Source of the DNA: an uncultured Erysipelotrichaceae bacterium
GTDB taxonomy: Bacteria > Bacillota_I > Bacilli_A > Erysipelotrichales > Erysipelotrichaceae
Direction of reading: 5' to 3'
Length of the DNA stretch: 64,000 bases
Assembly (NCBI GenBank): GCA_944326825.1
Contig: CALVFL010000014.1
Location: 1-64,000, forward strand
Position 1 is the first letter of the stretch. Each line of letters begins with the position of its first letter. Below the pieces are notes generated by a model, which saw nothing but the letters and a program-made list of their open reading frames with translations, did no database searches and had not been told where the DNA came from. The position numbers and the translations under genes were made by a program. Shown here one piece after another: positions 1 through 64,000 of this stretch.

Positions 1-2490
<2,490 letters not shown>

Positions 2491-2685
2491 CTAATGTGTG
2501 TAAGAAAACTGTTTTTTCTGTTTATATGAAATCTTAATTTTTTCAACTATCAAGAAAAAACCTTAATATCTTTTGTGTGTCTATTCGGTTTTCAAAGAAC
2601 TAATCCTGAAAGATCTTCGATCTTTCAAAACCGAATAAGATACTTATGATCTATCTAACCTCTTTATGTTATACACTTTCTCCTT
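2491..2685 (-). other. 16S-23S internal transcribed spacer without tRNA
   Basis: This spacer of about 195 bases holds no tRNA-like cloverleaf. It contains two copies of the CTTTGAAAACCGAATA-type segment in opposite orientation. The copy at 2619-2642 is complementary to the 16S leader at 4327-4350, and the other, at 2581-2600, lies just upstream of 23S. These are typical rRNA processing and antitermination-like sequences of Firmicutes operons. Confidence 0.85.
2619..2642. repeat. Right arm of the 16S processing stem
   Basis: The 24 bases here are the inverted complement of 4327-4350 with 23 of 24 positions matching. In the transcript the two arms would pair and loop out the whole 16S rRNA, the usual substrate for RNase III. 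The pairing is read directly from sequence; the processing role is family knowledge. Confidence 0.8.
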
Positions 2686-4228
<1,543 letters not shown>

Positions 4229-4326
4229 ATTGACTCGTTTATTTTAAGATACCTTTAAGTATCTTAACTTATATAATTTTTTTAAATGAATTGACGTTAA
4301 ATAGATCGTGTTTGTTTATCTATATA

Positions 4327-4350
4327 TATCTTATTCGGTTTTCAAAGATC
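4327..4350. repeat. Left arm of the 16S processing stem / boxA-like leader segment
   Basis: This leader segment reads GATCTTTGAAAACCGAATAA on the minus strand. It is complementary to 2619-2642 and is also repeated directly in the spacer at 2581-2600. This is the usual arrangement of the leader of a Firmicutes rrn operon. Confidence 0.75.
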
Positions 4351-4386
4351 GAAAGCTATACCCTGCTTATTAAAGGCAAGATATAT

Positions 4387-4403
4387 GCACCATTAAATGG
4401 TGC
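4387..4403 (-). other. Perfect 17-base palindrome at the 5' end of the rrn transcript
   Basis: GCACCATTTAATGGTGC on the minus strand begins almost at the transcription start predicted from the promoter at 4410-4438. The nascent rRNA leader would therefore start with a hairpin. It could protect the 5' end or be an operator; no protein is identified. Confidence 0.5.
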
Positions 4404-4409
4404 TTAGTT

Positions 4410-4438
4410 ATATTACCAAATCAGCAAAGGTAATGCAA
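4410..4438 (-). promoter_or_regulatory. rrn promoter (proximal)
   Basis: On the minus strand TTGCAT (4433-4438) and TAATAT (4410-4415) are separated by exactly 17 bases, giving a start near 4403. It lies about 175 bases before the 16S 5' end, as expected for an rrn leader. Confidence 0.75.
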
Positions 4439-4514
4439 GAGGAAATGGGAAAAAAGTTGAAAAAGTTTCAAAAAACTATGTTAATGATCAAATATATATT
4501 TAAATTTAATACCT

Positions 4515-4543
4515 ATAATGCTTTGCTGCGCTTGTGTTTACAA
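4515..4543 (-). promoter_or_regulatory. Possible distal rrn promoter
   Basis: TTGTAA (4538-4543), a 17-base spacer and CATTAT (4515-4520) on the minus strand form a weaker second promoter upstream of the proximal one. Tandem rrn promoters are common. Only four of six bases match in each box, so this is tentative. The rest of 4229-4583 is AT-rich leader with no supported gene. Confidence 0.35.
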
Positions 4544-4583
4544 CAGATTGATGGGGTTTATTATCGAAAATATCATTCTATAT

Positions 4584-4607
4584 AAAAACGGCCTTATGAC
4601 CGTTTTT
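4584..4607 (-). terminator. Terminator after the flavodiiron gene
   Basis: An eight-base stem AAAAACGG/CCGTTTTT with an eight-base loop lies directly after the stop at 4616, followed by a T-rich run on the minus strand. It separates this operon from the rrn promoters downstream. Confidence 0.75.
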
Positions 4608-4615
4608 TAAAAATA

Positions 4616-5815
4616 TCAATTCTTTTCTTTTAAGAACTCAGCCAGTTTTTGAGCCTTTTCATAAACTGCTTCCAAGTCTTCTTGTGTAGGGGCATAATTG
4701 ATGGCGATATTAAAATCCTCAAGCAGTATGCCGATATTTTCTGCCTTTTTATCCATATTGACGATCGGCAGTTTATTCCAGCCATACGAACCGAAAGTGC
4801 CTACATACTTATCTTTGATATTTAAAGAGATCGCTTTATCGATAAAAGAACAAATTTCAGAAGCTAGAGTATTATTATAGCAGCCGCTGCCGATAAGCAA
4901 AGCTTTCGCATCAAGCAGCTCACTTAAGATCAGCGAACTGTCCGTCTTGGACAGTTTATATACTTTAGGTTCAATATCGTTTTGACCAAGACCTTCGGCC
5001 AGCGTTTCCGCTATCGTTTTGGTATTGTTCCAGACACTTTCATAAACGATCACGACTTTATCTTTAGACTTTAAAGAGGCAAAATCTTTATAGTCAGCAA
5101 GCATCTTCCCAATATATTTATGCCAGATAATGCCATGTGATGGGGCAATATAATCTATCGCAAGTTCCAGATCAGCGATCGCCTTTAACTTATTTAAAAC
5201 ATTCTTGCCATAAGGCATGACGATATTGGCATAGTATTCTTTGGCTTTAGCAATCAGATAACTGTAATCATAATCATCATCAAACTTCTTAAAACTTATG
5301 ATATGCTGCCCGAAAGCATCATTAGAAAACAAGATCCTATCATCATCAAAATAAGTAGCCATATTATCCGGCCAATGGATCATCGGCATCTCGATGAAAG
5401 TAAGTGTCCCCCTGCCGATGTTTAAAGTATCGCCAGTCTTGACGCTTTGATAATCATAATCCTTGAAAAACTGGGCAAGCATCGCCCTTTTACCGCTTAT
5501 AGAAACATAAGCTTTGGCTTTAGGATACTCATTCATAAGTTTCATAAAAGCAGAAGAATGATCACTTTCCGCATGCTGGATGATGATGTTGTCGATCATG
5601 CGATCGCCGATTATGGACCTGATCCTTTCTAACATCTCATCATAAAAATCGATCTCGACAGTATCGATCAGTGTGATCTTTTCATCAACTATTAGATAGG
5701 CATTATAAGTAGCCCCTTCATTTATCGGATACATCGAGCCATGAAAATCTCTGAGATTATAATCATGAGCTCCCACATAGTAAACATTGTCTGTTATTTT
5801 AATTGCTTTTTTCAT
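4616..5815 (-). CDS. FprA-family A-type flavoprotein (flavodiiron protein)
   Basis: This 399-residue protein has the two-domain flavodiiron layout: an N-terminal metallo-beta-lactamase-like di-iron domain (about 1-250) and a C-terminal flavodoxin domain (about 254-399). The iron ligand motif HxExD is visible as HAESDH at 81-86, with further His and Asp near 148, 167 (SNDAF) and 228 (SHGIIWH). Such cytosolic enzymes reduce O2 or NO to harmless products in anaerobes. It follows the amidase-like gene after only six bases, so it is probably cotranscribed, and it ends at a terminator. The physiological substrate (O2 or NO) cannot be told from sequence. With the desulfoferrodoxin at 29657 it suggests an oxygen-sensitive host. 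Confidence 0.93.
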   Translation of the reverse strand: MKKAIKITDNVYYVGAHDYNLRDFHGSMYPINEGATYNAYLIVDEKITLIDTVEIDFYDEMLERIRSIIGDRMIDNIIIQHAESDHSSAFMKLMNEYPKAKAYVSISGKRAMLAQFFKDYDYQSVKTGDTLNIGRGTLTFIEMPMIHWPDNMATYFDDDRILFSNDAFGQHIISFKKFDDDYDYSYLIAKAKEYYANIVMPYGKNVLNKLKAIADLELAIDYIAPSHGIIWHKYIGKMLADYKDFASLKSKDKVVIVYESVWNNTKTIAETLAEGLGQNDIEPKVYKLSKTDSSLILSELLDAKALLIGSGCYNNTLASEICSFIDKAISLNIKDKYVGTFGSYGWNKLPIVNMDKKAENIGILLEDFNIAINYAPTQEDLEAVYEKAQKLAEFLKEKN

Positions 5816-5821
5816 AATATT

Positions 5822-7090
5822 TTATTCATTCCATCCATATATTTTAATTAAACTGACATAAGGGTAAGCATAAGCTGAGATCGGATAGTTTTCTAAATCG
5901 ACAGTATTGGAATTGACCAGTATATCGACAAGCTGACCTTCTTTTTCATAAGTTCCGCTTACGACTAAAGTATGTCTTGTCGGACCCTGCGGTCCTACCT
6001 GGATCACATCGCCGACTTCGCCATAGTAAAGATTGACATCGACATCGGCACATAAGCCATAGCCGGTGTTATCTTTAGCATAAGTATAGAAATAAGGGAC
6101 AAAGGTCCAGGTATAGACGAGTCCTTTAGGGGTTTGGGAAGCATTGTAGTCATAACCATACCCTTTCCATTGCAAATGCTTATCAGCATCCCCGTAATGA
6201 TCCATCGGTATGCCGCCGGCATATAAAACCTGCGAGGCGAAGTTTTGACAATTTGAATCAAAGACCATCCAATCAGGATCTCTGTCATCTACCCATACGA
6301 GCTGCGCAGCAGCTGCCTTTCGATCGTATAAATGATCACATTCCTTGTATGGTTTATCTTCACCCTTTAAAAACGCTTCATAATCCTGGCGGTCTTCACT
6401 CAGTTTCTTTTCAAAAAGGGCCAGATAATCACCTTTGATCTTCTTTAATTCTTCTTCCCCGCCGCCATTATAAAGGTCTGTAAACATCACATAAAAATCC
6501 TGAACTTTATTATATTCCAAGATCTTGTAGCCATCATCGCTCTTTCTTAGCGTAAACTCATTTTTGACATTATAGACCCTTGATTCGATATCTTTCATAA
6601 ACTCAAAGTTTAAATAGTTATCTTCAAGCACTGTCACTTTAGTGATCTCACCATCTTTAACAACTTCGCTGAATTCAAGATCATAAGCCGCTTTACTAAG
6701 ACTTAGATCATTGGCTTTCATCTTTCTTGTTTCCACCAGCAAAGACACAGCATACTGATTCATTAAAGCATCTTCGCTTTGAGGATCATCAAAAAGATAA
6801 GTCAGATCATTGATAGTCAATTCTTTGATGGCATTATAGTAAACATCAAAATATTCAACGATGACATCTTTGATGCCTTCTTCTACTTCCACATCATAAG
6901 TGATCTCATTCAGATAACTGGTTCCAAGCGGATCAGTTATTGATAATGTCGGATCATAAATATCATATTTATCAGAATTAACTCCCTGATCAGACTTTAA
7001 GAAGAGAAGATAGAACAAAGAGATGACAAGGACTATTGATAAAGCAATGACTGTGACAAGAAAACTCTTTCTGATTCTTCCTTTCTTCAT
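5822..7090 (-). CDS. Membrane-anchored amidase-like (Amidase_6 fold) protein
   Basis: The 422-residue protein has an N-terminal transmembrane anchor (about 11-31), a middle region of unknown fold and a C-terminal putative amidase domain (about 255-422). Cys281 sits in SNCQNFASQ, His373 in TRHT and Asn near 393 in VNSN, consistent with the Cys/His/Asn-Asp triad of NlpC/P60-related Amidase_6 proteins found in spore formers and gut Firmicutes. It is probably exposed at the cell surface; the substrate is unknown, with peptidoglycan or peptide amides possible. AGGTGA precedes the ATG. It lies between the DUF885 lipoprotein and the flavodiiron gene with gaps of under ten bases, so these form one operon. 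Confidence 0.78.
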   Translation of the reverse strand: MKKGRIRKSFLVTVIALSIVLVISLFYLLFLKSDQGVNSDKYDIYDPTLSITDPLGTSYLNEITYDVEVEEGIKDVIVEYFDVYYNAIKELTINDLTYLFDDPQSEDALMNQYAVSLLVETRKMKANDLSLSKAAYDLEFSEVVKDGEITKVTVLEDNYLNFEFMKDIESRVYNVKNEFTLRKSDDGYKILEYNKVQDFYVMFTDLYNGGGEEELKKIKGDYLALFEKKLSEDRQDYEAFLKGEDKPYKECDHLYDRKAAAAQLVWVDDRDPDWMVFDSNCQNFASQVLYAGGIPMDHYGDADKHLQWKGYGYDYNASQTPKGLVYTWTFVPYFYTYAKDNTGYGLCADVDVNLYYGEVGDVIQVGPQGPTRHTLVVSGTYEKEGQLVDILVNSNTVDLENYPISAYAYPYVSLIKIYGWNE

Positions 7091-7097
7091 ACTTCAC

Positions 7098-8849
7098 CTA
7101 TTCATCTATCCCATATTGGGCAAAGAGATGCTCTTTAAGAAGATCCATCGGCAAAGGTCCCTTGTCTAGGATGCTTTCATGGAACTCTTGATAAGTCAGA
7201 TCTTCTTTGACATTTAAGATCTCTTCATACAGATCATCAAACATCAAACCGGAAGCATAGTAACATATAAAAGCCCCGGGCATGAATTTAAGCTGTTCGA
7301 TAAGTGCATCAGCATCTTCGCCGCTGAGTCCGAATAAACTTTCCACATCTTCACTGATGTCTTCCCCTTGATAATTCACTTCAAGATCAAGCATCAAAAT
7401 GATAGTATAAGTCAAAGTGTTGTTTAATTCATAAGCCATCGCCCCGTCTTTATCATCAGCATATCTTGTAGAAAATCTTTGCACATAATTGGCATAGCCT
7501 TCCACATAGCCGTCATTGCCATACAGCATGTAGATATAAGGCATGGCTTTATTGATCATGTAGCTGTTTTGATACATGTGGCCAGGGAAGCCTTCATGAG
7601 CGACAGTGGTAAATTCTTCTTGGCTATATGTACCATTAAGCATCATCCTTTGTGTGGCACTTGGATCATCAAGTGTACCGATAAGATAGAAAGCACGGGT
7701 CGAAGGCATCAAGACCCCAAATTCACCAGGCAGTTCCACCATGTCATAGGCGATGCTTCCGATATCAGGGAAATCTTCCTTCATCGCTTCACTTAAATAA
7801 GCTAAAAGTTCATTGGGATCAGCAGCGTCGCTGAACTCTATTTCACCCATAAACATCTTTTCTAAATCGGTGAGTTCATACTCGCTCATCAGCGTCATCA
7901 CTTCACTTATGACATCGCTCGTCTTAAGTTCGACATATTCCTGATATTCATCGATATCACTGATACCGCAATTCTCATAGACAAGATTTTCAAAATATTC
8001 TTGACCATAAGGCAGATCAGCTAAAACGACATCATCTTCCTGTTTTATATCAAGTTCTTTTAGACCTTTTAAAATACCTTCATAAAATAAAGTCAGTTCT
8101 TTTTCAAGATTGTCTTCAACTTCTTTGGCATACTGTTCTTTAAGTTTCTCATCAAGTTCAAGATCAAAGAGCTTATCTTTAAACTCGGTCAAAAGGAAAC
8201 TGAAATCGCCATCTTGCAGTAAAGCTTCTAAATTCTCAATAGCTAACTCTACTTCTGATTGGCACATGCCATAACCTTTATCCTGTCTTTCCCTTTCAAA
8301 AGAGAGCAGATCATCTTTATAATCAGCAAGCGTATTTACAAGATTCAGATATGATCTGACATCGTTCTCATTCCTTAGCTCATAGAAATACAAAGTGATA
8401 AAGACGTTCGATACTACCCCTTCATAAGCTCCCAAAACGTTATTGGCAAGATAATATTCAGCTTCTAAAGGTATATCATTGGGACCGTCGTCACAAAGAT
8501 ATTCGATAAAGTCATAGGTGATCTGATTTTCTTTGCTTAGTGATGCTCTTTCAAAACTCTCGTTCGTCTTAGCGATTTCAGTGATAGTCTGATCGAGTTT
8601 TTTAGCTTCATTTAGATCATAACTATCCCAGTTGGCGATCTTGACTTCGATGCCGATGGCTTCCGGGTCGGAAAATAACTGATTGACGACTGTATTGTCA
8701 CCTTTGATCAGCATAGCTGGCAAAGAGGCGACAAATTCCTGATATTCGGCTTGCAACGCTTCATCCTGGACTGGATCGGTTTCAGTCTGACAACCGCATA
8801 ATCCAATGATCAAGAGTAATGTACTTAATATAATTCCTAATCTTTTCAT
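7098..8849 (-). CDS. DUF885 family lipoprotein, probable zinc peptidase
   Basis: This 583-residue protein starts with a lipoprotein signal peptide whose lipobox is LCGC (Cys19 or so), so the mature protein should be anchored to the outer face of the membrane. DUF885 proteins carry an HExxPGH-type motif; here it is HEGFPGH at 418-424, followed by EGYANY with a further glutamate near 450. These suggest a metallopeptidase-like site. A good AGGAA ribosome site precedes the ATG. It sits between a small membrane protein and the amidase-like gene. Function is not established for most members, so peptidase activity is inference. Confidence 0.85.
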   Translation of the reverse strand: MKRLGIILSTLLLIIGLCGCQTETDPVQDEALQAEYQEFVASLPAMLIKGDNTVVNQLFSDPEAIGIEVKIANWDSYDLNEAKKLDQTITEIAKTNESFERASLSKENQITYDFIEYLCDDGPNDIPLEAEYYLANNVLGAYEGVVSNVFITLYFYELRNENDVRSYLNLVNTLADYKDDLLSFERERQDKGYGMCQSEVELAIENLEALLQDGDFSFLLTEFKDKLFDLELDEKLKEQYAKEVEDNLEKELTLFYEGILKGLKELDIKQEDDVVLADLPYGQEYFENLVYENCGISDIDEYQEYVELKTSDVISEVMTLMSEYELTDLEKMFMGEIEFSDAADPNELLAYLSEAMKEDFPDIGSIAYDMVELPGEFGVLMPSTRAFYLIGTLDDPSATQRMMLNGTYSQEEFTTVAHEGFPGHMYQNSYMINKAMPYIYMLYGNDGYVEGYANYVQRFSTRYADDKDGAMAYELNNTLTYTIILMLDLEVNYQGEDISEDVESLFGLSGEDADALIEQLKFMPGAFICYYASGLMFDDLYEEILNVKEDLTYQEFHESILDKGPLPMDLLKEHLFAQYGIDE

Positions 8850-8850
8850 A

Positions 8851-9024
8851 CTATTTCCTCATAGCACCCAAATATCCTAGCACAAAGATAAAAGCTCCTA
8901 CCAGCAATATGACCCACAGCAGTTTAAAAATAAGACCGGTAATCGCAAAAAAGATACGGATTCCTAAAAGAGCCAGGACTACGATCAAAACTAAGGTCAA
9001 AATATTCTTTACATTTTCACTCAT
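8851..9024 (-). CDS. Small hydrophobic membrane protein (57 aa)
   Basis: This reading frame starts MSENVKNILTL and ends GYLGAMRK. Most of it is two hydrophobic stretches (about 8-32 and 34-54), so it should be a small integral membrane protein. Its ATG overlaps the stop of the upstream glycosyltransferase by eight bases (ATGAGTGA), which suggests translational coupling. Its stop lies two bases before the DUF885 start. I do not recognise the family. Confidence 0.75.
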   Translation of the reverse strand: MSENVKNILTLVLIVVLALLGIRIFFAITGLIFKLLWVILLVGAFIFVLGYLGAMRK

Positions 9025-9736
9025 ATACAAATTCTCCCTGTTCTATTACACATTCATCATATTCATTTTCATTTATCAAACCTAATTCCAGCATATCATT
9101 CAAGACCTTGAGCTGTCTTTGATAAGTCTTGGGATTATCATTAGACAGCTGATAATTGGCTGGTGAATTAGGAATGGCCGCCAGCAAAGAGGCTTCAAAG
9201 AGATCAAGATCCTTGGGCTCTTTATTAAAGTAATTCATAGCTGCCTCATAGATACCGATATTTCCATCTCCATAATTGATGACATTGACATACATCTCTA
9301 AGATCTCATCTTTACTGTAATGATCTTCTAAATCATAGATAAAGAAATACTCGGCGATCTTTCTGGTAAGCGAAGTTTCATAGTCAAAATAAACGATCTT
9401 GGCTAATTGCTGGGTGATGGTACTGCCTCCTTCAGCTAAAGAAAAGGAAGTCAGATTGCGCATCAAAGCCCGGCCAAGAGCGATAAAGTCGATACCCTCT
9501 CTGACATAAAAACGCCGATCTTCAACCGCATAAGTAGCATTTAAAAGATCATGGCTGATATCTTCAAAATATACATAATGATCTGTCTTTTCTATCAACT
9601 GTTCTCTGATGTCTTCAACAGGCAAGACTTCCTTGGCCTCCATATAGCGTTCATAAGAAAAAAAGACAAGGACAGAACCGGCAGTCAAAACAAAACACAG
9701 CAAACAAATAAAAAATACTTTAACAAATCTCTTCAC
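9017..9736 (-). CDS. Monofunctional peptidoglycan glycosyltransferase (GT51)
   Basis: This 239-residue protein polymerises lipid II outside the membrane. It has one N-terminal membrane segment (about 5-27) and the GT51 motifs in order: EDRRFY with the catalytic Glu, GGSTITQQLAK, RKIAEYFFIYDLE and KDEILEMYVNVINYG. There is no transpeptidase domain. The start codon is GTG, and the -10 element TATAAT (9743-9748, extended by TGA) ends exactly six bases before it, with no Shine-Dalgarno site. The transcript is therefore predicted to be leaderless. It heads the operon running to the flavodiiron gene. Confidence 0.92.
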   Translation of the reverse strand: MKRFVKVFFICLLCFVLTAGSVLVFFSYERYMEAKEVLPVEDIREQLIEKTDHYVYFEDISHDLLNATYAVEDRRFYVREGIDFIALGRALMRNLTSFSLAEGGSTITQQLAKIVYFDYETSLTRKIAEYFFIYDLEDHYSKDEILEMYVNVINYGDGNIGIYEAAMNYFNKEPKDLDLFEASLLAAIPNSPANYQLSNDNPKTYQRQLKVLNDMLELGLINENEYDECVIEQGEFVYE

Positions 9737-9742
9737 GACCCC

Positions 9743-9751
9743 ATTATATCA
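9743..9751 (-). promoter_or_regulatory. Extended -10 promoter for a leaderless transcript (glycosyltransferase)
   Basis: TGATATAAT on the minus strand is followed by GGGGTC and then the GTG start. Six bases between the -10 and the start codon put +1 on the G of GTG. No good -35 is seen, which fits an extended -10 promoter. Confidence 0.6.
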
Positions 9752-9781
9752 TTAAAAACAAAAGACATGCATAAACATGTC

Positions 9782-9991
9782 TTATTGTCCCATTGATTTC
9801 ATGATAGCTTTGATCTGAGCTTCCGATGGTTTTCTGCCCATCTGCAAGAACATCGCTCTGATCATCTTTTCGTTGATCGGCGGGTTTTCCTTGATCTGCT
9901 TTTGCAGGTAATGTCTGGCAACGAAGAAGCCAATGATACCGCCAATAACAGCACCGATCACAAAATATAATAATGAAGACCAAAAATCCAT
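9782..9991 (-). CDS. yneF: YneF family (UPF0154) small membrane protein
   Basis: This protein of about 69 residues has one N-terminal transmembrane helix (MDFWSSLLYFVIGAVIGG) and a cytosolic tail ending PSEAQIKAIMKSMGQ, which matches the UPF0154/YneF family in length and layout. I chose the ATG at 9991 because AAAGGGG lies seven bases upstream; a GTG at 9997 is the alternative. The function of the family is unknown. It stands alone downstream of the structured RNA. Confidence 0.88.
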   Translation of the reverse strand: MDFWSSLLYFVIGAVIGGIIGFFVARHYLQKQIKENPPINEKMIRAMFLQMGRKPSEAQIKAIMKSMGQ

Positions 9992-10047
9992 AATCACACC
10001 CCTTTACTTTGCATTCGTATAATAATTCTACTTGATAGAGATTGATT

Positions 10048-10203
10048 TGTAAACAAGGTCTAAGGGTTGTAAAATTTCCTGGCTTCTCCCAGGTGGGTAT
10101 CCTATGCCGCTCTTTAGGATTCCTGTTAAGGCATTCTACACCAAACGGACAACACGGATTCCCGAAAACATAATGTAGGAATTTTATCGAGATTCCTTAG
10201 ACA
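10048..10203 (-). ncRNA. ssrS: Structured RNA, candidate 6S RNA
   Basis: No reading frame fits this gap. The minus-strand RNA closes on itself: GUCUAAGG near its 5' end pairs with CCUUAGAC near its 3' end, AAAAUUCCU pairs with AGGAAAUUUU inside, and CCUGG-GAGAAG-CCAGG plus AUGCC...GGCAU form internal hairpins. A TATAAT (10209-10214) lies just upstream. A rod with a closing stem and internal bulges near aspS fits 6S RNA, which in Bacillus lies beside aspS. Here the coiled-coil gene intervenes, and about 156 nt is short for 6S. The structured RNA is well supported; the 6S name is inference. Confidence 0.5.
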
Positions 10204-10208
10204 AGTTT

Positions 10209-10214
10209 ATTATA
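10209..10214 (-). promoter_or_regulatory. -10 element of the structured RNA
   Basis: TATAAT on the minus strand, seven bases before the predicted 5' end. No convincing -35 is seen. Confidence 0.5.
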
Positions 10215-10246
10215 TCAATATTTTTATTTAATAATAGTCTTGACTT

Positions 10247-13200
10247 TTATCTTTTCTTTTTAAAGTGATTAAAGAGGCCCTTTGACTCTTCTTTTTCTTT
10301 GACTTCTTGTAAATATGCACCGAATTTTAAACGAAGTTCACTGAAGGCAGTTTCGCTGTCATCGTCTAAACCGGCATCTTTTGAATCATAGCTTTCCTTT
10401 AGTCTGGCTATATCAGAACTCAAAGCAGCCAGGCGCTCATTCAGACGCTCTTTTTCTTCGCCCATCATCGCTTCAGCCTTGGCTTTTAAAGCTGCAACTT
10501 TATCTTTTTCTTTCTCATAAGCATCTTTAGCGCCATTGTCATAACTTATCAGACTGATAGCCTCGTTTATGAGATCCTCTTTGATATCGCCTTTAAAGGC
10601 AGAAAGTTTATCAGCCAGATCCTGACGTCTTAATGCCAAAGAATTCATCTTTTCTTCATGAGCGATCTTGGCTTCAGACAACTCATTTTGATACTGGGCG
10701 ATCGTTTCATTCTTAAGACTTTCATAGCTTTGCAAGAGCTCTTCTTTACTCTTATCCAGCTCTTCCTTCTTTAAAGCCAGTTCATATTCTTTAGTAGCGA
10801 CAAAGTAATCAAAATCATCTTTGACTTTACGCTTGCCGATATTATTGCGTTCAATGAACTGATCTTTTTCAGTTTTCAGATTGGCGATGACTTTATCAAG
10901 ATTGGAAACCTTAAGATCATAAGCGGCATTTAAGGCAACTTTATCCCGCTCTAAGGCATTGAATTTCTCTTCATAAGTTTCTTCGATCTTCTGATAATCA
11001 TTTTTAGCTTCATCGATCAAAGATTGAGCCTCGCTTTTCTTATTGGCTGATTCCATCAAGGCGATATTGCGGGCCTTCTCTAATTCCTTTAAAGCCATGA
11101 CCTTGGTATTGATCTCATTTTGAGCCTCAGTGATGCTTTGTCGGGCTTCTTCCTTAAAGGCGGCAATCTTATCCAGATATTCTTTTTCTAAGCGTAAATG
11201 ATCATCATCCAAAGCCTGTTTGCGCTTAAGATACTCGTCATAAAGTTCCTTGCCCTTTTCACTGTATGCTTCTTTGTCGCTTTGCAAAGCAAGAGTGAAT
11301 TCTTCTTTAAGACTTGCAAGTTCGCTGCTGCGGCTTTCAAGATCCAGACGCATCTTTTCTATTTCTTCATTTTTGAGGTTTACTTCATTTTCGTAAGCGC
11401 TCTTTTGATCATCGTACTCTATTGCAAGCTCGTTTCTGGTCTTTTCAAGATCAGCATCCAAAGCCTCTTTTTGACCCTGATATTCATTTTCTAAAGCAGC
11501 CAGCTCTTCTTCATGTTTTAAAAGCATTTCATTCTTCTTGGTTTCATGTTCTTCTTTATAAGTCAGAAGATTGGCATTCAGTTCATCTTTCAGGGCATCA
11601 AGCTCTGCTTGAGCCGCTTCTTTGGATTCATTCAAGACTTGCAATTTATCATCAAGATCCTTCTTTAAAAGATCATGATCCTGTTTTCTTTGCGTCAAAA
11701 GATCTTCTAACTCCCGTTTACGATTCTCGTTTTGAATACGCAGATCATTTTCTTCGCTAGACAGTTCAGCCATTTCCAAGTCGGCATCGGCTTCACTTCT
11801 TTGCATCTCTTCTTCAATGGTCTTCATTTGCGTCTTAAGATCGGTTATCTCATTTAAGACTCCGTCAAGATCAGCTTGTCTTTGTTTTGTGACCTCTTCA
11901 CTTTGCGTGCTGAAATCACTTTCCAAAAGAGCGACCTTGGCATTGTATTCATCATTTAAAGAACGCATCCTTTCATCATGAGCTTTGAGTTCTTCTTCAT
12001 AGGCTTCCTTTTGGGTCTTGATGTCATTTTTAAGCTCGTCGCAAGTCTTTAAAAGTTCGCCCTTTTCTTCTTCAAAGTGTCTGGCAAGCTCTTCTTTTTG
12101 GGCATCAAGGCTCAAAAGATCATCCTGATGTTTAACTTTTAGAGTTTCCAGATCTTGACTATGCTGCTTCTTTAAAACCTCAAGATCTTCATCGATCTTT
12201 AAAAGTTCTTCTTTATGAACTTTTTCAAGTTCTTCGAGGTTTTGTTTGTTGGTACTATCCAAACTGTTAAGTTCTTCTTCGTGAGCTGTTTTGAGCTCAG
12301 ACATTTTAGCAGCATGTTCATTTTGCAGATTGGCGATCGTCAGTTTATGATCTTCTTGGACTTTAGAAAGTTCTTCTAAAAGAGCAGCGATATCAGCTTT
12401 GACTGCTTCGCTTTCTTTAAGTTTTTCTTCATTTTCCGCATGTAAAAGATTCAGTTCCGTTTCAGCTTCTTTGGCTTTTTCAGTGATCTTTCTTTTGATT
12501 TCTTCAATGTCTTTGGCATACTTGCGATAGACTTTATCTTTATTCTCGCTTAAAAGGACCAGTTCATCTTTAGCATTGTCCTTTTGGCGTTCAAGCTCTT
12601 GCAGATCATTGGTAAACTGCTCTTTCAGTCTTTCTAAGCGCTCCTGATATTCAACTTCTTTTTTAAGATAGAATACTTCCCATTTATGTCTTTCATTAGT
12701 TAAACGGGTATCATAATCGCTGATGCTGATCTGATACTTGCCCGTATTGTCTAACATCTCTTTTTTGATCTCTTCCAAAGATGCCTGCAGACTCTTGATC
12801 TGTTTTTGATAGTCTTTGGCGATGTCGTCATTCTGTTTTCTGACGACTTCAAGATCACTTTGATTATTAACCTTTAAAGATTCGAGTTCTTTCGCTAAAG
12901 CAGTACTCTTTTCTTTAAGATCATTTTCTAAAGTTTCTTTCTTTGTATCCAGTTCTTTCTTGTAAGATTCCAGTTCTTCCTTTAGCGTCATTTTATAAGC
13001 GGTCAGCTTTTGATCGTAGTTATCCTTGATATGAGATAGCGTCACATCAAAATCATGCACCAGCTGATGCAGTTCTTTTTCGTTGGCGGACTGGACATTC
13101 AAAATAGACTGTCTGGCTTCATCTGCCCGGTTTCTTAGAAGATCGATCTCTTTATTGGTTTCATCTTCTTTATTGAGCAAAGTCAGCTTTTGTAAACCAA

Positions 13201-14107
13201 AAGCCTTTACTTTCTCATCATATTCCCTTAACAGTTTTTCTTTGGCACTTTGCAAACTGTTGGTCTGTTTTTTGAATTCGGCATCATAAGCCTTCTTCTT
13301 TTCTTCTAATTCGATCAGTTCTTTACGTTTGATCACCAGCAGATCATTCATCTTCTCTTCCATTTTGTGATATTCCTCGTCCCATTTATTTAGCCGCTTT
13401 GCAGCATCGCTTTTCAAAGTGTTTAAAGTTGCCTGATATTCGCTCTCCTTGGCATTGAGCCTGATCCGATAATCTTCATCGTTTTTGGCATGTTCAGCTT
13501 TGAGGGCATCTTTTTGAGCATTCAGACTGTCGATCGTTAATAAAGCCTCTTCTTTAAATTTAGCAGCTTTTATAGCGATCTTATCAAGTTCAGACAGATA
13601 AGCGACCTTTTCATCCTTGCTCAAGGTTTCATAAGCTTCATTGTGCTTGCTCATATCAGCAAGATAATTCTGCTCATAATCATCGAAATCATCCTGATAG
13701 TGTCGCTTAGAGGCATTGAACTCTTCTTCCATCTGCCCCTTATTTTTAAGATATTCAGCACTCAATTCTTCAAGATCACGCTTGTTTTTGGCATAGAGAT
13801 CACTCTTTTTAAGTTCGTGATCACTTTTGATCGTGCTTAGATCATCATTATATTTGGCAAGTGTCGCCTTGAGCTCTTCTTTGCTTTGTGCCAACTTATC
13901 AAAAAGTGCCGTTTTTTCATCATTATAGGCATTGATGTCATCTTGCATCTTGGCGATCCGCAGATCATTGTCCTCTTTAAGATCGGCTACTGATTTTTCA
14001 AGATCGGAAAGTAAGGCATCGCTTTTTTTGATATCTTCATTGATCGACGCAATGGCCCTTTCAATATCCGGGAGTGATAACTTACTTACCTTAAATTTTT
14101 CAAACAT
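10247..14107 (-). CDS. Giant coiled-coil protein (1286 aa), unknown function
   Basis: The protein is almost entirely charged heptad-like sequence rich in Glu, Lys, Asp, Leu and Ala, predicted as very long coiled coil from about residue 15 to 1270. There is no Walker A/B as in SMC or Rad50, no signal peptide and no transmembrane segment. The N-terminus (MFEKFKVSKLSLPDIE) and the basic end (GLFNHFKKKR) are the only non-repetitive parts. It may be a cytoplasmic filament or scaffold, but no function is assigned. It has its own TATAAT (near 14128) and a GAGGAAG ribosome site, and lies between aspS and the structured RNA. Confidence 0.85.
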   Translation of the reverse strand: MFEKFKVSKLSLPDIERAIASINEDIKKSDALLSDLEKSVADLKEDNDLRIAKMQDDINAYNDEKTALFDKLAQSKEELKATLAKYNDDLSTIKSDHELKKSDLYAKNKRDLEELSAEYLKNKGQMEEEFNASKRHYQDDFDDYEQNYLADMSKHNEAYETLSKDEKVAYLSELDKIAIKAAKFKEEALLTIDSLNAQKDALKAEHAKNDEDYRIRLNAKESEYQATLNTLKSDAAKRLNKWDEEYHKMEEKMNDLLVIKRKELIELEEKKKAYDAEFKKQTNSLQSAKEKLLREYDEKVKAFGLQKLTLLNKEDETNKEIDLLRNRADEARQSILNVQSANEKELHQLVHDFDVTLSHIKDNYDQKLTAYKMTLKEELESYKKELDTKKETLENDLKEKSTALAKELESLKVNNQSDLEVVRKQNDDIAKDYQKQIKSLQASLEEIKKEMLDNTGKYQISISDYDTRLTNERHKWEVFYLKKEVEYQERLERLKEQFTNDLQELERQKDNAKDELVLLSENKDKVYRKYAKDIEEIKRKITEKAKEAETELNLLHAENEEKLKESEAVKADIAALLEELSKVQEDHKLTIANLQNEHAAKMSELKTAHEEELNSLDSTNKQNLEELEKVHKEELLKIDEDLEVLKKQHSQDLETLKVKHQDDLLSLDAQKEELARHFEEEKGELLKTCDELKNDIKTQKEAYEEELKAHDERMRSLNDEYNAKVALLESDFSTQSEEVTKQRQADLDGVLNEITDLKTQMKTIEEEMQRSEADADLEMAELSSEENDLRIQNENRKRELEDLLTQRKQDHDLLKKDLDDKLQVLNESKEAAQAELDALKDELNANLLTYKEEHETKKNEMLLKHEEELAALENEYQGQKEALDADLEKTRNELAIEYDDQKSAYENEVNLKNEEIEKMRLDLESRSSELASLKEEFTLALQSDKEAYSEKGKELYDEYLKRKQALDDDHLRLEKEYLDKIAAFKEEARQSITEAQNEINTKVMALKELEKARNIALMESANKKSEAQSLIDEAKNDYQKIEETYEEKFNALERDKVALNAAYDLKVSNLDKVIANLKTEKDQFIERNNIGKRKVKDDFDYFVATKEYELALKKEELDKSKEELLQSYESLKNETIAQYQNELSEAKIAHEEKMNSLALRRQDLADKLSAFKGDIKEDLINEAISLISYDNGAKDAYEKEKDKVAALKAKAEAMMGEEKERLNERLAALSSDIARLKESYDSKDAGLDDDSETAFSELRLKFGAYLQEVKEKEESKGLFNHFKKKR

Positions 14108-14174
14108 AGCTAAGCTTCCTCACTTGTTCTATTATACTATTAAATTCAAAAAAAAGATAAATGAGTGACTAAAG

Positions 14175-15917
14175 TCACTCAGCTATCTTAATACCTAAAT
14201 CTTTAAGCTGACGCTCATCCACGCTGTTTGGCGCATCCGACATCAGGCACATGGCACTGGCAGTCTTAGGGAAAGCCACCACATCTTTGATATTGTCGGT
14301 ATCACTTAAGATCATCAATAGTCTTTCAAGACCAATACCCACTCCTAGATGCGGCGGAGCGCCATATTCAAAGGCTTCAAGGAAGAAACCAAATTTAGCT
14401 TTGGCTTCTTCTTTGCTTAGACCTAAAGCTTCAAAGACCTTGGCTTGCAATTTCTGATCATGGATACGGACTGATCCTGAAAGCAGTTCATAGCCGTTTA
14501 ATACAAGGTCATAGGCTCTTGAAAGACAATGGGCTTTATCAGTCAGCAGTTTATCGATATCTTCTGTTTTAGGGGCAGTAAAAGGATGATGGCAGGCTAC
14601 ATAACGGCCTTCTTCTTTAGAGTATTCATACATTGGGAAATCAGTGATCCAGACGAAGTGATACTGACTCTTGTCGATAAGATCAAGATCATTTGCGATC
14701 TTGACACGCAAAGCACCCATGGCTTGCGAAGCGATCTCATATTCATCAGCCACCATCATCACGATGTCACCGTTGCTTAAGTTCAGTTCTTCAATAAGCC
14801 TTAGCTTTTGATCATCTGTGATATTTTTAGCCAAAGAGCCGTTTAAGGCATTGTCACTGTATTTCAAATAAGCCAAAGCCTTGGCTTTATAGATCTTGAC
14901 GAATTCAGTATATTTATCTAGCTGTTTGCGGGAGAAACGTTCGCCACCGCCGGTAACTTTTAAAGCTTTGATCACGCCATCATTATCCAAAACATCCTTA
15001 AAGATCTTAAAGTCCGTATCTTTAAATACTTCGTTTAAGTGAGCTAGCTTTAGATCAAAGCGCAGATCAGGCTTATCGCTGCCATAGTATTTAATGGCAT
15101 CATGATAACTCAAACGCTCAAAAGAGGCAGGCAAGTCAACATTTTTAACTTTGGCGAAAACCTCTTTCATCGCTCCTTCAACAACAGCGAAAATATCTTC
15201 TTCATCAGCGAAAGACATTTCAATATCGATCTGGTCGAATTCCGGCTGACGGTCAGCTCTTAGATCCTCATCACGGAAACAGCGGGCGATCTGGAAATAA
15301 CGGTCCATGCCGCCGATCATCAAAAGCTGTTTATAGATCTGCGGCGATTGTGGCAGAGCATAAAAACGGCCATGATAAAGCCTCGAAGGCACAAGATAAT
15401 CTCTGGCCCCCTCTGGTGTCGATTTGGAAAGGATCGGTGTTTCGACCTCGATGAAATCATGTTTATGCAGAAAGTCACGGAAGATCGTCGTCACTTTATC
15501 ACGCAGGATCAGTTTATCTTTGATCGGATTGCGGCGTATATCAAGATAACGATATTTTAAACGAATATCTTCTAAAGCATCCGTTTCATCGGCGATGATC
15601 ATCGGTGTCGTCTTGGCTTCGCTTAAAAGTGTGAACTTATCGACCTTGACTTCGATCTCGCCTGTTGGAAGTTTCGGGTTGGGATGCTCTTTAAGGACAA
15701 CCGTACCACTGACTTCAATGACATATTCATTTCGGACATCTTTGATCTTTTCGGCCATCTTTTCATCAAAAGTGATCTGGGTTATGCCATAGCGGTCACG
15801 AAGATCGATAAAAACGATCGAACCTAAATTACGGCGTTTAGCCACCCAGCCGTCAAGTGTGACATACTTGCCGACATCTTCTTTACGCAATTCACCATTA
15901 GTATGTGTTCTATTCAT
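14175..15917 (-). CDS. aspS: Aspartyl-tRNA synthetase
   Basis: This class II synthetase charges tRNA-Asp. It has an N-terminal OB-fold anticodon domain (TLDGWVAKRRNLGSIVFIDL), motif 2 (FRDEDLRADRQPEFDQIDIE), the bacterial GAD insertion, and motif 3 (GVGIGLERLLMIL). The ATG at 15917 is chosen because GGGGGAAG lies just upstream and the first residues are MNRTHTNGEL; an ATG at 15941 lies deeper inside hisS. The resulting 580 residues are normal for bacterial AspRS. The start overlaps the hisS stop by eight bases, so the two are translationally coupled. Confidence 0.97.
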   Translation of the reverse strand: MNRTHTNGELRKEDVGKYVTLDGWVAKRRNLGSIVFIDLRDRYGITQITFDEKMAEKIKDVRNEYVIEVSGTVVLKEHPNPKLPTGEIEVKVDKFTLLSEAKTTPMIIADETDALEDIRLKYRYLDIRRNPIKDKLILRDKVTTIFRDFLHKHDFIEVETPILSKSTPEGARDYLVPSRLYHGRFYALPQSPQIYKQLLMIGGMDRYFQIARCFRDEDLRADRQPEFDQIDIEMSFADEEDIFAVVEGAMKEVFAKVKNVDLPASFERLSYHDAIKYYGSDKPDLRFDLKLAHLNEVFKDTDFKIFKDVLDNDGVIKALKVTGGGERFSRKQLDKYTEFVKIYKAKALAYLKYSDNALNGSLAKNITDDQKLRLIEELNLSNGDIVMMVADEYEIASQAMGALRVKIANDLDLIDKSQYHFVWITDFPMYEYSKEEGRYVACHHPFTAPKTEDIDKLLTDKAHCLSRAYDLVLNGYELLSGSVRIHDQKLQAKVFEALGLSKEEAKAKFGFFLEAFEYGAPPHLGVGIGLERLLMILSDTDNIKDVVAFPKTASAMCLMSDAPNSVDERQLKDLGIKIAE

Positions 15918-17184
15918 ATTCTTCCCCCATCTTTTCATCAAGATAATCGATCAGATCATCTAGTCTGACATTATCCTGCATCTTTGTTTTGGCATCTTTA
16001 ACATTTACGCTTTGTGTCTTTTTTTCATCTTCGCCGACAATGATCGTAAAACGCACCTTGCGGCGATCAGCCGACTTGAATTGAGCTTTGAGCGAACGGT
16101 TGTAATAATCCATCTCGCCGCTGTAAGAATTGGCTCTAAGAATGCTGAGCACTTCCAAAGCATAAGGATCGTCCCTTAAAAGATTGACTACATAGGCATC
16201 TAAACTCTTTTCTTCCTTTGTGAAGATACCTTCGGCCTTCGCTAAGATCAATAGTCTTTCTTCACCAATCGCAAAACCGATGCCGCTCAGTTCCGGTCCG
16301 CCCATCTCTTTAACGAGATTGTCATAACGGCCGCCGCCAAAGATCGTGCTTTGCGCACCTGATTCTTCATTGGTCGATACCACTTCAAAAACGGTATCGG
16401 TATAATAATCTAAACCTCTGACTAAACGATCATCGATCATAAACGGAATATCCAAAGCCTTTAGATACATCTGCACTTTATCGAAGTAATGCAAAGAATC
16501 TTCACTTAAATAATCAGACATCTTTGGAGCGTTTCTTACAAATTCCTTTTCTCTATCGATCTTGCAATCTAAGATACGCAACGGATTTTTAAACAGACGG
16601 TCTTTACAGTCGCCGCAAAGTTCTGCTTCATAATCTTTAAAATAGTCACTTAAAGCCTTTTTATAATTCAAACGGGAGTCATAGTCACCCAAAGAATTAA
16701 GCAATACTTTGATATCTTTAATGCCTAAAGTCTTTAAGAAGAAGTAGCCAAAAGCGATTACTTCCGCATCGATGAGCGGATCTTTGTTGCCGATATTCTC
16801 AATGCCTAACTGATTGAATTGGCGCTGGCGGCCTTTTTGCGGGCGTTCATGACGAAACATCTCTCCGATATAAGCCAATTTTACCGGAAGTTCATTGCCA
16901 TACATCTTGTTTTGGACAAAACTTCTGATGACCCCGGCCGTACCTTCTGGCCTTAGAGTCAAATAATCCTTATTGTTTAAAGTGAAGGTGTACATCTCTT
17001 TGGTGACCATATCACTGGTATCATTGTCTTTTTTAAAGACGCCGGTATATTCAAGGATAGGTGTTTTGATCATCTCATAACCGTATAATTCAGCGAAATG
17101 TTTGAATAAAGTATCTATCTTTTCAAAATAGCGGTATTCTTCACCATAGACATCATACATTCCTTTAATAGTTTGATAAGCCAT
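15910..17184 (-). CDS. hisS: Histidyl-tRNA synthetase
   Basis: The 424-residue class II enzyme charges tRNA-His. Visible are motif 2 (GEMFRHERPQKGRQRQF), the histidine-specific LVRGLDYYTDTVFE segment, motif 3 (SGIGFAIGEERLL) and a C-terminal anticodon domain. AAAGGA precedes the ATG. Gene order relA-hisS-aspS is the same as in many Firmicutes. A short CxxC-containing stretch (LCGDCKD) resembles clostridial-type HisRS. Confidence 0.97.
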   Translation of the reverse strand: MAYQTIKGMYDVYGEEYRYFEKIDTLFKHFAELYGYEMIKTPILEYTGVFKKDNDTSDMVTKEMYTFTLNNKDYLTLRPEGTAGVIRSFVQNKMYGNELPVKLAYIGEMFRHERPQKGRQRQFNQLGIENIGNKDPLIDAEVIAFGYFFLKTLGIKDIKVLLNSLGDYDSRLNYKKALSDYFKDYEAELCGDCKDRLFKNPLRILDCKIDREKEFVRNAPKMSDYLSEDSLHYFDKVQMYLKALDIPFMIDDRLVRGLDYYTDTVFEVVSTNEESGAQSTIFGGGRYDNLVKEMGGPELSGIGFAIGEERLLILAKAEGIFTKEEKSLDAYVVNLLRDDPYALEVLSILRANSYSGEMDYYNRSLKAQFKSADRRKVRFTIIVGEDEKKTQSVNVKDAKTKMQDNVRLDDLIDYLDEKMGEEYE

Positions 17185-17195
17185 AGTAATCCTTT

Positions 17196-19397
17196 CTATT
17201 TGATTCCTCTTTCTACATCGATCACATCAGCCAGTTTCTTAAGATTGGCCATGATCACTTTCAAATGTTCGATATCATTAACGACGATCCGCATTTTGAC
17301 CGTCACTGTCAGACTGATTTGATCCACAGCCGCATTGATCGACATCAGATTGGCCTTGTATTGAGAGATACAGGTAACGATGTCTGTCAATAAGAAGTTG
17401 CGGTCTTTCGCAAAGATCCTCAAGTCAACTTCATATTTCTGATTGTCTGGTATATCGTCAGCCCAATAGACATCGATCAGCCGGTTCTTCTCGTTGATGA
17501 TGTTCGGACAGTCTTTGCGGTGGACTTTAACGCCATGTCCTTTGGTGACATAACCGACGATCTCATCGCCATAGATCGGACTGCAGCAGGAAGCTAATTC
17601 AGTCTTCATCGTATTCATGCCGCTGACCATGACCCCGGTCTTATTGGCAGATTGGGCCTTGCGGCGGTTTTTGGTCTTATCGGTGATGTGTTTTAAGACA
17701 TCTTCACCAAAAGCGACTTTCTTTTGTTTGACAAGCTTTTCAGCGATCGAAGCCATCGATAAAGACTTGCAGGCGATCGCATACATCAATTCATTATAGC
17801 CGGATAACTGGAAGGCCTGATAAAGCGGCTCAAGTTTCTTATGATCGCTATATTCATTAGGATCGATGCCTCTTCTTTTCAGATCTTCTTTAAAGATATC
17901 TTCACCCTGAGCGATCAGTCCTTCTCTTTTTTCATTTTCTTTTTTCTGCAAGAAGCTCTTGATCTTGTTTTTGGCATTGGTGGTCTTGACGATCTTTAGC
18001 CAGTCTTCACTTGGCGTAGAATTCTTATTGGTCTTAAGTTCGACCACATCGCCGGTCTTTAAAGGTGTATTAAGCGGCACTAAGACCCCGTTCACTAGTG
18101 CTCCGACCGTCTGATGGCCAACCTCGGTATGGACCCGATAGGCAAAATCGATCGGCGTAGCCCCTGCCACAAGATCGATGACCCTGCCTTTAGGCGTCAT
18201 GACATAGATCGTGGCATTAAAGACATCATGAGTAACGGTAGACATATATTCATTGGGATCATCAGAATCAGAATAGTCATCTTCAAAATCTTTAAGCCAT
18301 TCCAGTTCCTTCTGGATCTCTTTTTGTTCTTTTTTGGCCGAATAATTCTTGCCCTCTTTATACGACCAGTGGGCGGCAATACCCTTTTCTGCTACCTGAT
18401 CCATCTCTTCCGTTCTGATCTGCACTTCATAGATACGTCCATCAGAGCCGATGATCGTCGTATGCAGTGATTGATACATATTGACTTTCGGCATGGCGAT
18501 ATAATCTTTGAAACGGCCTGGGATCGGATGATAAGTAGCGTGGATAAAACCTAAGATCTCATAACAGTTTAACTCAGTCTGAGTGACGATCCTGATCGCC
18601 AGAAGATCCAAGATCTCATCAAAGCGTTTATTTTTGGTCTGCATCTTCTTATAGATGCTGTAAATATCTTTTGCCCGGCCAAAGATCCGATACTTGATAT
18701 GATTTTCATCAAGGATCTTCGAGATTTCTTCCATCATGGCATTGATCTGGCTTTCTCTTTCACTTTTCTTGTTGTTTAAAAGATTGACGATATGATTGAA
18801 TTCTTCAGGATAGAGATAGTAAAAGGCCAGATCTTCAAGTTCATGTTCGATCTCGGCAATACCCAGACGATGAGCGATCGGTGCATAGACTTCCAAGGTT
18901 TCGGTAGCGATCTTTTTTTGTTTTTCCGGCTTCTGAAATTCCAAAGTCCGCATATTGTGCAAACGATCGACCAGTTTGATCAAAACGACTCTAACATCCT
19001 TGGCCATCGCCAGCAAGATCTTGCGGTGATTGGCTGCCTGATATTCCTTTTCATCTTTGAACTTGATGTCGCCGATCTTGGTGACAGCTTCCACAAGCGT
19101 AAAGATCTCTTCATCAAATTCTGCGATCAGGGTTTCTTTAGTGATGCCTTGATCTTCCATGCAGTCATGTAAAAAACCGGCGGCCAGTGTTTTAGGCCCG
19201 GCTTTTAAGCGGGATAACTCATAAGCCACATTCAAAAGATGCACAAAATAAGGTTCCCCGCTTTTGCGCTTCTGGTCTTTGTGCACCTCTTGGGCAAAGT
19301 CGTGAGCTTTCTTGATCAAAGCCAGCGATTCTTTGTCTTGGATATAAGAATGCACCTCATTATAAAACATTTCATCAGTCAGTGTATTCTGTGGCAT
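17196..19397 (-). CDS. relA: Bifunctional (p)ppGpp synthetase/hydrolase, Rel family
   Basis: The 733-residue stringent-response enzyme has, in order, an HD hydrolase domain (FLHDCMEDQG and HNMRTLEFQ, about 30-200), a synthetase domain (about 235-370, with YQSLHTTIIG and EVQIRTEEMD), a TGS domain (about 395-455) and a C-terminal ACT domain (about 660-733). The intact HD motif indicates that it can hydrolyse as well as make (p)ppGpp. GGGGAAGAA precedes the ATG. It lies between apt and hisS as in Bacillus. Confidence 0.96.
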   Translation of the reverse strand: MPQNTLTDEMFYNEVHSYIQDKESLALIKKAHDFAQEVHKDQKRKSGEPYFVHLLNVAYELSRLKAGPKTLAAGFLHDCMEDQGITKETLIAEFDEEIFTLVEAVTKIGDIKFKDEKEYQAANHRKILLAMAKDVRVVLIKLVDRLHNMRTLEFQKPEKQKKIATETLEVYAPIAHRLGIAEIEHELEDLAFYYLYPEEFNHIVNLLNNKKSERESQINAMMEEISKILDENHIKYRIFGRAKDIYSIYKKMQTKNKRFDEILDLLAIRIVTQTELNCYEILGFIHATYHPIPGRFKDYIAMPKVNMYQSLHTTIIGSDGRIYEVQIRTEEMDQVAEKGIAAHWSYKEGKNYSAKKEQKEIQKELEWLKDFEDDYSDSDDPNEYMSTVTHDVFNATIYVMTPKGRVIDLVAGATPIDFAYRVHTEVGHQTVGALVNGVLVPLNTPLKTGDVVELKTNKNSTPSEDWLKIVKTTNAKNKIKSFLQKKENEKREGLIAQGEDIFKEDLKRRGIDPNEYSDHKKLEPLYQAFQLSGYNELMYAIACKSLSMASIAEKLVKQKKVAFGEDVLKHITDKTKNRRKAQSANKTGVMVSGMNTMKTELASCCSPIYGDEIVGYVTKGHGVKVHRKDCPNIINEKNRLIDVYWADDIPDNQKYEVDLRIFAKDRNFLLTDIVTCISQYKANLMSINAAVDQISLTVTVKMRIVVNDIEHLKVIMANLKKLADVIDVERGIK

Positions 19398-19416
19398 TTC
19401 TTCCCCTTTTTTAAAG

Positions 19417-19443
19417 TTAAAATCGAAGTTTGACTCCGATTTA
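19417..19443 (-). terminator. Weak hairpin between apt and relA
   Basis: AAATCGGAG and CTTCGATTT pair with one mismatch across a five-base loop, followed by a short T/A run. It overlaps the apt stop. It may be a weak terminator or an RNA-stabilising hairpin within the operon. Confidence 0.35.
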
Positions 19444-19953
19444 ATATTTTATTAAAGATAAGACATTATAATTCTTTAATAATTCACGGCCTTTCAGATC
19501 TTCAAGTTCGATCAAAAAAGCACAGCCGGCAACGATGCCTTTCATGCTTTCGACTAATTTGATAGTCGCTTCTACCGTACCGCCAGTAGCTAAAAGATCA
19601 TCGACGATCAAGACTCTTTGACCCTCTTTGATCGAATCGGCATGCATGTGGAGTTCATTTGAACCATATTCCAGATCATATTTATAAGAGATCGTCTTTC
19701 TTGGCAGTTTGCCCGGCTTTCTGACCGGCACAAAGCCAATGCCAAGTTCATAAGCTACCGGACAACCGAAGATGAAACCTCTTGATTCCGGTCCGGCAAT
19801 AACATCAGCCTTTATCTCTTTGGCAAAATCGACGAATTTAGAAGTTGCATCATGAAATACTTTACCATCCTGCATCAAAGGGGTAATATCTCTAAACAAG
19901 ATGCCCTCTTTAGGAAAATCCTTTACATCAGCAATATACTTTTTATAATCCAT
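19441..19953 (-). CDS. apt: Adenine phosphoribosyltransferase
   Basis: This 170-residue cytosolic salvage enzyme makes AMP from adenine and PRPP. The PRPP-binding motif [13 protein letters not shown] (about 113-125) is intact, as is the N-terminal [14 protein letters not shown]. Length and sequence are typical. AAGGAG precedes the ATG. It sits between recJ and relA, the order found in Bacillus. Confidence 0.97.
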
Positions 19954-19978
19954 AAATAACTCCTTCAGTACCTTTCGA

Positions 19979-21547
19979 TTATATCACAATTTCTTCTAGG
20001 GATATATTTATTTTAGGCACGATCGCAAATTCATTAAGACTTAACTTGCCGATCAAAGCTTTGATGCCGTTTTTGTATAAACGCTCATCAAAACCGATCG
20101 CTTCAACATTGTCTTTTAAGGTGTATTTGGGATATTTGCCCTGGATCTTGAAGCATTTCAATATTTCTGGATGAGCGATGTAGAAAGTCGGTTCTGAAAG
20201 TCCTTCGCCAAAAGGCGCCAGCGTACTTAAAAAACGGACATTCTCAACACTTAGTTCATCAGGTTCAAGATAGATCAGCGGTTTCTTTTCAAAGTGATAG
20301 CTGGGCTTTAAATGATCGATGAAGTATTTAAAATCATGATAATTCTCTTTGGCAAGAGTCAGACCGATCGCCATCTTATGACCGCCATAACTTTCGTAAG
20401 CTGCATAATCTTTCAGAATGTCAAAAAGATCAACTTCATTTACACTGCGGGCTGAACCTTTTAAAGTATTGCCGTTGTCGCTTAAGACGATCGAGGGCTT
20501 ATGATACCTGCTTGCAAGGTTGCCGGCGATGATACCGCATAGTCCTTCCATGAATTCAGTACTTTTAATAAGGATCACCTCTTTAGAAGCATCGACATGT
20601 TTAGCGGCATAATCGGCCATCTTTTGAGTGTTCAGCTTTCTTAATTCATTGATCTTAGTGATGTTTTCAGCCTGCTCTTTATTTATATTTTCAGTATCTT
20701 TTAAATAACGGACCAGATGATTGACATTGGCTAAGGGGTCCATCCTGGAAACAGCATTTATTTTCGGTACCAGCTTAAAAGAAATATCGCTGTAAGTATA
20801 TACTTTCTGTTTTTTGATAAGCAAATGAAGCGGAGTGTCCTGCTTATCACAAAAAGCTCTTAGTCCTTCCTTTAAGATCTGACGGTTATAGCCGGTCACT
20901 TGTGAGGCATCTGCTAAAGTAGCACACATCGCCAGCATCTCATTATATGCATCACGATAATAAAAACGGCTCAAAAGTTCGACAAGACCGCCGGTACATA
21001 AATTATCAAAGCCCTTTTTCAAAAAAGCAGGATGAACGACAAGATCGGCTTTAGGCAGTTTATCAAAACGGTGATGATCGATGACCAAGACTTTAAGAGA
21101 ATGTTTTTTTGCATAATCGATCTCATCATAGGCTACGATGCCGTTATCCAAAGTGACTAAGACATCAAAATCATAATCGATGGCACTTTTGACATGTTTT
21201 AAGGAAAGACCATAACCGTCTTTTACTCTTGATGGGATGATGTAGTTATTAGTGATCTTTAAATGATTCAAAAGTCTTGAAAAGATAACTGTTGCAGAGA
21301 TCCCGTCACAATCATAATCTCCGACGATCAAAACTTTATAGTTGTTCTCTTTGATCTCTTGCATAAGAGCCATAAATTCTCTGATGACTTCATTATAAGC
21401 AGACTTATAGTCATATTCTTTTGTCAGTATTTCAAGATCCAGATCTTTATAAAAACCAAAAACCTTATCTTTAAAGGATAAGGCAGTATTTGCATAAGAC
21501 AGACTGTAGAGATCTTCTAAATCAAAATTGCTTAACGATAGCTGCAA
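19979..21547 (-). CDS. recJ: Single-stranded-DNA-specific exonuclease RecJ
   Basis: This DHH-family 5'-3' exonuclease acts in DNA repair. Motifs seen are DYDCDGISA (I), TLDNGI (II), IDHH (III), DASQVTG and [10 protein letters not shown] in the DHHA1 part. A start at TTG 21547 ([12 protein letters not shown]), preceded by GAGG nine bases earlier, gives 522 residues and a 26-base overlap with murD. The in-frame ATG at 21619 would overlap murD by 98 bases and adds 24 residues unlike RecJ. The protein is somewhat shorter than Bacillus RecJ, mainly at the C-terminus. Confidence 0.9.
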
Positions 21548-22820
21548 AAAGATCGCCTCTTTCTTCAAAATTCTTAAACTGATCCCAGCTGGCACACATC
21601 GGTGAAAGCAAGACGACATCGCCTTTTAAAGCGATAGCCTTGGCATAGCGAAGAGCTTCTTCCATATTCTCAAAGATGATGGCTTGAGGATAGAGTTCTT
21701 TTAATTCCATGGCTGTTTGGCCGAATACCAGCATCTTTTTGACATGGTGCAGATACGGTCTGATACTTTCAAAACCGGTATGTTTATCATAGCCGCCGGC
21801 CAAAAGGATCACATTATCATCAAAAGCTTTTAAAGCCACACTTGTTGAATCGGGATTAGTGCCTTTAGAATCGTTGTAATAGCGGACACCATCGATCTCT
21901 TTAATGAATTCTAAGCGGTGTTTAACACCTTTGAACTCCTTTAAGACCCTTTGGATGTCACTTATTGCAACGCCCATCTTATAAGCCATCGCTGCAGCGA
22001 CCATCGCATTGCTTAAATTATGTTCGCCGACGATCTTCAGATCACTGATCTTAAATAACGGTTTATCAAAAAGGGTCACCCAGTTCCCATCAACCATAAG
22101 ATCAGCTTTTTTATTTAAAGAATAGGTAACTGTCTTACATTTGATACCTTTAGCATACTTAATGATGTTTTCATCATCTAAATTGAGCAAGAACCAGTTA
22201 TCATCCCTTTGATTTTTATAGACCAGCATCTTGGCTTTATAATACTTATCGACATCTTTAAAATAGTCGATGTGATCAGGACTTAAATTGGTACACACAC
22301 TGACAAGCGGATGATAGCTTTCACAAGCCACAAGCTGAAAAGCCGAGATCTCCATAGCGATCTTTAAAGGCTGCTTTTCGTATTTCATAACGATTTCGCT
22401 TAGCGGATAGCCGATATTGCCTGCTACGCCGTTTAAAGGGTTCTGCGTCTTTAACATCTCGCCTAAAAGCGTCGTAGTGGTGGTCTTGCCGTTTGTGCCG
22501 GTGATCGAAGCATAGGTATAGTTTTTGGCATAGCGAAAAGCTACTTCAATCTCATTTAATAAATGATAGCCTTTATCGACAAAGTACTTAACAAAAGGCA
22601 CATCATATTTGATGCCCGGATTTTTAACGATCAGATCATAATCGATAGTCTTTAAAAGGTCGGGATGTCCATTATCGTAGATTTTGATACCCTCTAAGAC
22701 CAAAGACTCTTTATCATCAATAGCTTTGGCATCAGTAAGAAATACCTCGTAGCCCTTTTTATTCAAAAGTCTGGCACAGGCTGCCCCGCTCATTGCAGCC
22801 CCGATGATCAAGGCTTTCAT
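21522..22820 (-). CDS. murD: UDP-N-acetylmuramoyl-L-alanine--D-glutamate ligase
   Basis: The cytosolic Mur ligase adds D-Glu to UDP-MurNAc-L-Ala. The ATP loop SITGTNGKTTT, the central NLSPDHIDYF and the C-terminal YNDSKGTNPDST are characteristic. The ATG at 22820 (MKALIIGAAMSG) overlaps the mraY stop as TAATG with GGAG upstream; an upstream in-frame start at 22856 lies inside mraY and is unlikely. About 432 residues, normal for MurD. Confidence 0.96.
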   Translation of the reverse strand: MKALIIGAAMSGAACARLLNKKGYEVFLTDAKAIDDKESLVLEGIKIYDNGHPDLLKTIDYDLIVKNPGIKYDVPFVKYFVDKGYHLLNEIEVAFRYAKNYTYASITGTNGKTTTTTLLGEMLKTQNPLNGVAGNIGYPLSEIVMKYEKQPLKIAMEISAFQLVACESYHPLVSVCTNLSPDHIDYFKDVDKYYKAKMLVYKNQRDDNWFLLNLDDENIIKYAKGIKCKTVTYSLNKKADLMVDGNWVTLFDKPLFKISDLKIVGEHNLSNAMVAAAMAYKMGVAISDIQRVLKEFKGVKHRLEFIKEIDGVRYYNDSKGTNPDSTSVALKAFDDNVILLAGGYDKHTGFESIRPYLHHVKKMLVFGQTAMELKELYPQAIIFENMEEALRYAKAIALKGDVVLLSPMCASWDQFKNFEERGDLFAAIVKQF

Positions 22821-23794
22821 TATAATACTCCTATAAGAGTTCCTAAGACCGTACAAACGATCGCCAAAGCATAAAACAGCAAGACGACTTTCTTCTCTTT
22901 TAGACCCCTGATGACAAAGGCATAATGAATCGGGGTGTATTTAAAGATACGTTTATGGAAAAGACGTACCGAAAGCTGCTGCAGACAGACACAGATCATC
23001 TCCCAAAGAAAGACGCCGCCGACAATGATCAAAAGCAATTCCTGCTTCAAGACCATGGCTATTGCCACAAATAAAGCTCCTAAAGCCAAAGAACCGCTGT
23101 CGCCCATAAAGATCTTGGCCGGAAAGAAATTATAGTAAAGATAACCTATCAAGCCACCCTCCACACAAGCGATGATCAGTGCTACATTATATCTTTTTAA
23201 ATAGATCGCCAAGATCAAAAAAGCGATCAGGGAAATAGCAGACACACCTGCACAAAGTCCATCCATACCATCCGTAAAATTGACGGCATTGCTTTCGGCG
23301 GTAAAGACAAAGACAGCAAAGATGGCATAGATGATATAACCAAGATCGATGCTGATATCAATGATCGGAATGATGATCCTGGTATCTAAAATATCTTTAA
23401 AGACTAAAACGATCAAAAGTCCAAAACCAAGCTGCATCAGCATTTTTAATTTAGGGTTTAGACCTTCATTGGAATTTCTTAAGATGATCAAAATATCATC
23501 TAAAAAACCGACTAAGAAAAATAAGAAATACGAAAGCATGATCATCAAAGCACTCTTGTCATTGATGATGTTTGGATAGACGACGATACAGACGATGATC
23601 GGTACCACCACAAACAATAGTCCGCCCATGATCGGAGTCTTAGCTTTATTTTTGTATTCCTCCAAAGCATATTCCGATACCCTTTGTTCATAATGCAGGG
23701 ATTTTAATAAACGAATATAAAACGGCATCACGATGGCTACTATGCCCAGTGATAAAATGAATCCAATAATCAAAATAATAAATAAGTCTTGCAT
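22820..23794 (-). CDS. mraY: Phospho-N-acetylmuramoyl-pentapeptide transferase
   Basis: This polytopic membrane enzyme forms lipid I from UDP-MurNAc-pentapeptide and undecaprenyl phosphate. About ten hydrophobic segments are seen, with the family motifs FLDD, NAVNFTDGMDGL and FMGDSGSLALGA. The ATG at 23794 (MQDLFIILII) is preferred; a TTG at 23800 is possible. No Shine-Dalgarno site precedes it, and a strong promoter ends nine bases before the ATG, so an internal transcript with an extremely short leader is likely. Confidence 0.96.
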   Translation of the reverse strand: MQDLFIILIIGFILSLGIVAIVMPFYIRLLKSLHYEQRVSEYALEEYKNKAKTPIMGGLLFVVVPIIVCIVVYPNIINDKSALMIMLSYFLFFLVGFLDDILIILRNSNEGLNPKLKMLMQLGFGLLIVLVFKDILDTRIIIPIIDISIDLGYIIYAIFAVFVFTAESNAVNFTDGMDGLCAGVSAISLIAFLILAIYLKRYNVALIIACVEGGLIGYLYYNFFPAKIFMGDSGSLALGALFVAIAMVLKQELLLIIVGGVFLWEMICVCLQQLSVRLFHKRIFKYTPIHYAFVIRGLKEKKVVLLFYALAIVCTVLGTLIGVL

Positions 23795-23802
23795 ACTCAA
23801 AA

Positions 23803-23831
23803 ATTATAATAAATCTTAAAGTTTATGTAAA
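23803..23831 (-). promoter_or_regulatory. Internal promoter before mraY
   Basis: TTTACA (23826-23831), 17 bases, TATAAT (23803-23808) on the minus strand. The predicted start is about three bases before the mraY ATG. A short TTGCC/GGCAA hairpin (about 23840-23853) lies between pbpB and this promoter. Confidence 0.6.
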
Positions 23832-23861
23832 TAATAAGTTGCCCTGAGGCAATTAATCAAA

Positions 23862-26033
23862 CTATTCTTTTTCAGGATCTTTGAATTTAACTTCTATGAC
23901 CATACTCTTATCCACGAGCGTTCCTGGAGCGATCGATTGTTCATAGACGATGCCATAGCCATCAAGTCTAAAGGCAACCCCTGTCAGGCTCCAAAGCTGC
24001 ATGATCTCCTTGCGGGTATAACCTTTTAAATCGATCATCTTAAAGGAATCAAGACTGGTTAATAAGAAGATCTTTTCATTGGAGTAGATCGCATCTTCAG
24101 CTTTAGGATATTGAGCTACGACATATTTTCCTTCACCTAAGACTACAGTATTTTCCATAAGATCACCCAGTTTATTGGCAGCATAATCAAGATCATAATT
24201 GACAAGCTGCGGCATACTGTATTCCTTGATCGTATTTTGAGCGCTTTGCACATCCTCGTTATCTGAAAGATCAGCCATGATCGCAATATTGCTGATCATC
24301 TTGTTTACGGCTTCCGAATAACGGCCGTCCTGATAATCTTCATAAGCGAAATAGACCATGTATTCCGGATCTTCATAAGGGAAACCGATCATTACTGAAT
24401 AGATGACTTTACCATCATCACTGTACGTTCCATCTTCAGCAATCTCTGTCGTACCGGTCTTGGCCATGATCTTCATGGTATCCGATTTATAGCTTCTGCT
24501 TTGTCCTAAAGGATCGCTGACAGCTCTTTCCATGAGATCTTGCACATATTTGGCTGTTGATTCTTTGATTGGTGTACCCACTACTTCCCTTGAACCTTCG
24601 TAGATGATCTTGTTTTCATCGCTTGAATCAACGATCTTATCGATATAATAAGGTTTTACCATCTCGCCGTTGCCAAGGATGGCTGTATAAGCCTGCATCA
24701 GTTTAAGCATCGTCACCGTCACGCCTTGGCCATAAGAAGCTGATAATTTATCAACCGGATATTCAAACTGGATCGAATTCTCATTTTCTAGGATGCCATC
24801 GGTATCGACTGAATCAAAGATCTTAAAGCGGTCCAGATATTCCAGAAATTTATCCGGTCCTAAAACTTCGCTTAATACACTGCTGGTAATGGTATTGGAA
24901 GAATAGATGACTCCGTAATCATAAGGCACTAAACCCCAGGATTCTAATTCATAGTTATAGATACAGCCATAACCATCACCATAAGTCCTGATGGGATTGT
25001 TGTTGCTGTCGGATGTATAACAAAACGGTGATGAATCCACAAGGGCATCACCATCATAGTTGCCGCTGTCGATCGCTGCTGCATAAGTGATCGGTTTAAA
25101 GACTGAACCCGGTTCATAGACATATTGAGAACCAAGGTTGTTGTAGTCTTCAATATTTAAAGAATTGGGATCGTAGTTGGGAGATTGGCCCCAGGCTAAG
25201 ATCTTGCCGCTTTCGATCTCCATAACGGCTCCCCATACCCTTTCGGAATCAGTATGCTCGACTGTTTCATCGACCGCCGTCTGCAAGAGATCCTGGATCG
25301 TTGAATCAATAGTCAGATAGACATCGTAACCATCGATCGAATCTTCCACTATTTCCTGCATTCCCGGCAAGATATAACCATTGCGGTCAGCCTGATAAGT
25401 CCGGCTGCCGTCAACCCCGCTAAGTTCAGTATCTAAATAGCTTTCCACACCCATCTTGCCGACGAGTTTGCCGTTTTCATCAACCTGAGCGAAACCTAAA
25501 AGATATGGCGCAAAGTATTCACCTAAAGGATAGTTTCTTTTTACTGATTCAACGAATTCCACGCCCGTCAGATTATATTCTTCAATGGCTTCCTTTTCTT
25601 CGTTTGATACATCCTTGCCGATTAAGCCAAGTTCAGTCTGATACTTGTCTTTGGCGCTGTTTAAAATACTCTTGATATCTTCTTCAGAAGCATTCAGACA
25701 AGTCGCTAAGACTCTGGCAGTATAATCGATGTCATCGACATAAGCGATCGTATTGTGAACACCCACTCTTGATGAATCCATATAACAGATAATATTATAG
25801 GTACTTTCATCCTGAGCCACGACGATGCCGTTAGAATCATAGATCATGCCTCGATCGGCATGGATCGTTTCGTGAACGGTATTCACACTTTCAACATAGA
25901 CATCAAGATCAGTACCGCTTCTTAAATGCACTTTGCCCAGCGCCACCACCAGGACATTGACACACACTAAAAAAGATATCGTTATAACGATACCAAATAT
26001 CAAAAGAAGCATACGATTGCTTCTTCTCATCAT
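23862..26033 (-). CDS. pbpB: Division-type penicillin-binding protein 2B with PASTA repeats
   Basis: This 723-residue class B PBP is a septal transpeptidase. It has one N-terminal membrane segment (about 9-32), a dimerisation region, a transpeptidase domain with EPGSVFKP (active-site Ser), SSN and MAKTGTTE, and two C-terminal PASTA-like repeats (about 590-720). It overlaps ftsL by four bases and follows it as in the standard division cluster, which supports an FtsI/PBP2B role rather than a sporulation SpoVD role. Confidence 0.93.
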   Translation of the reverse strand: MMRRSNRMLLLIFGIVITISFLVCVNVLVVALGKVHLRSGTDLDVYVESVNTVHETIHADRGMIYDSNGIVVAQDESTYNIICYMDSSRVGVHNTIAYVDDIDYTARVLATCLNASEEDIKSILNSAKDKYQTELGLIGKDVSNEEKEAIEEYNLTGVEFVESVKRNYPLGEYFAPYLLGFAQVDENGKLVGKMGVESYLDTELSGVDGSRTYQADRNGYILPGMQEIVEDSIDGYDVYLTIDSTIQDLLQTAVDETVEHTDSERVWGAVMEIESGKILAWGQSPNYDPNSLNIEDYNNLGSQYVYEPGSVFKPITYAAAIDSGNYDGDALVDSSPFCYTSDSNNNPIRTYGDGYGCIYNYELESWGLVPYDYGVIYSSNTITSSVLSEVLGPDKFLEYLDRFKIFDSVDTDGILENENSIQFEYPVDKLSASYGQGVTVTMLKLMQAYTAILGNGEMVKPYYIDKIVDSSDENKIIYEGSREVVGTPIKESTAKYVQDLMERAVSDPLGQSRSYKSDTMKIMAKTGTTEIAEDGTYSDDGKVIYSVMIGFPYEDPEYMVYFAYEDYQDGRYSEAVNKMISNIAIMADLSDNEDVQSAQNTIKEYSMPQLVNYDLDYAANKLGDLMENTVVLGEGKYVVAQYPKAEDAIYSNEKIFLLTSLDSFKMIDLKGYTRKEIMQLWSLTGVAFRLDGYGIVYEQSIAPGTLVDKSMVIEVKFKDPEKE

Positions 26034-26341
26034 TCACCTCTTACGACACTGCTGAGATCGGTCTGATTCTGTTTAAGTCCGGCTGCAGTAGCTATCTCGT
26101 AAACTCTTTCCTTACTGGCAAGATTAGATATTTCAATATTCAGCTGATCATTTTGCGTCTTTAAAACTTCAGCCTCTTTATTCAGATCTTCGATCTGCAT
26201 CGTCAAAGAATTGTTGATGTTTTTGATAAACAGCGATGAAGCGATGGAAAGTGTCGTCATCATCACTAGTAAAACTACCGAACACTTGAAAAAACGTCTG
26301 GCTTTATAATCTTTACTGTTTCTTTTAACTTTCTTATTCAT
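26030..26341 (-). CDS. ftsL: Cell division protein FtsL
   Basis: The 103-residue bitopic protein has a basic N-terminus, one transmembrane segment (about 20-42) and a leucine-zipper-like extracellular coiled coil (LTMQIEDLNKEAEVLKTQ...). Sequence alone is weak for this family, but the position between rsmH and pbpB is diagnostic. AAAGGTAAG precedes the ATG. Confidence 0.88.
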   Translation of the reverse strand: MNKKVKRNSKDYKARRFFKCSVVLLVMMTTLSIASSLFIKNINNSLTMQIEDLNKEAEVLKTQNDQLNIEISNLASKERVYEIATAAGLKQNQTDLSSVVRGE

Positions 26342-26342
26342 A

Positions 26343-27260
26343 CTATCTTACCTTTTTGATTCCTCTTAATTTAGCACTTTTCGATCTAAGATTAACTTCG
26401 ATCTCATCTTCTTTAGCTGTGATCACTTTGTGATTTAAAAGTTCAAATCTTGGACTTTCGATCTCGCTTGGCAATAATGCCAGCCGTTTATCAACTTTAA
26501 TGCTGCTGAGTTTCTTAAATGTCTGTTTAACCATCCTGTCTTCTAATGAATGGAAAGTGATGATCGAGGCTCTTCCGCCGACTTTCAAAAGATCGGGGAA
26601 GTCATTCAGAAACTTCTTTAAAGAACTTAATTCTTTATTGACTTCGATCCTGATCGCCTGAAAAGTCTGTTTGGCCGGATGACCTTTTTGACTTAACTGT
26701 TTAGCAGGCATTGATCCTTTGATGATCTCCACTAACTCGAAAGTCGTTTCAATCGGTCTTTCTTCTCTTTTTTTAACGATGTTTTTAGCGATGCTGGGAG
26801 CATATCTTTCTTCACCGTATTCATAGATGATCCTTTTTAATTCATCTAAAGAATATTCATTGACCACCTCATAGGCACTTAATTCAGCTTCTTTATCCAT
26901 GCGCATATCTAGTCTTGTATCAAAGCGATATGAGAAGCCTCTTTTTTCATCATCTAACTGTGGGGATGATACCCCAAGATCCAAGATGATGCCGTCCACC
27001 GTTTCCTTTTTTACATACTTGGCGACATTGGCATAGTTATCATGGATATAAGTTACATTTTGATAATCTTTTAATCTTTCTTTAGACTCTTTGATCGCTT
27101 CTTCATCAAGATCAAAGACATACAGCTGGCCTTCTTTCAAACGTTTTAAGATCTCTATGGAATGACCGCCTCTTCCTAAAGTACCGTCGATATAAAGGCC
27201 GTTTCTTTTAACATCCAGCAAGTCGATGCTTTCAGAAAGCATCACACTATAATGTTTCAT
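26343..27260 (-). CDS. rsmH: 16S rRNA (cytosine1402-N4)-methyltransferase
   Basis: The 305-residue SAM-dependent enzyme (MraW) modifies C1402 in the ribosomal P site. Motifs include IDGTLGRGGHS, ILDLGVSSPQLDD and the C-terminal SIITFHSLEDRMVK. It overlaps mraZ by 14 bases and shows no clear ribosome site, so translation is probably coupled to mraZ. Confidence 0.97.
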   Translation of the reverse strand: MKHYSVMLSESIDLLDVKRNGLYIDGTLGRGGHSIEILKRLKEGQLYVFDLDEEAIKESKERLKDYQNVTYIHDNYANVAKYVKKETVDGIILDLGVSSPQLDDEKRGFSYRFDTRLDMRMDKEAELSAYEVVNEYSLDELKRIIYEYGEERYAPSIAKNIVKKREERPIETTFELVEIIKGSMPAKQLSQKGHPAKQTFQAIRIEVNKELSSLKKFLNDFPDLLKVGGRASIITFHSLEDRMVKQTFKKLSSIKVDKRLALLPSEIESPRFELLNHKVITAKEDEIEVNLRSKSAKLRGIKKVR

Positions 27261-27693
27261 GAGCAGTCAGAAAATCTGTCAATTCTTCGGCGATCTCTTC
27301 ATAACTCTCACTGGCTTCTTCATAGTAAGCATTCCATGTATCCTTATCCCAGATTTCAATGTGATCGTTTACTCCGACCACGACACATTCTTTTTTAATG
27401 TTGACAGGATCGCTTAGATAAGCAGGGATCTGAATGCGTCCCTGTTTATCAAGGGAACATTCGCAAGCTCTTGAAGTAAGCATGTGGATATACTGTCTGG
27501 CTGCCTTTTTGGTACTGGGCAGATTAGACAGTTTGCGAAAGATCGTCTGCCATTGTTCATTGGAGTAGATCGTCAAACAACCGTCCAGTCCACGGGTCAG
27601 AATAAAAGTTTCCTGAAGTTCTTCACGAAACTTGTTAGGAATAACGATGCGACCCTTGGTATCAAGGTTATGTGAATATTCACCGATAAACAT
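27247..27693 (-). CDS. mraZ: Transcriptional regulator MraZ
   Basis: The 148-residue protein carries two AbrB-like swapped-hairpin repeats (GEYSHNLDTKGRIVIPNKFR near the N-terminus and CECSLDKQGRIQIPAYL in the middle). MraZ controls its own division cluster and is the first gene of it here. Directly upstream lie four tandem GTGG repeats (27694-27730) that match the known kind of MraZ operator, so the gene very likely regulates itself. Confidence 0.96.
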   Translation of the reverse strand: MFIGEYSHNLDTKGRIVIPNKFREELQETFILTRGLDGCLTIYSNEQWQTIFRKLSNLPSTKKAARQYIHMLTSRACECSLDKQGRIQIPAYLSDPVNIKKECVVVGVNDHIEIWDKDTWNAYYEEASESYEEIAEELTDFLTAHETL

Positions 27694-27730
27694 CTACCAC
27701 AATCTCCCACATATAACCACTTTACACCAC
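27694..27730 (-). promoter_or_regulatory. MraZ operator: four GTGG direct repeats at 10-base spacing
   Basis: Read on the minus strand, GTGG occurs at exactly 10-base steps (plus-strand CCAC at 27697, 27707, 27717 and 27727), the last copy ending just before the ATG. Known MraZ boxes are tandem TGGG/GTGG-type repeats with about this period. The array overlaps the predicted start and the ribosome site, so binding could block both transcription and initiation. Confidence 0.8.
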
Positions 27731-27731
27731 C

Positions 27732-27760
27732 ATTATGGACTATTTATAGCTAAAAGTAAA
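27732..27760 (-). promoter_or_regulatory. Promoter of the mraZ cluster
   Basis: TTTACT (27755-27760), 17 bases, CATAAT (27732-27737) on the minus strand. The start near 27725 falls inside the GTGG array. Confidence 0.6.
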
Positions 27761-27852
27761 CAACAAACCATAAAAAAATGCAATATAAATTGCATTCTTT
27801 TAAAAATAAAAGCTCCCTTTTAAGGAAGCTTCAGAGATACTTAGATCTTTAA

Positions 27853-28002
27853 TTATTTATGTCCGCAGTTAGGACATGCTCTATGAGCTAATTTGTATTC
27901 ACCACAACCGCCGCATTTAACTAATGTCGGAGCAGTTAATTTGTAGTGAGTTCTTCTTTTTGCCTTGCGGGTCTTTGAAGTTCTTCTTTGTTGTACAGCC
28001 AC
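27853..28002 (-). CDS. rpmF: Ribosomal protein L32
   Basis: This 49-residue protein starts with GTG and reads [20 protein letters not shown] at its N-terminus. It ends with a zinc-ribbon of CxxC pairs (CGGC and CPNC) and CGHK. An AAGGAGG site lies eight bases upstream, inside the end of yceD. Order yceD-rpmF is nearly universal. The retained four cysteines indicate the zinc-binding form. Confidence 0.97.
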
Positions 28003-28005
28003 TTT

Positions 28006-28494
28006 TTATTCCTCCTTATCAAATTGATACTCTTTAAGCTTATCCCAACGCGGATCGATCTTATCCACTTTTGACTTCTCATAAGCTTCTTCACTCATGA
28101 CTTGCCAGCCATCCCCTCTAGGATACTCTATTTTGCCGTTTTTTACAACCTTTATCGGTGCAAGCGGCACTATATAAGCCATCACCATCTCATCTAGATC
28201 GAGGTCATCCTTTATAAAATAGGTATCCTTGTCATCTTCAAATGACAATCCGACTGTTTCCTCAAAGGTAAAGGGAACTTTCACATCTTCTAAAGTGATT
28301 GCACACGGACAGATCATTTCTCCTTTTAAATTAAGATCGGCTTTCAATTCATCCATGGCATCATAATAGATCTTAAACTCCCCTTCAGCTGATACTTTGC
28401 GCAGATAAGCATTATTTTGCAAACCTTCACAAAGATCGATCCTGCCGCTAAGAGGCTCAGACAGATTCAAGAGTGCTTTTCTTTCAATTTTCAT
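28006..28494 (-). CDS. yceD: YceD/DUF177 family protein
   Basis: The 162-residue protein matches DUF177, with the paired cysteines CPC at about 63-65 and the central VPFTFEETVGLSF. In several bacteria YceD proteins are linked to rRNA maturation and to rpmF expression, which follows at once. Its promoter is a near-consensus TTGACT-N17-TATAAT whose predicted start is only about five bases before the ATG, so the message is nearly leaderless and no Shine-Dalgarno is possible. Confidence 0.88.
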   Translation of the reverse strand: MKIERKALLNLSEPLSGRIDLCEGLQNNAYLRKVSAEGEFKIYYDAMDELKADLNLKGEMICPCAITLEDVKVPFTFEETVGLSFEDDKDTYFIKDDLDLDEMVMAYIVPLAPIKVVKNGKIEYPRGDGWQVMSEEAYEKSKVDKIDPRWDKLKEYQFDKEE

Positions 28495-28505
28495 AGTGCT
28501 TTACT

Positions 28506-28541
28506 ATTATAGTTTACACATTATTGTAAGTCAAATATAAT
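28506..28541. promoter_or_regulatory. Interlocked divergent promoters (yceD-rpmF and tmcAL)
   Basis: Minus-strand promoter: TTGACT 28529-28534, 17 bases, TATAAT 28506-28511. Plus-strand promoter: TTTACA 28513-28518, 17 bases, TATAAT 28536-28541. Both occupy the same 36 bases. The plus-strand start falls exactly on the tmcAL ATG, and the minus-strand start about five bases before the yceD ATG. Only one polymerase can bind at a time. Confidence 0.8.
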
Positions 28542-28547
28542 ATATTC

Positions 28548-29651
28548 ATGAATATTTGCGGAATCATCGTGGAATACAATCCCTTTCATAACGGACACCG
28601 ATACCATATCGAAAAAGCTAAAGAACTCACTTCTTGTGATGTATTGGTCGCTGTGATGTCGGGAAATTATACACAAAGAGGCGATCTTAGCGTGATGGAT
28701 AAGTTCGCTAAAACGAAAGTTGCCTTAGATAACGGCATCGACATCGTCGTAGAACTTCCCTACATCTATGCTACCCAAAGTGCCTCCTCTTTTTCTAAAG
28801 GAGCCATTGAAGCCTTAAAAGTCTTTGGGGTCGATTCGATCGTCTTTGGCTCGGAAACCAATAATCTGGAAGAATTAAAAGAGATCGCTGCTTTAGAAGT
28901 AAACCCTGATCATTTTAAAGAGATGATCAAGACCGGCATATCTTTTCCTAAAGCTTATGGCCTTTTAGCCAAAGAGTTCCTGCCCAATGATATACTGGCT
29001 ATCGCTTATCTTAAAGCTATCAGAAACACAGCTATAAGACCTTATACCATTCAAAGGACTAACGATTTTCATAGCGAAGACATCAAGAGTATCGCCAGTG
29101 CCAAAGCGATCCGCAAGGCCATAAAAGAAAAAAAGGATTATCACTTGGCTACCGATGTCAAGATCGATCATCCGGTCTTTATCGATGATCTTTATCCTTA
29201 TTTAAGAAGACTTCTGATGCTTAAAAAAAGAGAAGATCTTGAAAAGATCCACCTTGTAAGCGAAGGGATCGAAAAGATCTTCATCGATAACGCTTTTAAA
29301 TATCCTGACTTTGCAAGTTTTTTAAATGCTTCAACATCCAAACGCTATACAGCTTCCCGTATAAAAAGGACTTTATTGCAGATCATGATCGATGTCAAAA
29401 AGAGTGAAGTCGATCACTACTATCAGCCTTACGCCAGAGTCTTAGGCTTTAATGACAAAGGTCAAAAACTCATTAAGGAACTTCGCAAAAACGGCGCCCC
29501 TATTGAAACCCAGATCAAAAAGATACCGCCTTTTATAAAAGATATCGAACTCAAAGCAACGTATCTCTACGCTTCGCTGTTTGATGAAAAACGATTCCAA
29601 TACCTTGTCAAAAGAGAACTTGCAGGACCAATAATAAAAAGCTCGCAATGA
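28548..29651 (+). CDS. tmcAL: tRNA(Met) cytidine acetate ligase TmcAL
   Basis: The 367-residue nucleotidyltransferase-like enzyme (YlbM) forms acetyl-adenylate to acetylate the wobble C34 of elongator tRNA-Met. It begins GIIVEYNPFHNGHRYHI, with the HxGH nucleotidyltransferase signature, and contains MSGNYTQRGD. It is divergent from yceD-rpmF exactly as ylbM is in Bacillus. It has no ribosome site: TATAAT ends six bases before the ATG, predicting a leaderless mRNA. Confidence 0.95.
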   Translation: MNICGIIVEYNPFHNGHRYHIEKAKELTSCDVLVAVMSGNYTQRGDLSVMDKFAKTKVALDNGIDIVVELPYIYATQSASSFSKGAIEALKVFGVDSIVFGSETNNLEELKEIAALEVNPDHFKEMIKTGISFPKAYGLLAKEFLPNDILAIAYLKAIRNTAIRPYTIQRTNDFHSEDIKSIASAKAIRKAIKEKKDYHLATDVKIDHPVFIDDLYPYLRRLLMLKKREDLEKIHLVSEGIEKIFIDNAFKYPDFASFLNASTSKRYTASRIKRTLLQIMIDVKKSEVDHYYQPYARVLGFNDKGQKLIKELRKNGAPIETQIKKIPPFIKDIELKATYLYASLFDEKRFQYLVKRELAGPIIKSSQ

Positions 29652-29658
29652 GCTTTTT
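29636..29658. terminator. Bidirectional terminator between tmcAL and desulfoferrodoxin
   Basis: AAAAAGCTC/GAGCTTTTT hairpin with a five-base loop, overlapping both the tmcAL stop and the end of the convergent gene. Confidence 0.8.
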
Positions 29659-30025
29659 ATTTATCCATCTTCCAAAGTCCGTGTAAATTGCAGTAGGCGT
29701 AAATATCGACCGGTTCGCAATGTCTGCAGACTTTGACTTTCGGTTCATCGTTTGGTTTTAAATGATGAACACGGTAATGATCGCCATAATCGACCACGAT
29801 CCATTCGATGTAGTGTTCTTCGCTCATCGGATGAACAGTTGAGCCGACTATTGCATAACGTTTGCCGTTTTCTTCGACCAAGACCGGTTTATGTTTTTCA
29901 ACAGCTGCCTCTTTGGTATTGGGGACTAACTCACTCATAACCTCGCCGCAACAAGACAACGGGGTATTATGATCGGTCAACTTAGTGGCGATATTGCCGC
30001 AATGCTTACAAATATAGAATTTCAT
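29657..30025 (-). CDS. dfx: Desulfoferrodoxin (superoxide reductase)
   Basis: The 122-residue protein has an N-terminal desulforedoxin-type centre (CKHCG and SCCG, about residues 6-29) and a C-terminal catalytic centre II whose ligands are seen in EKHKP, HPM, CNLHG. It reduces superoxide to peroxide without producing O2, a common defence in anaerobes. A good AGAGGAGG site and a TATAAT upstream indicate a monocistronic unit. Confidence 0.95.
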   Translation of the reverse strand: MKFYICKHCGNIATKLTDHNTPLSCCGEVMSELVPNTKEAAVEKHKPVLVEENGKRYAIVGSTVHPMSEEHYIEWIVVDYGDHYRVHHLKPNDEPKVKVCRHCEPVDIYAYCNLHGLWKMDK

Positions 30026-30085
30026 ATAAATTCCTCCTCTACTTTAATTATAGACTATTAAATGATGCTTGTGTGAAAAATGCTC

Positions 30086-33000
30086 TTATTCGACGCTCTT
30101 TAAAGATTCGACCATCTGGATCTTGCGTAATTGTCTTGACATAAACAGCATAACGATCAAAGCGAAAGCCAGGGTTATCGCAAAACTGTATAAATAACTG
30201 ATCGGGCGGATGTTGTTGCCAAACATGACCATTTCCATATCGATGACTGTCATGACTAGACGCTGTTCCATCTTGCCAAGCGGCATACCCAAGATCGCTC
30301 CAAAGATCGTCAAAAGGAACAATTCTTTAAAGATATAGCCATTCACTTCTTTATTGTTGAAGCCAAGGACTTTTAAGGTTGCGATCTCTCTTAATCTTTC
30401 CGAGATATTGACTTCTGTCAGATTGACCAAAACGACAAAGGCTAAAGAACCGGAAGCTAAGATGATGACTAAGATGATGAAATCCAAAGCCGAGATCATC
30501 GTTTCAAACTGTTCGATCATGCTTGAGAAATCAATAACGTTCAATACACCCTCTTTTTCTTCCATATCATTTATCAAACGTTCGCCGTCTTTGGCAATGA
30601 CTGCCAAAGCATCGTTGCGGACAGTTTCATTGAAGGTATTTTCATAAAGTTCATCAGATATGAAGAGGTAGTGTTCAAAATACATCTCCGTGATACCTGT
30701 GACTAATACTTCACCTTTAAGACCGCTTTTTGATTCCATCGTGATCACATCACCGACTTTAATATCATTGTTTTTGGCAAACTTTTCTGAAATGACGACA
30801 CCATCGCTGATGCTTAAGGGTTCTTTAGTGTTGCAATCTCTAAGGTCGATGACTCTATCGATCTGTCTTTCATCATAGACTTCAACACTGATCGTTTCTT
30901 CATCATCAGCTAAAGTTATCAGGCTGGAATATTCCATGTAAGGAACGACCTGTTCATTATTGGAATCTTCCAAAAGCACTTCATAGACGCTGTCGGTATA
31001 ATAGTCATCATCCATATTGACACTGTAATTATATTTAAAGATCTCGCCAAACTGGATCTCGATGACATCAGCGATCGCATCCTTGATGCCAAATCCCAAA
31101 ACCAGCAAGCTCATACAGCCGGCTACGCCGATGACCGTCATAAAGAAACGGCTTTTATAACGTACCAGATTGCGGGCAGTGATCTTGGATGTAAAAGAGA
31201 GATGATTCCAAAGCGGTTTAATATATTCAAAGATAACTTTTTTAGCTGATTTAGGAGCTTTAGGACGCATCAGCTGCGATGGCATCTCTTTAAGTGTCCG
31301 ATAGCCGACGATATAAGTAACAAGCAGGATCAAAAGCGTGAATGATAAAGCGCCGATGATGGCGATATGCGGAAGCAATATGACATGCATGGCTGGCAGA
31401 TCATACATCAAACGCCATGTATTATAGATGACGACCGGGAAGATCGGAAGTCCGGCAAAGATGCCGATAAAGCTGGCAAAGACGCTGGCGATCAAGGCAT
31501 AAAGCAAATATTTAGAAATGATCTTATTCTTACTGAAACCCAAAGCACTGAAAACCCCAATCTGCGATCTTTCTTCTTCAATAAGACGGGTCATCGTCGT
31601 CATGGAAACTAAGGCAGCCACTAAAAAGAAAAGCAGAGGGAAGATATTGGCAATATTAGTCATCTGACCTAAAGTATTTTCATACATCAAAGGCGAATAC
31701 TGCATATCTCTTCCCAAGATCGTCCAGCCGGCATCAGGCAGCTCTTCTAGATCCTGGTAGCCTTTATCGATCTCAAGCTGGGCATCTTCTAATTCTTTAT
31801 TGACCTCATAACGATTCTTATTCAACTCCTGAACACCATTTTCATATTGTCTTTTGCCGTTTGACAGTTGACTTTGCGAATCGTTTAAAAGATCTTTAGT
31901 CATAGAAAGTTCTTTTTTGGCAGCCTCTAAAGAAGCATAGCCGTCTTCGATCTCTGATAGTCCGTCCTTGACCTTTTTAATATTGGCATAAGAATCAAGG
32001 ACACTGCCGTTGGCTTTGGCGTCCAGCTCCGCTAAAAGAGCGTCATAATTGTCTTCGTTATTTTCCTTGATAAGCTCTTCTAATAAAGCATTGGAACTTT
32101 CTAAAGCAGCTATCTCATCCAAGATCTCCTGATATCTTTCTGCATCATTAAAAGGATCAAGCGTCAAAAGTTCGGCATTCAATTCTGCTATCTTGGCATC
32201 GTTGGCAGCGATCTCTTCCTTCAGCATCTCATTGGTCGAAGCGATATTGTCTTTTTGAGAAGTGATGGCTAAATAAGTGTCATAGAGGGTCGAGATCTGA
32301 TTATAGGCCTCATCAAAGCTCATACCTGTCGTATCTTCGATCGTTTTGACGGCATCATCCAAAGCAGCCTTTGAAGAATCTAAAAGAGCTTCGTTGGCTT
32401 TTAGTTCGCTTTCAGTCATTGAAATCTGCAGTTTGGTCGATTCCAGCTGGCTTTCCCCCACTAAAATCTCGATATAGGCATCATTCAATTCTTTTTCCGC
32501 ATCGGCAAACTCATCTTCGGCCTTTTGCTTATTCTCATCTAAAGTAGTTTGAGCATCTTCAAGTTCTTTGGTCGCATCTTCGATTATCTCGCTTTTAAGT
32601 TCTTCTTCAAGCGTGTCAAAGCGGGAAGTTATGCCCACGATCCTTTCATCATACAAAGTATCGTAATCATCGCTGAAGGCCAAAACATCCTCGCTTCCTT
32701 CTAAAGTGATATAAACACTGGTATAGTATTCAGAAAGCAGATCGTCGTTATCGACATAGATGATCGCTTCCAAGGCCAGATTGTCAAGTGTGGAAGTTTC
32801 TTTGGTCGAAGTCATGTATTGAGGGCTTTTAACTTCACCGACGATCGTATATTCCTGATATTTGATCTTTTCGTCAAGCGTGTCATCATCCAAAGACAAG
32901 ACCACTTTATCGCCGATCTTAAAATACGAACCAAAAGACGACGAATCTAAAGATACCGCTTCGCCAGCTTTACTTGGCAGTCTTCCGGCCACTAATTCGA

Positions 33001-33340
33001 CTTTATTGACGTTTGAATCGATCTCCTGTACCCTGGTAACATATTCGACGCCATCTTCATTGGTACCGTAGACATCCTGAAATCTTGTCGCAAAGACATC
33101 TCTTATTCCCGATGTGGCTTTGATATTTTTAATATCATTATCATTAAAACCATAAGAGGAATAAAGCTGGATATCCATGTAGTTGGTTTCTTTATAATAC
33201 TCATCGACGCTGTATTGCATCGTCGGCGAAGACGACATCAGTCCCACCATGAAAGCTACGCCGATCAAAACCATCAGAAAGATCGTCAAAAAACGTTTAT
33301 AAGTCTTTTTTATCAATCTTAAAGTATCTCTATGAAACAT
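30086..33340 (-). CDS. FtsX/MacB-type ABC transporter permease with long extracellular coiled coil
   Basis: The 1084-residue permease has an N-terminal membrane helix (about 17-37), a large extracellular part with a coiled-coil insertion (about 245-560, rich in Glu, Leu and Lys), three transmembrane segments of a first FtsX domain (about 590-710), a second extracellular domain and a second FtsX domain (about 965-1080). Its start overlaps the stop of the ATPase gene as TGATG. Such transporters export or act on lipids, peptides or drugs; the substrate is unknown here. Confidence 0.88.
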   Translation of the reverse strand: MFHRDTLRLIKKTYKRFLTIFLMVLIGVAFMVGLMSSSPTMQYSVDEYYKETNYMDIQLYSSYGFNDNDIKNIKATSGIRDVFATRFQDVYGTNEDGVEYVTRVQEIDSNVNKVELVAGRLPSKAGEAVSLDSSSFGSYFKIGDKVVLSLDDDTLDEKIKYQEYTIVGEVKSPQYMTSTKETSTLDNLALEAIIYVDNDDLLSEYYTSVYITLEGSEDVLAFSDDYDTLYDERIVGITSRFDTLEEELKSEIIEDATKELEDAQTTLDENKQKAEDEFADAEKELNDAYIEILVGESQLESTKLQISMTESELKANEALLDSSKAALDDAVKTIEDTTGMSFDEAYNQISTLYDTYLAITSQKDNIASTNEMLKEEIAANDAKIAELNAELLTLDPFNDAERYQEILDEIAALESSNALLEELIKENNEDNYDALLAELDAKANGSVLDSYANIKKVKDGLSEIEDGYASLEAAKKELSMTKDLLNDSQSQLSNGKRQYENGVQELNKNRYEVNKELEDAQLEIDKGYQDLEELPDAGWTILGRDMQYSPLMYENTLGQMTNIANIFPLLFFLVAALVSMTTMTRLIEEERSQIGVFSALGFSKNKIISKYLLYALIASVFASFIGIFAGLPIFPVVIYNTWRLMYDLPAMHVILLPHIAIIGALSFTLLILLVTYIVGYRTLKEMPSQLMRPKAPKSAKKVIFEYIKPLWNHLSFTSKITARNLVRYKSRFFMTVIGVAGCMSLLVLGFGIKDAIADVIEIQFGEIFKYNYSVNMDDDYYTDSVYEVLLEDSNNEQVVPYMEYSSLITLADDEETISVEVYDERQIDRVIDLRDCNTKEPLSISDGVVISEKFAKNNDIKVGDVITMESKSGLKGEVLVTGITEMYFEHYLFISDELYENTFNETVRNDALAVIAKDGERLINDMEEKEGVLNVIDFSSMIEQFETMISALDFIILVIILASGSLAFVVLVNLTEVNISERLREIATLKVLGFNNKEVNGYIFKELFLLTIFGAILGMPLGKMEQRLVMTVIDMEMVMFGNNIRPISYLYSFAITLAFALIVMLFMSRQLRKIQMVESLKSVE

Positions 33341-34041
33341 CAGTATTCTATGTCCTCAGCTTTCATTACATCGGGATTGATGACGATGTCTTCGATCCTG
33401 CCGCTTCTTACCTTGATGATCTTTTGCCCCATATTGGCCAAAGCGCTGTTATGAGTGATCATGACGACCGTCATGCCTCTTTTTTCGCACATCTCCTGCA
33501 ATACCTTGAGGACCTGCTTGCCTGTTTGGTAGTCGAGGGCGCCAGTCGGCTCATCACAAAGCAAGAGTTTAGGATTTTTGGCTACAGCTCTGGCGATAGC
33601 TACTCTTTGCTGCTCGCCGCCGGATAATTGTGAAGGGAAATTATCCTTGCGCTCTTTTAGACCGACTAATTCCAAAACATCTTCAGCCTTTAGGGGATTT
33701 TTACAGATCTGGCGGGCCAATTCCACATTCTCCAAAGCCGTGAGATTTTGAACTAAGTTATAAAACTGAAAGACAAAGCCAATATCATAACGGCGAAATT
33801 CACATAAACTCTTTTCATTAGCTTTTGAAATATCCCTTCCGTCAACGATTATATTTCCGGAAGTGAGCGTGTCCATGCCCCCTAAAAGATTGAGGATAGT
33901 CGTCTTGCCGGCTCCGCTGGCTCCTAACACAACTACATACTCGCCCTTGTCGATCGTAAAATTGACCTTATCTAAAGCTCTGATCTCTACTTCACCCATC
34001 TGATAAACTTTTGATACATCTTTAAATTCAATAAACGCCAT
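33340..34041 (-). CDS. ABC transporter ATP-binding protein (LolD/MacB type)
   Basis: The 233-residue ATPase has Walker [10 protein letters not shown], the signature [14 protein letters not shown], Walker [13 protein letters not shown] and the H-loop VVMITHN. The sequence class is that of FtsX-permease partners. GGAGAAG precedes the ATG. It is cotranscribed with the TetR regulator and the permease. Confidence 0.95.
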
Positions 34042-34042
34042 A

Positions 34043-34672
34043 CTACTCTTCTCCCAACTCTATTTTCTGATCAAGCAAAAAGGCAAAAGTGCCAAGATAT
34101 GCTCTGATACACAGTTTAAGCTCTTTCTTATTCAGATCTTTATATAAAAAACAGGCCTGAATGCCACTGATGATCGATAAGGCAAAACTGTCGCTCAAGA
34201 CATCCAGAACTTTTGCGTTCAGCAAAGAATCACCGTACATCTTCGATACGAAATAAGTTATCAGTTTGCTCAACCACTTGCGCATCCTTTTAGAAACCGC
34301 TTCATCTTTCATCAAGATCTGCATTGCCGAAGGTGATTCAAAATAGATCTCGACCAGTTCATCACCGATGTCTTTAAGCATATAAGCGATTATTTTGCCG
34401 CTTACATCCAAAGAGAAATCACTCTTATTCAAACTGATCCCTTCATTGGTCTTTTCCTTTACAAAACGGTCGATCTTTTCTAAAGTCGTACCAATGATCG
34501 TATTGACCAGTTCCTCTTTAGAATCAAAGTAACGGTAAAGATTGCCGACTGTCAGATCTGCCCCTTTGGCGATCTCTCGCATCGAAGCGTCCTTGTAACC
34601 CTTTTTAAGCAGTTCTTTTTTAGCCGAAGCGATGATCCTGCTTCTTACTTCTTCCTTTAATACCTGAGCCAT
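34043..34672 (-). CDS. TetR/AcrR family transcriptional regulator
   Basis: This regulator has about 209 residues, with an N-terminal HTH (ITVGNLYRYF-type: ADLTVGNLYRYFDSKEEL near 37-54) and a ligand-binding C-terminal domain. The ATG at 34672 is chosen because AGGAG lies ten bases upstream; the reading frame continues to 34708 without support. It heads the ABC exporter operon. TTTACA-N17-TATACT (34700-34728) is its promoter, and inverted arms TGTTTAC (34686) and GTAAACA (34724) flank it, a possible operator. Confidence 0.9.
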   Translation of the reverse strand: MAQVLKEEVRSRIIASAKKELLKKGYKDASMREIAKGADLTVGNLYRYFDSKEELVNTIIGTTLEKIDRFVKEKTNEGISLNKSDFSLDVSGKIIAYMLKDIGDELVEIYFESPSAMQILMKDEAVSKRMRKWLSKLITYFVSKMYGDSLLNAKVLDVLSDSFALSIISGIQACFLYKDLNKKELKLCIRAYLGTFAFLLDQKIELGEE

Positions 34673-34699
34673 AATAATAAACTCCTGTTTACTATTATT

Positions 34700-34728
34700 A
34701 GTATACATGTGTTCATTATTTATGTAAA
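34700..34728 (-). promoter_or_regulatory. Promoter of the TetR-ABC operon with flanking inverted repeat
   Basis: TTTACA (34723-34728), 17 bases, TATACT (34700-34705). The heptamers at 34686-34692 and 34724-34730 are inverted repeats that bracket the promoter. Confidence 0.6.
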
Positions 34729-34740
34729 CAAGATTTATGA

Positions 34741-34746
34741 TAAAAT
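34741..34746 (+). promoter_or_regulatory. -10 element for a leaderless transcript (TtcA-like gene)
   Basis: TAAAAT, preceded by TGA (extended -10), ends six bases before the ATG at 34753. No Shine-Dalgarno site exists between them. Confidence 0.55.
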
Positions 34747-34752
34747 AGAAAC

Positions 34753-35514
34753 ATGGCTAAAACGATCAAAAAACTGCTCTCTTCATTAAGAAAAGCCGAT
34801 GAAGATTATGAGCTGATAAAAGATGGCGATGTCATCGGAGTGGGATTAAGCGGCGGGAAAGATTCCAGTCTTTTGCTTTATTGTTTATATCTGTATCAAT
34901 TTTTGGCTGCCGGTACTTTTAATAAACATTTCAAGATCATCGGTATCCATATCGATCTCAATTTTGGCGAAGATGACTTTGCGGTACTTAAAAAGTGGTT
35001 TGAACCCTATGATATAACGATCTATGAAGAAAAAAGCTTCATCGCCGACATCCTGAAAAGAAATCTTAAAAATGATGCGATCCAGTGCAGTCTATGTTCA
35101 AAACTTAAAAAAGGAGCTGTCATCAAAGCTGCCAAACAGCTTGGCTGCAACAAAGTAGCTTTTGGACATCATGGCGATGATGCGATCGAAACCCTCCTTC
35201 TCAATATGATTTATGGCGGCAAGATCGCTACTTTTGATCCCAAGATGCATCTGACAAGAGAAGATATTACTTTTATCAGACCTTTTATCTACGCTTTTGA
35301 AAGTGATCTTAAAAAAGCTCTTAAAGAACTGGATCTGCCTAAGATCAAAAGCGGCTGTCCCAATGACGGCTATACGCAAAGACAGAATATCAAAGAGCTT
35401 TTGCACAAGATCTATCACACCTACCCGTCAGCCAAAGAAAACTTTTTATTAAGCCTTCACAATAAAGAACAGCTTAATCTTTTCGATCTTAAAAACAACA
35501 AATTTGATAAATAG
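34753..35514 (+). CDS. TtcA-like tRNA thiolase (PP-loop ATPase)
   Basis: The 253-residue protein has the PP-loop SGGKDSSLLLY (about 34-44), the CxxC pair CSLC and a third cysteine in SGCPND. This matches TtcA-type enzymes, which use a [4Fe-4S] cluster to thiolate C32 of tRNA. Firmicutes paralogues may act on other substrates, so the tRNA position is inference. It is divergent from the TetR operon and lies upstream of the lysine riboswitch. Confidence 0.82.
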   Translation: MAKTIKKLLSSLRKADEDYELIKDGDVIGVGLSGGKDSSLLLYCLYLYQFLAAGTFNKHFKIIGIHIDLNFGEDDFAVLKKWFEPYDITIYEEKSFIADILKRNLKNDAIQCSLCSKLKKGAVIKAAKQLGCNKVAFGHHGDDAIETLLLNMIYGGKIATFDPKMHLTREDITFIRPFIYAFESDLKKALKELDLPKIKSGCPNDGYTQRQNIKELLHKIYHTYPSAKENFLLSLHNKEQLNLFDLKNNKFDK

Positions 35515-35516
35515 TC

Positions 35517-35546
35517 TTTACAAGACTAGATCAGGTGTGCTAAATT
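35517..35546 (+). promoter_or_regulatory. Promoter of the lysine transporter operon
   Basis: TTTACA (35517-35522), 18 bases, TAAATT (35541-35546), the latter with an upstream TGC (extended -10). It starts right after the TtcA-like stop. Confidence 0.5.
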
Positions 35547-35547
35547 T

Positions 35548-35762
35548 TAAGCGAAATAAGAATTATATAGAGGTAGCGGTGCGAATGAGTACTTTAGGGA
35601 GCCGGCGGGCTTGGAACTAAAGGAAAGGTAATCATCGCCGAACATATCATTCAGGCATGAATGGTGTGTGGGGTCAAGGGAAATACTCTTGGCACTCCTA
35701 CGTCAGTAGAGGAGCTATGACATATCCTGAAAGTTCGTATGTTGTAGCATACGATTTTTATT
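35548..35762 (+). promoter_or_regulatory. Lysine riboswitch (L box) with terminator
   Basis: The leader contains L-box landmarks in order: AGAGG...GGTGCGAA, an AAAGGAAAGG segment followed by CATCGCCGAA, GGGGTCAA...TTGGCACT, and the closing GGAGCTATGA. TATAG near 35566 can pair with CTATG near 35715 as P1. The expression platform ends in the terminator hairpin CGTATG-TTGTAG-CATACG (35736-35753) and a T-rich run, just before the ribosome site of the transporter. Lysine binding should favour termination. The call rests on motif recognition by eye. Confidence 0.85.
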
Positions 35763-35781
35763 TCTCAAAAAGGAGGATATG

Positions 35782-37317
35782 ATGCAAAAAACAATTAGAA
35801 TGCTGGTCTTGGTCGCTTTGGTCTTTTTTTCAAGCTTAGCGATCAAGGCTGAAGAAGATGAATTTGTCGTTGGCATGGAGTGCAATTATGCCCCATACAA
35901 CTGGCAAAGCCAGACTGAAACAGCTTATAGTGTCGCTCTTGATGGGAGCGGATATTGCGATGGCTATGATGTGCGCATTGCCCAAGATATTGCCGATAGC
36001 TTAAATAAGAAGCTCGTCATCAAAAGGATAGCCTGGGATGGTTTACAGGCAGCTTTAGACAGCGGCGAGATCGATGCCATCATCGCCGGCATGACAGCCA
36101 ATGAAGATAGAGAAAACGGCATTGATTTTACCACGCCTTATTATGATACCGACATGGTAATGATCGTCAGAAAAGACGATGAGCTGGCTGATGCGACCTC
36201 AATCAATGATTTCAGCTATAAAAATGTCGTCGGTCAGATCTCGACCAATTACGATACGGTCATCGACCAGATCCCTAATGTCAATCACATGACGCCAAGA
36301 GAAAGCTATCCGGAAATGGTCATCGCTTTAAAAAGCCATGAAGCCGACGGCATCACTGCTGAAGTGCCGGTCGCCGAAAGTATTGTCAGTGCCAATGATG
36401 ATCTGACTTATGTCACTTTTGCGGAAGGTCAGGGCTTTGACATTGACAACAGTGTTTCGATCGGACTTAAAGAAGGTTCAAGAGGAACTGAAGAATTTAT
36501 AGCTGTTCAAGAAGCTTTAGATAATATCTCTCAAGAAACCCGCCTCGAATATATGACTTGGGCCAGCGAGAATGCCCCGAGTGAAACAAATGAGATCGAC
36601 GGCAGTTTTATCGATAAAGTTATCACCATCGCCAAAGAATACTACCCTATCTTTTTATATGGCGTCTATACTACCCTGATCCTGGCGATCGTCGGTACAC
36701 TGGCTGGTCTTTTGATCGGATTGCTATTAGGTACGCTTAAAGCGATAAGCATCGATCCGCAGGATAATCTATTTAAAAGAGTACTTAAAAAGATCCTGGG
36801 TCTATTTGTAAACTTCTATGTCTGGGTGATCCGGGGTACTCCAATGATGGTTCAGGCTATGTTTGTCTATTACGGCTTTTTAAGACCGGTCTTAGGCTGG
36901 GGTGTCATGTCATCAGGACTATTGATCATCTCTTTCAATACCGGCGCCTATATGGCCGAGATCATCAGATCTGGCATCCAGTCGATCGATAAAGGTCAGC
37001 TAGAGGCGGCCAGAAGTCTTGGCATGTCATATAAAAGTGCGATGTTTCATATCATCTTGCCTCAGGCGATCAGAAACTCCTTCCCTTCGATCGGCAATGA
37101 ATTCATCGTCAATATCAAAGACAGTTCAATGCTGAATGTGATCGGCGTCATCGAACTCTTCTTTGAAACCAAGTCCGTAGCCGGCAGCGTATCACTTACT
37201 ACCGAAACTTATTTTATTGCTGCCTTGATCTATTTATTCTTGACGACTCTGGCTACCTGGATCTTGAATTATACTGAAAATAAGATCAACCCCAACAACA
37301 ATTTAAAGAAAGTGTAG
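35782..37317 (+). CDS. Amino acid ABC transporter, fused substrate-binding protein and permease (probable lysine)
   Basis: The protein of about 511 residues has a signal peptide, a family-3 solute-binding domain (about 28-265) and a permease domain (about 290-500) with the EAA-like loop [21 protein letters not shown]. Fused binding-protein/permease subunits of this kind with a separate ATPase are the predicted LysXY lysine importers of Firmicutes, and the lysine riboswitch upstream agrees. AGGAGG is five bases before the second of two adjacent ATGs (35779 and 35782). Substrate specificity is inferred from the riboswitch. Confidence 0.9.
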
Positions 37318-37324
37318 GAATAAT

Positions 37325-38059
37325 ATGGAAACGATAATCAAAGTAGAAGATCTGCATAAGCGATATGATGATCTGGAAGTGCTTAAAGGCATCGATCTTG
37401 CAATCCATAAAAAAGAAGTGATCTCTTTGATCGGCTCAAGCGGCAGCGGTAAATCGACTCTTCTAAGATCGATCAATCTTTTAGAGATACCGGATAAAGG
37501 CCGCATCTACTATCATGATAAAGACATCCTTGATAAGTCGATCGACATCGATAACTACCGCAGTCATGTCGGCATGGTCTTTCAAAACTTCAATCTTTTC
37601 AATAATCTCAATGTGATCAAAAACTGTCTGATCGGTCAGATCAAAGTATTGCATAAAGATCATAAGGAAGCAATGGACAGTGCCGTCTATTATTTGAAGA
37701 AAGTCGGCATGGGTGACTTCATCAATGCCGATGTCAATAATCTTTCCGGCGGTCAGAAACAAAGAGTAGCGATCGCCAGAGCTTTATGCATGGAACCGGA
37801 AGTCTTGCTGTTTGACGAACCGACCAGTGCTTTAGACCCGGAAATGGTCGATGAAGTCTTGCAGGTCATCAAGCAGTTAGCCAGTGATGGCCTCACGATG
37901 GTGATCGTCACTCATGAGATGGCATTTGCCAAAGATGTATCCGATACCGTCTGTTTTGTAAGTGATGGGAAGATCTTGGAAAAAGGAAGTGCTCAGGAAT
38001 TCTTTGAACATCCTAAAGAAGAAAGAACTAAAAAGTTTTTGTCCCGTTTCTTGAAATAG
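37325..38059 (+). CDS. Amino acid ABC transporter ATP-binding protein (probable lysine)
   Basis: The 244-residue polar amino acid ATPase has Walker [10 protein letters not shown], signature [14 protein letters not shown], Walker [13 protein letters not shown] and the H-loop TMVIVTHEM. It follows the fused permease by seven bases and is followed by a terminator, so the transporter is a two-gene operon. Confidence 0.95.
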
Positions 38060-38060
38060 T

Positions 38061-38090
38061 AAAAAGAGTCTGTGTTATGCAGACCCTTTT
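38061..38090. terminator. Terminator shared by the lysine transporter and SPOUT gene
   Basis: AAAAGAGTCTG pairs with CAGACCCTTTT with one mismatch around a seven-base loop, with T-runs on both strands. Confidence 0.7.
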
Positions 38091-38778
38091 ATTTAAGATC
38101 ATTCTTCTGATAGACATCATGCAAAGTTATGGCCAAGGCAAAAGTTAAAGGCAATTCCTGACCATCCTGATGCGAGATAGTTAATTCAATGGCATCCGCT
38201 ATCTTTTCAGCGTTGAAGATAAGCGAATATGGTTTTTTAAAGATGATATCATGGACATTCTTGCCCCTTTTTGTCAGACAGTAGAGGTTATTTTCCGGAA
38301 AATCTTTTAAATAATCATCGAGTTTAAGATAGGCCATGATGTTTTCATAAAAGATTGAACCCATGCTGGCTCTGACTATTTTAGGTTTAAAAAGATCAAG
38401 CTTGGAATTGATCAGGACGATATTGCGCTTGCCAAAAGAGATGGCTGTCCTTAAGATCGTACCTAACTCCCCTTCATCATTAAAATCGACTAATACGATA
38501 TGATCGCCGGCAGTCTTCTTTAAAGGGAACTTCTTAAACCTGGCAATGACATAGCAGTTTTCTTTGACGCTTAACCTTTCGATCAGCTTGTCATCATTCT
38601 TTAAAGGTATCTGATATTTATCACAAAGGCCTAAAAGTTTCTGATAGTATTCATTCTTGTGGATATGGGATGAATAATAGACGGCTTGCACTATTTCAGG
38701 ACGGTTCTCTAACAGTTCGATACTTATCGACATCCCTAAAGTATAGGAGTATTCACTGTCTTTTCGATAAACTTCCAT
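38089..38778 (-). CDS. Divergent TrmH/SpoU-family RNA methyltransferase-like protein
   Basis: The 229-residue protein has a substrate-binding-like N-terminal part and a SPOUT-like C-terminal part with NDEGELGTILRTAISFG (motif 1 region) and PKIVRASMGSIFYEN (motif 2 region). The usual catalytic asparagine context of motif 1 and the SLN of motif 3 are not clear (ISHQDGQELPLTFA instead). It may methylate rRNA or tRNA, or may have lost catalysis. It overlaps purB as TAATG at the end of the scpA-scpB-purB operon. Confidence 0.7.
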   Translation of the reverse strand: MEVYRKDSEYSYTLGMSISIELLENRPEIVQAVYYSSHIHKNEYYQKLLGLCDKYQIPLKNDDKLIERLSVKENCYVIARFKKFPLKKTAGDHIVLVDFNDEGELGTILRTAISFGKRNIVLINSKLDLFKPKIVRASMGSIFYENIMAYLKLDDYLKDFPENNLYCLTKRGKNVHDIIFKKPYSLIFNAEKIADAIELTISHQDGQELPLTFALAITLHDVYQKNDLK

Positions 38779-40073
38779 TACATGATCCCTACTCTTTTTA
38801 AAATATCATCAACATGTCTTAAATGATATGCCAGATCAAAGCAGTCTTCTATTTCATCAGCATTCATGATCGACATCAGTTTTTGATCTTTTAAAAGCAG
38901 TTCCTTAAACATGATCCTTTCGTTGTATGATTTTAAAGCCAAAGGCTGGATCAGATCGTAGGCTTCTTCTCTGCTTAGACCCTTTTCTACAAGTTTATTG
39001 ACAAAGCGGCCGGAAAAGATGACTCCATAAGTCGCATAGATATTTTCGATCATCCGCTCTTTATGAACGATCAGATTTTTAGCGATGAGGGATAATCTGT
39101 TCAACATATAATCAAGCAAAGTCGTAGCATCCGGAGCGATGATCCTTTCCACGCTGGAATGGGAAATATCTCTTTCATGCCAAAGGGCATTATCTTCAAA
39201 AGCACTCATCGCATAACCTCTTAAAACCCTAGATAATCCGCAGATATTCTCTGATCCGATGGGATTCTTTTTATGCGGCATAGCACTAGAACCTTTTTGG
39301 TTCTTGTCAAAATACTCATTTACTTCCGATACTTCTGTTCTTTGCAAGTGTCTGATCTCTAAAGCGATCTTTTCTAAAGTAGTACCGATCAAAGCGATAG
39401 TGCTGAAATATTCGATATGGCGATCTCTTTGTAATACCTGAGTCGAGATCTTGGCACTGTTAAGGCCAAGATAAGCACAGGTCTTATCCTGAATAGATGG
39501 CTCGACATTGGCAAACGTGCCGACGGCTCCTGAGATCTTGCCGGTTTCGATCATCTTGCGGGCATGGCTGAATCTTTCGATATCACGGCTTAATTCATCG
39601 TAGTATAAAGCCCACTTCAAACCAAAGGAAGTTATCTCGGCATGGATGCCATGTGTCCTGCCGATGCAGGGCGTATCTTTATAAAGCAAAGCGTTATCTT
39701 TAAGCACTTTCCGCAGTCTTAAAAGATCTTCATAAATGATGTCGTTGGCCTTTTTATACATCAAGGCATAAGCCGTATCCACGACATCTGTAGAAGTTAA
39801 GCCATAGTGGACCCATTTGCGCTCTTCGTTTAAACTTTCACTGATAGCTCTGGTAAAGGCAATGACATCGTGTTTGGTTTCCTTTTCGATGGCTCTGATC
39901 CTTTCAAGATCGAAAGAAGCATTTTTTTCGATCTTTTCGACATCTTCTTTAGGAACGATACCTTCTGAGGCAAGGGCCTTTAAAACAGCGATCTCGACTT
40001 TTAAATAACTGTCAAAACGATTCTGATCGCTCCAGATCGCTTTGAGATCATCTCTTGTATAACGCTCAATCAT
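38778..40073 (-). CDS. purB: Adenylosuccinate lyase
   Basis: The 431-residue enzyme acts twice in purine synthesis (SAICAR and adenylosuccinate cleavage). The fumarase/lyase signature GSSAMPHKKNPIGSE (about 260-275) and the catalytic RTHG (IGRTHGIHAE) are intact. It overlaps scpB by four bases (ATGA). There is no other purine gene nearby, so the operon mixes functions. Confidence 0.97.
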   Translation of the reverse strand: MIERYTRDDLKAIWSDQNRFDSYLKVEIAVLKALASEGIVPKEDVEKIEKNASFDLERIRAIEKETKHDVIAFTRAISESLNEERKWVHYGLTSTDVVDTAYALMYKKANDIIYEDLLRLRKVLKDNALLYKDTPCIGRTHGIHAEITSFGLKWALYYDELSRDIERFSHARKMIETGKISGAVGTFANVEPSIQDKTCAYLGLNSAKISTQVLQRDRHIEYFSTIALIGTTLEKIALEIRHLQRTEVSEVNEYFDKNQKGSSAMPHKKNPIGSENICGLSRVLRGYAMSAFEDNALWHERDISHSSVERIIAPDATTLLDYMLNRLSLIAKNLIVHKERMIENIYATYGVIFSGRFVNKLVEKGLSREEAYDLIQPLALKSYNERIMFKELLLKDQKLMSIMNADEIEDCFDLAYHLRHVDDILKRVGIM

Positions 40074-40612
40074 TCTTCAAATAAACTCTCGCTTTCTTTA
40101 TTGCTGAAATCTTCCAGTTTCGGCAGATCTTCTAAACTGGTCAGTTTGAAACTGTCCATAAACTCCTCGGTAACTTCATATAAGATCGGTCTGCCGGGTG
40201 CTTCTGAGCGGCCGACATCCCGAATGAGATTGCGGGCCTGCAGCTTTCTTAACATCATATCCGATCCGACTCCTCTGATCTCTTCAATCTCGGCACGGGT
40301 TATCGGCTGTTTATAAGCGATGATAGCCAAGGTTTCCATAGCACTTTGCGATAAAGAGGCTGCTTTGGCTGTAGCGAACAGCTTTTCAGCGTATGTAAAG
40401 ACCTCATCTTTGGTCAAAAACTTAAAACTGCCCCCATAATCAACTAATTCGATCGCAAAGTTATCAGCGGCATACTTGTTTTTGATATTGTTTAAATAGA
40501 TCTCGGTATCTTCTAAACTGATATCTAAGACTTCAGCAATCTGGCCCTTCTTGATGCCGTCTTCACCGACTAAATATAATAGACCTTCGATTATTACTTC
40601 TTTATCCATCAT
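40070..40612 (-). CDS. scpB: Segregation and condensation protein B
   Basis: The 180-residue winged-helix kleisin partner is a subunit of SMC-ScpAB. The conserved block LAIIAYKQPITRAEIEEIRGV is visible, split here as AIIAYKQPITRAEI and EEIRGV, as is GRPILYEVTEEF. It overlaps scpA by four bases with AGGAG upstream. Confidence 0.96.
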   Translation of the reverse strand: MMDKEVIIEGLLYLVGEDGIKKGQIAEVLDISLEDTEIYLNNIKNKYAADNFAIELVDYGGSFKFLTKDEVFTYAEKLFATAKAASLSQSAMETLAIIAYKQPITRAEIEEIRGVGSDMMLRKLQARNLIRDVGRSEAPGRPILYEVTEEFMDSFKLTSLEDLPKLEDFSNKESESLFEE

Positions 40613-41334
40613 TTAACTCCTCTTTGAAACCAGATGTTATCACTTTTATCAGTACTGAAAGTCAAGATCTGATCTTTGGCAAGATCCAAGATCGCTAAAA
40701 ATGTAACGATATATTCATGCAGCGTCCTGCAGTCTTCGATCAGATCATCAAAAGAAAAAGTATCGTTCAGTCTGATCAGTTTAGCTTTTATTTCTAAGAT
40801 CCGATCATCGATCGAGATCTCTTTTTGTCTTAAAGTGGTATCTAAGGGTTTAGCTAACTGAATACGTCTTAAGATACGATTCATCGCTTTAAGCAGATCC
40901 ATGGGATTGCCGTCATAATCGATATCATCGCTATCGTTTTCACTAGCATTTATAACACTGAGCGGTTTAGCCAGTTCTTTGCTTCTTTCATCATAAGCAT
41001 CCTGCAAACTCAAAGAAACTTCTTTAAATTTCTGATATTCCAAAAGTCTTCTGATCAAAGCTTCTTTAGGATCTTCTTCATAGCCGTCATCTAAGACCGT
41101 TTCATCTTTAGGAAGCAGTTTTTTGGATTTATATTCGATCAAAGTAGCTAATTCAACTAAATATTCACTTTCGATCTCTAAATGTAAAGCATCCATCTTC
41201 TTAAGATAGTCAAGATACTGATCACACAAAACACCCATATCAAGATTTAAGATGTCCAGCTTCTTTTCAGCTATCAGATGCAGCATCAGATCCAAAGGAC
41301 CGCTGAAATCGTTTATATTGGCTTCAAATGGCAT
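40609..41334 (-). CDS. scpA: Segregation and condensation protein A
   Basis: The 241-residue kleisin of the SMC complex starts with the typical ANINDFSGPLDLMLHLI and ends with a C-terminal winged-helix region. AAAGGGG precedes the ATG, and an extended -10 TGTTATAAT lies just upstream. It heads the four-gene operon to the SPOUT gene. Confidence 0.95.
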   Translation of the reverse strand: MPFEANINDFSGPLDLMLHLIAEKKLDILNLDMGVLCDQYLDYLKKMDALHLEIESEYLVELATLIEYKSKKLLPKDETVLDDGYEEDPKEALIRRLLEYQKFKEVSLSLQDAYDERSKELAKPLSVINASENDSDDIDYDGNPMDLLKAMNRILRRIQLAKPLDTTLRQKEISIDDRILEIKAKLIRLNDTFSFDDLIEDCRTLHEYIVTFLAILDLAKDQILTFSTDKSDNIWFQRGVK

Positions 41335-41433
41335 TGCTTACCCCTTTACTCATTATAACACATTCACCATTTAATAAGATAAAAACTGAAAGCTGTGATA
41401 TGATAGGGTCAAAGTGGAAAGGAAGTATGAAAA

Positions 41434-41874
41434 ATGAAGATTGCGATTGGTAATGATCATGCAGCGGTTGAATTAAAAAACTGCATCAAAGCTTATTTAT
41501 TGGAAGCAGGTTATGAAGTTGATGATTTAGGTATTGGTGAGGGTGAAAAGATCGACTATCCGCTCATCGCTGAAAAGGTGGCTTTAGAGGTTGTCAATAA
41601 ACACAGCGACTTAGGCATCGTCATGTGCGGCACAGGCATCGGCGTTTCGATCAGCGCCAATAAGATTAAAGGAATCAGAGCGGCCTGCTGCAGCGATCCA
41701 TATAGTGCCAAGATGTCAAGAGAGCACAATGATGCCAATATCTTGTGCTTCGGATCAAGAGTAGTCGGCGACGAACTTGCCAAGATGATCGTCAAGAACT
41801 GGCTTGATGCCAAGTTTTTAGGGGAAAGACATCTAAGAAGAGTTGAACTTATCAATAAACTTGATGAAAGATAA
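41434..41874 (+). CDS. rpiB: Ribose 5-phosphate isomerase B family (RpiB/LacAB)
   Basis: The 146-residue sugar-phosphate isomerase starts IAIGNDHAAVELK and has the catalytic-cysteine loop VMCGTGIGVSISANK. RpiB is the most likely identity; LacA/LacB galactose-6-phosphate isomerases share the fold, but no lac genes are near. AAGGAAG precedes the ATG, and TGATATGAT upstream is a likely extended -10. Confidence 0.9.
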   Translation: MKIAIGNDHAAVELKNCIKAYLLEAGYEVDDLGIGEGEKIDYPLIAEKVALEVVNKHSDLGIVMCGTGIGVSISANKIKGIRAACCSDPYSAKMSREHNDANILCFGSRVVGDELAKMIVKNWLDAKFLGERHLRRVELINKLDER

Positions 41875-41895
41875 AAAGAGGACGAATCCTCTTTT
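41874..41895. terminator. Bidirectional terminator between rpiB and leuS
   Basis: AAAAGAGGA-CGAA-TCCTCTTTT hairpin overlapping both stop codons, with T-runs on both strands. Confidence 0.8.
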
Positions 41896-44290
41896 AATTT
41901 GCGACGATATTTACCATCTTGCCTTTAATGACAAAATGTTTTCTGATCGTTTTGCCCTCTAATTGTTTCTGGATGTTTTCCTGAGCTAAAGCCAGTTCGT
42001 AGAGTTCATCATCGCTAAGATCAGGTCTTTCCATGAATTTGGCTCTGACCTTGCCGTTGACCTGAACGACGATCTCGATCTTTTCCAAGACCAGTTTAGA
42101 CTCATCGTAAGTCGGCCATGCAGCATAAGCCAATTCATCTTCAGCACCTAAGATCTCATACATTTCATTTCCGATGTGCGGTGCAAAACAAGAAAGCATC
42201 TTTACAAAACCGATTGCATAATCTTTCGGCAATACCGCAGTTTTATAACATTCGTTCACAAAGATCATCATCTGCGAGATAGCGGTATTGAGATTCAATG
42301 TTTCAATGTCACCTGTGACTTTTTTGACCGTAAAGTTATAGACATAATCAAGAGAACTGTTGGGTTCATCTTTCACTTTGCCTGATTCGACGATCAGACG
42401 CCAGACTCTTTCTAACCACTTTCTGATGCCCTCGGCACCTTTTTCCGACCATGGCTTGTCTGCTTCAAGCGGCCCCATGAACATCTCATAGACTCTTAAA
42501 GTATCAGCGCCATATCTTTCAATGATGTCGCTAGGATTGACCACGAATTCAGGATAACGTTTACCCATCTTGATGCCGTTGGCTCCTAAGATGTAGCCCT
42601 GATGCACCAGTTTTTTGAAAGGTTCGTCCGTCGGTACCAGACCTTTATCGTAAAGATAGTTGTTCCACATTCTGGCATACAAAAGATGTCCGACGGCATG
42701 TTCCGGTCCGCCGATATAAAGATCGACCGGCATCCAGTGTTTAAGCAATTCGTAATCGGCAAACTTTTCATCGTTGTGAGCGTCGATATATCTTAAATAA
42801 TACCAGCTGCTGCCGGCACTGCCAGGCATGGTGCTTGTTTCCCTTTTGCCTTTTTTGCCATGATAGGTGACATTGACCCAGTCCTTAGCTTTATCTAAAG
42901 GCGATGTGGCTCCCTTAGAAGCATAATCGTCCAGCTCAGGCAAGATCAAAGGCAGATCCTTGTCATCAAGTACCCCGATCGAACCGTCTTCGTAATGAAT
43001 GATCGGGATCGGCTCACCCCAGTATCTTTGTCTGGCAAAGATCCACTCTCTAAGACGATAATTGACCTTCTTTTTACCTATCTTTCTTTCTTCAAGCCAT
43101 TTGACCATCGTTTCGATAGACTCTTCTTTATTAAGACCGTCTAAGAAATCCGAATTGATATGTACCCCATCGCCGGTATAGGCACTTTCCTCTATATTGC
43201 CGCCTTCGATGACCGGAATGATCGCAATAGAGAATTTTCTGGCAAATTCATAATCTCTTTCATCATGGGCTGGAACGGCCATGATGGCGCCAGTACCATA
43301 AGACATCAAAACATAGTCGGAGATCCAGATCGGGATCTTTTTATCATTGACCGGATTGATCGCATAAGCACCAGTAAAGACACCGGTCTTTTCTTTATTC
43401 AATTCCGTTCTTTCAAGTTCAGACTTGCTTTCACACAGTTTCTGATAAGCCTTCACTTCTTCAAGATGAGTAAGATCGACGATCTTTTCCAAAAGCGGAT
43501 GTTCAGGCGAGAGTACACAATAAGTCGCCCCGAACAACGTATCGCAACGGGTAGTAAAGACCACAAAGGAAGCATCATGATCAGCTACCTTGAAAGTAAC
43601 TTCTGCTCCGATCGACTTGCCGATCCAGTTTCTTTGGATCTCTTTGGTGCTTTCCGGCCAGTCTAATTTATCAAGATTGGCCAATAGTTTTTCGGCATAG
43701 GCTGGAATATCGATGATCCATTGTTTCATATTTTTACGGATGACCGGATAGCCGCCTCTTTCTGACTTGCCATCTACTACTTCATCATTAGCCAGAACTG
43801 TTCCTAATTCCTCACACCAGTTGACTGGCATATCGACACACTTGGCCAGACCGTCTAAATATAACTGTTTAAAGATCCATTGAGTCCACTTGTAATAACT
43901 TGGATCGCAAGTCGAGATTTCTTTGGACCAGTCATAAGACAGGCCGATTGCTTTTAATTGTCCCTTAAAAGTTTCGATATTGCGTTTAGTAAAACCCTCC
44001 GGATGATTGCCGGTCGAGATGGCATATTGTTCCGCTGGCAAACCAAAAGAATCAAAACCCATCGGATGAAGGACATTGTAACCCTGCATCCTCTTCATCC
44101 TTGAAACGATGTCGCTGGCCGTATAACCTTCCGGATGGCCGATATGTAAACCTACTCCTGACGGATAAGGGAACATATCTAAACAATAAAACTTCGGTTT
44201 ATTAAAATCATGTACGTCTGTTTTAAAAGTTTCGTGATCATCCCAATGTTTTTGCCACTTTTTTTCGATCAGTTTGTGGTTGTATTCCAT
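41894..44290 (-). CDS. leuS: Leucyl-tRNA synthetase
   Basis: The class I synthetase has about 798 residues. It has HIGH ([14 protein letters not shown]), the editing domain with [12 protein letters not shown], the [14 protein letters not shown] segment, and a C-terminal domain. The KMSKS loop reads [15 protein letters not shown], unlike the common KMSKS. The ATG at 44290 follows AAGGAGG; reading frame further upstream belongs to the T-box terminator. Expression should be controlled by that leader. Confidence 0.96.
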
Positions 44291-44299
44291 GCTTTCCTC

Positions 44300-44505
44300 C
44301 TTAAAAAATAAAAACGTCCCTCTAAGGACGTCAATCAACGCGTTACCACCTTAGTTCATACCCGGATGGATATGCCCTCTTGACTTTTATCGCAAGTCTT
44401 ACGTTTAATCCCCTTGATAAACGAGTTCATTTTTTGAAACATATCTTCTCTCAGCATCCGAAGACTCTCTTTAATGTTCGCCAAACTACTGCTTTTATCG
44501 ATTAC
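44300..44505 (-). promoter_or_regulatory. T-box leader of leuS
   Basis: The minus-strand leader has a Stem I with AGTAATCGATAAAAGCAG at its base, GGATGCTGAGAGAAG distally, and a specifier-like GAACTCG, giving the leucine codon CTC. The T-box AAGGTGGTAACGCG follows, and then the terminator ACGTCC-TTAGAG-GGACGT (44314-44331) with T-run. The variable base of the T-box is U, matching the A discriminator of tRNA-Leu. Uncharged tRNA-Leu should therefore allow readthrough into leuS. Confidence 0.9.
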
Positions 44506-44511
44506 TTTAAT

Positions 44512-44540
44512 ATCTTAACTTTTTTTAGACAAGAATTCAA
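44512..44540 (-). promoter_or_regulatory. Promoter of the leuS T-box
   Basis: TTGAAT (44535-44540), 17 bases, TAAGAT (44512-44517) on the minus strand, giving a start near 44505. Confidence 0.6.
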
Positions 44541-44600
44541 CGCTATTTAACAAGTTAAAGGCTCTTATATTATGAAAATATTTTCATTTATATTTCATAA

Positions 44601-44629
44601 TTTTCAAAAAGTAAAATAAGTTGTATAAT
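44601..44629 (+). promoter_or_regulatory. Promoter of the ATP-grasp/esterase operon
   Basis: TTTTCA (44601-44606), 17 bases, TATAAT (44624-44629). The first ATG (44628) lies inside this -10 and is not the gene start. Confidence 0.6.
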
Positions 44630-44660
44630 GAAAACATATTTTAATAGGGGGATTATGTTT

Positions 44661-45872
44661 ATGAATGTGGTATTTATATCACCGAATTTTCCTAAGAATT
44701 TCTATAATTTTTGTCGTGCTTTAAGAGAGAACTATGTCAGAGTTTTAGGTATCGGCGATGAGAAGTATGAAAACTTAGATGAAAATGTCAAAATGTACCT
44801 CAATGATTATTATGAGGTCGATTCTTTGGAGAACTATGACAGTGTTTTAAGGGGCTGCGGTTACTTCACTTATAAATACGGACATATCGATTTTATTGAA
44901 TCCAACAACGAATACTGGCTGATGCAGGATGCCATGCTCAGGACTGATTTCAATGTAGCCAGCGGCATCAAAGTTGATGAGATCAAATATATCCGTTATA
45001 AAAGCGAGATGAAGAAATGCTACAAAAAAGCTAAAGTAAAGACTGCCCGTTTTCATTTAGTCGATACTTTTGAAAAGGCCAAGAAGTTTATCGATGAAGT
45101 CGGCTATCCGGTCGTCGTCAAACCGGATGACGGCGTAGGAGCCAGTGAAACTCATAAATTGAAATGCGAACAGGATCTGATCGATTTCTTCAACTATCCG
45201 CATCAACATCAAATGATCATGGAAGAATTCGTCAATGGTGATCTGATCTCTTATGACGGCATTGCCAATTCCAGACAGGACGTCATCTATGAAACCGGTC
45301 ATATCTTCCCTTTCCAGGTCATGAATATCGTCAATGATGAACTGGATTGTTTCTACTATTCCCGAAAAGAAATTCCTGAAGATCTAAGAAAAGCCGGACA
45401 GGCTGTTATCAAAGCCTTCCCTTGCCGTTCACGCTGTTTCCATTTAGAATTCTTCCGTCTAAGAGAAGATAAGAAAGGTTTAGGCAAAAAAGGCGATCTG
45501 ATTGGTCTAGAAGTCAACATGCGCCCGCCTGGCGGACCGACGCTTGATATGATGAATTATGCAGCCGATATCGATGTCTACCGCATTTGGGCCAATATGG
45601 TGGTCTATGATGAAGCTCTGATCGATTCGACGCATAAGAAGTACTATACCGTCTATGCGGCCAGACGCAAGAAACATACCTATAAGATTGAACTGGAAGA
45701 TATTAAAAAAGAATATGAAGATAATATCGTCATGGAAGAAGATATGCCAGAGGTCACAGCCGGTGCCATGGGTGACCATTATCTGATCGCCCGCTTTGAA
45801 GATAAAGAAGCGATCGATCCATTTGTAAAGAAAGTAATAGAGGCTGACAGCTATGCAGACGAATTATTATAA
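44661..45872 (+). CDS. ATP-grasp domain protein, unknown ligase
   Basis: The 403-residue protein has an N-terminal Rossmann-like part and an ATP-grasp fold (about 100-310). Nucleotide-binding segments include YPVVVKPDDGVGASET and EEFVNGDLISYDG, and the metal site is in GLEVNMRPPGGPTLDM. Such enzymes join a carboxylate to an amine or thiol through an acyl phosphate. AGGGGG lies nine bases before the ATG at 44661 (MNVVFISPNF); an ATG at 44655 is closer. Two esterases follow, the first overlapping by 20 bases, so a shared pathway is likely. Substrates are unknown. Confidence 0.85.
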   Translation: MNVVFISPNFPKNFYNFCRALRENYVRVLGIGDEKYENLDENVKMYLNDYYEVDSLENYDSVLRGCGYFTYKYGHIDFIESNNEYWLMQDAMLRTDFNVASGIKVDEIKYIRYKSEMKKCYKKAKVKTARFHLVDTFEKAKKFIDEVGYPVVVKPDDGVGASETHKLKCEQDLIDFFNYPHQHQMIMEEFVNGDLISYDGIANSRQDVIYETGHIFPFQVMNIVNDELDCFYYSRKEIPEDLRKAGQAVIKAFPCRSRCFHLEFFRLREDKKGLGKKGDLIGLEVNMRPPGGPTLDMMNYAADIDVYRIWANMVVYDEALIDSTHKKYYTVYAARRKKHTYKIELEDIKKEYEDNIVMEEDMPEVTAGAMGDHYLIARFEDKEAIDPFVKKVIEADSYADELL

Positions 45873-46599
45873 TGAATATTCTCACAACCTGAACAGAAAC
45901 ATGGAGTTCAAGACTTATGGACATGACGGCATCGCCTTCATCGTCTTCCCGGCTCAAAACGGCCGTTTCTATGATTATGAAAACTTTAATATGGTCGAAG
46001 CTTTAAGCGATTATATCGAAAGCGGAAGGATCAGACTTTGCTGTGTGGATTCCGTAGATGAAGAAACCTGGTCATTTGTAAACGGCGATTATCATGGCCG
46101 CATCTTAAGACATGAAGCTTATTTCAACTACATCAATGAAGAATTGTATCCTCGTCTTTTGGAACTCTTCGGCATGAACCATCAGGGTCAGATCTATCTT
46201 ACCGGCTGTTCGATGGGAGCAACCCATGCCTTGAACTTCTTTTTAAGAAGACCTGATCTTTATAAGGGTGTCATCGCCTTAAGCGGTGTATATCACGCTT
46301 CTTATTTCTTCCCTAACTACAATGACGAGCTGATCTATCTGAATTCAGTAACCGATTATCTGCCCAATATGCCAAAAGATCATGACTTGCTAAAAGAGTA
46401 TCGCAATAGTAAAATAGTGGTCTGTGTAGGTCAGGGGGCCTGGGAAGATGAAGCGATCGAAGATACCAAGATCGTCGATGATGCCTTTAGGCGCCTGTCA
46501 GTGCCTGCCTGGGTCGATTACTGGGGCTATGATGTAAATCATGACTGGCCATGGTGGCGCACCCAGATCAAATATTTCATGCAGTATTTTTTGGAGTGA
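45853..46599 (+). CDS. Esterase family alpha/beta hydrolase (first of a pair)
   Basis: The 248-residue hydrolase has a serine nucleophile motif GCSMGA (about 116-121) and a C-terminal NHDWPWW whose His is the likely catalytic base. It resembles the putative-esterase (EstD/Fes-like) family. It overlaps the ATP-grasp gene by 20 bases and is followed by a second esterase after seven bases. There is no signal peptide, so it acts in the cytoplasm. Its substrate may be the product or precursor of the ligase. Confidence 0.82.
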   Translation: MQTNYYNEYSHNLNRNMEFKTYGHDGIAFIVFPAQNGRFYDYENFNMVEALSDYIESGRIRLCCVDSVDEETWSFVNGDYHGRILRHEAYFNYINEELYPRLLELFGMNHQGQIYLTGCSMGATHALNFFLRRPDLYKGVIALSGVYHASYFFPNYNDELIYLNSVTDYLPNMPKDHDLLKEYRNSKIVVCVGQGAWEDEAIEDTKIVDDAFRRLSVPAWVDYWGYDVNHDWPWWRTQIKYFMQYFLE

Positions 46600-46606
46600 T
46601 TAGTTA

Positions 46607-47368
46607 ATGATTATAAAAGAAGAGATCGAAATATCCATCTATAAAGAAAAAAGGACTTTGCATATCTATGTGCCCGACCATTTAAAGAAAGGTCAAAGAT
46701 GCACTGTCATCTATATGTATGACGGTCACAATCTGTTTAATGATGAAGATGCCACTTATGGTGTTTCCTGGGGTCTAAAAGACTACTTGGACGCTAAAGG
46801 CTATCCGATCATGATCGTCGGATTAGAGTGCAATCACAAAAGCAATCTGCGGCTTTGTGAATTCTCTCCTTATGACTTCTATGATCCTGAATGGGGTGAA
46901 GTCAAAGCGAGCGGCAAAGAATTGACTAGGTGGCTCGTTGAAGAACTAAAACCTTATATCGACTCCAACTATCCCACTTATCAAGACCGCAAACACACCG
47001 CTATCGGCGGCAGTTCGATGGGCGGACTGATGGCTTTATACGGGGGCTTCAGCTATTCTAACATCTTCTCTAAAGCCTTGTGTCTATCCCCTTATACATA
47101 CTATGTGATCAAAGACATCCTGATTGATCTCAAAAGAGCTTCGCTTAATAACGATACTGCCTTTTATATCAGCTATGGCTCTAAAGAGTGTGACAAGATC
47201 AAGGATCTTATCACTTATACCGATCAGATCATGAGCATCCAAAGAGCGATCCTAGACCGCTCAAAAGTATATCTGCATCTTTATAAAGGCCATCGTCATA
47301 CCGAAAGCGATTGGGCCAAAGAAACCAGAGTCTGGATGAAAGAATTAGGATTTGAAAGATTGAAATAA
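46607..47368 (+). CDS. Esterase family alpha/beta hydrolase (second of a pair)
   Basis: The 253-residue hydrolase has the nucleophile motif GGSSMGGLMALY (about 133-144) and a C-terminal KGHRHTESDW with the likely His. It starts with a beta-strand N-terminal part (KRTLHIYVPDHLKKG) typical of the putative esterase family. It is clearly related in fold to its neighbour but not a recent duplicate. GGAGTGA precedes the ATG. Substrate unknown. Confidence 0.84.
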   Translation: MIIKEEIEISIYKEKRTLHIYVPDHLKKGQRCTVIYMYDGHNLFNDEDATYGVSWGLKDYLDAKGYPIMIVGLECNHKSNLRLCEFSPYDFYDPEWGEVKASGKELTRWLVEELKPYIDSNYPTYQDRKHTAIGGSSMGGLMALYGGFSYSNIFSKALCLSPYTYYVIKDILIDLKRASLNNDTAFYISYGSKECDKIKDLITYTDQIMSIQRAILDRSKVYLHLYKGHRHTESDWAKETRVWMKELGFERLK

Positions 47369-47369
47369 C

Positions 47370-48320
47370 ATGAACAACCCTTTTAAATACACTTTAGACA
47401 ATAAGCGTTATCATACTTTCAACTATTATCTCAAGACCAAATACAACAAGAAAGCCGCCAAGATCATCTTAAATGGCGGTTTTAGTTGTCCTAACAGAGA
47501 TGGCACAAAAGGCTATGGCGGCTGTACATTTTGTTCGCTAAGCGGCAGCGGCGATTCAAATCTCTTCAAAAGTGCCGATATAATGACTCAATATGCCGAA
47601 AATAAAAAGATCATGCTTAAAAAATGGCCGGATATCCTGTTTATCCCCTATTTTCAATCTTTTTCCAATACCTATGGACCGCTTGATAAGATCAAGGCCA
47701 TGATCGAACCCTTCTTAACACTTGATGAGGTCATAGCTATCGATATAGCGACAAGATGCGACTGTTTAAAAGAAGAAGTCATCACTTATCTTGACAAGAT
47801 CTCGCAAAAGAAAGAGATCTGGTTAGAATTAGGTCTTCAGACCAGCAATGAGAAAACTGCTCAAATGATCAATCGTGGCCATACTTTTCAAGAATTCGTT
47901 ACAGCTCTTGAAAGATTAAAGAATACCAATATCAAGGTATGTGTTCATATCATGAATTCTCTTAAAGGCGAAGATGCAGAGGACATGCTGCAGACTGTCA
48001 AAGACATTTCCCATCTCCCCTTTGATGCCATCAAGATCCACATGCTGCATATCATCAAAGATACTAAAATGGCTTTAGAGTATGCAAGAGAACCGTTTCC
48101 CTTATTAAGCATGAATGAATATATCAATATCGTCATTAAACAGCTTGAACTCTTAGATCCTGAAGTGATCATCGAAAGACTTACCGGTGATCCGATCAAG
48201 GAAGAACTTATCGCTCCTCTTTGGACTTTGAATAAGATCGCTGTCTTAAACGGCATCGATAAAAGGATGGCTGAACTAAATACCTATCAGGGCAAGTATT
48301 ATGAAGATAACCACTTTTAA
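47370..48320 (+). CDS. mnmL: TIGR01212-type radical SAM protein (MnmL/YtqA)
   Basis: The 316-residue radical SAM enzyme carries the three cluster cysteines in SCPNRDGTKGYGGCTFC (about 38-54) and a TIM-barrel with LELGLQTSNEKTAQMINRGH. In Bacillus the same pair, ytqA-ytqB, works in the maturation of the wobble uridine (mnm5) of tRNAs, with YtqB the methyltransferase (MnmM). The downstream partner overlaps it by 20 bases here. The identification rests on family resemblance and synteny. Confidence 0.85.
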   Translation: MNNPFKYTLDNKRYHTFNYYLKTKYNKKAAKIILNGGFSCPNRDGTKGYGGCTFCSLSGSGDSNLFKSADIMTQYAENKKIMLKKWPDILFIPYFQSFSNTYGPLDKIKAMIEPFLTLDEVIAIDIATRCDCLKEEVITYLDKISQKKEIWLELGLQTSNEKTAQMINRGHTFQEFVTALERLKNTNIKVCVHIMNSLKGEDAEDMLQTVKDISHLPFDAIKIHMLHIIKDTKMALEYAREPFPLLSMNEYINIVIKQLELLDPEVIIERLTGDPIKEELIAPLWTLNKIAVLNGIDKRMAELNTYQGKYYEDNHF

Positions 48321-48816
48321 CCATAAATACTTTATTTCACTTTTAAACGAAGACAAGATCGGGGTCGATCTGACTTTGGGCAAAGGAAGCGATACCCTCT
48401 TTTTAGCTAATCATTTAAAAAAGGTCTATGCCTTTGACATTCAAAAGGAAGCTATCGCAATCTCTTCTAAGAAGCTGAGCGATCATGACAATGTTATCTT
48501 TATCTTGGATGATCATGCCAATATCAAAGAATATGTCAAAGAAAAGATCGACATCGTTTTTTTCAATTCCGGCTATCTTCCCAACAGTCAAAGCCCTCTT
48601 ATCACCAAAGCTTCATCATCGCTTAAAGCTTTAAGCGATGCCTATGATCTTTTAAATGATGGCGGCTATCTTTCTATAGCTCTTTATAAGGGACATGAAG
48701 GCGGATTAAAAGAAGCGATCGCCATTAAAGATCGCATCAAAGATTTGAATATCATTGAAACCTATAAAGAACATAAATCTTTATTAGAACCGGAATTATT
48801 TATCATCAAAAAATAA
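48301..48816 (+). CDS. mnmM: tRNA mnm5U methyltransferase MnmM (YtqB-like)
   Basis: The 171-residue SAM-dependent methyltransferase has the binding motif GVDLTLGKGSDTLFLA near the N-terminus and VFFNSGYLPNS in the middle. It overlaps mnmL, as in other Firmicutes, and would convert nm5U to mnm5U at position 34. A second possibility is a related rRNA methylase of the same family. Confidence 0.85.
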   Translation: MKITTFNHKYFISLLNEDKIGVDLTLGKGSDTLFLANHLKKVYAFDIQKEAIAISSKKLSDHDNVIFILDDHANIKEYVKEKIDIVFFNSGYLPNSQSPLITKASSSLKALSDAYDLLNDGGYLSIALYKGHEGGLKEAIAIKDRIKDLNIIETYKEHKSLLEPELFIIKK

Positions 48817-48886
48817 AAAGGCTCCCATGGGGTAGTGCACTTAAACTTACACTCAAGACTTGCTTACCTATCATGGAATTACGCCT
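48815..48886 (-). ncRNA. Candidate small RNA A
   Basis: A minus-strand promoter (TTGTCT 48916-48921; TATTAT 48892-48897) precedes a short region that ends near GTGCACTACCCCATGGGAGCC and a T-rich run. It resembles elements B and C downstream (conserved TGCTATA start and C-rich box). No reading frame is supported. Its hairpin is weaker than in B and C. Confidence 0.35.
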
Positions 48887-48941
48887 TGTCTATAATATAG
48901 CACATCGTTTTAAAAAGACAATATCTAAATTTCCTCACCAT

Positions 48942-49070
48942 GAAAAAAGCCCTTTGACAAGGGCTCATTTCATACATTTTTATATAAGGGGATAGAATAT
49001 GCGATACAATATTATGTGTATCGGTAAGGCTTTGTTTTTCCTTACACCTATAGCATACTAAAATGATTAC
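48942..49070 (-). ncRNA. Candidate small RNA B
   Basis: The minus-strand RNA has hairpin GTAAGG...CCTTAC (49024-49045), hairpin GATACA...TGTATC, the unpaired box TTCTATCCCCTT (48986-48997), and a strong terminator AGCCCTT/AAGGGCT with six Ts (48948-48965). TATAAT (49076-49081) lies upstream. On the plus strand the same box reads AAGGGGATAGAA and precedes a 20-codon frame (48999-49061), an alternative reading as a tiny peptide gene. Confidence 0.45.
48948..48965 (-). terminator. Terminator of small RNA B
   Basis: AGCCCTT-GTCA-AAGGGCT followed by TTTTTTC on the minus strand only, which favours minus-strand transcription. The rest of 48817-49252 holds only the RNA-like elements and a TGTGATTTTATCACA palindrome (49101-49115). 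Confidence 0.65.
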
Positions 49071-49252
49071 GCTAAATTATAGTTTAAATATGTGAAGTGA
49101 TGTGATTTTATCACAAGCTGAAAGAATGTCATCTTTGCCTATAATGACACCTGCAAAAAATGATACAATGAACTCGGAGATATTTTGCATGCAGCTTATA
49201 TGTCAAAATATTATGCCATAAATCTGACATTCCAAAAGAAAGGCAGGCTAAA

Positions 49253-49603
49253 ATGAAAAAGAAAACTATATTGATGCTTATCATTCTCATCCTTTTGATC
49301 GTCAGCATCTGCATTATAGTCAATATCAAGAATGTCGATGACAGACTGTATGGAACTTATATCAGCGAAGATCTTAGTGAAGAGATAGCTTTGAATTATG
49401 GCCATTACGCTTTTAAAAACGGCGAGAGATATGATTATTTAGGCTTAGGCAAAGCTGGCTTGTTTATGCCGGATAAAAAGGCAGAAGATACTTATACCAT
49501 CAATCCTTTCACAAGTTCTTACATCAAACTGATCGATGATACAAAAATAATGATCGTAAGCAGCGAAAACATCTCTTCTTTTGCGATATTTAATAAAAAG
49601 TAA
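49253..49603 (+). CDS. Small membrane-anchored protein (116 aa), unknown
   Basis: The N-terminal hydrophobic helix (MKKKTILMLIILILLIVSI, about 5-24) is a signal anchor, followed by about 90 mostly polar residues (GTYISEDLSEEIALNYGHYAF onward in part) that should be outside the cell. There is no cysteine lipobox. AAAGG precedes the ATG. It is flanked by the small RNA-like elements B and C. I do not recognise the family. Confidence 0.7.
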   Translation: MKKKTILMLIILILLIVSICIIVNIKNVDDRLYGTYISEDLSEEIALNYGHYAFKNGERYDYLGLGKAGLFMPDKKAEDTYTINPFTSSYIKLIDDTKIMIVSSENISSFAIFNKK

Positions 49604-49622
49604 GAGTAGCTTATAAGATAAT

Positions 49623-49647
49623 AAAGAGTTCCTTTGCGGAACTCTTT
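49623..49647. terminator. Terminator after the small membrane protein / element C
   Basis: AAAGAGTTCC-TTTGC-GGAACTCTTT is a perfect ten-base stem with T-rich flanks on both strands, so it may end both the plus-strand gene and minus-strand element C. Confidence 0.75.
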
Positions 49648-49745
49648 ATCAAAATTATAATTTTAAAATTAAGGGGATAGAAACATTTACACTTGGGATT
49701 ACTTATAGGCATTTCCTGCCTACATCTATATACTAATAAAAACTT
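49648..49745 (-). ncRNA. Candidate small RNA C
   Basis: It has the same layout as element B: TTCTATCCCCTT box (49671-49682), then 35 bases away a hairpin TAGGCA/TGCCTA (49706-49722) at the place where B has GTAAGG/CCTTAC. Different bases in both arms that still pair are compensatory and support an RNA structure on the minus strand. Confidence 0.42.
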
Positions 49746-49806
49746 ACGGCACAAATATCAAATAATTATGGAAAATAATGTGATTTTATTGAGGCGGAAA
49801 AAATGA

Positions 49807-49812
49807 TAGAAT
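49807..49812 (+). promoter_or_regulatory. -10 element for a leaderless transcript (metallophosphoesterase)
   Basis: TAGAAT, preceded by TGA, ends six bases before the ATG at 49819; no Shine-Dalgarno site lies between them. Confidence 0.55.
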
Positions 49813-49818
49813 AGTTCT

Positions 49819-50673
49819 ATGAAACACAAAAAAATTATTATTGCCGTTGTAGTTACCGTCGTCTTGGCGATGTGTCTTGCCTTCTACAACATGGTCTTTA
49901 TAAACCCTAAAAGAGTAACGGTTCGGGAAGAGGTTATTACCAGTGCTAAACTCCCTGAATCTTTTGATGATTTTATGATCGTCTTTTTCAGCGATCTGCA
50001 TTATACGACTTCGATCACTAAAGAAGAATTATCTGCAATAGTCGCTACCATCAATTCCTTTGATCCGGATGTGATCTTGTTTGGCGGTGATCTGGTCGAT
50101 CATTACAGCCGCAATCTCTTAGATGAAAACGAAGAAAACGAACTCACTTCCCTGCTCAAAGAGATGAAAGCCAATTATGGCAAATATGCTGTCTTAGGCA
50201 ATCATGACCTCGATTCTGAAATCATCATCGAGAATGTAAAACGTATTTTGACTAATGCTGATTTTTCAGTCTTGAGAAATTCAGCCGTCAAAGTCAGAAA
50301 CGGCGGACAAGGTTATATCAATATCGTCGGCATCGATTCTTTAATGTTGGGCGAGCCCGATGTTGAAGCTGCTTATAAAGATGTGACAAATGAAAACTAT
50401 ACAATAGCTCTTTGTCACACTCCGGATATTTTTGATACGATCCCAACTGCTAAGACCGATCTTTTACTGGCAGGACATTCCCATGGCGGACAGATCTATA
50501 TCCCCTTTATAACGAACTATTTTTTACCTGATGGAGCTCACAATTATTATCGGGGTCAATATTATAAAGATGCGGCGATGCTTGATGTGACTAACGGCGT
50601 TGGAACTACTAAAAATGACTTGCGTTTATTTGCCGATGCCGAGATCGTCGTCTATAAGTTTAAAGTAAATTAA
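49819..50673 (+). CDS. Membrane-anchored metallophosphoesterase (YkuE/YaeI-like)
   Basis: The 284-residue protein has an N-terminal membrane helix (about 5-25) and a calcineurin-like phosphoesterase domain with FSDLHY, GGDLVD, GNHD and GHSHGG, all metal and catalytic residues present. The active site should face outside. Family members hydrolyse lipid A or UDP-sugar-type substrates; the one here is unknown. The predicted leaderless start agrees with the lack of a ribosome site. Confidence 0.9.
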   Translation: MKHKKIIIAVVVTVVLAMCLAFYNMVFINPKRVTVREEVITSAKLPESFDDFMIVFFSDLHYTTSITKEELSAIVATINSFDPDVILFGGDLVDHYSRNLLDENEENELTSLLKEMKANYGKYAVLGNHDLDSEIIIENVKRILTNADFSVLRNSAVKVRNGGQGYINIVGIDSLMLGEPDVEAAYKDVTNENYTIALCHTPDIFDTIPTAKTDLLLAGHSHGGQIYIPFITNYFLPDGAHNYYRGQYYKDAAMLDVTNGVGTTKNDLRLFADAEIVVYKFKVN

Positions 50674-50698
50674 GACCACCTCTGAGGTGGTCGTTTTT
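50674..50698. terminator. Bidirectional terminator between the phosphoesterase and pepP
   Basis: GACCACCTC/GAGGTGGTC perfect stem followed by GTTTTT on the plus strand. It lies between two convergent stop codons. Confidence 0.85.
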
Positions 50699-51934
50699 CT
50701 ATTTATTCATAAATCTTTCGATCTCATCAGGATCATGCAGGAAGTCTTTGGCTAAATTGATGCAGCCGTCATCAGTTATCAAAAGATCGTCTTCGATCCT
50801 GATGCCGATACCCTCCTTTTCGATATATAATCCCGGCTCATTAGTGATGACATTGCCTTTTTTAAGCTTGCTGCCTCTTATATCCACATCATGAACATCC
50901 AAGCCTAAATGATGACTTACACCATGGAAGTAATATTCACTGACATCGCCGTTTAAACCGAGTTTTGGCAATTCTTCTTTATAATAATCGATGACTTTCT
51001 GGTTCAGATCTCTTGTTGTGACACCAGGTCTGGCATTGTTTTCAACGACTTTTTGCGCTCCTAATACCACTTTGTAGATCTCTTTTTGACGAGCGGTGAA
51101 CTTGCCGTTTACCGGGAACGTTCTTGATATATCAGCACAATAATGATCATAGGTAGCACCCAGATCGCAAAGGAACAATTCACCATCTTCCATCACGCAG
51201 TTATTATCGCTGTAATGCAAGATAGTGGCTCTTTTGCCGCTGGCAGCGATAGTCTTAAAGGCATTCGTGTTGCAGCCTCTTTGAGCCAAAGAGAAATTGA
51301 AGATGCCTTCCATGACCATCTCATTCATCTTCGGTTTGACATTGCGCATCATGGCATAGACACCGCTTCTGGTTATATCGATGGCCTTGAGTATCTTGGC
51401 AACTTCTTTTTCATCTTTGACCATGCGCATCTCACAAAGGATCGGATAGGCATCGATCACTTTAGTATTGACATAATTAGCGACTAATTTTTTGGCATAA
51501 CGGATAGCCTTTGAATCACTTTGTTCGAAAGTATATTTCCAAAGATCGAGATAGACCTTTAGACCCCCATAATAGCGGGCATTGTTATATAAAGAAGCGA
51601 CATAGTCATCAAGATCATTCACATTGGCAACACTGTCGACTTCGCTGATCTTTTTGACTTCTTCTTCTCTCATTCTGCCGCCGACCCATTTAGCCCAGAA
51701 TTCATCATAAGGCAAGATAAACATTCTGGATGATCTGACTCCGTTAAATTTTGATAAAGCCAGTACCATACCCGCTTTATCGATGCCGCTCAAATAATAA
51801 AAGTTACGATTGACTGCGAAAGGATAAGCTTCATCTTCGCTCTTTTGGATCTCATCGCCAGAAAACAGCAAAGCTAAAGAATTATCCTCCATCTGTTCCA
51901 TAAATCTGTTTCTTCTTTCACTGTACTCGTTCAT
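50699..51934 (-). CDS. pepP: Xaa-Pro aminopeptidase (M24B)
   Basis: The 411-residue cytosolic peptidase removes N-terminal residues before proline. It has an N-terminal creatinase-like domain (about 1-165) and the pita-bread catalytic domain with DLGATYDHYCADISR (metal Asp pair), YFHGVSHHLGLDVHD (metal His) and the two glutamates in TNEPGLYIE and GIRIEDD. AAGGAGG precedes the ATG. It follows thiI after a short gap. Confidence 0.94.
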   Translation of the reverse strand: MNEYSERRNRFMEQMEDNSLALLFSGDEIQKSEDEAYPFAVNRNFYYLSGIDKAGMVLALSKFNGVRSSRMFILPYDEFWAKWVGGRMREEEVKKISEVDSVANVNDLDDYVASLYNNARYYGGLKVYLDLWKYTFEQSDSKAIRYAKKLVANYVNTKVIDAYPILCEMRMVKDEKEVAKILKAIDITRSGVYAMMRNVKPKMNEMVMEGIFNFSLAQRGCNTNAFKTIAASGKRATILHYSDNNCVMEDGELFLCDLGATYDHYCADISRTFPVNGKFTARQKEIYKVVLGAQKVVENNARPGVTTRDLNQKVIDYYKEELPKLGLNGDVSEYYFHGVSHHLGLDVHDVDIRGSKLKKGNVITNEPGLYIEKEGIGIRIEDDLLITDDGCINLAKDFLHDPDEIERFMNK

Positions 51935-51946
51935 TTATTGACCTCC

Positions 51947-53143
51947 TTAAAACAGTTCTTCATCATCATTATCTTCATGAGTGATCTTGATACTGTCGAT
52001 ATTGTCAAGGCAGTTTTGGATCAAAGACTCATAATCAAAACGCTTTTCATATAACAGACATTTATCTTCTTTAGGTTTAGTTATCGGGGCTTTCGGATCA
52101 AAGATCGTACAGCAGTCCTCATAAGGCAAGATCGAAGTTTCATAAGTATCGATCGCTTTGGCAATGTCGATGATCTCCGTCTTATCCATCATGCATAAAG
52201 GACGAAGGATCAAAGTTTGAGATACTCCGCCGATAACACTTAAACTCTCTACTGTCTGCGAAGCTACCTGACCTAAACTTTCCCCGTTGGTGATGACTTT
52301 GATCTTTCTTTTTTGGCAAAGTCTGTCCGCTATCCGATACATCATCCTGCGCATGATCGTAATGGCATAAGGCTCATCGACATTCTTATAGATGGCTAAT
52401 TGCAGATCAGTAAAAGGCACGACATGCACGATGATGTCATTTTGATAATAGCTGATCTGTTTAGCTAATTTTAAGACTTTGTCTAAAGCCTGTTTAGAAG
52501 TATAAGGCATTGAGGCAAAGTGGATACATTCGATCTTTAAACCTCTTTTCATCGTTAAAAAAGCCGCTACTGGCGAATCTATACCGCCGGACATCATCAC
52601 TAATGCCTTATGATTGATCCCGACCGGATAGCCGCCTAGACCCCTGATCTTTTCATCCATTACATAAGCACAATCGTTTTTGACCCGGATAAAGATCTTT
52701 AATTCCGGATCATGCACATCCACTTTAAGATTGGTCTTTTCAAGAATCTCTTTAGCGACCTGACGATTGATCGCATCGCTTTGATATGGAAAACTCTTGT
52801 CATTTCGTTTGGCGATGACTTTAAAAGTCTTGGCCTCGCTTTTATCAGCGATCATTAAAGCCTTGGCCTTGATGTCTTCAAGATCACGTTCCGTTCTTAA
52901 AGCAGCACTGAAATAAGAATAACCAAAGATATCCTTTAAACGATCCAAGACTTCCTTATGATCTTCATCATTCAAATGAATGAAGATACCGTCATGACTT
53001 TTTTGGAGTTCCAGTGTTTTAAAAGAACTTAAAGCTGTTTTGGTATTATTGAAAAGACAGTTGATGAATTCTTTGCGGTTTTTGCCTTTTAAGACCAGTT
53101 CACCATAACGGCAAACGATGTAATCATATCTGACGGTATTCAT
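51947..53143 (-). CDS. thiI: tRNA 4-thiouridine sulfurtransferase
   Basis: The 398-residue protein has an N-terminal ferredoxin-like/THUMP part (CRYGELVLKGKNRKEF) and a PP-loop domain (MMSGGIDSPVAAFL). It lacks the C-terminal rhodanese domain of the E. coli enzyme, as in Bacillus, where a dedicated cysteine desulfurase supplies sulfur. That gene is immediately upstream. A GGAG site precedes the ATG. Confidence 0.96.
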   Translation of the reverse strand: MNTVRYDYIVCRYGELVLKGKNRKEFINCLFNNTKTALSSFKTLELQKSHDGIFIHLNDEDHKEVLDRLKDIFGYSYFSAALRTERDLEDIKAKALMIADKSEAKTFKVIAKRNDKSFPYQSDAINRQVAKEILEKTNLKVDVHDPELKIFIRVKNDCAYVMDEKIRGLGGYPVGINHKALVMMSGGIDSPVAAFLTMKRGLKIECIHFASMPYTSKQALDKVLKLAKQISYYQNDIIVHVVPFTDLQLAIYKNVDEPYAITIMRRMMYRIADRLCQKRKIKVITNGESLGQVASQTVESLSVIGGVSQTLILRPLCMMDKTEIIDIAKAIDTYETSILPYEDCCTIFDPKAPITKPKEDKCLLYEKRFDYESLIQNCLDNIDSIKITHEDNDDEELF

Positions 53144-54257
53144 ATTTATCTATAATCTCCTTTAATGCTTCAATAAAACGATCGATCTCTTCAAAGGTGT
53201 TGTCATAATCAAACGAGATCCTGATCGCATAATCATCATTTATATTTAATGCTTCTAAAGAGCGGGAATGACTTTTGGACTTGGAAGTACAGGTCGATTT
53301 GCTGGAAACCATGATCCCTTTAAGATTTAAGGCATTGACCATCACTTCGCTTAAGATAGGCGTTGAGAAGTTGATGATCGTCTTGATGCCGTCTTTAAAA
53401 GAATTGATCCTGACCTTAGGTATCTTTTCCAACTCTTTTAGACAATGATCATGCAAGGCACTGATCTGATCGTAGTTATCTTTTTGAAAATCAAGAGCCA
53501 GACGGACCGTCTTGGCTAAGATGATATTGGCTGGGGCATTGGAAGTTCCGCCTCTTAAAGAAAACTCCTGCTGTCCGCCTGAGATCAATGGTTCGATATT
53601 TACCCCATCCCTTTTATAAAGAAAACCGCTGCCTTTGATGCCATGGATCTTATGAGCACTGAAGCTGGCTAAATCGACATAGTCAAGATCTAAGGGAAGC
53701 TTCCCTAAAGATTGGGTGCAGTCGGCATGAAAATAGACCCTGTGATCTGCTTTGAGTGCTTTGCCGATAGCGCTTATGTCATTGATAGCTCCTATCTCAT
53801 TATTCACATGCATGATGCTGACCAAAAGAGTATCCGCTCTTAATGCCTTTAAGATCGCCTCTTTTGAAACGATACCCTTGTGATCAGGATAAAGATAGGT
53901 TATCTCATAGCCGAAAACTCTTCTTAACTGTTCTAAAGCATTATAAACACTGGAATGTTCATAGTAAGAAGAGATGATATGTTTCTTTAAAGGATTAGCG
54001 AAAGCTAATCCTTTAAGGGCCAGATTGTTGGCTTCGCTGGCTCCGCTTGTAAAGATGATCTCTTTACTTTTTACTCTCAGAGCCTTGGCAATATTTTCTC
54101 TTGATCTTTCCTGCAGATCATTGATCTTGACGCCCTCATCATATAATGAGTCCGGATTATAGTAATCTTCCAGCAGTTTCTTATAAGCTGCCAGGACTTC
54201 ATCATTGATCTTAGTCGTTGAAACGCTGTCCAAATAGATCTTAGACACCTTTAGCAT
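53124..54257 (-). CDS. Cysteine desulfurase (NifS/NifZ-like)
   Basis: The 377-residue PLP enzyme takes sulfur from cysteine. The PLP-lysine is in SFSAHKIHGIKGSGFLY, and the sulfur-accepting cysteine probably in SSKSTCTSKSKSHS. It overlaps thiI and ezrA, the same ezrA-nifZ-thiI order as Bacillus, so it should feed s4U formation on tRNA. ATG at 54257 lies close to GGAG; GTG at 54248 (SKIYLDSVST) has better spacing and may be the true start. Confidence 0.92.
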   Translation of the reverse strand: MLKVSKIYLDSVSTTKINDEVLAAYKKLLEDYYNPDSLYDEGVKINDLQERSRENIAKALRVKSKEIIFTSGASEANNLALKGLAFANPLKKHIISSYYEHSSVYNALEQLRRVFGYEITYLYPDHKGIVSKEAILKALRADTLLVSIMHVNNEIGAINDISAIGKALKADHRVYFHADCTQSLGKLPLDLDYVDLASFSAHKIHGIKGSGFLYKRDGVNIEPLISGGQQEFSLRGGTSNAPANIILAKTVRLALDFQKDNYDQISALHDHCLKELEKIPKVRINSFKDGIKTIINFSTPILSEVMVNALNLKGIMVSSKSTCTSKSKSHSRSLEALNINDDYAIRISFDYDNTFEEIDRFIEALKEIIDKYEYRQI

Positions 54258-55956
54258 ACTCCATTATCTTCTGATCGCCATCTTTGGGGAATAACTTTTC
54301 AATACAGGCAATAGCAATCGTTAAACTTTGTGTATATTCACCATTGAGGTAAGCAAACTCAGCCTTGGAAAGTTCGGCATCGACTTCCGGATAGGATGAA
54401 CGGTACTTGTTGCCTAAAACGATGGCATTTTCGACCATCAAAGCCATGCCGACGACATTGTTGACATTGTTATATAAATGATAGACAAAATCAATAGTTT
54501 CTTTAAGTTTGGCATTTATTTCCGGTATATTTAAAGGAACAGCGTTCAATAAAACTTTCAGATCGTTGATATTATCCCGGGCTGCTTTCAGATCTTCTTT
54601 ATATGATAAAGAGATGGCCGGCAGACGGTATTGAGCGATCTTGACTTCTACTTCATTTAAAACGATCTGCAGTTTTACGACCTGTGTCAAGGCATGATTT
54701 TCATCGTTAGAGGCTTTGTCGATCTTATTCTTATAGACATGCAGTTTATCGTCCTCTTCCCTGACTTCTTTTAATACTTTTTCACTTTTTTCTAAGACTG
54801 TCGTAGCAGGGGTCATATTGGCAGAAACAACTGCCATGAGATCAGTGTAATCATGTTTGAAACTGTCGATCTTTTGATCTTTTGAATTGATGATGTCTGA
54901 TAATTCTTCAAGACTATATTTCTCTTTATCAAGATTATAGACTGTTTCAATATAGTTATAGGTCTTTTCGACATCATTGATCGTATCGATGATCTTGTCG
55001 GTATTATGCTTGACTTTATCATAGGCCTCATTTTCAATGGCCAGATTCTCTAATATCGAATTCAAATCTTTTTTGATAGCTTCCAGTTCTTCTTTGATGC
55101 CTTCGACTCTAGCTTCGGATATGCCCTTTACACATTCATTCAGTTTCAAAGAGATCTCTTTGAGTCTGGTATCGACATTCATGTGACCAAGATAAACGCC
55201 TCTTTGTCTCGTGAGATCGTATTCTCTTTTTACTTCATCGACCAGTGTCGGGATCACGCCTTTAGAAATGTGAACAAGTTCCGGGATGGCTGCCATGCTG
55301 GATCTGATCTCGGCATTGTTTTTGGCAATATATTCAAGATCTTCCTGAGCCTTGACGAAATCGTTGGCATAGATCTGTTCTTCAAAAGAAGAGAAAAGAT
55401 TCTCACAGACCTTTAAACGGTCTTCAACTCCCTCATAAGCAAAAGACAGTTCGCCGATATTCTTTTGAGCCTGCTGTTTTAAAGAGCGGTATTCCTCTTT
55501 TAAAGTGTTGGAATATTCCCTTTGCACATGTTCCTGCTCGGTTATTGAATCTAAGAACTTTTCGATCTCATTGACTTCTTCTTCAGAGTCTTTTAAATTA
55601 TCCTTGACGATCCTGATGGATTCTTTGGCTTGTCTTGTGTTGCGGATAGCGATATTATCTTCGATCGAATCAATAAGTCCCTGTAATTGTTCAAGGTGTT
55701 TTTGACACTGATCGAACTTATCACGGTATTCTTCTACCTTCAGCTGCAATTCATCATTGATCTTGGCAATATAAGTAGCTTTGTTGAGTTTAAAAGCCAA
55801 TGGTACTGTTTTGACGGCTGTAAAACGCACATTGATGTCTTTTAATTCATTTTTCAGATTCTGTGACTGGATCTTTTTGACCAGAATGAGTAATATGATC
55901 AAAGCTATGAATACTAAGATAGCTATAACTGCTTCAAAAGGTATATTTTGTGGCAT
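54241..55956 (-). CDS. ezrA: Septation ring formation regulator EzrA
   Basis: The 571-residue protein has one N-terminal transmembrane segment (about 7-27) and a long cytosolic alpha-helical/coiled-coil region in spectrin-like bundles. EzrA links FtsZ to the membrane and limits extra Z-rings in Firmicutes. The C-terminal half keeps conserved NNVVGMALMVENAI. CGGAGG precedes the ATG. It is divergent from rpsD. Confidence 0.92.
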   Translation of the reverse strand: MPQNIPFEAVIAILVFIALIILLILVKKIQSQNLKNELKDINVRFTAVKTVPLAFKLNKATYIAKINDELQLKVEEYRDKFDQCQKHLEQLQGLIDSIEDNIAIRNTRQAKESIRIVKDNLKDSEEEVNEIEKFLDSITEQEHVQREYSNTLKEEYRSLKQQAQKNIGELSFAYEGVEDRLKVCENLFSSFEEQIYANDFVKAQEDLEYIAKNNAEIRSSMAAIPELVHISKGVIPTLVDEVKREYDLTRQRGVYLGHMNVDTRLKEISLKLNECVKGISEARVEGIKEELEAIKKDLNSILENLAIENEAYDKVKHNTDKIIDTINDVEKTYNYIETVYNLDKEKYSLEELSDIINSKDQKIDSFKHDYTDLMAVVSANMTPATTVLEKSEKVLKEVREEDDKLHVYKNKIDKASNDENHALTQVVKLQIVLNEVEVKIAQYRLPAISLSYKEDLKAARDNINDLKVLLNAVPLNIPEINAKLKETIDFVYHLYNNVNNVVGMALMVENAIVLGNKYRSSYPEVDAELSKAEFAYLNGEYTQSLTIAIACIEKLFPKDGDQKIMEYAKGV

Positions 55957-56004
55957 ACTGTCCCTCCGTTACTACTAAATAATTCTATCACAATCTAATA
56001 ATAA

Positions 56005-56034
56005 TTGACAAAAAGAACGTCTAAATGATATATT
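56005..56034 (+). promoter_or_regulatory. rpsD promoter and long leader
   Basis: TTGACA (56005-56010), 18 bases, TATATT (56029-56034). The start near 56041 leaves a 5' leader of about 158 bases before the rpsD ATG. S4 represses its own message through a leader structure in Bacillus; I could not fold this one convincingly. Confidence 0.7.
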
Positions 56035-56198
56035 ATTTAGGCATTATATGTAACAGCATGTAAAGTTATGAATAAAGCGTTAATACCACTTGTGGCGAAA
56101 AGTAATCAGCTGTTAAGATGAAATTCTATTATTGACACTTCTCATAATGATTTACACCTAGATTGTACGTATCATGCACAAATAGGAGGAAAGAAAAA

Positions 56199-56804
56199 AT
56201 GTCAAGAAACACTGGACCGGTATGGCGTATATCCAGACGTTTGAACTTCTCTATCTTGGAAACAGGAGAAGAACTGGTAAAACGTCCATATATCCCCGGA
56301 CAACACGGCAGTCCTAACAAAAGGATCAAGCAGAGCAACTATGGTCTACAAAAGGCTGAGAAGCAAAAGATCCGTCACATGTATGGACTTAGCGAAAAAC
56401 AATTCTACAACACTTATTTAAAGGCTGCTAAGATGCATGGTGTAACTGGTACTAACTTGTTGGTATTGTTGGAATCTAGATTAGATAATCTTGTTTACCG
56501 TTTAGGTTTCGCCATCACCAGAAGACAAGCCAGACAGTTAGTCAACCATGGCCATATCTTAGTTGACGGCAAGAAGGTCGATATTCCTTCCTACCGTGTA
56601 AAACCTGGTCAAACTATTGAAGTCAAAGAAAAATCACGCAATTTAGCTTTGGTCAATGAAGCTTTAGAAGCTAATGTAGCTATTAAAGATTATGTAACTG
56701 TTGATAAAGAAAACAAAAAAGGTACTTATGTCCGTTTACCGGAAAGAAACGAATTAAATACCGAAGTCAACGAGTTGCTGGTAATCGAATACTACAACAG
56801 ATAA
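56199..56804 (+). CDS. rpsD: Ribosomal protein S4
   Basis: The 201-residue primary 16S-binding protein begins [19 protein letters not shown] and has an S4 RNA-binding domain ([20 protein letters not shown]). The ATG at 56199 follows AGGAGG; upstream in-frame codons to 56163 are leader. It is monocistronic with a strong terminator. Confidence 0.97.
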
Positions 56805-56817
56805 TGGCTGATACAAT

Positions 56818-56839
56818 AAACGCTCCCGAGGGAGCGTTT
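56818..56839. terminator. Bidirectional terminator between rpsD and the C26 gene
   Basis: AAACGCTCCC-GA-GGGAGCGTTT with a following T-rich run. Confidence 0.85.
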
Positions 56840-56863
56840 ATTTGTTTTATGGATGTTATAGAT

Positions 56864-57538
56864 TTAGAGCATGTTTATAAAATAGGTGAACAATTCTTTT
56901 TGGTACTCAAAGATCTTTTCAGGATGCCATTGGACGGCGATGATCTTCTCAGCTTCAAAAGCTTCGATCAGCCCGTCATCACTGTAAGCCGAAACCTTAA
57001 GACCTTCTCCGAGATCTTTAACAGCCTGATGGTGATAAGAATTGACCATCATCTCCTTTTTATGATAGAGATGATCTAAAAAGGAATCTTCTGCTATCTT
57101 GACACGATGACTGAGTTTGCCTTTATGGTAATTGTGCAAATGGCGTCGTTTCAGATCCTGATATTCTTTATCGATGTCCTGATACAAAGTGCCTTTAAAG
57201 GCGACATTGATGATCTGAAGGCCACGGCAGATGCCAAAGATCGGCTTATTTAATTTATGGAAAGCTTTGATAAGTTCGATCTCAAAGTTATCATATTCAT
57301 CACTTAGCCGATGACTTTTGACATCATCTTGGCTATAGAGTTTAGGATTGATGTCCTCACCGCCCGTTATCAGCAAGCCATCCATATCCTTGGCATAATC
57401 AGCGACAGACCTTAAAGAAAGACATAACATATACGGCGTTGCCCCGCTTTTGCTGATTGCCTCAATGTAAGCATGGTTAACGCCGTCTTTTTCATATTTT
57501 TTATCACAAAAACGAGGAGTTAATGCGACTTTTTTCAT
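56864..57538 (-). CDS. Class I glutamine amidotransferase-like gamma-glutamyl hydrolase (C26, PuuD-like)
   Basis: The 224-residue enzyme has the nucleophile elbow FGICRGLQIIN (catalytic Cys about 101) and the His/Glu pair in VQWHPE. The N-terminal VALTPRFCDKKYEKDG and GGEDINPKLY match the gamma-glutamyl-GABA hydrolase family. It may act on gamma-glutamyl polyamine or similar compounds; no polyamine genes are nearby. It overlaps gmk by four bases. Confidence 0.87.
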   Translation of the reverse strand: MKKVALTPRFCDKKYEKDGVNHAYIEAISKSGATPYMLCLSLRSVADYAKDMDGLLITGGEDINPKLYSQDDVKSHRLSDEYDNFEIELIKAFHKLNKPIFGICRGLQIINVAFKGTLYQDIDKEYQDLKRRHLHNYHKGKLSHRVKIAEDSFLDHLYHKKEMMVNSYHHQAVKDLGEGLKVSAYSDDGLIEAFEAEKIIAVQWHPEKIFEYQKELFTYFINML

Positions 57539-58107
57539 TGCACTGCCTTTAAAATGATCTCAGTTATCTTGCTGACTGCTTTATCGACATCATCGTTGCA
57601 GACGACATGCTGATAGCGGAAAGTTTCCCTCAACTCCTGAACAGCCTTGCGGATCCTCTTTTCTACGACCTCATCAGTTTCAGAATTACGCTTTTGGATA
57701 CGTTTTTTCAATTCTTCGATATCAGGCGGTACTAAAAAGATCGAGATGCAGCCGTCATCATACTTATATTTATTCATGACTTGTTTTGCACCGACCGTTT
57801 CAATCTCTAACAAGACATTCTTCCCCTCTTCACGCATCTTTTCAACGTATTTCTTAGGTGTTCCATAGTAGTTGTCCACAAAACAAGCATGTTCTAAAAG
57901 CTCATCATTATAGACAGCTTTCTGAAATTCTTCATTTGACACAAAGAAATAATTGACCCCGTCAACTTCCCCTTCACGTGGAGCTCTTGTCGTCATCGAA
58001 ACCGAATAGACAAGATTCAGGTCCTTATTCTCCATGAGTTTTTTAATTACTGTTCCTTTCCCTACACCGCTTGGTCCTGAGAAAACTATTAACAATCCCT
58101 TTTTCAT
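57535..58107 (-). CDS. gmk: Guanylate kinase
   Basis: The 190-residue kinase phosphorylates GMP. Walker A FSGPSGVGKGT, SMTTRAPREGEVDGVNY and NYYGTPK are characteristic. It lies opposite rqcH. No ribosome site precedes the ATG; a -10-like TAATAT (58114-58119) ends exactly six bases before it, suggesting a leaderless message, though its -35 is poor. Confidence 0.97.
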   Translation of the reverse strand: MKKGLLIVFSGPSGVGKGTVIKKLMENKDLNLVYSVSMTTRAPREGEVDGVNYFFVSNEEFQKAVYNDELLEHACFVDNYYGTPKKYVEKMREEGKNVLLEIETVGAKQVMNKYKYDDGCISIFLVPPDIEELKKRIQKRNSETDEVVEKRIRKAVQELRETFRYQHVVCNDDVDKAVSKITEIILKAVQ

Positions 58108-58113
58108 ATTTCT

Positions 58114-58119
58114 ATATTA
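58114..58119 (-). promoter_or_regulatory. Possible -10 element for leaderless gmk
   Basis: TAATAT on the minus strand followed by AGAAAT and ATG; six-base spacing as in the other leaderless candidates. No good -35. Confidence 0.4.
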
Positions 58120-58137
58120 CTACATTTTGGATTGTAA

Positions 58138-58146
58138 TGATATAAT
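58138..58146 (+). promoter_or_regulatory. Extended -10 promoter for leaderless rqcH
   Basis: TGATATAAT, then ATTTTC, then ATG at 58153, placing +1 on the A of the start codon. Shares the 45-base intergenic region with gmk. Confidence 0.6.
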
Positions 58147-58152
58147 ATTTTC

Positions 58153-59784
58153 ATGGCTTTAGACGGAATTATTTTAAGCAAAGAAAAAGAAGATCTATGC
58201 AGGAGGCTCCCGATCAGGATCAATCGTATCACGCAGGTATCGGATAACGAGCTTGTCTTTAATGTTCACGCCAATAAAGAGCGGACCAATCTGATCATTT
58301 CCTGCCACAGCGTCTATAACCGCATCCACTTAACTGACAAGGCTTATAAGGGCTACGATAACCCCAGCGGTTTTGTGATGCTTTTAAGAAAGACGATCTT
58401 AAACGGGATCATCGAAGAGATCAGGCAATACAATTATGACCGCTATCTCGATCTTTCCATCCGTTCTTTAAATGATCTTTATGATGAAGTTCACTACCAT
58501 CTCTATGTTGAACTGATGGGCAAGTATGCCAATGTTGTTTTAGTCGATGCAAACGGTAAGATCCTGGATGCCTTCAAAAGGATACCCCCTTTTGAAAACA
58601 ACAAGCGTACCATCTGGCCGGGTTCTAAATATGTATTGCCGCAAAACCAGCATAAAAAAGATCCTTTTAAAAGTGATGATTACGATGAAAATATCTCGCT
58701 TGTCAAACAGTTTCAAGGCTTCTCGCCGCTTTTAGAAAAAGAAGTGCATTACCGTTTGAATGAAGAAGATTTTAAAGGAATCATGCAAAAGATAAAGACT
58801 TCTGATAAATTATATATCGCTTTAGACAAGAAAGATTATGTCTATCACATCATTCCTTTAAAACATACTTCTTTAAATTTTAAAGCCTATGATCTGAATG
58901 AAGGCTTTGATAAACTCTACTACTCTTTAGAAGAAAAAGAGCGGATCAAACATCTGACCGACGATCTTTTCAAATACACCAAACGGCAGTTAAAACATTA
59001 CGAAGATAAAGTCGTCAAACTTAAAGAAACGCTTAAAGAGGCGGAAAACTGTGATGAGTTAAGAAACTTCGGCGATCTTTTATTCATGTATCACGATCTT
59101 GATGCCAAAGGAATGAGCGAAGTCAGCGTTGAAGATTTTGATGGCCAAGAAAAAAAGATCAGACTTGATCCTAAATATACGATCAAAGAAAACGCCAACC
59201 GTTATTATCATAACTATCATAAAAAAAGAAAATCCAAAGAACATCTTTTAGAACAGATTGCGATCGCCACTAATGAACTTGATTATTTCAGATCAGTAAA
59301 TGAACAGTTGAGCATCGCCAACTATGAAGATGCTTTAGAGATCAAAGAAGAGATGATCAGATACGGTTATTTAAAGGATAACCGCAAAAACAAAAGAAAA
59401 AACAAGACCAGCAAGTGGCATTTATATCAGATCAGTTTTAAAGATCATCTGATCACTTTCGGCAAAAATAACCTGCAGAATGATATTCTGACTTTCAAGT
59501 ACGGTAAAAGCGACTACACCTGGCTGCACGCTCAAAAACTCCATGGCGCTCATGTCTTGATCGATACGGCCAAACCTGATGAAGAAACTTTGCGTTTTGC
59601 TGCCAATATTGCAGCCTACTTTTCAAACGGCCGCTATTCTTCTTCGGTGGGCGTTGACTATTGTCTTTTAAAGGATGTTAAAAAAATAAAAGGATCTAAA
59701 GCCGGTTTTGTAGCCATTAAAAACTATAAAACGATCTTTATCGATCCTTATTTAGAAGATGATTCAATCATCATGACTATTTAG
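58153..59784 (+). CDS. rqcH: NFACT protein RqcH (Rqc2 homologue, FbpA-like)
   Basis: The 543-residue protein has an NFACT-N domain beginning with the invariant ALDGIILSKE and PSGFVMLLRKTI, a coiled-coil middle (about 255-420) and NFACT-R at the C-terminus (TSKWHLYQ...WLHAQKLHGAHVLI). It binds stalled 50S subunits with peptidyl-tRNA and adds alanine tails that mark the peptide for degradation. The same family was named fibronectin-binding protein A. No ribosome site is seen; the start is predicted leaderless. Confidence 0.95.
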   Translation: MALDGIILSKEKEDLCRRLPIRINRITQVSDNELVFNVHANKERTNLIISCHSVYNRIHLTDKAYKGYDNPSGFVMLLRKTILNGIIEEIRQYNYDRYLDLSIRSLNDLYDEVHYHLYVELMGKYANVVLVDANGKILDAFKRIPPFENNKRTIWPGSKYVLPQNQHKKDPFKSDDYDENISLVKQFQGFSPLLEKEVHYRLNEEDFKGIMQKIKTSDKLYIALDKKDYVYHIIPLKHTSLNFKAYDLNEGFDKLYYSLEEKERIKHLTDDLFKYTKRQLKHYEDKVVKLKETLKEAENCDELRNFGDLLFMYHDLDAKGMSEVSVEDFDGQEKKIRLDPKYTIKENANRYYHNYHKKRKSKEHLLEQIAIATNELDYFRSVNEQLSIANYEDALEIKEEMIRYGYLKDNRKNKRKNKTSKWHLYQISFKDHLITFGKNNLQNDILTFKYGKSDYTWLHAQKLHGAHVLIDTAKPDEETLRFAANIAAYFSNGRYSSSVGVDYCLLKDVKKIKGSKAGFVAIKNYKTIFIDPYLEDDSIIMTI

Positions 59785-60483
59785 ATATTCTCTCAGTTTT
59801 TTGATCTCATAAGGTTTTAAGAGGCGGTATTCACCGCTTTTTAAATTACCTAACTCGATATTGGCTTCCCTGATCCGATGAAGTCTTGTTACTTCATAGT
59901 CAAGTGTTTTAAACATCTTGCGGATCTGACGGTTGCGGCCTTCATAGATAGTGACTTCCATAAAGGATTTGTGTTTGGTCTGACCAAGAAGTCTGATCTC
60001 ACATTTTTGACACTTGATGTCATCGATCCAAACCCCTTCTTCAAGTTTTGCAATCTCTTCGGGCTTGATCAAGCCCTCAACAGTCACTTCATAGACCTTA
60101 GGAATATGAAAACGGGGATGGATGAGCATGTTGGTAAGCTCGCCGTCATTAGACATCAGTAAAAGTCCGCTTGAATCAAAGTCCAGACGGCCGATCGGAT
60201 AAAGACGATACTCGCAGTCAATAAGATCGGCGACTGTCTTTCTGCCACGATCATCAAAGGCGGAAGAGATGATATTTTTAGGCTTGTTTAAAAGATAGGT
60301 AACTTTATTGACGACTTTCAGCACTTCACCATCAATACTGACTTCATCGCTTTCTTCTACCTTAAAACCTAAAGTCGCAACGACCTTGCCGTTTACCTTG
60401 ACATGACCATCTAAGATCAGTTCTTCGGCTTTTCTTCGTGAACAATAGTTGCACTTTGCAATAAATTTTTGTAATCTTTCCAT
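59764..60483 (-). CDS. rluB: 23S rRNA pseudouridine synthase (RluB/RsuA family)
   Basis: The 239-residue enzyme has an N-terminal S4 domain (LQKFIAKCNYCSRRKAEELI) and the catalytic RsuA/RluB core with GRLDFDSSGLLLMSNDGEL, where the Asp is the nucleophile. It overlaps the convergent rqcH end by 21 bases and the upstream GH73 gene by 67 bases. AAAGGTGA precedes the ATG and lies inside the upstream reading frame. Confidence 0.95.
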   Translation of the reverse strand: MERLQKFIAKCNYCSRRKAEELILDGHVKVNGKVVATLGFKVEESDEVSIDGEVLKVVNKVTYLLNKPKNIISSAFDDRGRKTVADLIDCEYRLYPIGRLDFDSSGLLLMSNDGELTNMLIHPRFHIPKVYEVTVEGLIKPEEIAKLEEGVWIDDIKCQKCEIRLLGQTKHKSFMEVTIYEGRNRQIRKMFKTLDYEVTRLHRIREANIELGNLKSGEYRLLKPYEIKKLREYLNSHDD

Positions 60484-63161
60484 AATCTGTCACCTTTTCT
60501 TTTGATCAAAAGATACCCAAGCAGCATGATCTCATCTAAGATCAAAATGACGATCGGCAAAATAAGCTCGATCACAAGCTCAAAATAGAAATCATCATCG
60601 TTAGTATCGTTCAGATTCTCATAGACATTCGTAAAGTTATAGGCATTGGAAGAATCGACGGCAAAGATCATAAAATCACCGTCGGCAGAAGTTACAAACT
60701 GGACATAATCTTCCGTTTGCGAACTCTTGCACTTATAAACGTCACCGTTTTCATCCAAGCGATAGACAGTGTAGATCTTATTGGTATCAAGATCATCGAT
60801 CTTGATTGAGATCACAAAGGAAAACTGACTGGCGATCTTTTCATAATTGCGATAAAAGGAAATATTAAAGCTGTCTATTTCACTTAATTTATAGGCTTCA
60901 CCGACTTTAGACAAGGTATCTTTGTCATCTGGTGCAAGCGAAGAAACCTTTATCCGGTAGGTATCTTTGAATAGCGGTTTAGTGCTGTTCAAAGACTCGC
61001 TGAAGTCCAAAGCCAGATACATGCCGGATACATTGAGATCATAATGGTTGTCATCGATCGCCAGGCTCACTTTATCCTCGTAATAGGTTTTGGCGATCTC
61101 ATCCAAAACTCTGATGTCATCAGCTTCCAAAGGATAATCGATCGTCTTTAGTTTAGCGATGAGATCATTATAGACCGCTTCATCATAGATCGCATATTCC
61201 TGATAGTTGCTGACCAGCTCTTTGAGGTTTTCTTTGATATATTCCCGATCTTCAGCCAGATCTTTGCTGAAAAGGGTGGTGAAACTGAAGGCTATTCCGC
61301 AATATGCACCATTTATCACGCTCTCCCCTTCGGTATTTACATCATAGGCCTTTATCATATCAGTATTCATGGCGATCTCTTTGCTGGTGCCATCTTCATA
61401 GGTGACCTTAAGTTTACCGCCTTTTAAACTCAAATGCTGATGAAGTTCATTAACCTTGGATGGTTCACTGATCACTTCCACGCTGGCGATCTTTTTATAC
61501 TCTGCTTTATAGGTAGTGTCTTCTTTAGCATAAGCAATCTCTTTATCATAGCCATTAAATTCATAACCGTCTTTTTGGGGGGCGATCATCGCCGGAAGCT
61601 TGCCGTCAGCTACTTTTATAGAAATACTGGCTTCTTGGTCATAACTTCCCCCGTCAGCATCAAAAGTGATGGTATGATAGGTCTTTTCGCTGATCTTATC
61701 TTTATTAAGTATCGTCTGAAAAGTATTTTTAGCTACATAACCGACCGCATCTTCAAAATCGTAAAAATCAGCGCTGCTGTTTGATCTGTCGAATTGTACT
61801 TTATAATAATCATCGCCTTCTTGCAAGATGATCATGCTGTAAGGGGCTATATCACTGATCCTTAAAAGGACGCTGTTTAGATATTCATTGTTATAAATCG
61901 TGATCGTGTCCTGATTGCTGATGCCCAAAGCATAGGCATTATGATCTTTTAATCCCAGACTTAGATCCAGTTCATAATAATTGGCAGCGGTCTTTTCACC
62001 AAAGTAAGGATCGATGGCATATTCCACATTCATTCCGCTTTTAAAATTGCCAAAAAAACTGCCGTTATATAGTGCTGTCTTTGGATTTGAATAACGGTTA
62101 GAGATGAAGTAGCGGGCATGGGAGTAGATCGAAGAAACGACTGAAGAATAGCGCTGGGCCGACCTTTCTTCATCAGAGTCAAAAGCCAGATGTCCAAACA
62201 GATTATTGATGTCATAGGCCATGGCATTTTTGCCATAAGAACTCTCTAAGATACTTAAAGACAGCATTAAAAGAGCGTTGGCACCATAAATATTCTGATA
62301 GGCAAAGAAGTCTTCGATCGTATCAACGTATTGGGAACGGTTGACAACATCGTTGGCGAGATCGCTGTTGTTGTCTTCATAAGAATCCAAGCGGTCTTTA
62401 AAGGCATAATTATCTTCAAAATAAGTTTCTAGCTCGGTATAGTCATAACTGCTAAGACTGCGATGAGGGAGATACATATAGTAGTTATAGTATGGATCAT
62501 CGGTATTGACAGCTTTGGCATGACTGTTTTTATTCACATCATCGCTCATCTTATAGAAATCATCATAAAAATAATGACCGTCATAACTGAAATAACTGCC
62601 CTCGCTTAGATAAGACGGAGCTTTGTCTAGCTTGATGTGATAGGCATAGTAGTCAGAATTTAGCTGTGCTTTGATGTCATGATACAATTCTCCGCTATTC
62701 ACTGTGTACTCACTGATCCGTACATTCAGCAGTTCGTATGGATATAAAGTAACATCATCGATAGCGATCTTGCCGAAAGTATCCGACATCTTAAATGCCA
62801 CTTTCTCATGATCGCTTTTAGAAGCGACATACAAAGCATCAACTCCATAGCAGCCGTTAAGCTCTTTGCTGCCCTTGTCTTCATGATCGTAAGTCAGATT
62901 GAGCGTACAGGTATCATTGGTATTAAAAGCCACGATGCCATATTCCATCAGCAATACTTTATCATCCCTCTTAAGGACAAGGTTGCCATAGTTATCAAGC
63001 TGCTTTTCATAGTTGGAAGCTGCTTCTTGATAATCGCCAAAAGCTGCAACTTCTTTTAGACCGCCGGTAGTCGATTCATATAAATAGTAGCTTTTCTCTT
63101 CGGCTTTTATTTCCACGCTTCCGATCACAAGCAATAAAACGATCAATATCTTTTTAAGCAT
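60417..63161 (-). CDS. Large secreted/membrane protein with GH73-like glucosaminidase domain
   Basis: The 914-residue protein has a signal peptide (about 1-20), a surface region of unknown fold, a glucosaminidase-like domain (about 270-400; LSLSILESSYGKN with the likely catalytic Glu, then NNLFGHLAFD), an InlB-B-type repeat (about 505-575), an Ig-like region and a C-terminal transmembrane segment (about 870-895) with a basic tail. It probably cuts peptidoglycan while anchored in the membrane. It follows the EsaB/EssC-like genes after 21 bases, so it may open the wall for secretion. TAAAAT lies six bases before the ATG. Confidence 0.82.
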   Translation of the reverse strand: MLKKILIVLLLVIGSVEIKAEEKSYYLYESTTGGLKEVAAFGDYQEAASNYEKQLDNYGNLVLKRDDKVLLMEYGIVAFNTNDTCTLNLTYDHEDKGSKELNGCYGVDALYVASKSDHEKVAFKMSDTFGKIAIDDVTLYPYELLNVRISEYTVNSGELYHDIKAQLNSDYYAYHIKLDKAPSYLSEGSYFSYDGHYFYDDFYKMSDDVNKNSHAKAVNTDDPYYNYYMYLPHRSLSSYDYTELETYFEDNYAFKDRLDSYEDNNSDLANDVVNRSQYVDTIEDFFAYQNIYGANALLMLSLSILESSYGKNAMAYDINNLFGHLAFDSDEERSAQRYSSVVSSIYSHARYFISNRYSNPKTALYNGSFFGNFKSGMNVEYAIDPYFGEKTAANYYELDLSLGLKDHNAYALGISNQDTITIYNNEYLNSVLLRISDIAPYSMIILQEGDDYYKVQFDRSNSSADFYDFEDAVGYVAKNTFQTILNKDKISEKTYHTITFDADGGSYDQEASISIKVADGKLPAMIAPQKDGYEFNGYDKEIAYAKEDTTYKAEYKKIASVEVISEPSKVNELHQHLSLKGGKLKVTYEDGTSKEIAMNTDMIKAYDVNTEGESVINGAYCGIAFSFTTLFSKDLAEDREYIKENLKELVSNYQEYAIYDEAVYNDLIAKLKTIDYPLEADDIRVLDEIAKTYYEDKVSLAIDDNHYDLNVSGMYLALDFSESLNSTKPLFKDTYRIKVSSLAPDDKDTLSKVGEAYKLSEIDSFNISFYRNYEKIASQFSFVISIKIDDLDTNKIYTVYRLDENGDVYKCKSSQTEDYVQFVTSADGDFMIFAVDSSNAYNFTNVYENLNDTNDDDFYFELVIELILPIVILILDEIMLLGYLLIKRKGDRLWKDYKNLLQSATIVHEEKPKN

Positions 63162-63167
63162 ACGACT

Positions 63168-63173
63168 ATTTTA
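63168..63173 (-). promoter_or_regulatory. -10 element for a leaderless GH73 transcript
   Basis: TAAAAT on the minus strand followed by AGTCGT and ATG. The -35 is poor. It lies in the 21-base gap after the EsaB-like stop. Confidence 0.4.
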
Positions 63174-63182
63174 ACGCAATTA

Positions 63183-63407
63183 TCAATAGATTAAAATAAC
63201 TTCCCCGTCAATTATGCCGTTTAAAAGATCGCTGTCATTTATGATGATGCCCTGACTTTTAAGAATAAAGACCTCATAATCAAAGGGTATCAGTTCTTTT
63301 AAAAGTTCGATATTCTCTTTAAAAGTAAGCTTTAAAGAAAAGATCACTTCCATTGTCTGACCGTTGAGTTCATCATGAAGATACAGCCGTCTTTTATCCT
63401 CCGACAT
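63183..63407 (-). CDS. EsaB/YukD-like small ubiquitin-fold protein
   Basis: The 74-residue protein has a beta-grasp-like pattern: two beta strands around a turn (QTMEVIFSLKLTF), a helix (KENIELLKELI), and strands ending VFILKSQGIIINDSD and GEVILIY. This resembles EsaB/YukD of Firmicutes type VII secretion, which are of similar size. It overlaps the EssC-like gene by 14 bases and precedes the GH73 gene. The assignment depends strongly on this context. Confidence 0.6.
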   Translation of the reverse strand: MSEDKRRLYLHDELNGQTMEVIFSLKLTFKENIELLKELIPFDYEVFILKSQGIIINDSDLLNGIIDGEVILIY

Positions 63408-64000
63408 GGATTATCACCTCATCTTTATTATCCCTTTGATGAAGATAGATCTCTTTGTTTTGCAGCTCTTCTTTATAGACAGGAGTAAAGAGAAACTGAT
63501 TGCGGATATTCGGTCCGACCCATATTATGTAATGATAATACTTTTTAGGATCGATCTCATTAAACAAAGCGTAAGTGATCTTGTCTTCATTCAGATAGAT
63601 CTTTTTAAAACGTTCCACAAACTCGCTGTAAGCCCCGCTAAGCAATACCCCTTTTTTGAGATCAATATAAACCTTCTCTCTTGAATGCTTGTCATATCCC
63701 ATAAACAAGCCCTTTTCACTAAACTCATATTCAATCTGGGACGGTATCGTTTTAAGCAGATGTTTTGAAGGAGCTTTAAAAGGCAAAGCTTTGACTTCTG
63801 CCATTTTAAAACCGATCAGATACCCGTCTTTTATAAACAGATCATGATTGGTATATTCATTATAGGTGCCAAAGAAATTAAGGATCTCTTCTTTATCGCT
63901 GATATGCAATGTATAATTATTCTTAAAACAGCTTTTAAGGCGATAGGTGATCGCTTTAAGATTATTCACAAAAAGAAAGATGGGAATGTTTTTTAAGATC
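63394..64000 (-). CDS. C-terminal end of an EssC-like FtsK/SpoIIIE ATPase (5' partial)
   Basis: The frame stays open to the window edge, so the gene continues beyond base 64000; a GTG at 63969 is not needed as start. The visible 200 residues match the last ATPase domain of EssC proteins: a strand before FVNNLKAITYRLKSCFKNN, SDKEEILNFFG, a PSKHLLKTIPSQIEYEF linker, GLFMGYDKHSREKVYID, and a degenerate Walker A (VLLSGAYSEFVERF) instead of GxxGxGKT. Degenerate terminal ATPase domains are known for EssC. This would be the motor of type VII secretion. Confidence 0.62.
   Translation of the reverse strand, partial: ILKNIPIFLFVNNLKAITYRLKSCFKNNYTLHISDKEEILNFFGTYNEYTNHDLFIKDGYLIGFKMAEVKALPFKAPSKHLLKTIPSQIEYEFSEKGLFMGYDKHSREKVYIDLKKGVLLSGAYSEFVERFKKIYLNEDKITYALFNEIDPKKYYHYIIWVGPNIRNQFLFTPVYKEELQNKEIYLHQRDNKDEVIIHVGG

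Follow-up and report, generated by a model that had tools for sequence, protein, structure and literature searches.

Seven genes in a 64,000-nucleotide stretch of contig CALVFL010000014.1 (the window), from an uncultured Erysipelotrichaceae bacterium, are each preceded at the same short distance by a hexamer resembling TATAAT. Their layout raises the question of whether these genes are transcribed without a leader, as a first-pass annotation of the window had proposed. On the sequence, a gap of six bases (spacing N6) separates each of the seven hexamers from its start codon, the extended form TGA that the annotation assigned to four of them is present (rqcH, TtcA-like, phosphoesterase, and glycosyltransferase genes), and no Shine-Dalgarno (SD) string of at least 4 bases precedes any of the seven (Table 1). 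Mismatches to TATAAT number at most one in 6 of the 7 hexamers and two in that of gmk. Of 42 other picked ORFs in the window, 34 have an SD string of at least 4 bases, in a set where start choice favors SD sites and where one ORF, lying within the 23S gene, is spurious. The 16S tail, described as intact, reads GGATCACCTCCTTTCT and retains the anti-Shine-Dalgarno sequence. The gmk and rqcH promoters share one 45-bp divergent gap, and the glycosyltransferase is presumably of the GT51 type. Upstream of tmcAL, we read TTTACA from the sequence 17 bases further upstream of the -10 hexamer.

Table 1. Features of the window bearing on predicted leaderless transcription
Feature	Position	Strand	Remark
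16S rRNA with intact anti-Shine-Dalgarno tail	2688..4228	-	
Monofunctional peptidoglycan glycosyltransferase, GTG start, predicted leaderless	9017..9736	-	TIGR02070 below cut-off
-10 hexamer TATAAT, extended TGA, before GTG start of glycosyltransferase	9743..9748	-	N6
-10 hexamer TATAAT of tmcAL	28536..28541	+	N6
Nucleotidyltransferase, predicted leaderless	28548..29651	+	NF010192 above cut-off; tmcAL is the first-pass name
-10 hexamer TAAAAT, extended TGA, of TtcA-like gene	34741..34746	+	N6
TtcA-like tRNA thiolation protein, predicted leaderless	34753..35514	+	E 4e-51, below curated cut-off
-10 hexamer TAGAAT, extended TGA, of phosphoesterase	49807..49812	+	N6
YaeI/LpxG-like metallophosphoesterase, predicted leaderless	49819..50673	+	Below curated cut-offs
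gmk, guanylate kinase, predicted leaderless	57535..58107	-	TIGR03263 above cut-off
-10 hexamer TAATAT of gmk	58114..58119	-	N6; two mismatches
-10 hexamer TATAAT, extended TGA, of rqcH	58141..58146	+	N6
rqcH, predicted leaderless, ATG start	58153..59784	+	First-pass name; NCBIfam best match EfbA, E 7e-104, below cut-off
Peptidoglycan hydrolase-like protein, predicted leaderless	60417..63161	-	Weak match to NF052335; GH73 is the first-pass label
-10 hexamer TAAAAT of GH73-type protein	63168..63173	-	N6

The N6 boxes are very probably promoters of the housekeeping sigma factor that give rise to leaderless mRNAs. The -10 box of this factor would occupy positions -12 to -7 relative to the start codon. 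RNA polymerase would thereby begin with the start codon's first base and make an mRNA that lacks a leader, on which ribosomes would initiate at the 5′-terminal AUG without SD pairing, as on other leaderless mRNAs. The sequence gives good support to the proposed class: the N6 peak is sharp, a pyrimidine usually precedes the ATG, SD sites are missing, and relatives keep the spacing. From these features we infer the 5′ ends; SD-led genes are still the majority.

The spacing was examined in 416 kb of the same genome (the window plus 20 stretches, ~30% of the genome). Hexamers were counted if they kept T1, A2, and T6 with at most one mismatch to TATAAT, and N is the number of bases between the hexamer and ATG; 731 ATGs were used, all in frame and within the first 15% of their ORF (361 ORFs). 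The counts from N3 to N9 were 6, 4, 2, 31, 7, 4, and 4. The excess at N6 over N5 and N7, which the first-pass annotation had set as its own test, was borne out in the ~30% sample. At N6, 200 dinucleotide shuffles yielded 5.8 ± 2.3 matches (maximum, 13). Exact TATAAT preceded ATG 18 times at N6, 0 times at N5, and 5 times at N7 and was found at N6 before 2 of 2,078 internal ATGs. A subset of 260 ORFs, lacking the window and three stretches picked for known matches, gave 14 at N6, 2 at N5, and 3 at N7. GTG starts had 5 boxes at N6 and equally 5 at N0, N16, and N25, hence no clear peak, and no N6 box was found before TTG starts in the 416 kb. A block upstream of the phosphoesterase has no second copy in this sample. 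Reading the pattern backwards was dropped as a control because it is too weak a null, and spacing profiles and shuffles were used instead.

Transcription starts are expected to have a pyrimidine at -1. C or T occupies this position in 29 of the 31 N6 genes, versus 49% of all counted ATGs, and in 14/14 N6 genes of the subset of 260 ORFs. If transcription starts at the A, base -1 is untranscribed, and translation is therefore unable to explain the bias; the N6 peak and the pyrimidine together would place +1 on the A of ATG. SD matches of at least 5 bases were found in 0/31 N6 genes and matches of 4 bases in 2/31; by contrast, boxes at N20 to N27 accompany SD sites. TG lies one base before the box in 10/31. 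Enrichment of a -35 element was not found, with at least 4 matches to TTGACA (spacing, 16 to 18) in 6/31 N6 genes versus 18.5% at control offsets.

The number of genomes sampled was 16. Among orthologs, conservation of N6 was borne out, with the GT51 gene and ybeY as exceptions. Counting the source genome, N6 is present in 8/8 genus members with a readable start for rqcH (9/9 with genome G010), 9/9 for tmcAL (10/10 with G010), and, with two mismatches allowed, 9/9 for gmk. It is likewise found in 9/9 for holA, which has a purine at -1 in all nine and the initiator signature in 0/9, so the start of holA may be displaced by one base. The phosphoesterase has N6 in 7/9 and N7 in 2/9 (two mismatches allowed), and the GH73-type gene has N6 in 7/8 and N7 in 1/8 genus members having the N terminus. 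The TtcA-like gene has N7 or N8 in 4/9, and one further genus member has CTG at the N6 position. For GT51, N6 is present in only 2/7 genus members examined and also in G009, the box being absent in 5/7, and the ybeY box is absent in 2/2 relatives where the gene was found. Outside the window set, 2 of 4 gene-genome pairs kept N6. In genus members, the bases that separate the box from ATG vary while the spacing stays. Rows left out were G004 (no N terminus) and G012 (no match) for rqcH; G001 (partial) and those outside the genus (remote or paralogous) for GH73; and, as remote or paralogous, G013 and G015 to G017 for TtcA, G015 to G017 for the phosphoesterase, and G001, G006, and G013 to G017 for GT51.

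The spacing was also counted in stretches from five other genus members and G010. Because TGATATAAT-N6 starts had guided the choice of some stretches, all of them were left out, as was every homolog of the seven genes in the window. Among 582 ATGs, 18 boxes were at N6, 3 at N5, and 9 at N7, with C or T at -1 in 18/18 N6 genes; in G006, known genes left out, N7 (4) exceeds N6 (1). Nine genomes from other genera or families (1,492 ATGs) gave 18 at N6, 6 at N5, and 11 at N7, with C or T at -1 in only 12/18, a weak indication that the N6 signal extends beyond the clade. TGATATAAT-N6-ATG is present in 19/21 relatives' genomes. In Lactococcus cremoris, the positive control from a genus with predicted leaderless genes, a tally by eye gave TGATATAAT 18 times at N6 and 12 at N7, versus 3 each at N4, N5, and N8. 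Streptococci have no clear N6 peak (4 at N6 in 236 kb), and N6 accounts for 1/9 pattern matches in Streptococcus sanguinis and 5/15 in Streptococcus suis; these two tallies and that of L. cremoris cover genomes whose matches were listed in full. Since leaderless genes are proven in streptococci, the spacing test misses some.

The history of the layout is clearest for rqcH. In genomes outside the clade, the N6 box is missing before rqcH, and in most of them a TATAAT-like box further upstream and an SD site are present. The box-to-ATG stretch is ~12 to 20 bases longer in most outgroups than in the leaderless clade. On the rqcH tree, the leaderless label requires one change, in one clade with branch support of 100/100. 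The predicted leaderless form of rqcH arose once, in one branch of Erysipelotrichaceae. Of 80 named loci, 35 were displayed and 76 counted, 58 being other Firmicutes; rqcH is SD led at all 5 streptococcal loci displayed, of 11. Deep ancestry of a leaderless holA was rejected as far as tested: among the 27 named genomes displayed, the layout was confined to S. hyovaginalis and RGIG2514, both with N6, and RUG14174, with N7. In that survey, Holdemanella (1 of the 27) was masked, a second, weak Vagococcus match was left out, and Staphylococcus simulans gave no holA match.

Several other readings of the boxes were weighed. They could be true -10 elements with the start 1 to 3 bases away, giving very short leaders (1 to 3 nt), as the orthologs at N7 to N8 (four TtcA, two phosphoesterases, and one GH73), the purine of holA, and the N7 counts in the source genome (7) and its relatives (9) would suggest. 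We consider this unlikely for the class, given that the peak is at N6 and that the pyrimidine at -1 in 29/31 and 18/18 genes points to the A as +1. Under the definition in PMC4448216 (leader under 5 nt), mRNAs with leaders this short would still be leaderless. AT-rich upstream DNA might instead supply TANNNT at any spacing, the six-base cases having been picked out. Because shuffles yield ~5.8 matches per 731 ATGs, chance probably accounts for a few of the 31; for the class as a whole, this explanation is refuted by the excess over the shuffle maximum and by genus members that keep the spacing despite differing letters, and it is extremely improbable except for single genes without ortholog support.

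It is scarcely credible that the starts are misplaced and the true ones lie downstream with SD sites, leaving the box a normal leader. The RqcH N terminus, M-A-x-D-G, is conserved in all leaderless and most other orthologs, the GMK N terminus, MK, is found in 9/9 genus members and 4/6 others, and SD-bearing outgroups begin at the matching codon. Nor do we give more than minimal weight to the hexamer being a translational S1-type enhancer on a longer leader, a role discussed for AT-rich signals near -10 in other phyla (PMC5397173): an enhancer would need neither exact N6 spacing nor a pyrimidine at -1, and most rqcH outgroups have an upstream TATAAT-like box and a separate SD site.

Contrary to the first-pass view, low-GC Firmicutes are already known to have leaderless messages as a regular class (PMC3160421, PMC6431027, and PMC4448216). 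Leaderless genes were predicted in 56/209 Firmicutes genomes (Lactococcus-Streptococcus, Oenococcus-Leuconostoc, and Mycoplasma; PMC3160421, Zheng et al. 2011), with TAtAAT at a fixed distance, as here, and, in several low-GC genomes, a TG ahead of it. That survey dates from 2011, and the word Erysipel- is absent from its main text. Mapping gave 67 leaderless mRNAs (8.6%) in S. pyogenes (PMC6431027, which cites 9% for S. agalactiae and S. pneumoniae) and 78 (8%) in S. agalactiae (PMC4448216); the streptococcal fraction of 8 to 9% of mRNAs rests on dRNA-seq, and Lactococcus and Mycoplasma rest on prediction. Streptococci resemble the present case as low-GC Firmicutes with an extended -10 box and a leaderless minority beside leadered genes. 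Their leaderless set is conserved between species (54 shared), it includes holA in S. agalactiae, and 90% of S. agalactiae leaderless mRNAs begin at the A of AUG (PMC4448216 and PMC6431027). They differ in belonging to another order and in having an SD-led rqcH at the 5 of 11 loci displayed, and the leaderless mRNAs of S. agalactiae are all AUG, whereas some box-bearing starts here are GTG. Actinobacteria and Deinococcus-Thermus also have a -10 box adjoining the ORF and mixed use with SD genes; their gene share is larger (average, 19% and 39%; PMC3160421, Table 2), and their TANNNT box is looser. Literature searches returned no report of leaderless genes in Erysipelotrichaceae among the matches listed. 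This gut and rumen family of Firmicutes is predicted to join the known leaderless hosts.

The NCBIfam names of class members hint at a possible common function, with RNA modification, DNA repair, and nucleotide genes among them. Leaderless initiation uses 70S ribosomes with initiator tRNA and depends on the IF2/IF3 ratio (PMC6431027 and PMC10783764). In a tentative and rather doubtful scenario, one Erysipelotrichaceae branch would have moved a housekeeping set (RqcH, tRNA and rRNA modification enzymes, and DNA repair and replication genes, among them ung, uvrB, and holA) from SD-led to leaderless and held the zero-length leader since; its members would be translated jointly, as one translational regulon, when the state of the initiation machinery changes (IF2/IF3 ratio and 70S initiation), and pyogenic streptococci would have arrived independently for at least holA. 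Should shared regulation be found, the set could reveal why selection favors leaderless initiation. Leaderless starts may be misplaced by gene finders that depend on SD sites. For rqcH, the comparison is a clear before-and-after: predicted leaderless in one clade, with a leader and SD site outside it, and a single origin on the tree.

The source genome is a draft assembly, 83% complete, whose 48 contigs total 1.38 Mb. We sampled it as the window plus 20 further stretches (416 kb), selected 361 ORFs with a minimum length of 100 aa, and counted TATAAT-like hexamers (T1, A2, and T6 kept, at most one mismatch) at every distance upstream of in-frame ATGs within the first 15% of each ORF. Distances are written N5, N6, and so on for the number of bases between hexamer and start codon; N6 puts the predicted +1 on the start codon. 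The first-pass annotation had placed such a hexamer exactly six bases 5′ of seven window genes, and all seven positions are right. The excess at this spacing is borne out in the 416 kb, with 31 hexamers at N6 versus 2 at N5, 7 at N7, and 4 at N8 (shuffles, 5.8 ± 2.3). In a reduced sample, from which the window and three stretches picked for known matches were left out, the N6/N5/N7 counts are 14/2/3. A second broad maximum at about N20 to N27 in the 416 kb is accompanied by Shine-Dalgarno (SD) sites and represents ordinary leadered genes. In the full sample, 31 of 361 ORFs have an N6 box where chance would give about 6, and in the reduced one 14 of 260 do where about 4 are expected (the mean of the other spacings from N0 to N19); the class comprises roughly 4 to 7% of ORFs in this genome.

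Coordinates of the window genes with an N6 box and of accompanying features
Feature	Sequence	Position	Strand
GT51-type glycosyltransferase, start	window	9736	
tmcAL, start	window	28548	
TtcA-like, start	window	34753	
Lysine riboswitch (RF00168)	window	35560-35725	+
ORF preceded by the riboswitch	window	35779	
ATGTAAAATAATGTGATTT-like block	window	49768-49786	
Phosphoesterase, start	window	49819	
gmk, start	window	58107	
gmk/rqcH divergent gap	window	58107-58153	
rqcH, start	window	58153	
GH73-type protein, start	window	63161	
GTPase gene	sampled stretch L013	13022-15439	-

Most bacterial transcription starts have a pyrimidine at −1. In an mRNA starting on the A of ATG the preceding base belongs to the DNA only, so a pyrimidine is expected there. 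C or T occupies −1 in 29 of the 31 N6 cases and in all 14 of the reduced sample, compared with 49% among all counted ATGs. A passage of PMC4782308 describes a YR motif at transcription starts for several gut species. The −1 pyrimidine is a line of evidence separate from the box, and it places the predicted +1 at the same base. Judged from these sequence features, the seven genes most likely represent a true leaderless class. The suggestion that leaderless genes are not described as a regular class in low-GC Firmicutes has to be withdrawn, as sections of three papers report them, by prediction (PMC3160421) or with mapped 5′ ends (PMC6431027, PMC4448216); for enterococci, a passage of PMC7724050 gives a share under 1%. 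Judged largely by title, papers of an open library on the family, the rumen, or Erysipelothrix contain no report of leaderless genes in Erysipelotrichaceae, though the 5,007 genomes of GeneMarkS-2 may include such species. The predicted class is of a kind already known in low-GC Firmicutes and new for the family Erysipelotrichaceae.

The N6 spacing is conserved across the genus for five of the seven window genes; a sixth wanders by one or two bases, and the layout of the seventh is either recent or local. Counting the source genome among the genus members, tmcAL is at N6 in 9/9, and also in G010 (sister genus) and in three other genomes of the family (G009, G021, and G024). gmk is at N6 in 9/9 with two mismatches allowed, always with C or T at −1, and in 0/6 rows outside the genus. 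The phosphoesterase gene shows N6 in 7/9 and N7 in 2/9 (neither in the 3 rows examined outside the genus), and the GH73-type gene N6 in 7/8 and N7 in 1/8, some at a start one or two codons off the aligned one. TtcA has N6 in 4/9 (one start shifted by two codons), N7 to N8 in 4/9, and CTG replacing ATG in 1/9; the GT51 gene, examined in 7 genus members, has N6 in just 2. The GT51 orthologue match spans one TGA in both G008 and G003 (loci L298 and L299). The block upstream of the phosphoesterase promoter lies at a similar distance in 8/9 genus members, two with changes, and has no further copy in the 416 kb sampled.

For rqcH, the box TATAAT-N6-ATG occurs in 8/8 genus members with a readable start, the source genome included, and in G010, and the letters separating box from ATG vary among these orthologues. 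It was found in 0/19 rows from other genera and families, which mostly combine a purine-rich SD site with a TATAAT-like box about 18 to 30 bases upstream; RGIG2514 and RUG14174 are the only two with the N6 box among the 35 named genomes displayed. When 43 RqcH proteins were placed on a tree, all 11 leaderless rows fell into a single clade (support, 100/100) with one change, a clean evolutionary switch to the predicted leaderless layout. The best named matches listed for the window RqcH are Erysipelotrichaceae MAGs at no more than 53% identity, and nearer records possibly lie outside that listing. The 45-bp gap shared by gmk and rqcH contains both −10 boxes, and a −35 region of either gene would overlap the −10 box of the other.

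Spacing counts were also run on stretches of 15 other genomes. Because known genes had guided the choice of most of these, homologues of the seven window genes and all TGATATAAT-N6 starts were dropped for a recount. Among the 582 ATGs then counted in five other genus members plus G010, the hexamer stands 18 times at N6, 3 times at N5, and 9 times at N7, and all 18 N6 cases have C or T at −1; G010 is clearest (8, 1, and 2), whereas within this group G006 shows a single N6 case and 4 at N7. Nine genomes of other genera or families gave 18, 6, and 11 among 1492 ATGs (C or T in 12/18), which would at best amount to a weak class. The 13 named loci from Erysipelotrichaceae MAGs, two of them from the leaderless clade, gave 12, 1, and 3 (C or T in 8/12). 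No clear spacing peak emerges from 58 named loci of other Firmicutes, nearly all of them read near rqcH. The genome-wide pattern TGATATAAT-N6-ATG is present in 19/21 genomes, so it is not genus-limited; the source genome has 5 occurrences, and G018, from another family, has 10, five of them a single string repeated. The positive control, Lactococcus cremoris, gave 18 at N6, 12 at N7, and 3 each at N4, N5, and N8 in a by-eye tally. Streptococcal genomes did not stand out, though leaderless genes are proven there, so the test lacks sensitivity in some genomes.

One such streptococcal gene is holA, leaderless in S. agalactiae by dRNA-seq according to a section of PMC4448216. TATAAT-N6-RTG precedes holA in 9/9 genus members (L339, L342 to L348, and L350) and TACAAT-N6-ATG precedes it in S. 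hyovaginalis, but the remaining four streptococci and the majority of the other named genomes examined lack the layout, which makes two or more origins probable. In contrast to other members of the class, holA has a purine at −1 in 9/9 genus members, which counts against the leaderless reading and makes its exact +1 uncertain.

In a set of 31 genes with C or T at −1 and an ATG or GTG start, those named above the NCBIfam cut-off include miaB, ybeY, rsmG, argS, arcA, ung, D-aminoacyl-tRNA deacylase, uvrB, and rapZ. Among genes from outside the window, N6 is kept by a Nudix gene in G008 and by the gene of L016 in G010, and ybeY lacks it in G002 and G008. In orientation, 18/31 of the set are divergent to their upstream neighbor versus 80/361 of all ORFs, an excess partly expected, since possession of a promoter of its own already makes a divergent orientation more likely for any gene. 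Among 22 divergent pairs at most 150 bp apart, with one mismatch allowed, an N6 to N8 box lies on both sides in 5, on one side in 9, and on neither in 8; four of the 5 double pairs are in L020, a stretch chosen for a match, with one of them formed by overlapping ORFs; the gmk-rqcH pair is one-sided at one mismatch and double at two. Two further short divergent gaps, both in L020, separate an AAA ATPase from D-aminoacyl-tRNA deacylase (49 bp) and ung from folC (35 bp). The product of the predicted leaderless gene in L013, a GTPase of 805 aa, resembles tetracycline ribosomal-protection proteins, with a score far short of the cut-off (290.8 versus 775 bits). The lysine riboswitch in the window scores 69.9 bits.

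Follow-up and report, generated by a model that had tools for sequence, protein, structure and literature searches.

L-amino-acid ligases of the RizA/BacD type (EC 6.3.2.28) are ATP-grasp enzymes that carry H-x-E and E-x-x-x-R-x-x-G motifs. Other ATP-grasp enzymes form esters, as in graspetide macrolactones and the D-Ala-D-Lac ligases, and graspetide clusters place an ATP-grasp ligase in a compact cluster. The hydrolase family PF00756 includes feruloyl esterases, S-formylglutathione hydrolase/EstD, enterochelin esterase and antigen 85. Here we describe a locus in which a ligase with the architecture and motifs of the RizA/BacD enzymes is encoded next to two PF00756 hydrolases, est1 and est2. 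The locus lies in a 64,000-nucleotide stretch (hereafter the window) of the 1.38 Mb draft genome of an uncultured Erysipelotrichaceae bacterium. The original prediction was that the three genes might form an undescribed pathway for making and trimming or releasing a small molecule.

All three genes are on the forward strand, with the reading frames and spacing that had been predicted. The ligase gene (44661-45872, 403 aa) begins at the ATG at 44661, with AGGGGG nine bases 5' of it. It overlaps est1 (45853-46599, 248 aa) by 20 bases, and est2 (46607-47368, 253 aa) follows after a gap of 7 bases. A consensus scan found a sigma-70-like promoter sequence, TTTTCA-17-TATAAT, at 44601-44629 on the forward strand (10/12 matching positions), a match that is not in itself evidence of function. 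An alternative, longer ligase start at 44628 falls within the likely -10 box of this site. The claim that the operon is read from a single promoter is plausible from the sequence, but a further consensus match (11/12) lies at 45844-45873, where the ligase gene ends. Facing away from the first site, on the opposite strand, is the T-box leader of leuS (44321-44505; Rfam RF00230, 89.8 bits, slightly below the gathering score of 93), with a terminator-like stem at 44313-44332. This T-box was the sole RNA found nearby, and we found no regulatory RNA common to the trio.

The original prediction also placed the tRNA-modification genes mnmL and mnmM in the same operon. They do abut the trio. mnmL, a radical SAM protein gene (47370-48320, forward strand; TIGR01212, 330 bits), starts one base after est2 and overlaps the methyltransferase gene mnmM (48301-48816, forward strand; NF053511, 151 bits against a cut-off of 135) by 20 bases. 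Among the loci examined, the only other one with mnmL next to the trio is that of a close relative (L053), where the mnmL-mnmM pair is again adjacent; the pair is missing from the other loci. Because the adjacency is limited to one close relative, we rejected a functional link to the trio. Judged by gene order, mnmL and mnmM are best regarded as incidental downstream neighbours, outside the conserved module. Further downstream is an orphan ORF (49253-49603, forward strand) of 116 aa, whose N terminus includes a membrane-like segment and which matches no family significantly.

The ligase is only remotely similar to described enzymes. ATP-grasp Pfam models matched weakly, with scores close to or under the cut-offs (GARS_A, 26.2 bits against 27; CPSase_L_D2, 19.9 against 19.8), and the RimK-type model PF08443 scored 15.4 against 21. 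None of the curated NCBIfam models passed, and the BacD model NF053745 reached 22.6 bits against a cut-off of 850. The best solved relative is RizA (PDB 4wd3), which scored 84 bits with our ligase-family profile A1, a remote similarity, in an alignment that covers RizA residues 48-306. Across 31 sequences from Bacilli, Clostridia and Proteobacteria, K114, K154, H261, E263, E284, N286, R288 and G291 are invariant, and E188 is conserved in 30. The residues expected to bind ATP and Mg (K114, K154, E188, H261, E263, E284 and N286) are thus intact.

The pocket in which RizA binds its second (C-terminal) amino acid substrate is lined by T81, K83, S84, S156 and A158 (PMC9321006). In the profile alignment they correspond to N83, Y85, W86, V159 and A161 of the ligase. 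The predicted ligase structure is poor (pLDDT 58), and what we say of the acceptor pocket therefore rests on this alignment. The acceptor loop (SNNEYW) differs from that of RizA. Its pattern, S81-x-N83-E84-Y85-W86, is near-invariant in the ligase family: S81, E84 and W86 do not vary, and residue 85 is mostly bulky. The bulky residue 85 and the invariant W86 suggest a small acceptor. The alignment to RizA thus suggests that the acceptor site is conserved and rather narrow.

The prediction that est1 and est2 are cytosolic alpha/beta hydrolases with intact GxSxG motifs was borne out. Both exceed the PF00756 gathering cut-off of 22 (est1, 51.9 bits; est2, 73.2 bits), their motifs read GCSMG and GSSMG, and no signal peptide is visible in either. 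S120, E198 and H230 are invariant in est1 (14 sequences), as are S137, E194 and H231 in est2 (10 sequences). As in solved PF00756 esterases, the nucleophile Ser is in GxSxG, and the terminal His of est1 sits in an H-D-W motif (H230-D-W) like that of 5vol. The Ser and His of est1 align with those of solved esterases; Glu198 and Glu194 are the probable acids, judging from conservation. The est1 model is of low confidence in its catalytic loops. By Foldseek, the est1 model (pLDDT 76) has a predicted fold resembling feruloyl esterases, S-formylglutathione hydrolases, enterochelin esterase and antigen 85 (probability 1.00, TM about 0.7).

Sequence identity to these known esterases is only about 15-17%. 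The two hydrolases also differ from them in lacking a signal peptide, in having an ATP-grasp ligase alongside and in failing all curated models. No curated NCBIfam family was reached by est1 or est2: they scored 20.2 and 16.5 bits with the S-formylglutathione hydrolase model (cut-off 281.7), 15.4 and 26.6 with the enterochelin esterase model (cut-off 222), and 9.6 and 42.6 with the GTNG_0744 esterase model (cut-off 450). BLASTP detected no similarity between est1 and est2.

A ligase and two esterases, enzymes of opposite bond chemistry translated together, might form a cycle. The ligase would make a conjugate held by a labile ester (or thioester) bond, and the two hydrolases would dismantle it, for storage, protection or signalling. 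The distant relationship of both PF00756 hydrolases to S-formylthiol hydrolases fits such a cycle, as do the ester-forming ATP-grasp enzymes mentioned above. However, RizA, the closest solved relative of the ligase, makes amides, and a futile cycle would need separate control, yet these genes overlap. We consider this cycle unlikely. We also rejected a graspetide cluster: the trio has no precursor peptide ORF, the genes overlap or abut here and in relatives with gaps (-17 to 39 bases) too small to hold one, and the failure of PF08443 indicates an ATP-grasp enzyme of another type. An anti-phage defence system was rejected as well, since PADLOC returned no match for any of the three proteins.

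The three gene families were then sought in 295 Bacilli genomes, counting ligases at matches below 1e-80 and close est2 relatives at scores of at least 230 bits. The ligase is present in 69 genomes, est1 in 32 and a close est2 relative in 21. Of the 32 genomes with est1, 31 also encode the ligase (hypergeometric P of 1e-21, uncorrected for kinship, which exaggerates the significance because the genomes are related to one another). The two genes adjoin in 24 of the 32, with the gaps given above, and are both present but non-adjacent in seven; the remaining one, a draft genome, has est1 and no ligase match. Where est1 lies away from the ligase, its neighbours are unrelated genes. The ligase is also found in 20 of the 21 genomes with a close est2 relative, and in these est2 frequently maps to another part of the genome. 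A clear ligase orthologue is present in 47 of 60 relatives (one weak hit was left out of this count). These data show that the linkage is far beyond chance and that chance adjacency is negligible. The expectation that the families would be adjacent in other genomes therefore held for the ligase-est1 pair. As a unit of three the trio fared less well: the pair is the core, est2 is optional, and the ligase frequently occurs without either esterase.

Because est1 accompanies the ligase in 31 of 32 genomes while the ligase occurs in 69, the dependence of est1 on the ligase is one-way. This bears on a reading in which est1 acts first, hydrolysing an imported ester to yield a carboxylic or amino acid that the ligase then conjugates, for salvage or detoxification. 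The match of the esterase folds to feruloyl esterases is in keeping with this order of events, and gut and soil bacteria would be expected to meet plant esters. However, a stand-alone upstream supplier should show the opposite pattern to that observed, in which est1 hardly ever occurs without the ligase and the reverse does not hold. The module also has no conserved transporter neighbour. An upstream supplying role for est1 is, in our view, improbable.

Gene order was examined across relatives. The order ligase-est1-est2 is found in all members of the genus examined that have a complete locus. The reverse arrangement, est2-est1-ligase, is found in two genomes (G010 and G023) and in one human faecal scaffold. 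The occurrence of the trio in two orders suggests that it is held together by more than inherited synteny. A sister family (f2) has the arrangement ligase-est1-second ligase, in which a second ATP-grasp enzyme occupies the position next to est1. This second ligase forms its own supported clade and has intact catalytic residues. Three genera (G011, G029 and G157) carry a variant cluster of NUDIX hydrolase, ligase, est2 and calcineurin-like phosphatase, with a HAD hydrolase between ligase and est2 in one of them (L064 4560-8330; L065 4245-7822; L082 2442-6827). The NUDIX and phosphatase proteins are 41-50% identical among these genera. The ligases of G011 and G029 group with two more est2-paired ligases in one supported clade. 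Ligase subtypes therefore seem matched to hydrolase subtypes, which favours shared substrates.

Outside Bacilli, the ligase and est1 are adjacent in Peptoclostridium acidaminophilum (Clostridia) and in Sinorhizobium sp. RAC02 and Pararhizobium qamdonense (Rhizobiaceae, Alphaproteobacteria). In these three, est1 shares 47-49% identity with its counterpart in the window, a higher figure than that of the ligase (37-44%). The ligase-est1 linkage is real and old, and extends from gut bacteria to soil rhizobia. In Peptoclostridium (L073 4779-10046) the pair and a gene for a tryptophan-rich sensory protein lie between two DAHP synthase genes. A Massilia plasmid (L076 5878-9179) encodes a distant homologue of the ligase, preceded by an aminotransferase and a methyltransferase and with no esterase; it is perhaps another biosynthetic use of the ligase family. 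The human faecal scaffold mentioned above, MT836893.1 (L080 4309-7260), is an unverified record filed as 'Bacteriophage sp.', which carries est2-est1-ligase and resembles a bacterial chromosome. A scan of IMG/VR found no relatives. Since the scaffold was the one match in a phage collection and it looks bacterial, we rejected spread by phages.

The genes could also be housekeeping neighbours with no common pathway, adjacent through shared expression or co-transfer. The ligase does stand alone in many Bacilli families, and the genes that flank the module vary among loci. Against this, the pair is kept in Bacilli, Clostridia and Rhizobiaceae, the trio occurs in two orders, and adjacency by chance is negligible. 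We regard this explanation as very unlikely.

The data support an undescribed small-molecule module in which ligase and esterases very probably make and process one compound. That no known pathway accounts for the trio agrees with our searches, in which matches to known biosynthesis operons and to curated families were both absent. We also found no account of the ligase-esterase pair in the literature searched, which did not extend to most subscription journals. Adjacency and the lack of a known-operon match thus partly uphold the original prediction: they support an undescribed module, with the amendment that its core is ligase-est1.

We propose that the ligase is an ADP-forming carboxylate-amine ligase resembling L-amino-acid ligases. 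It would use ATP to phosphorylate a carboxylate, probably that of an amino acid, and the acyl group of the resulting acyl phosphate would pass to a small amine acceptor to give a dipeptide or aminoacyl amide. est1, joined by est2 in this genus, would then act as a serine hydrolase that removes or transfers an acyl or ester group on the same product line. We hold this two-step scheme tentatively, at slightly less than an even chance. Within it, we infer the amide product, the amino acid substrate, the narrow acceptor pocket and the position of the hydrolase downstream of the ligase. Given that est1 is rarely found without the ligase while the ligase can occur without est1, it is simplest to place the action of est1 on the ligase product line; it could act on the ligase substrate instead. 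The module would differ from RizA/BacD systems in having a dedicated PF00756 hydrolase partner and not an antibiotic gene cluster.

The two-to-three-gene module is real and conserved, apparently undescribed, and built from known enzyme superfamilies. Its members are currently annotated merely as 'ATP-grasp domain-containing protein' and 'alpha/beta hydrolase-fold protein'. It is possible, if short of probable, that Erysipelotrichales, Clostridia and Rhizobiaceae share a widespread undescribed pathway in which a ligase-made conjugate is matured or released by a dedicated serine hydrolase, and that the variants with a second ligase or with NUDIX hydrolase and calcineurin-like phosphatase would yield related compounds. 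The pair is small and is carried by many bacteria of the gut and some of the soil; genes so tightly linked are a good two-gene starting point for reaching an unknown metabolite.
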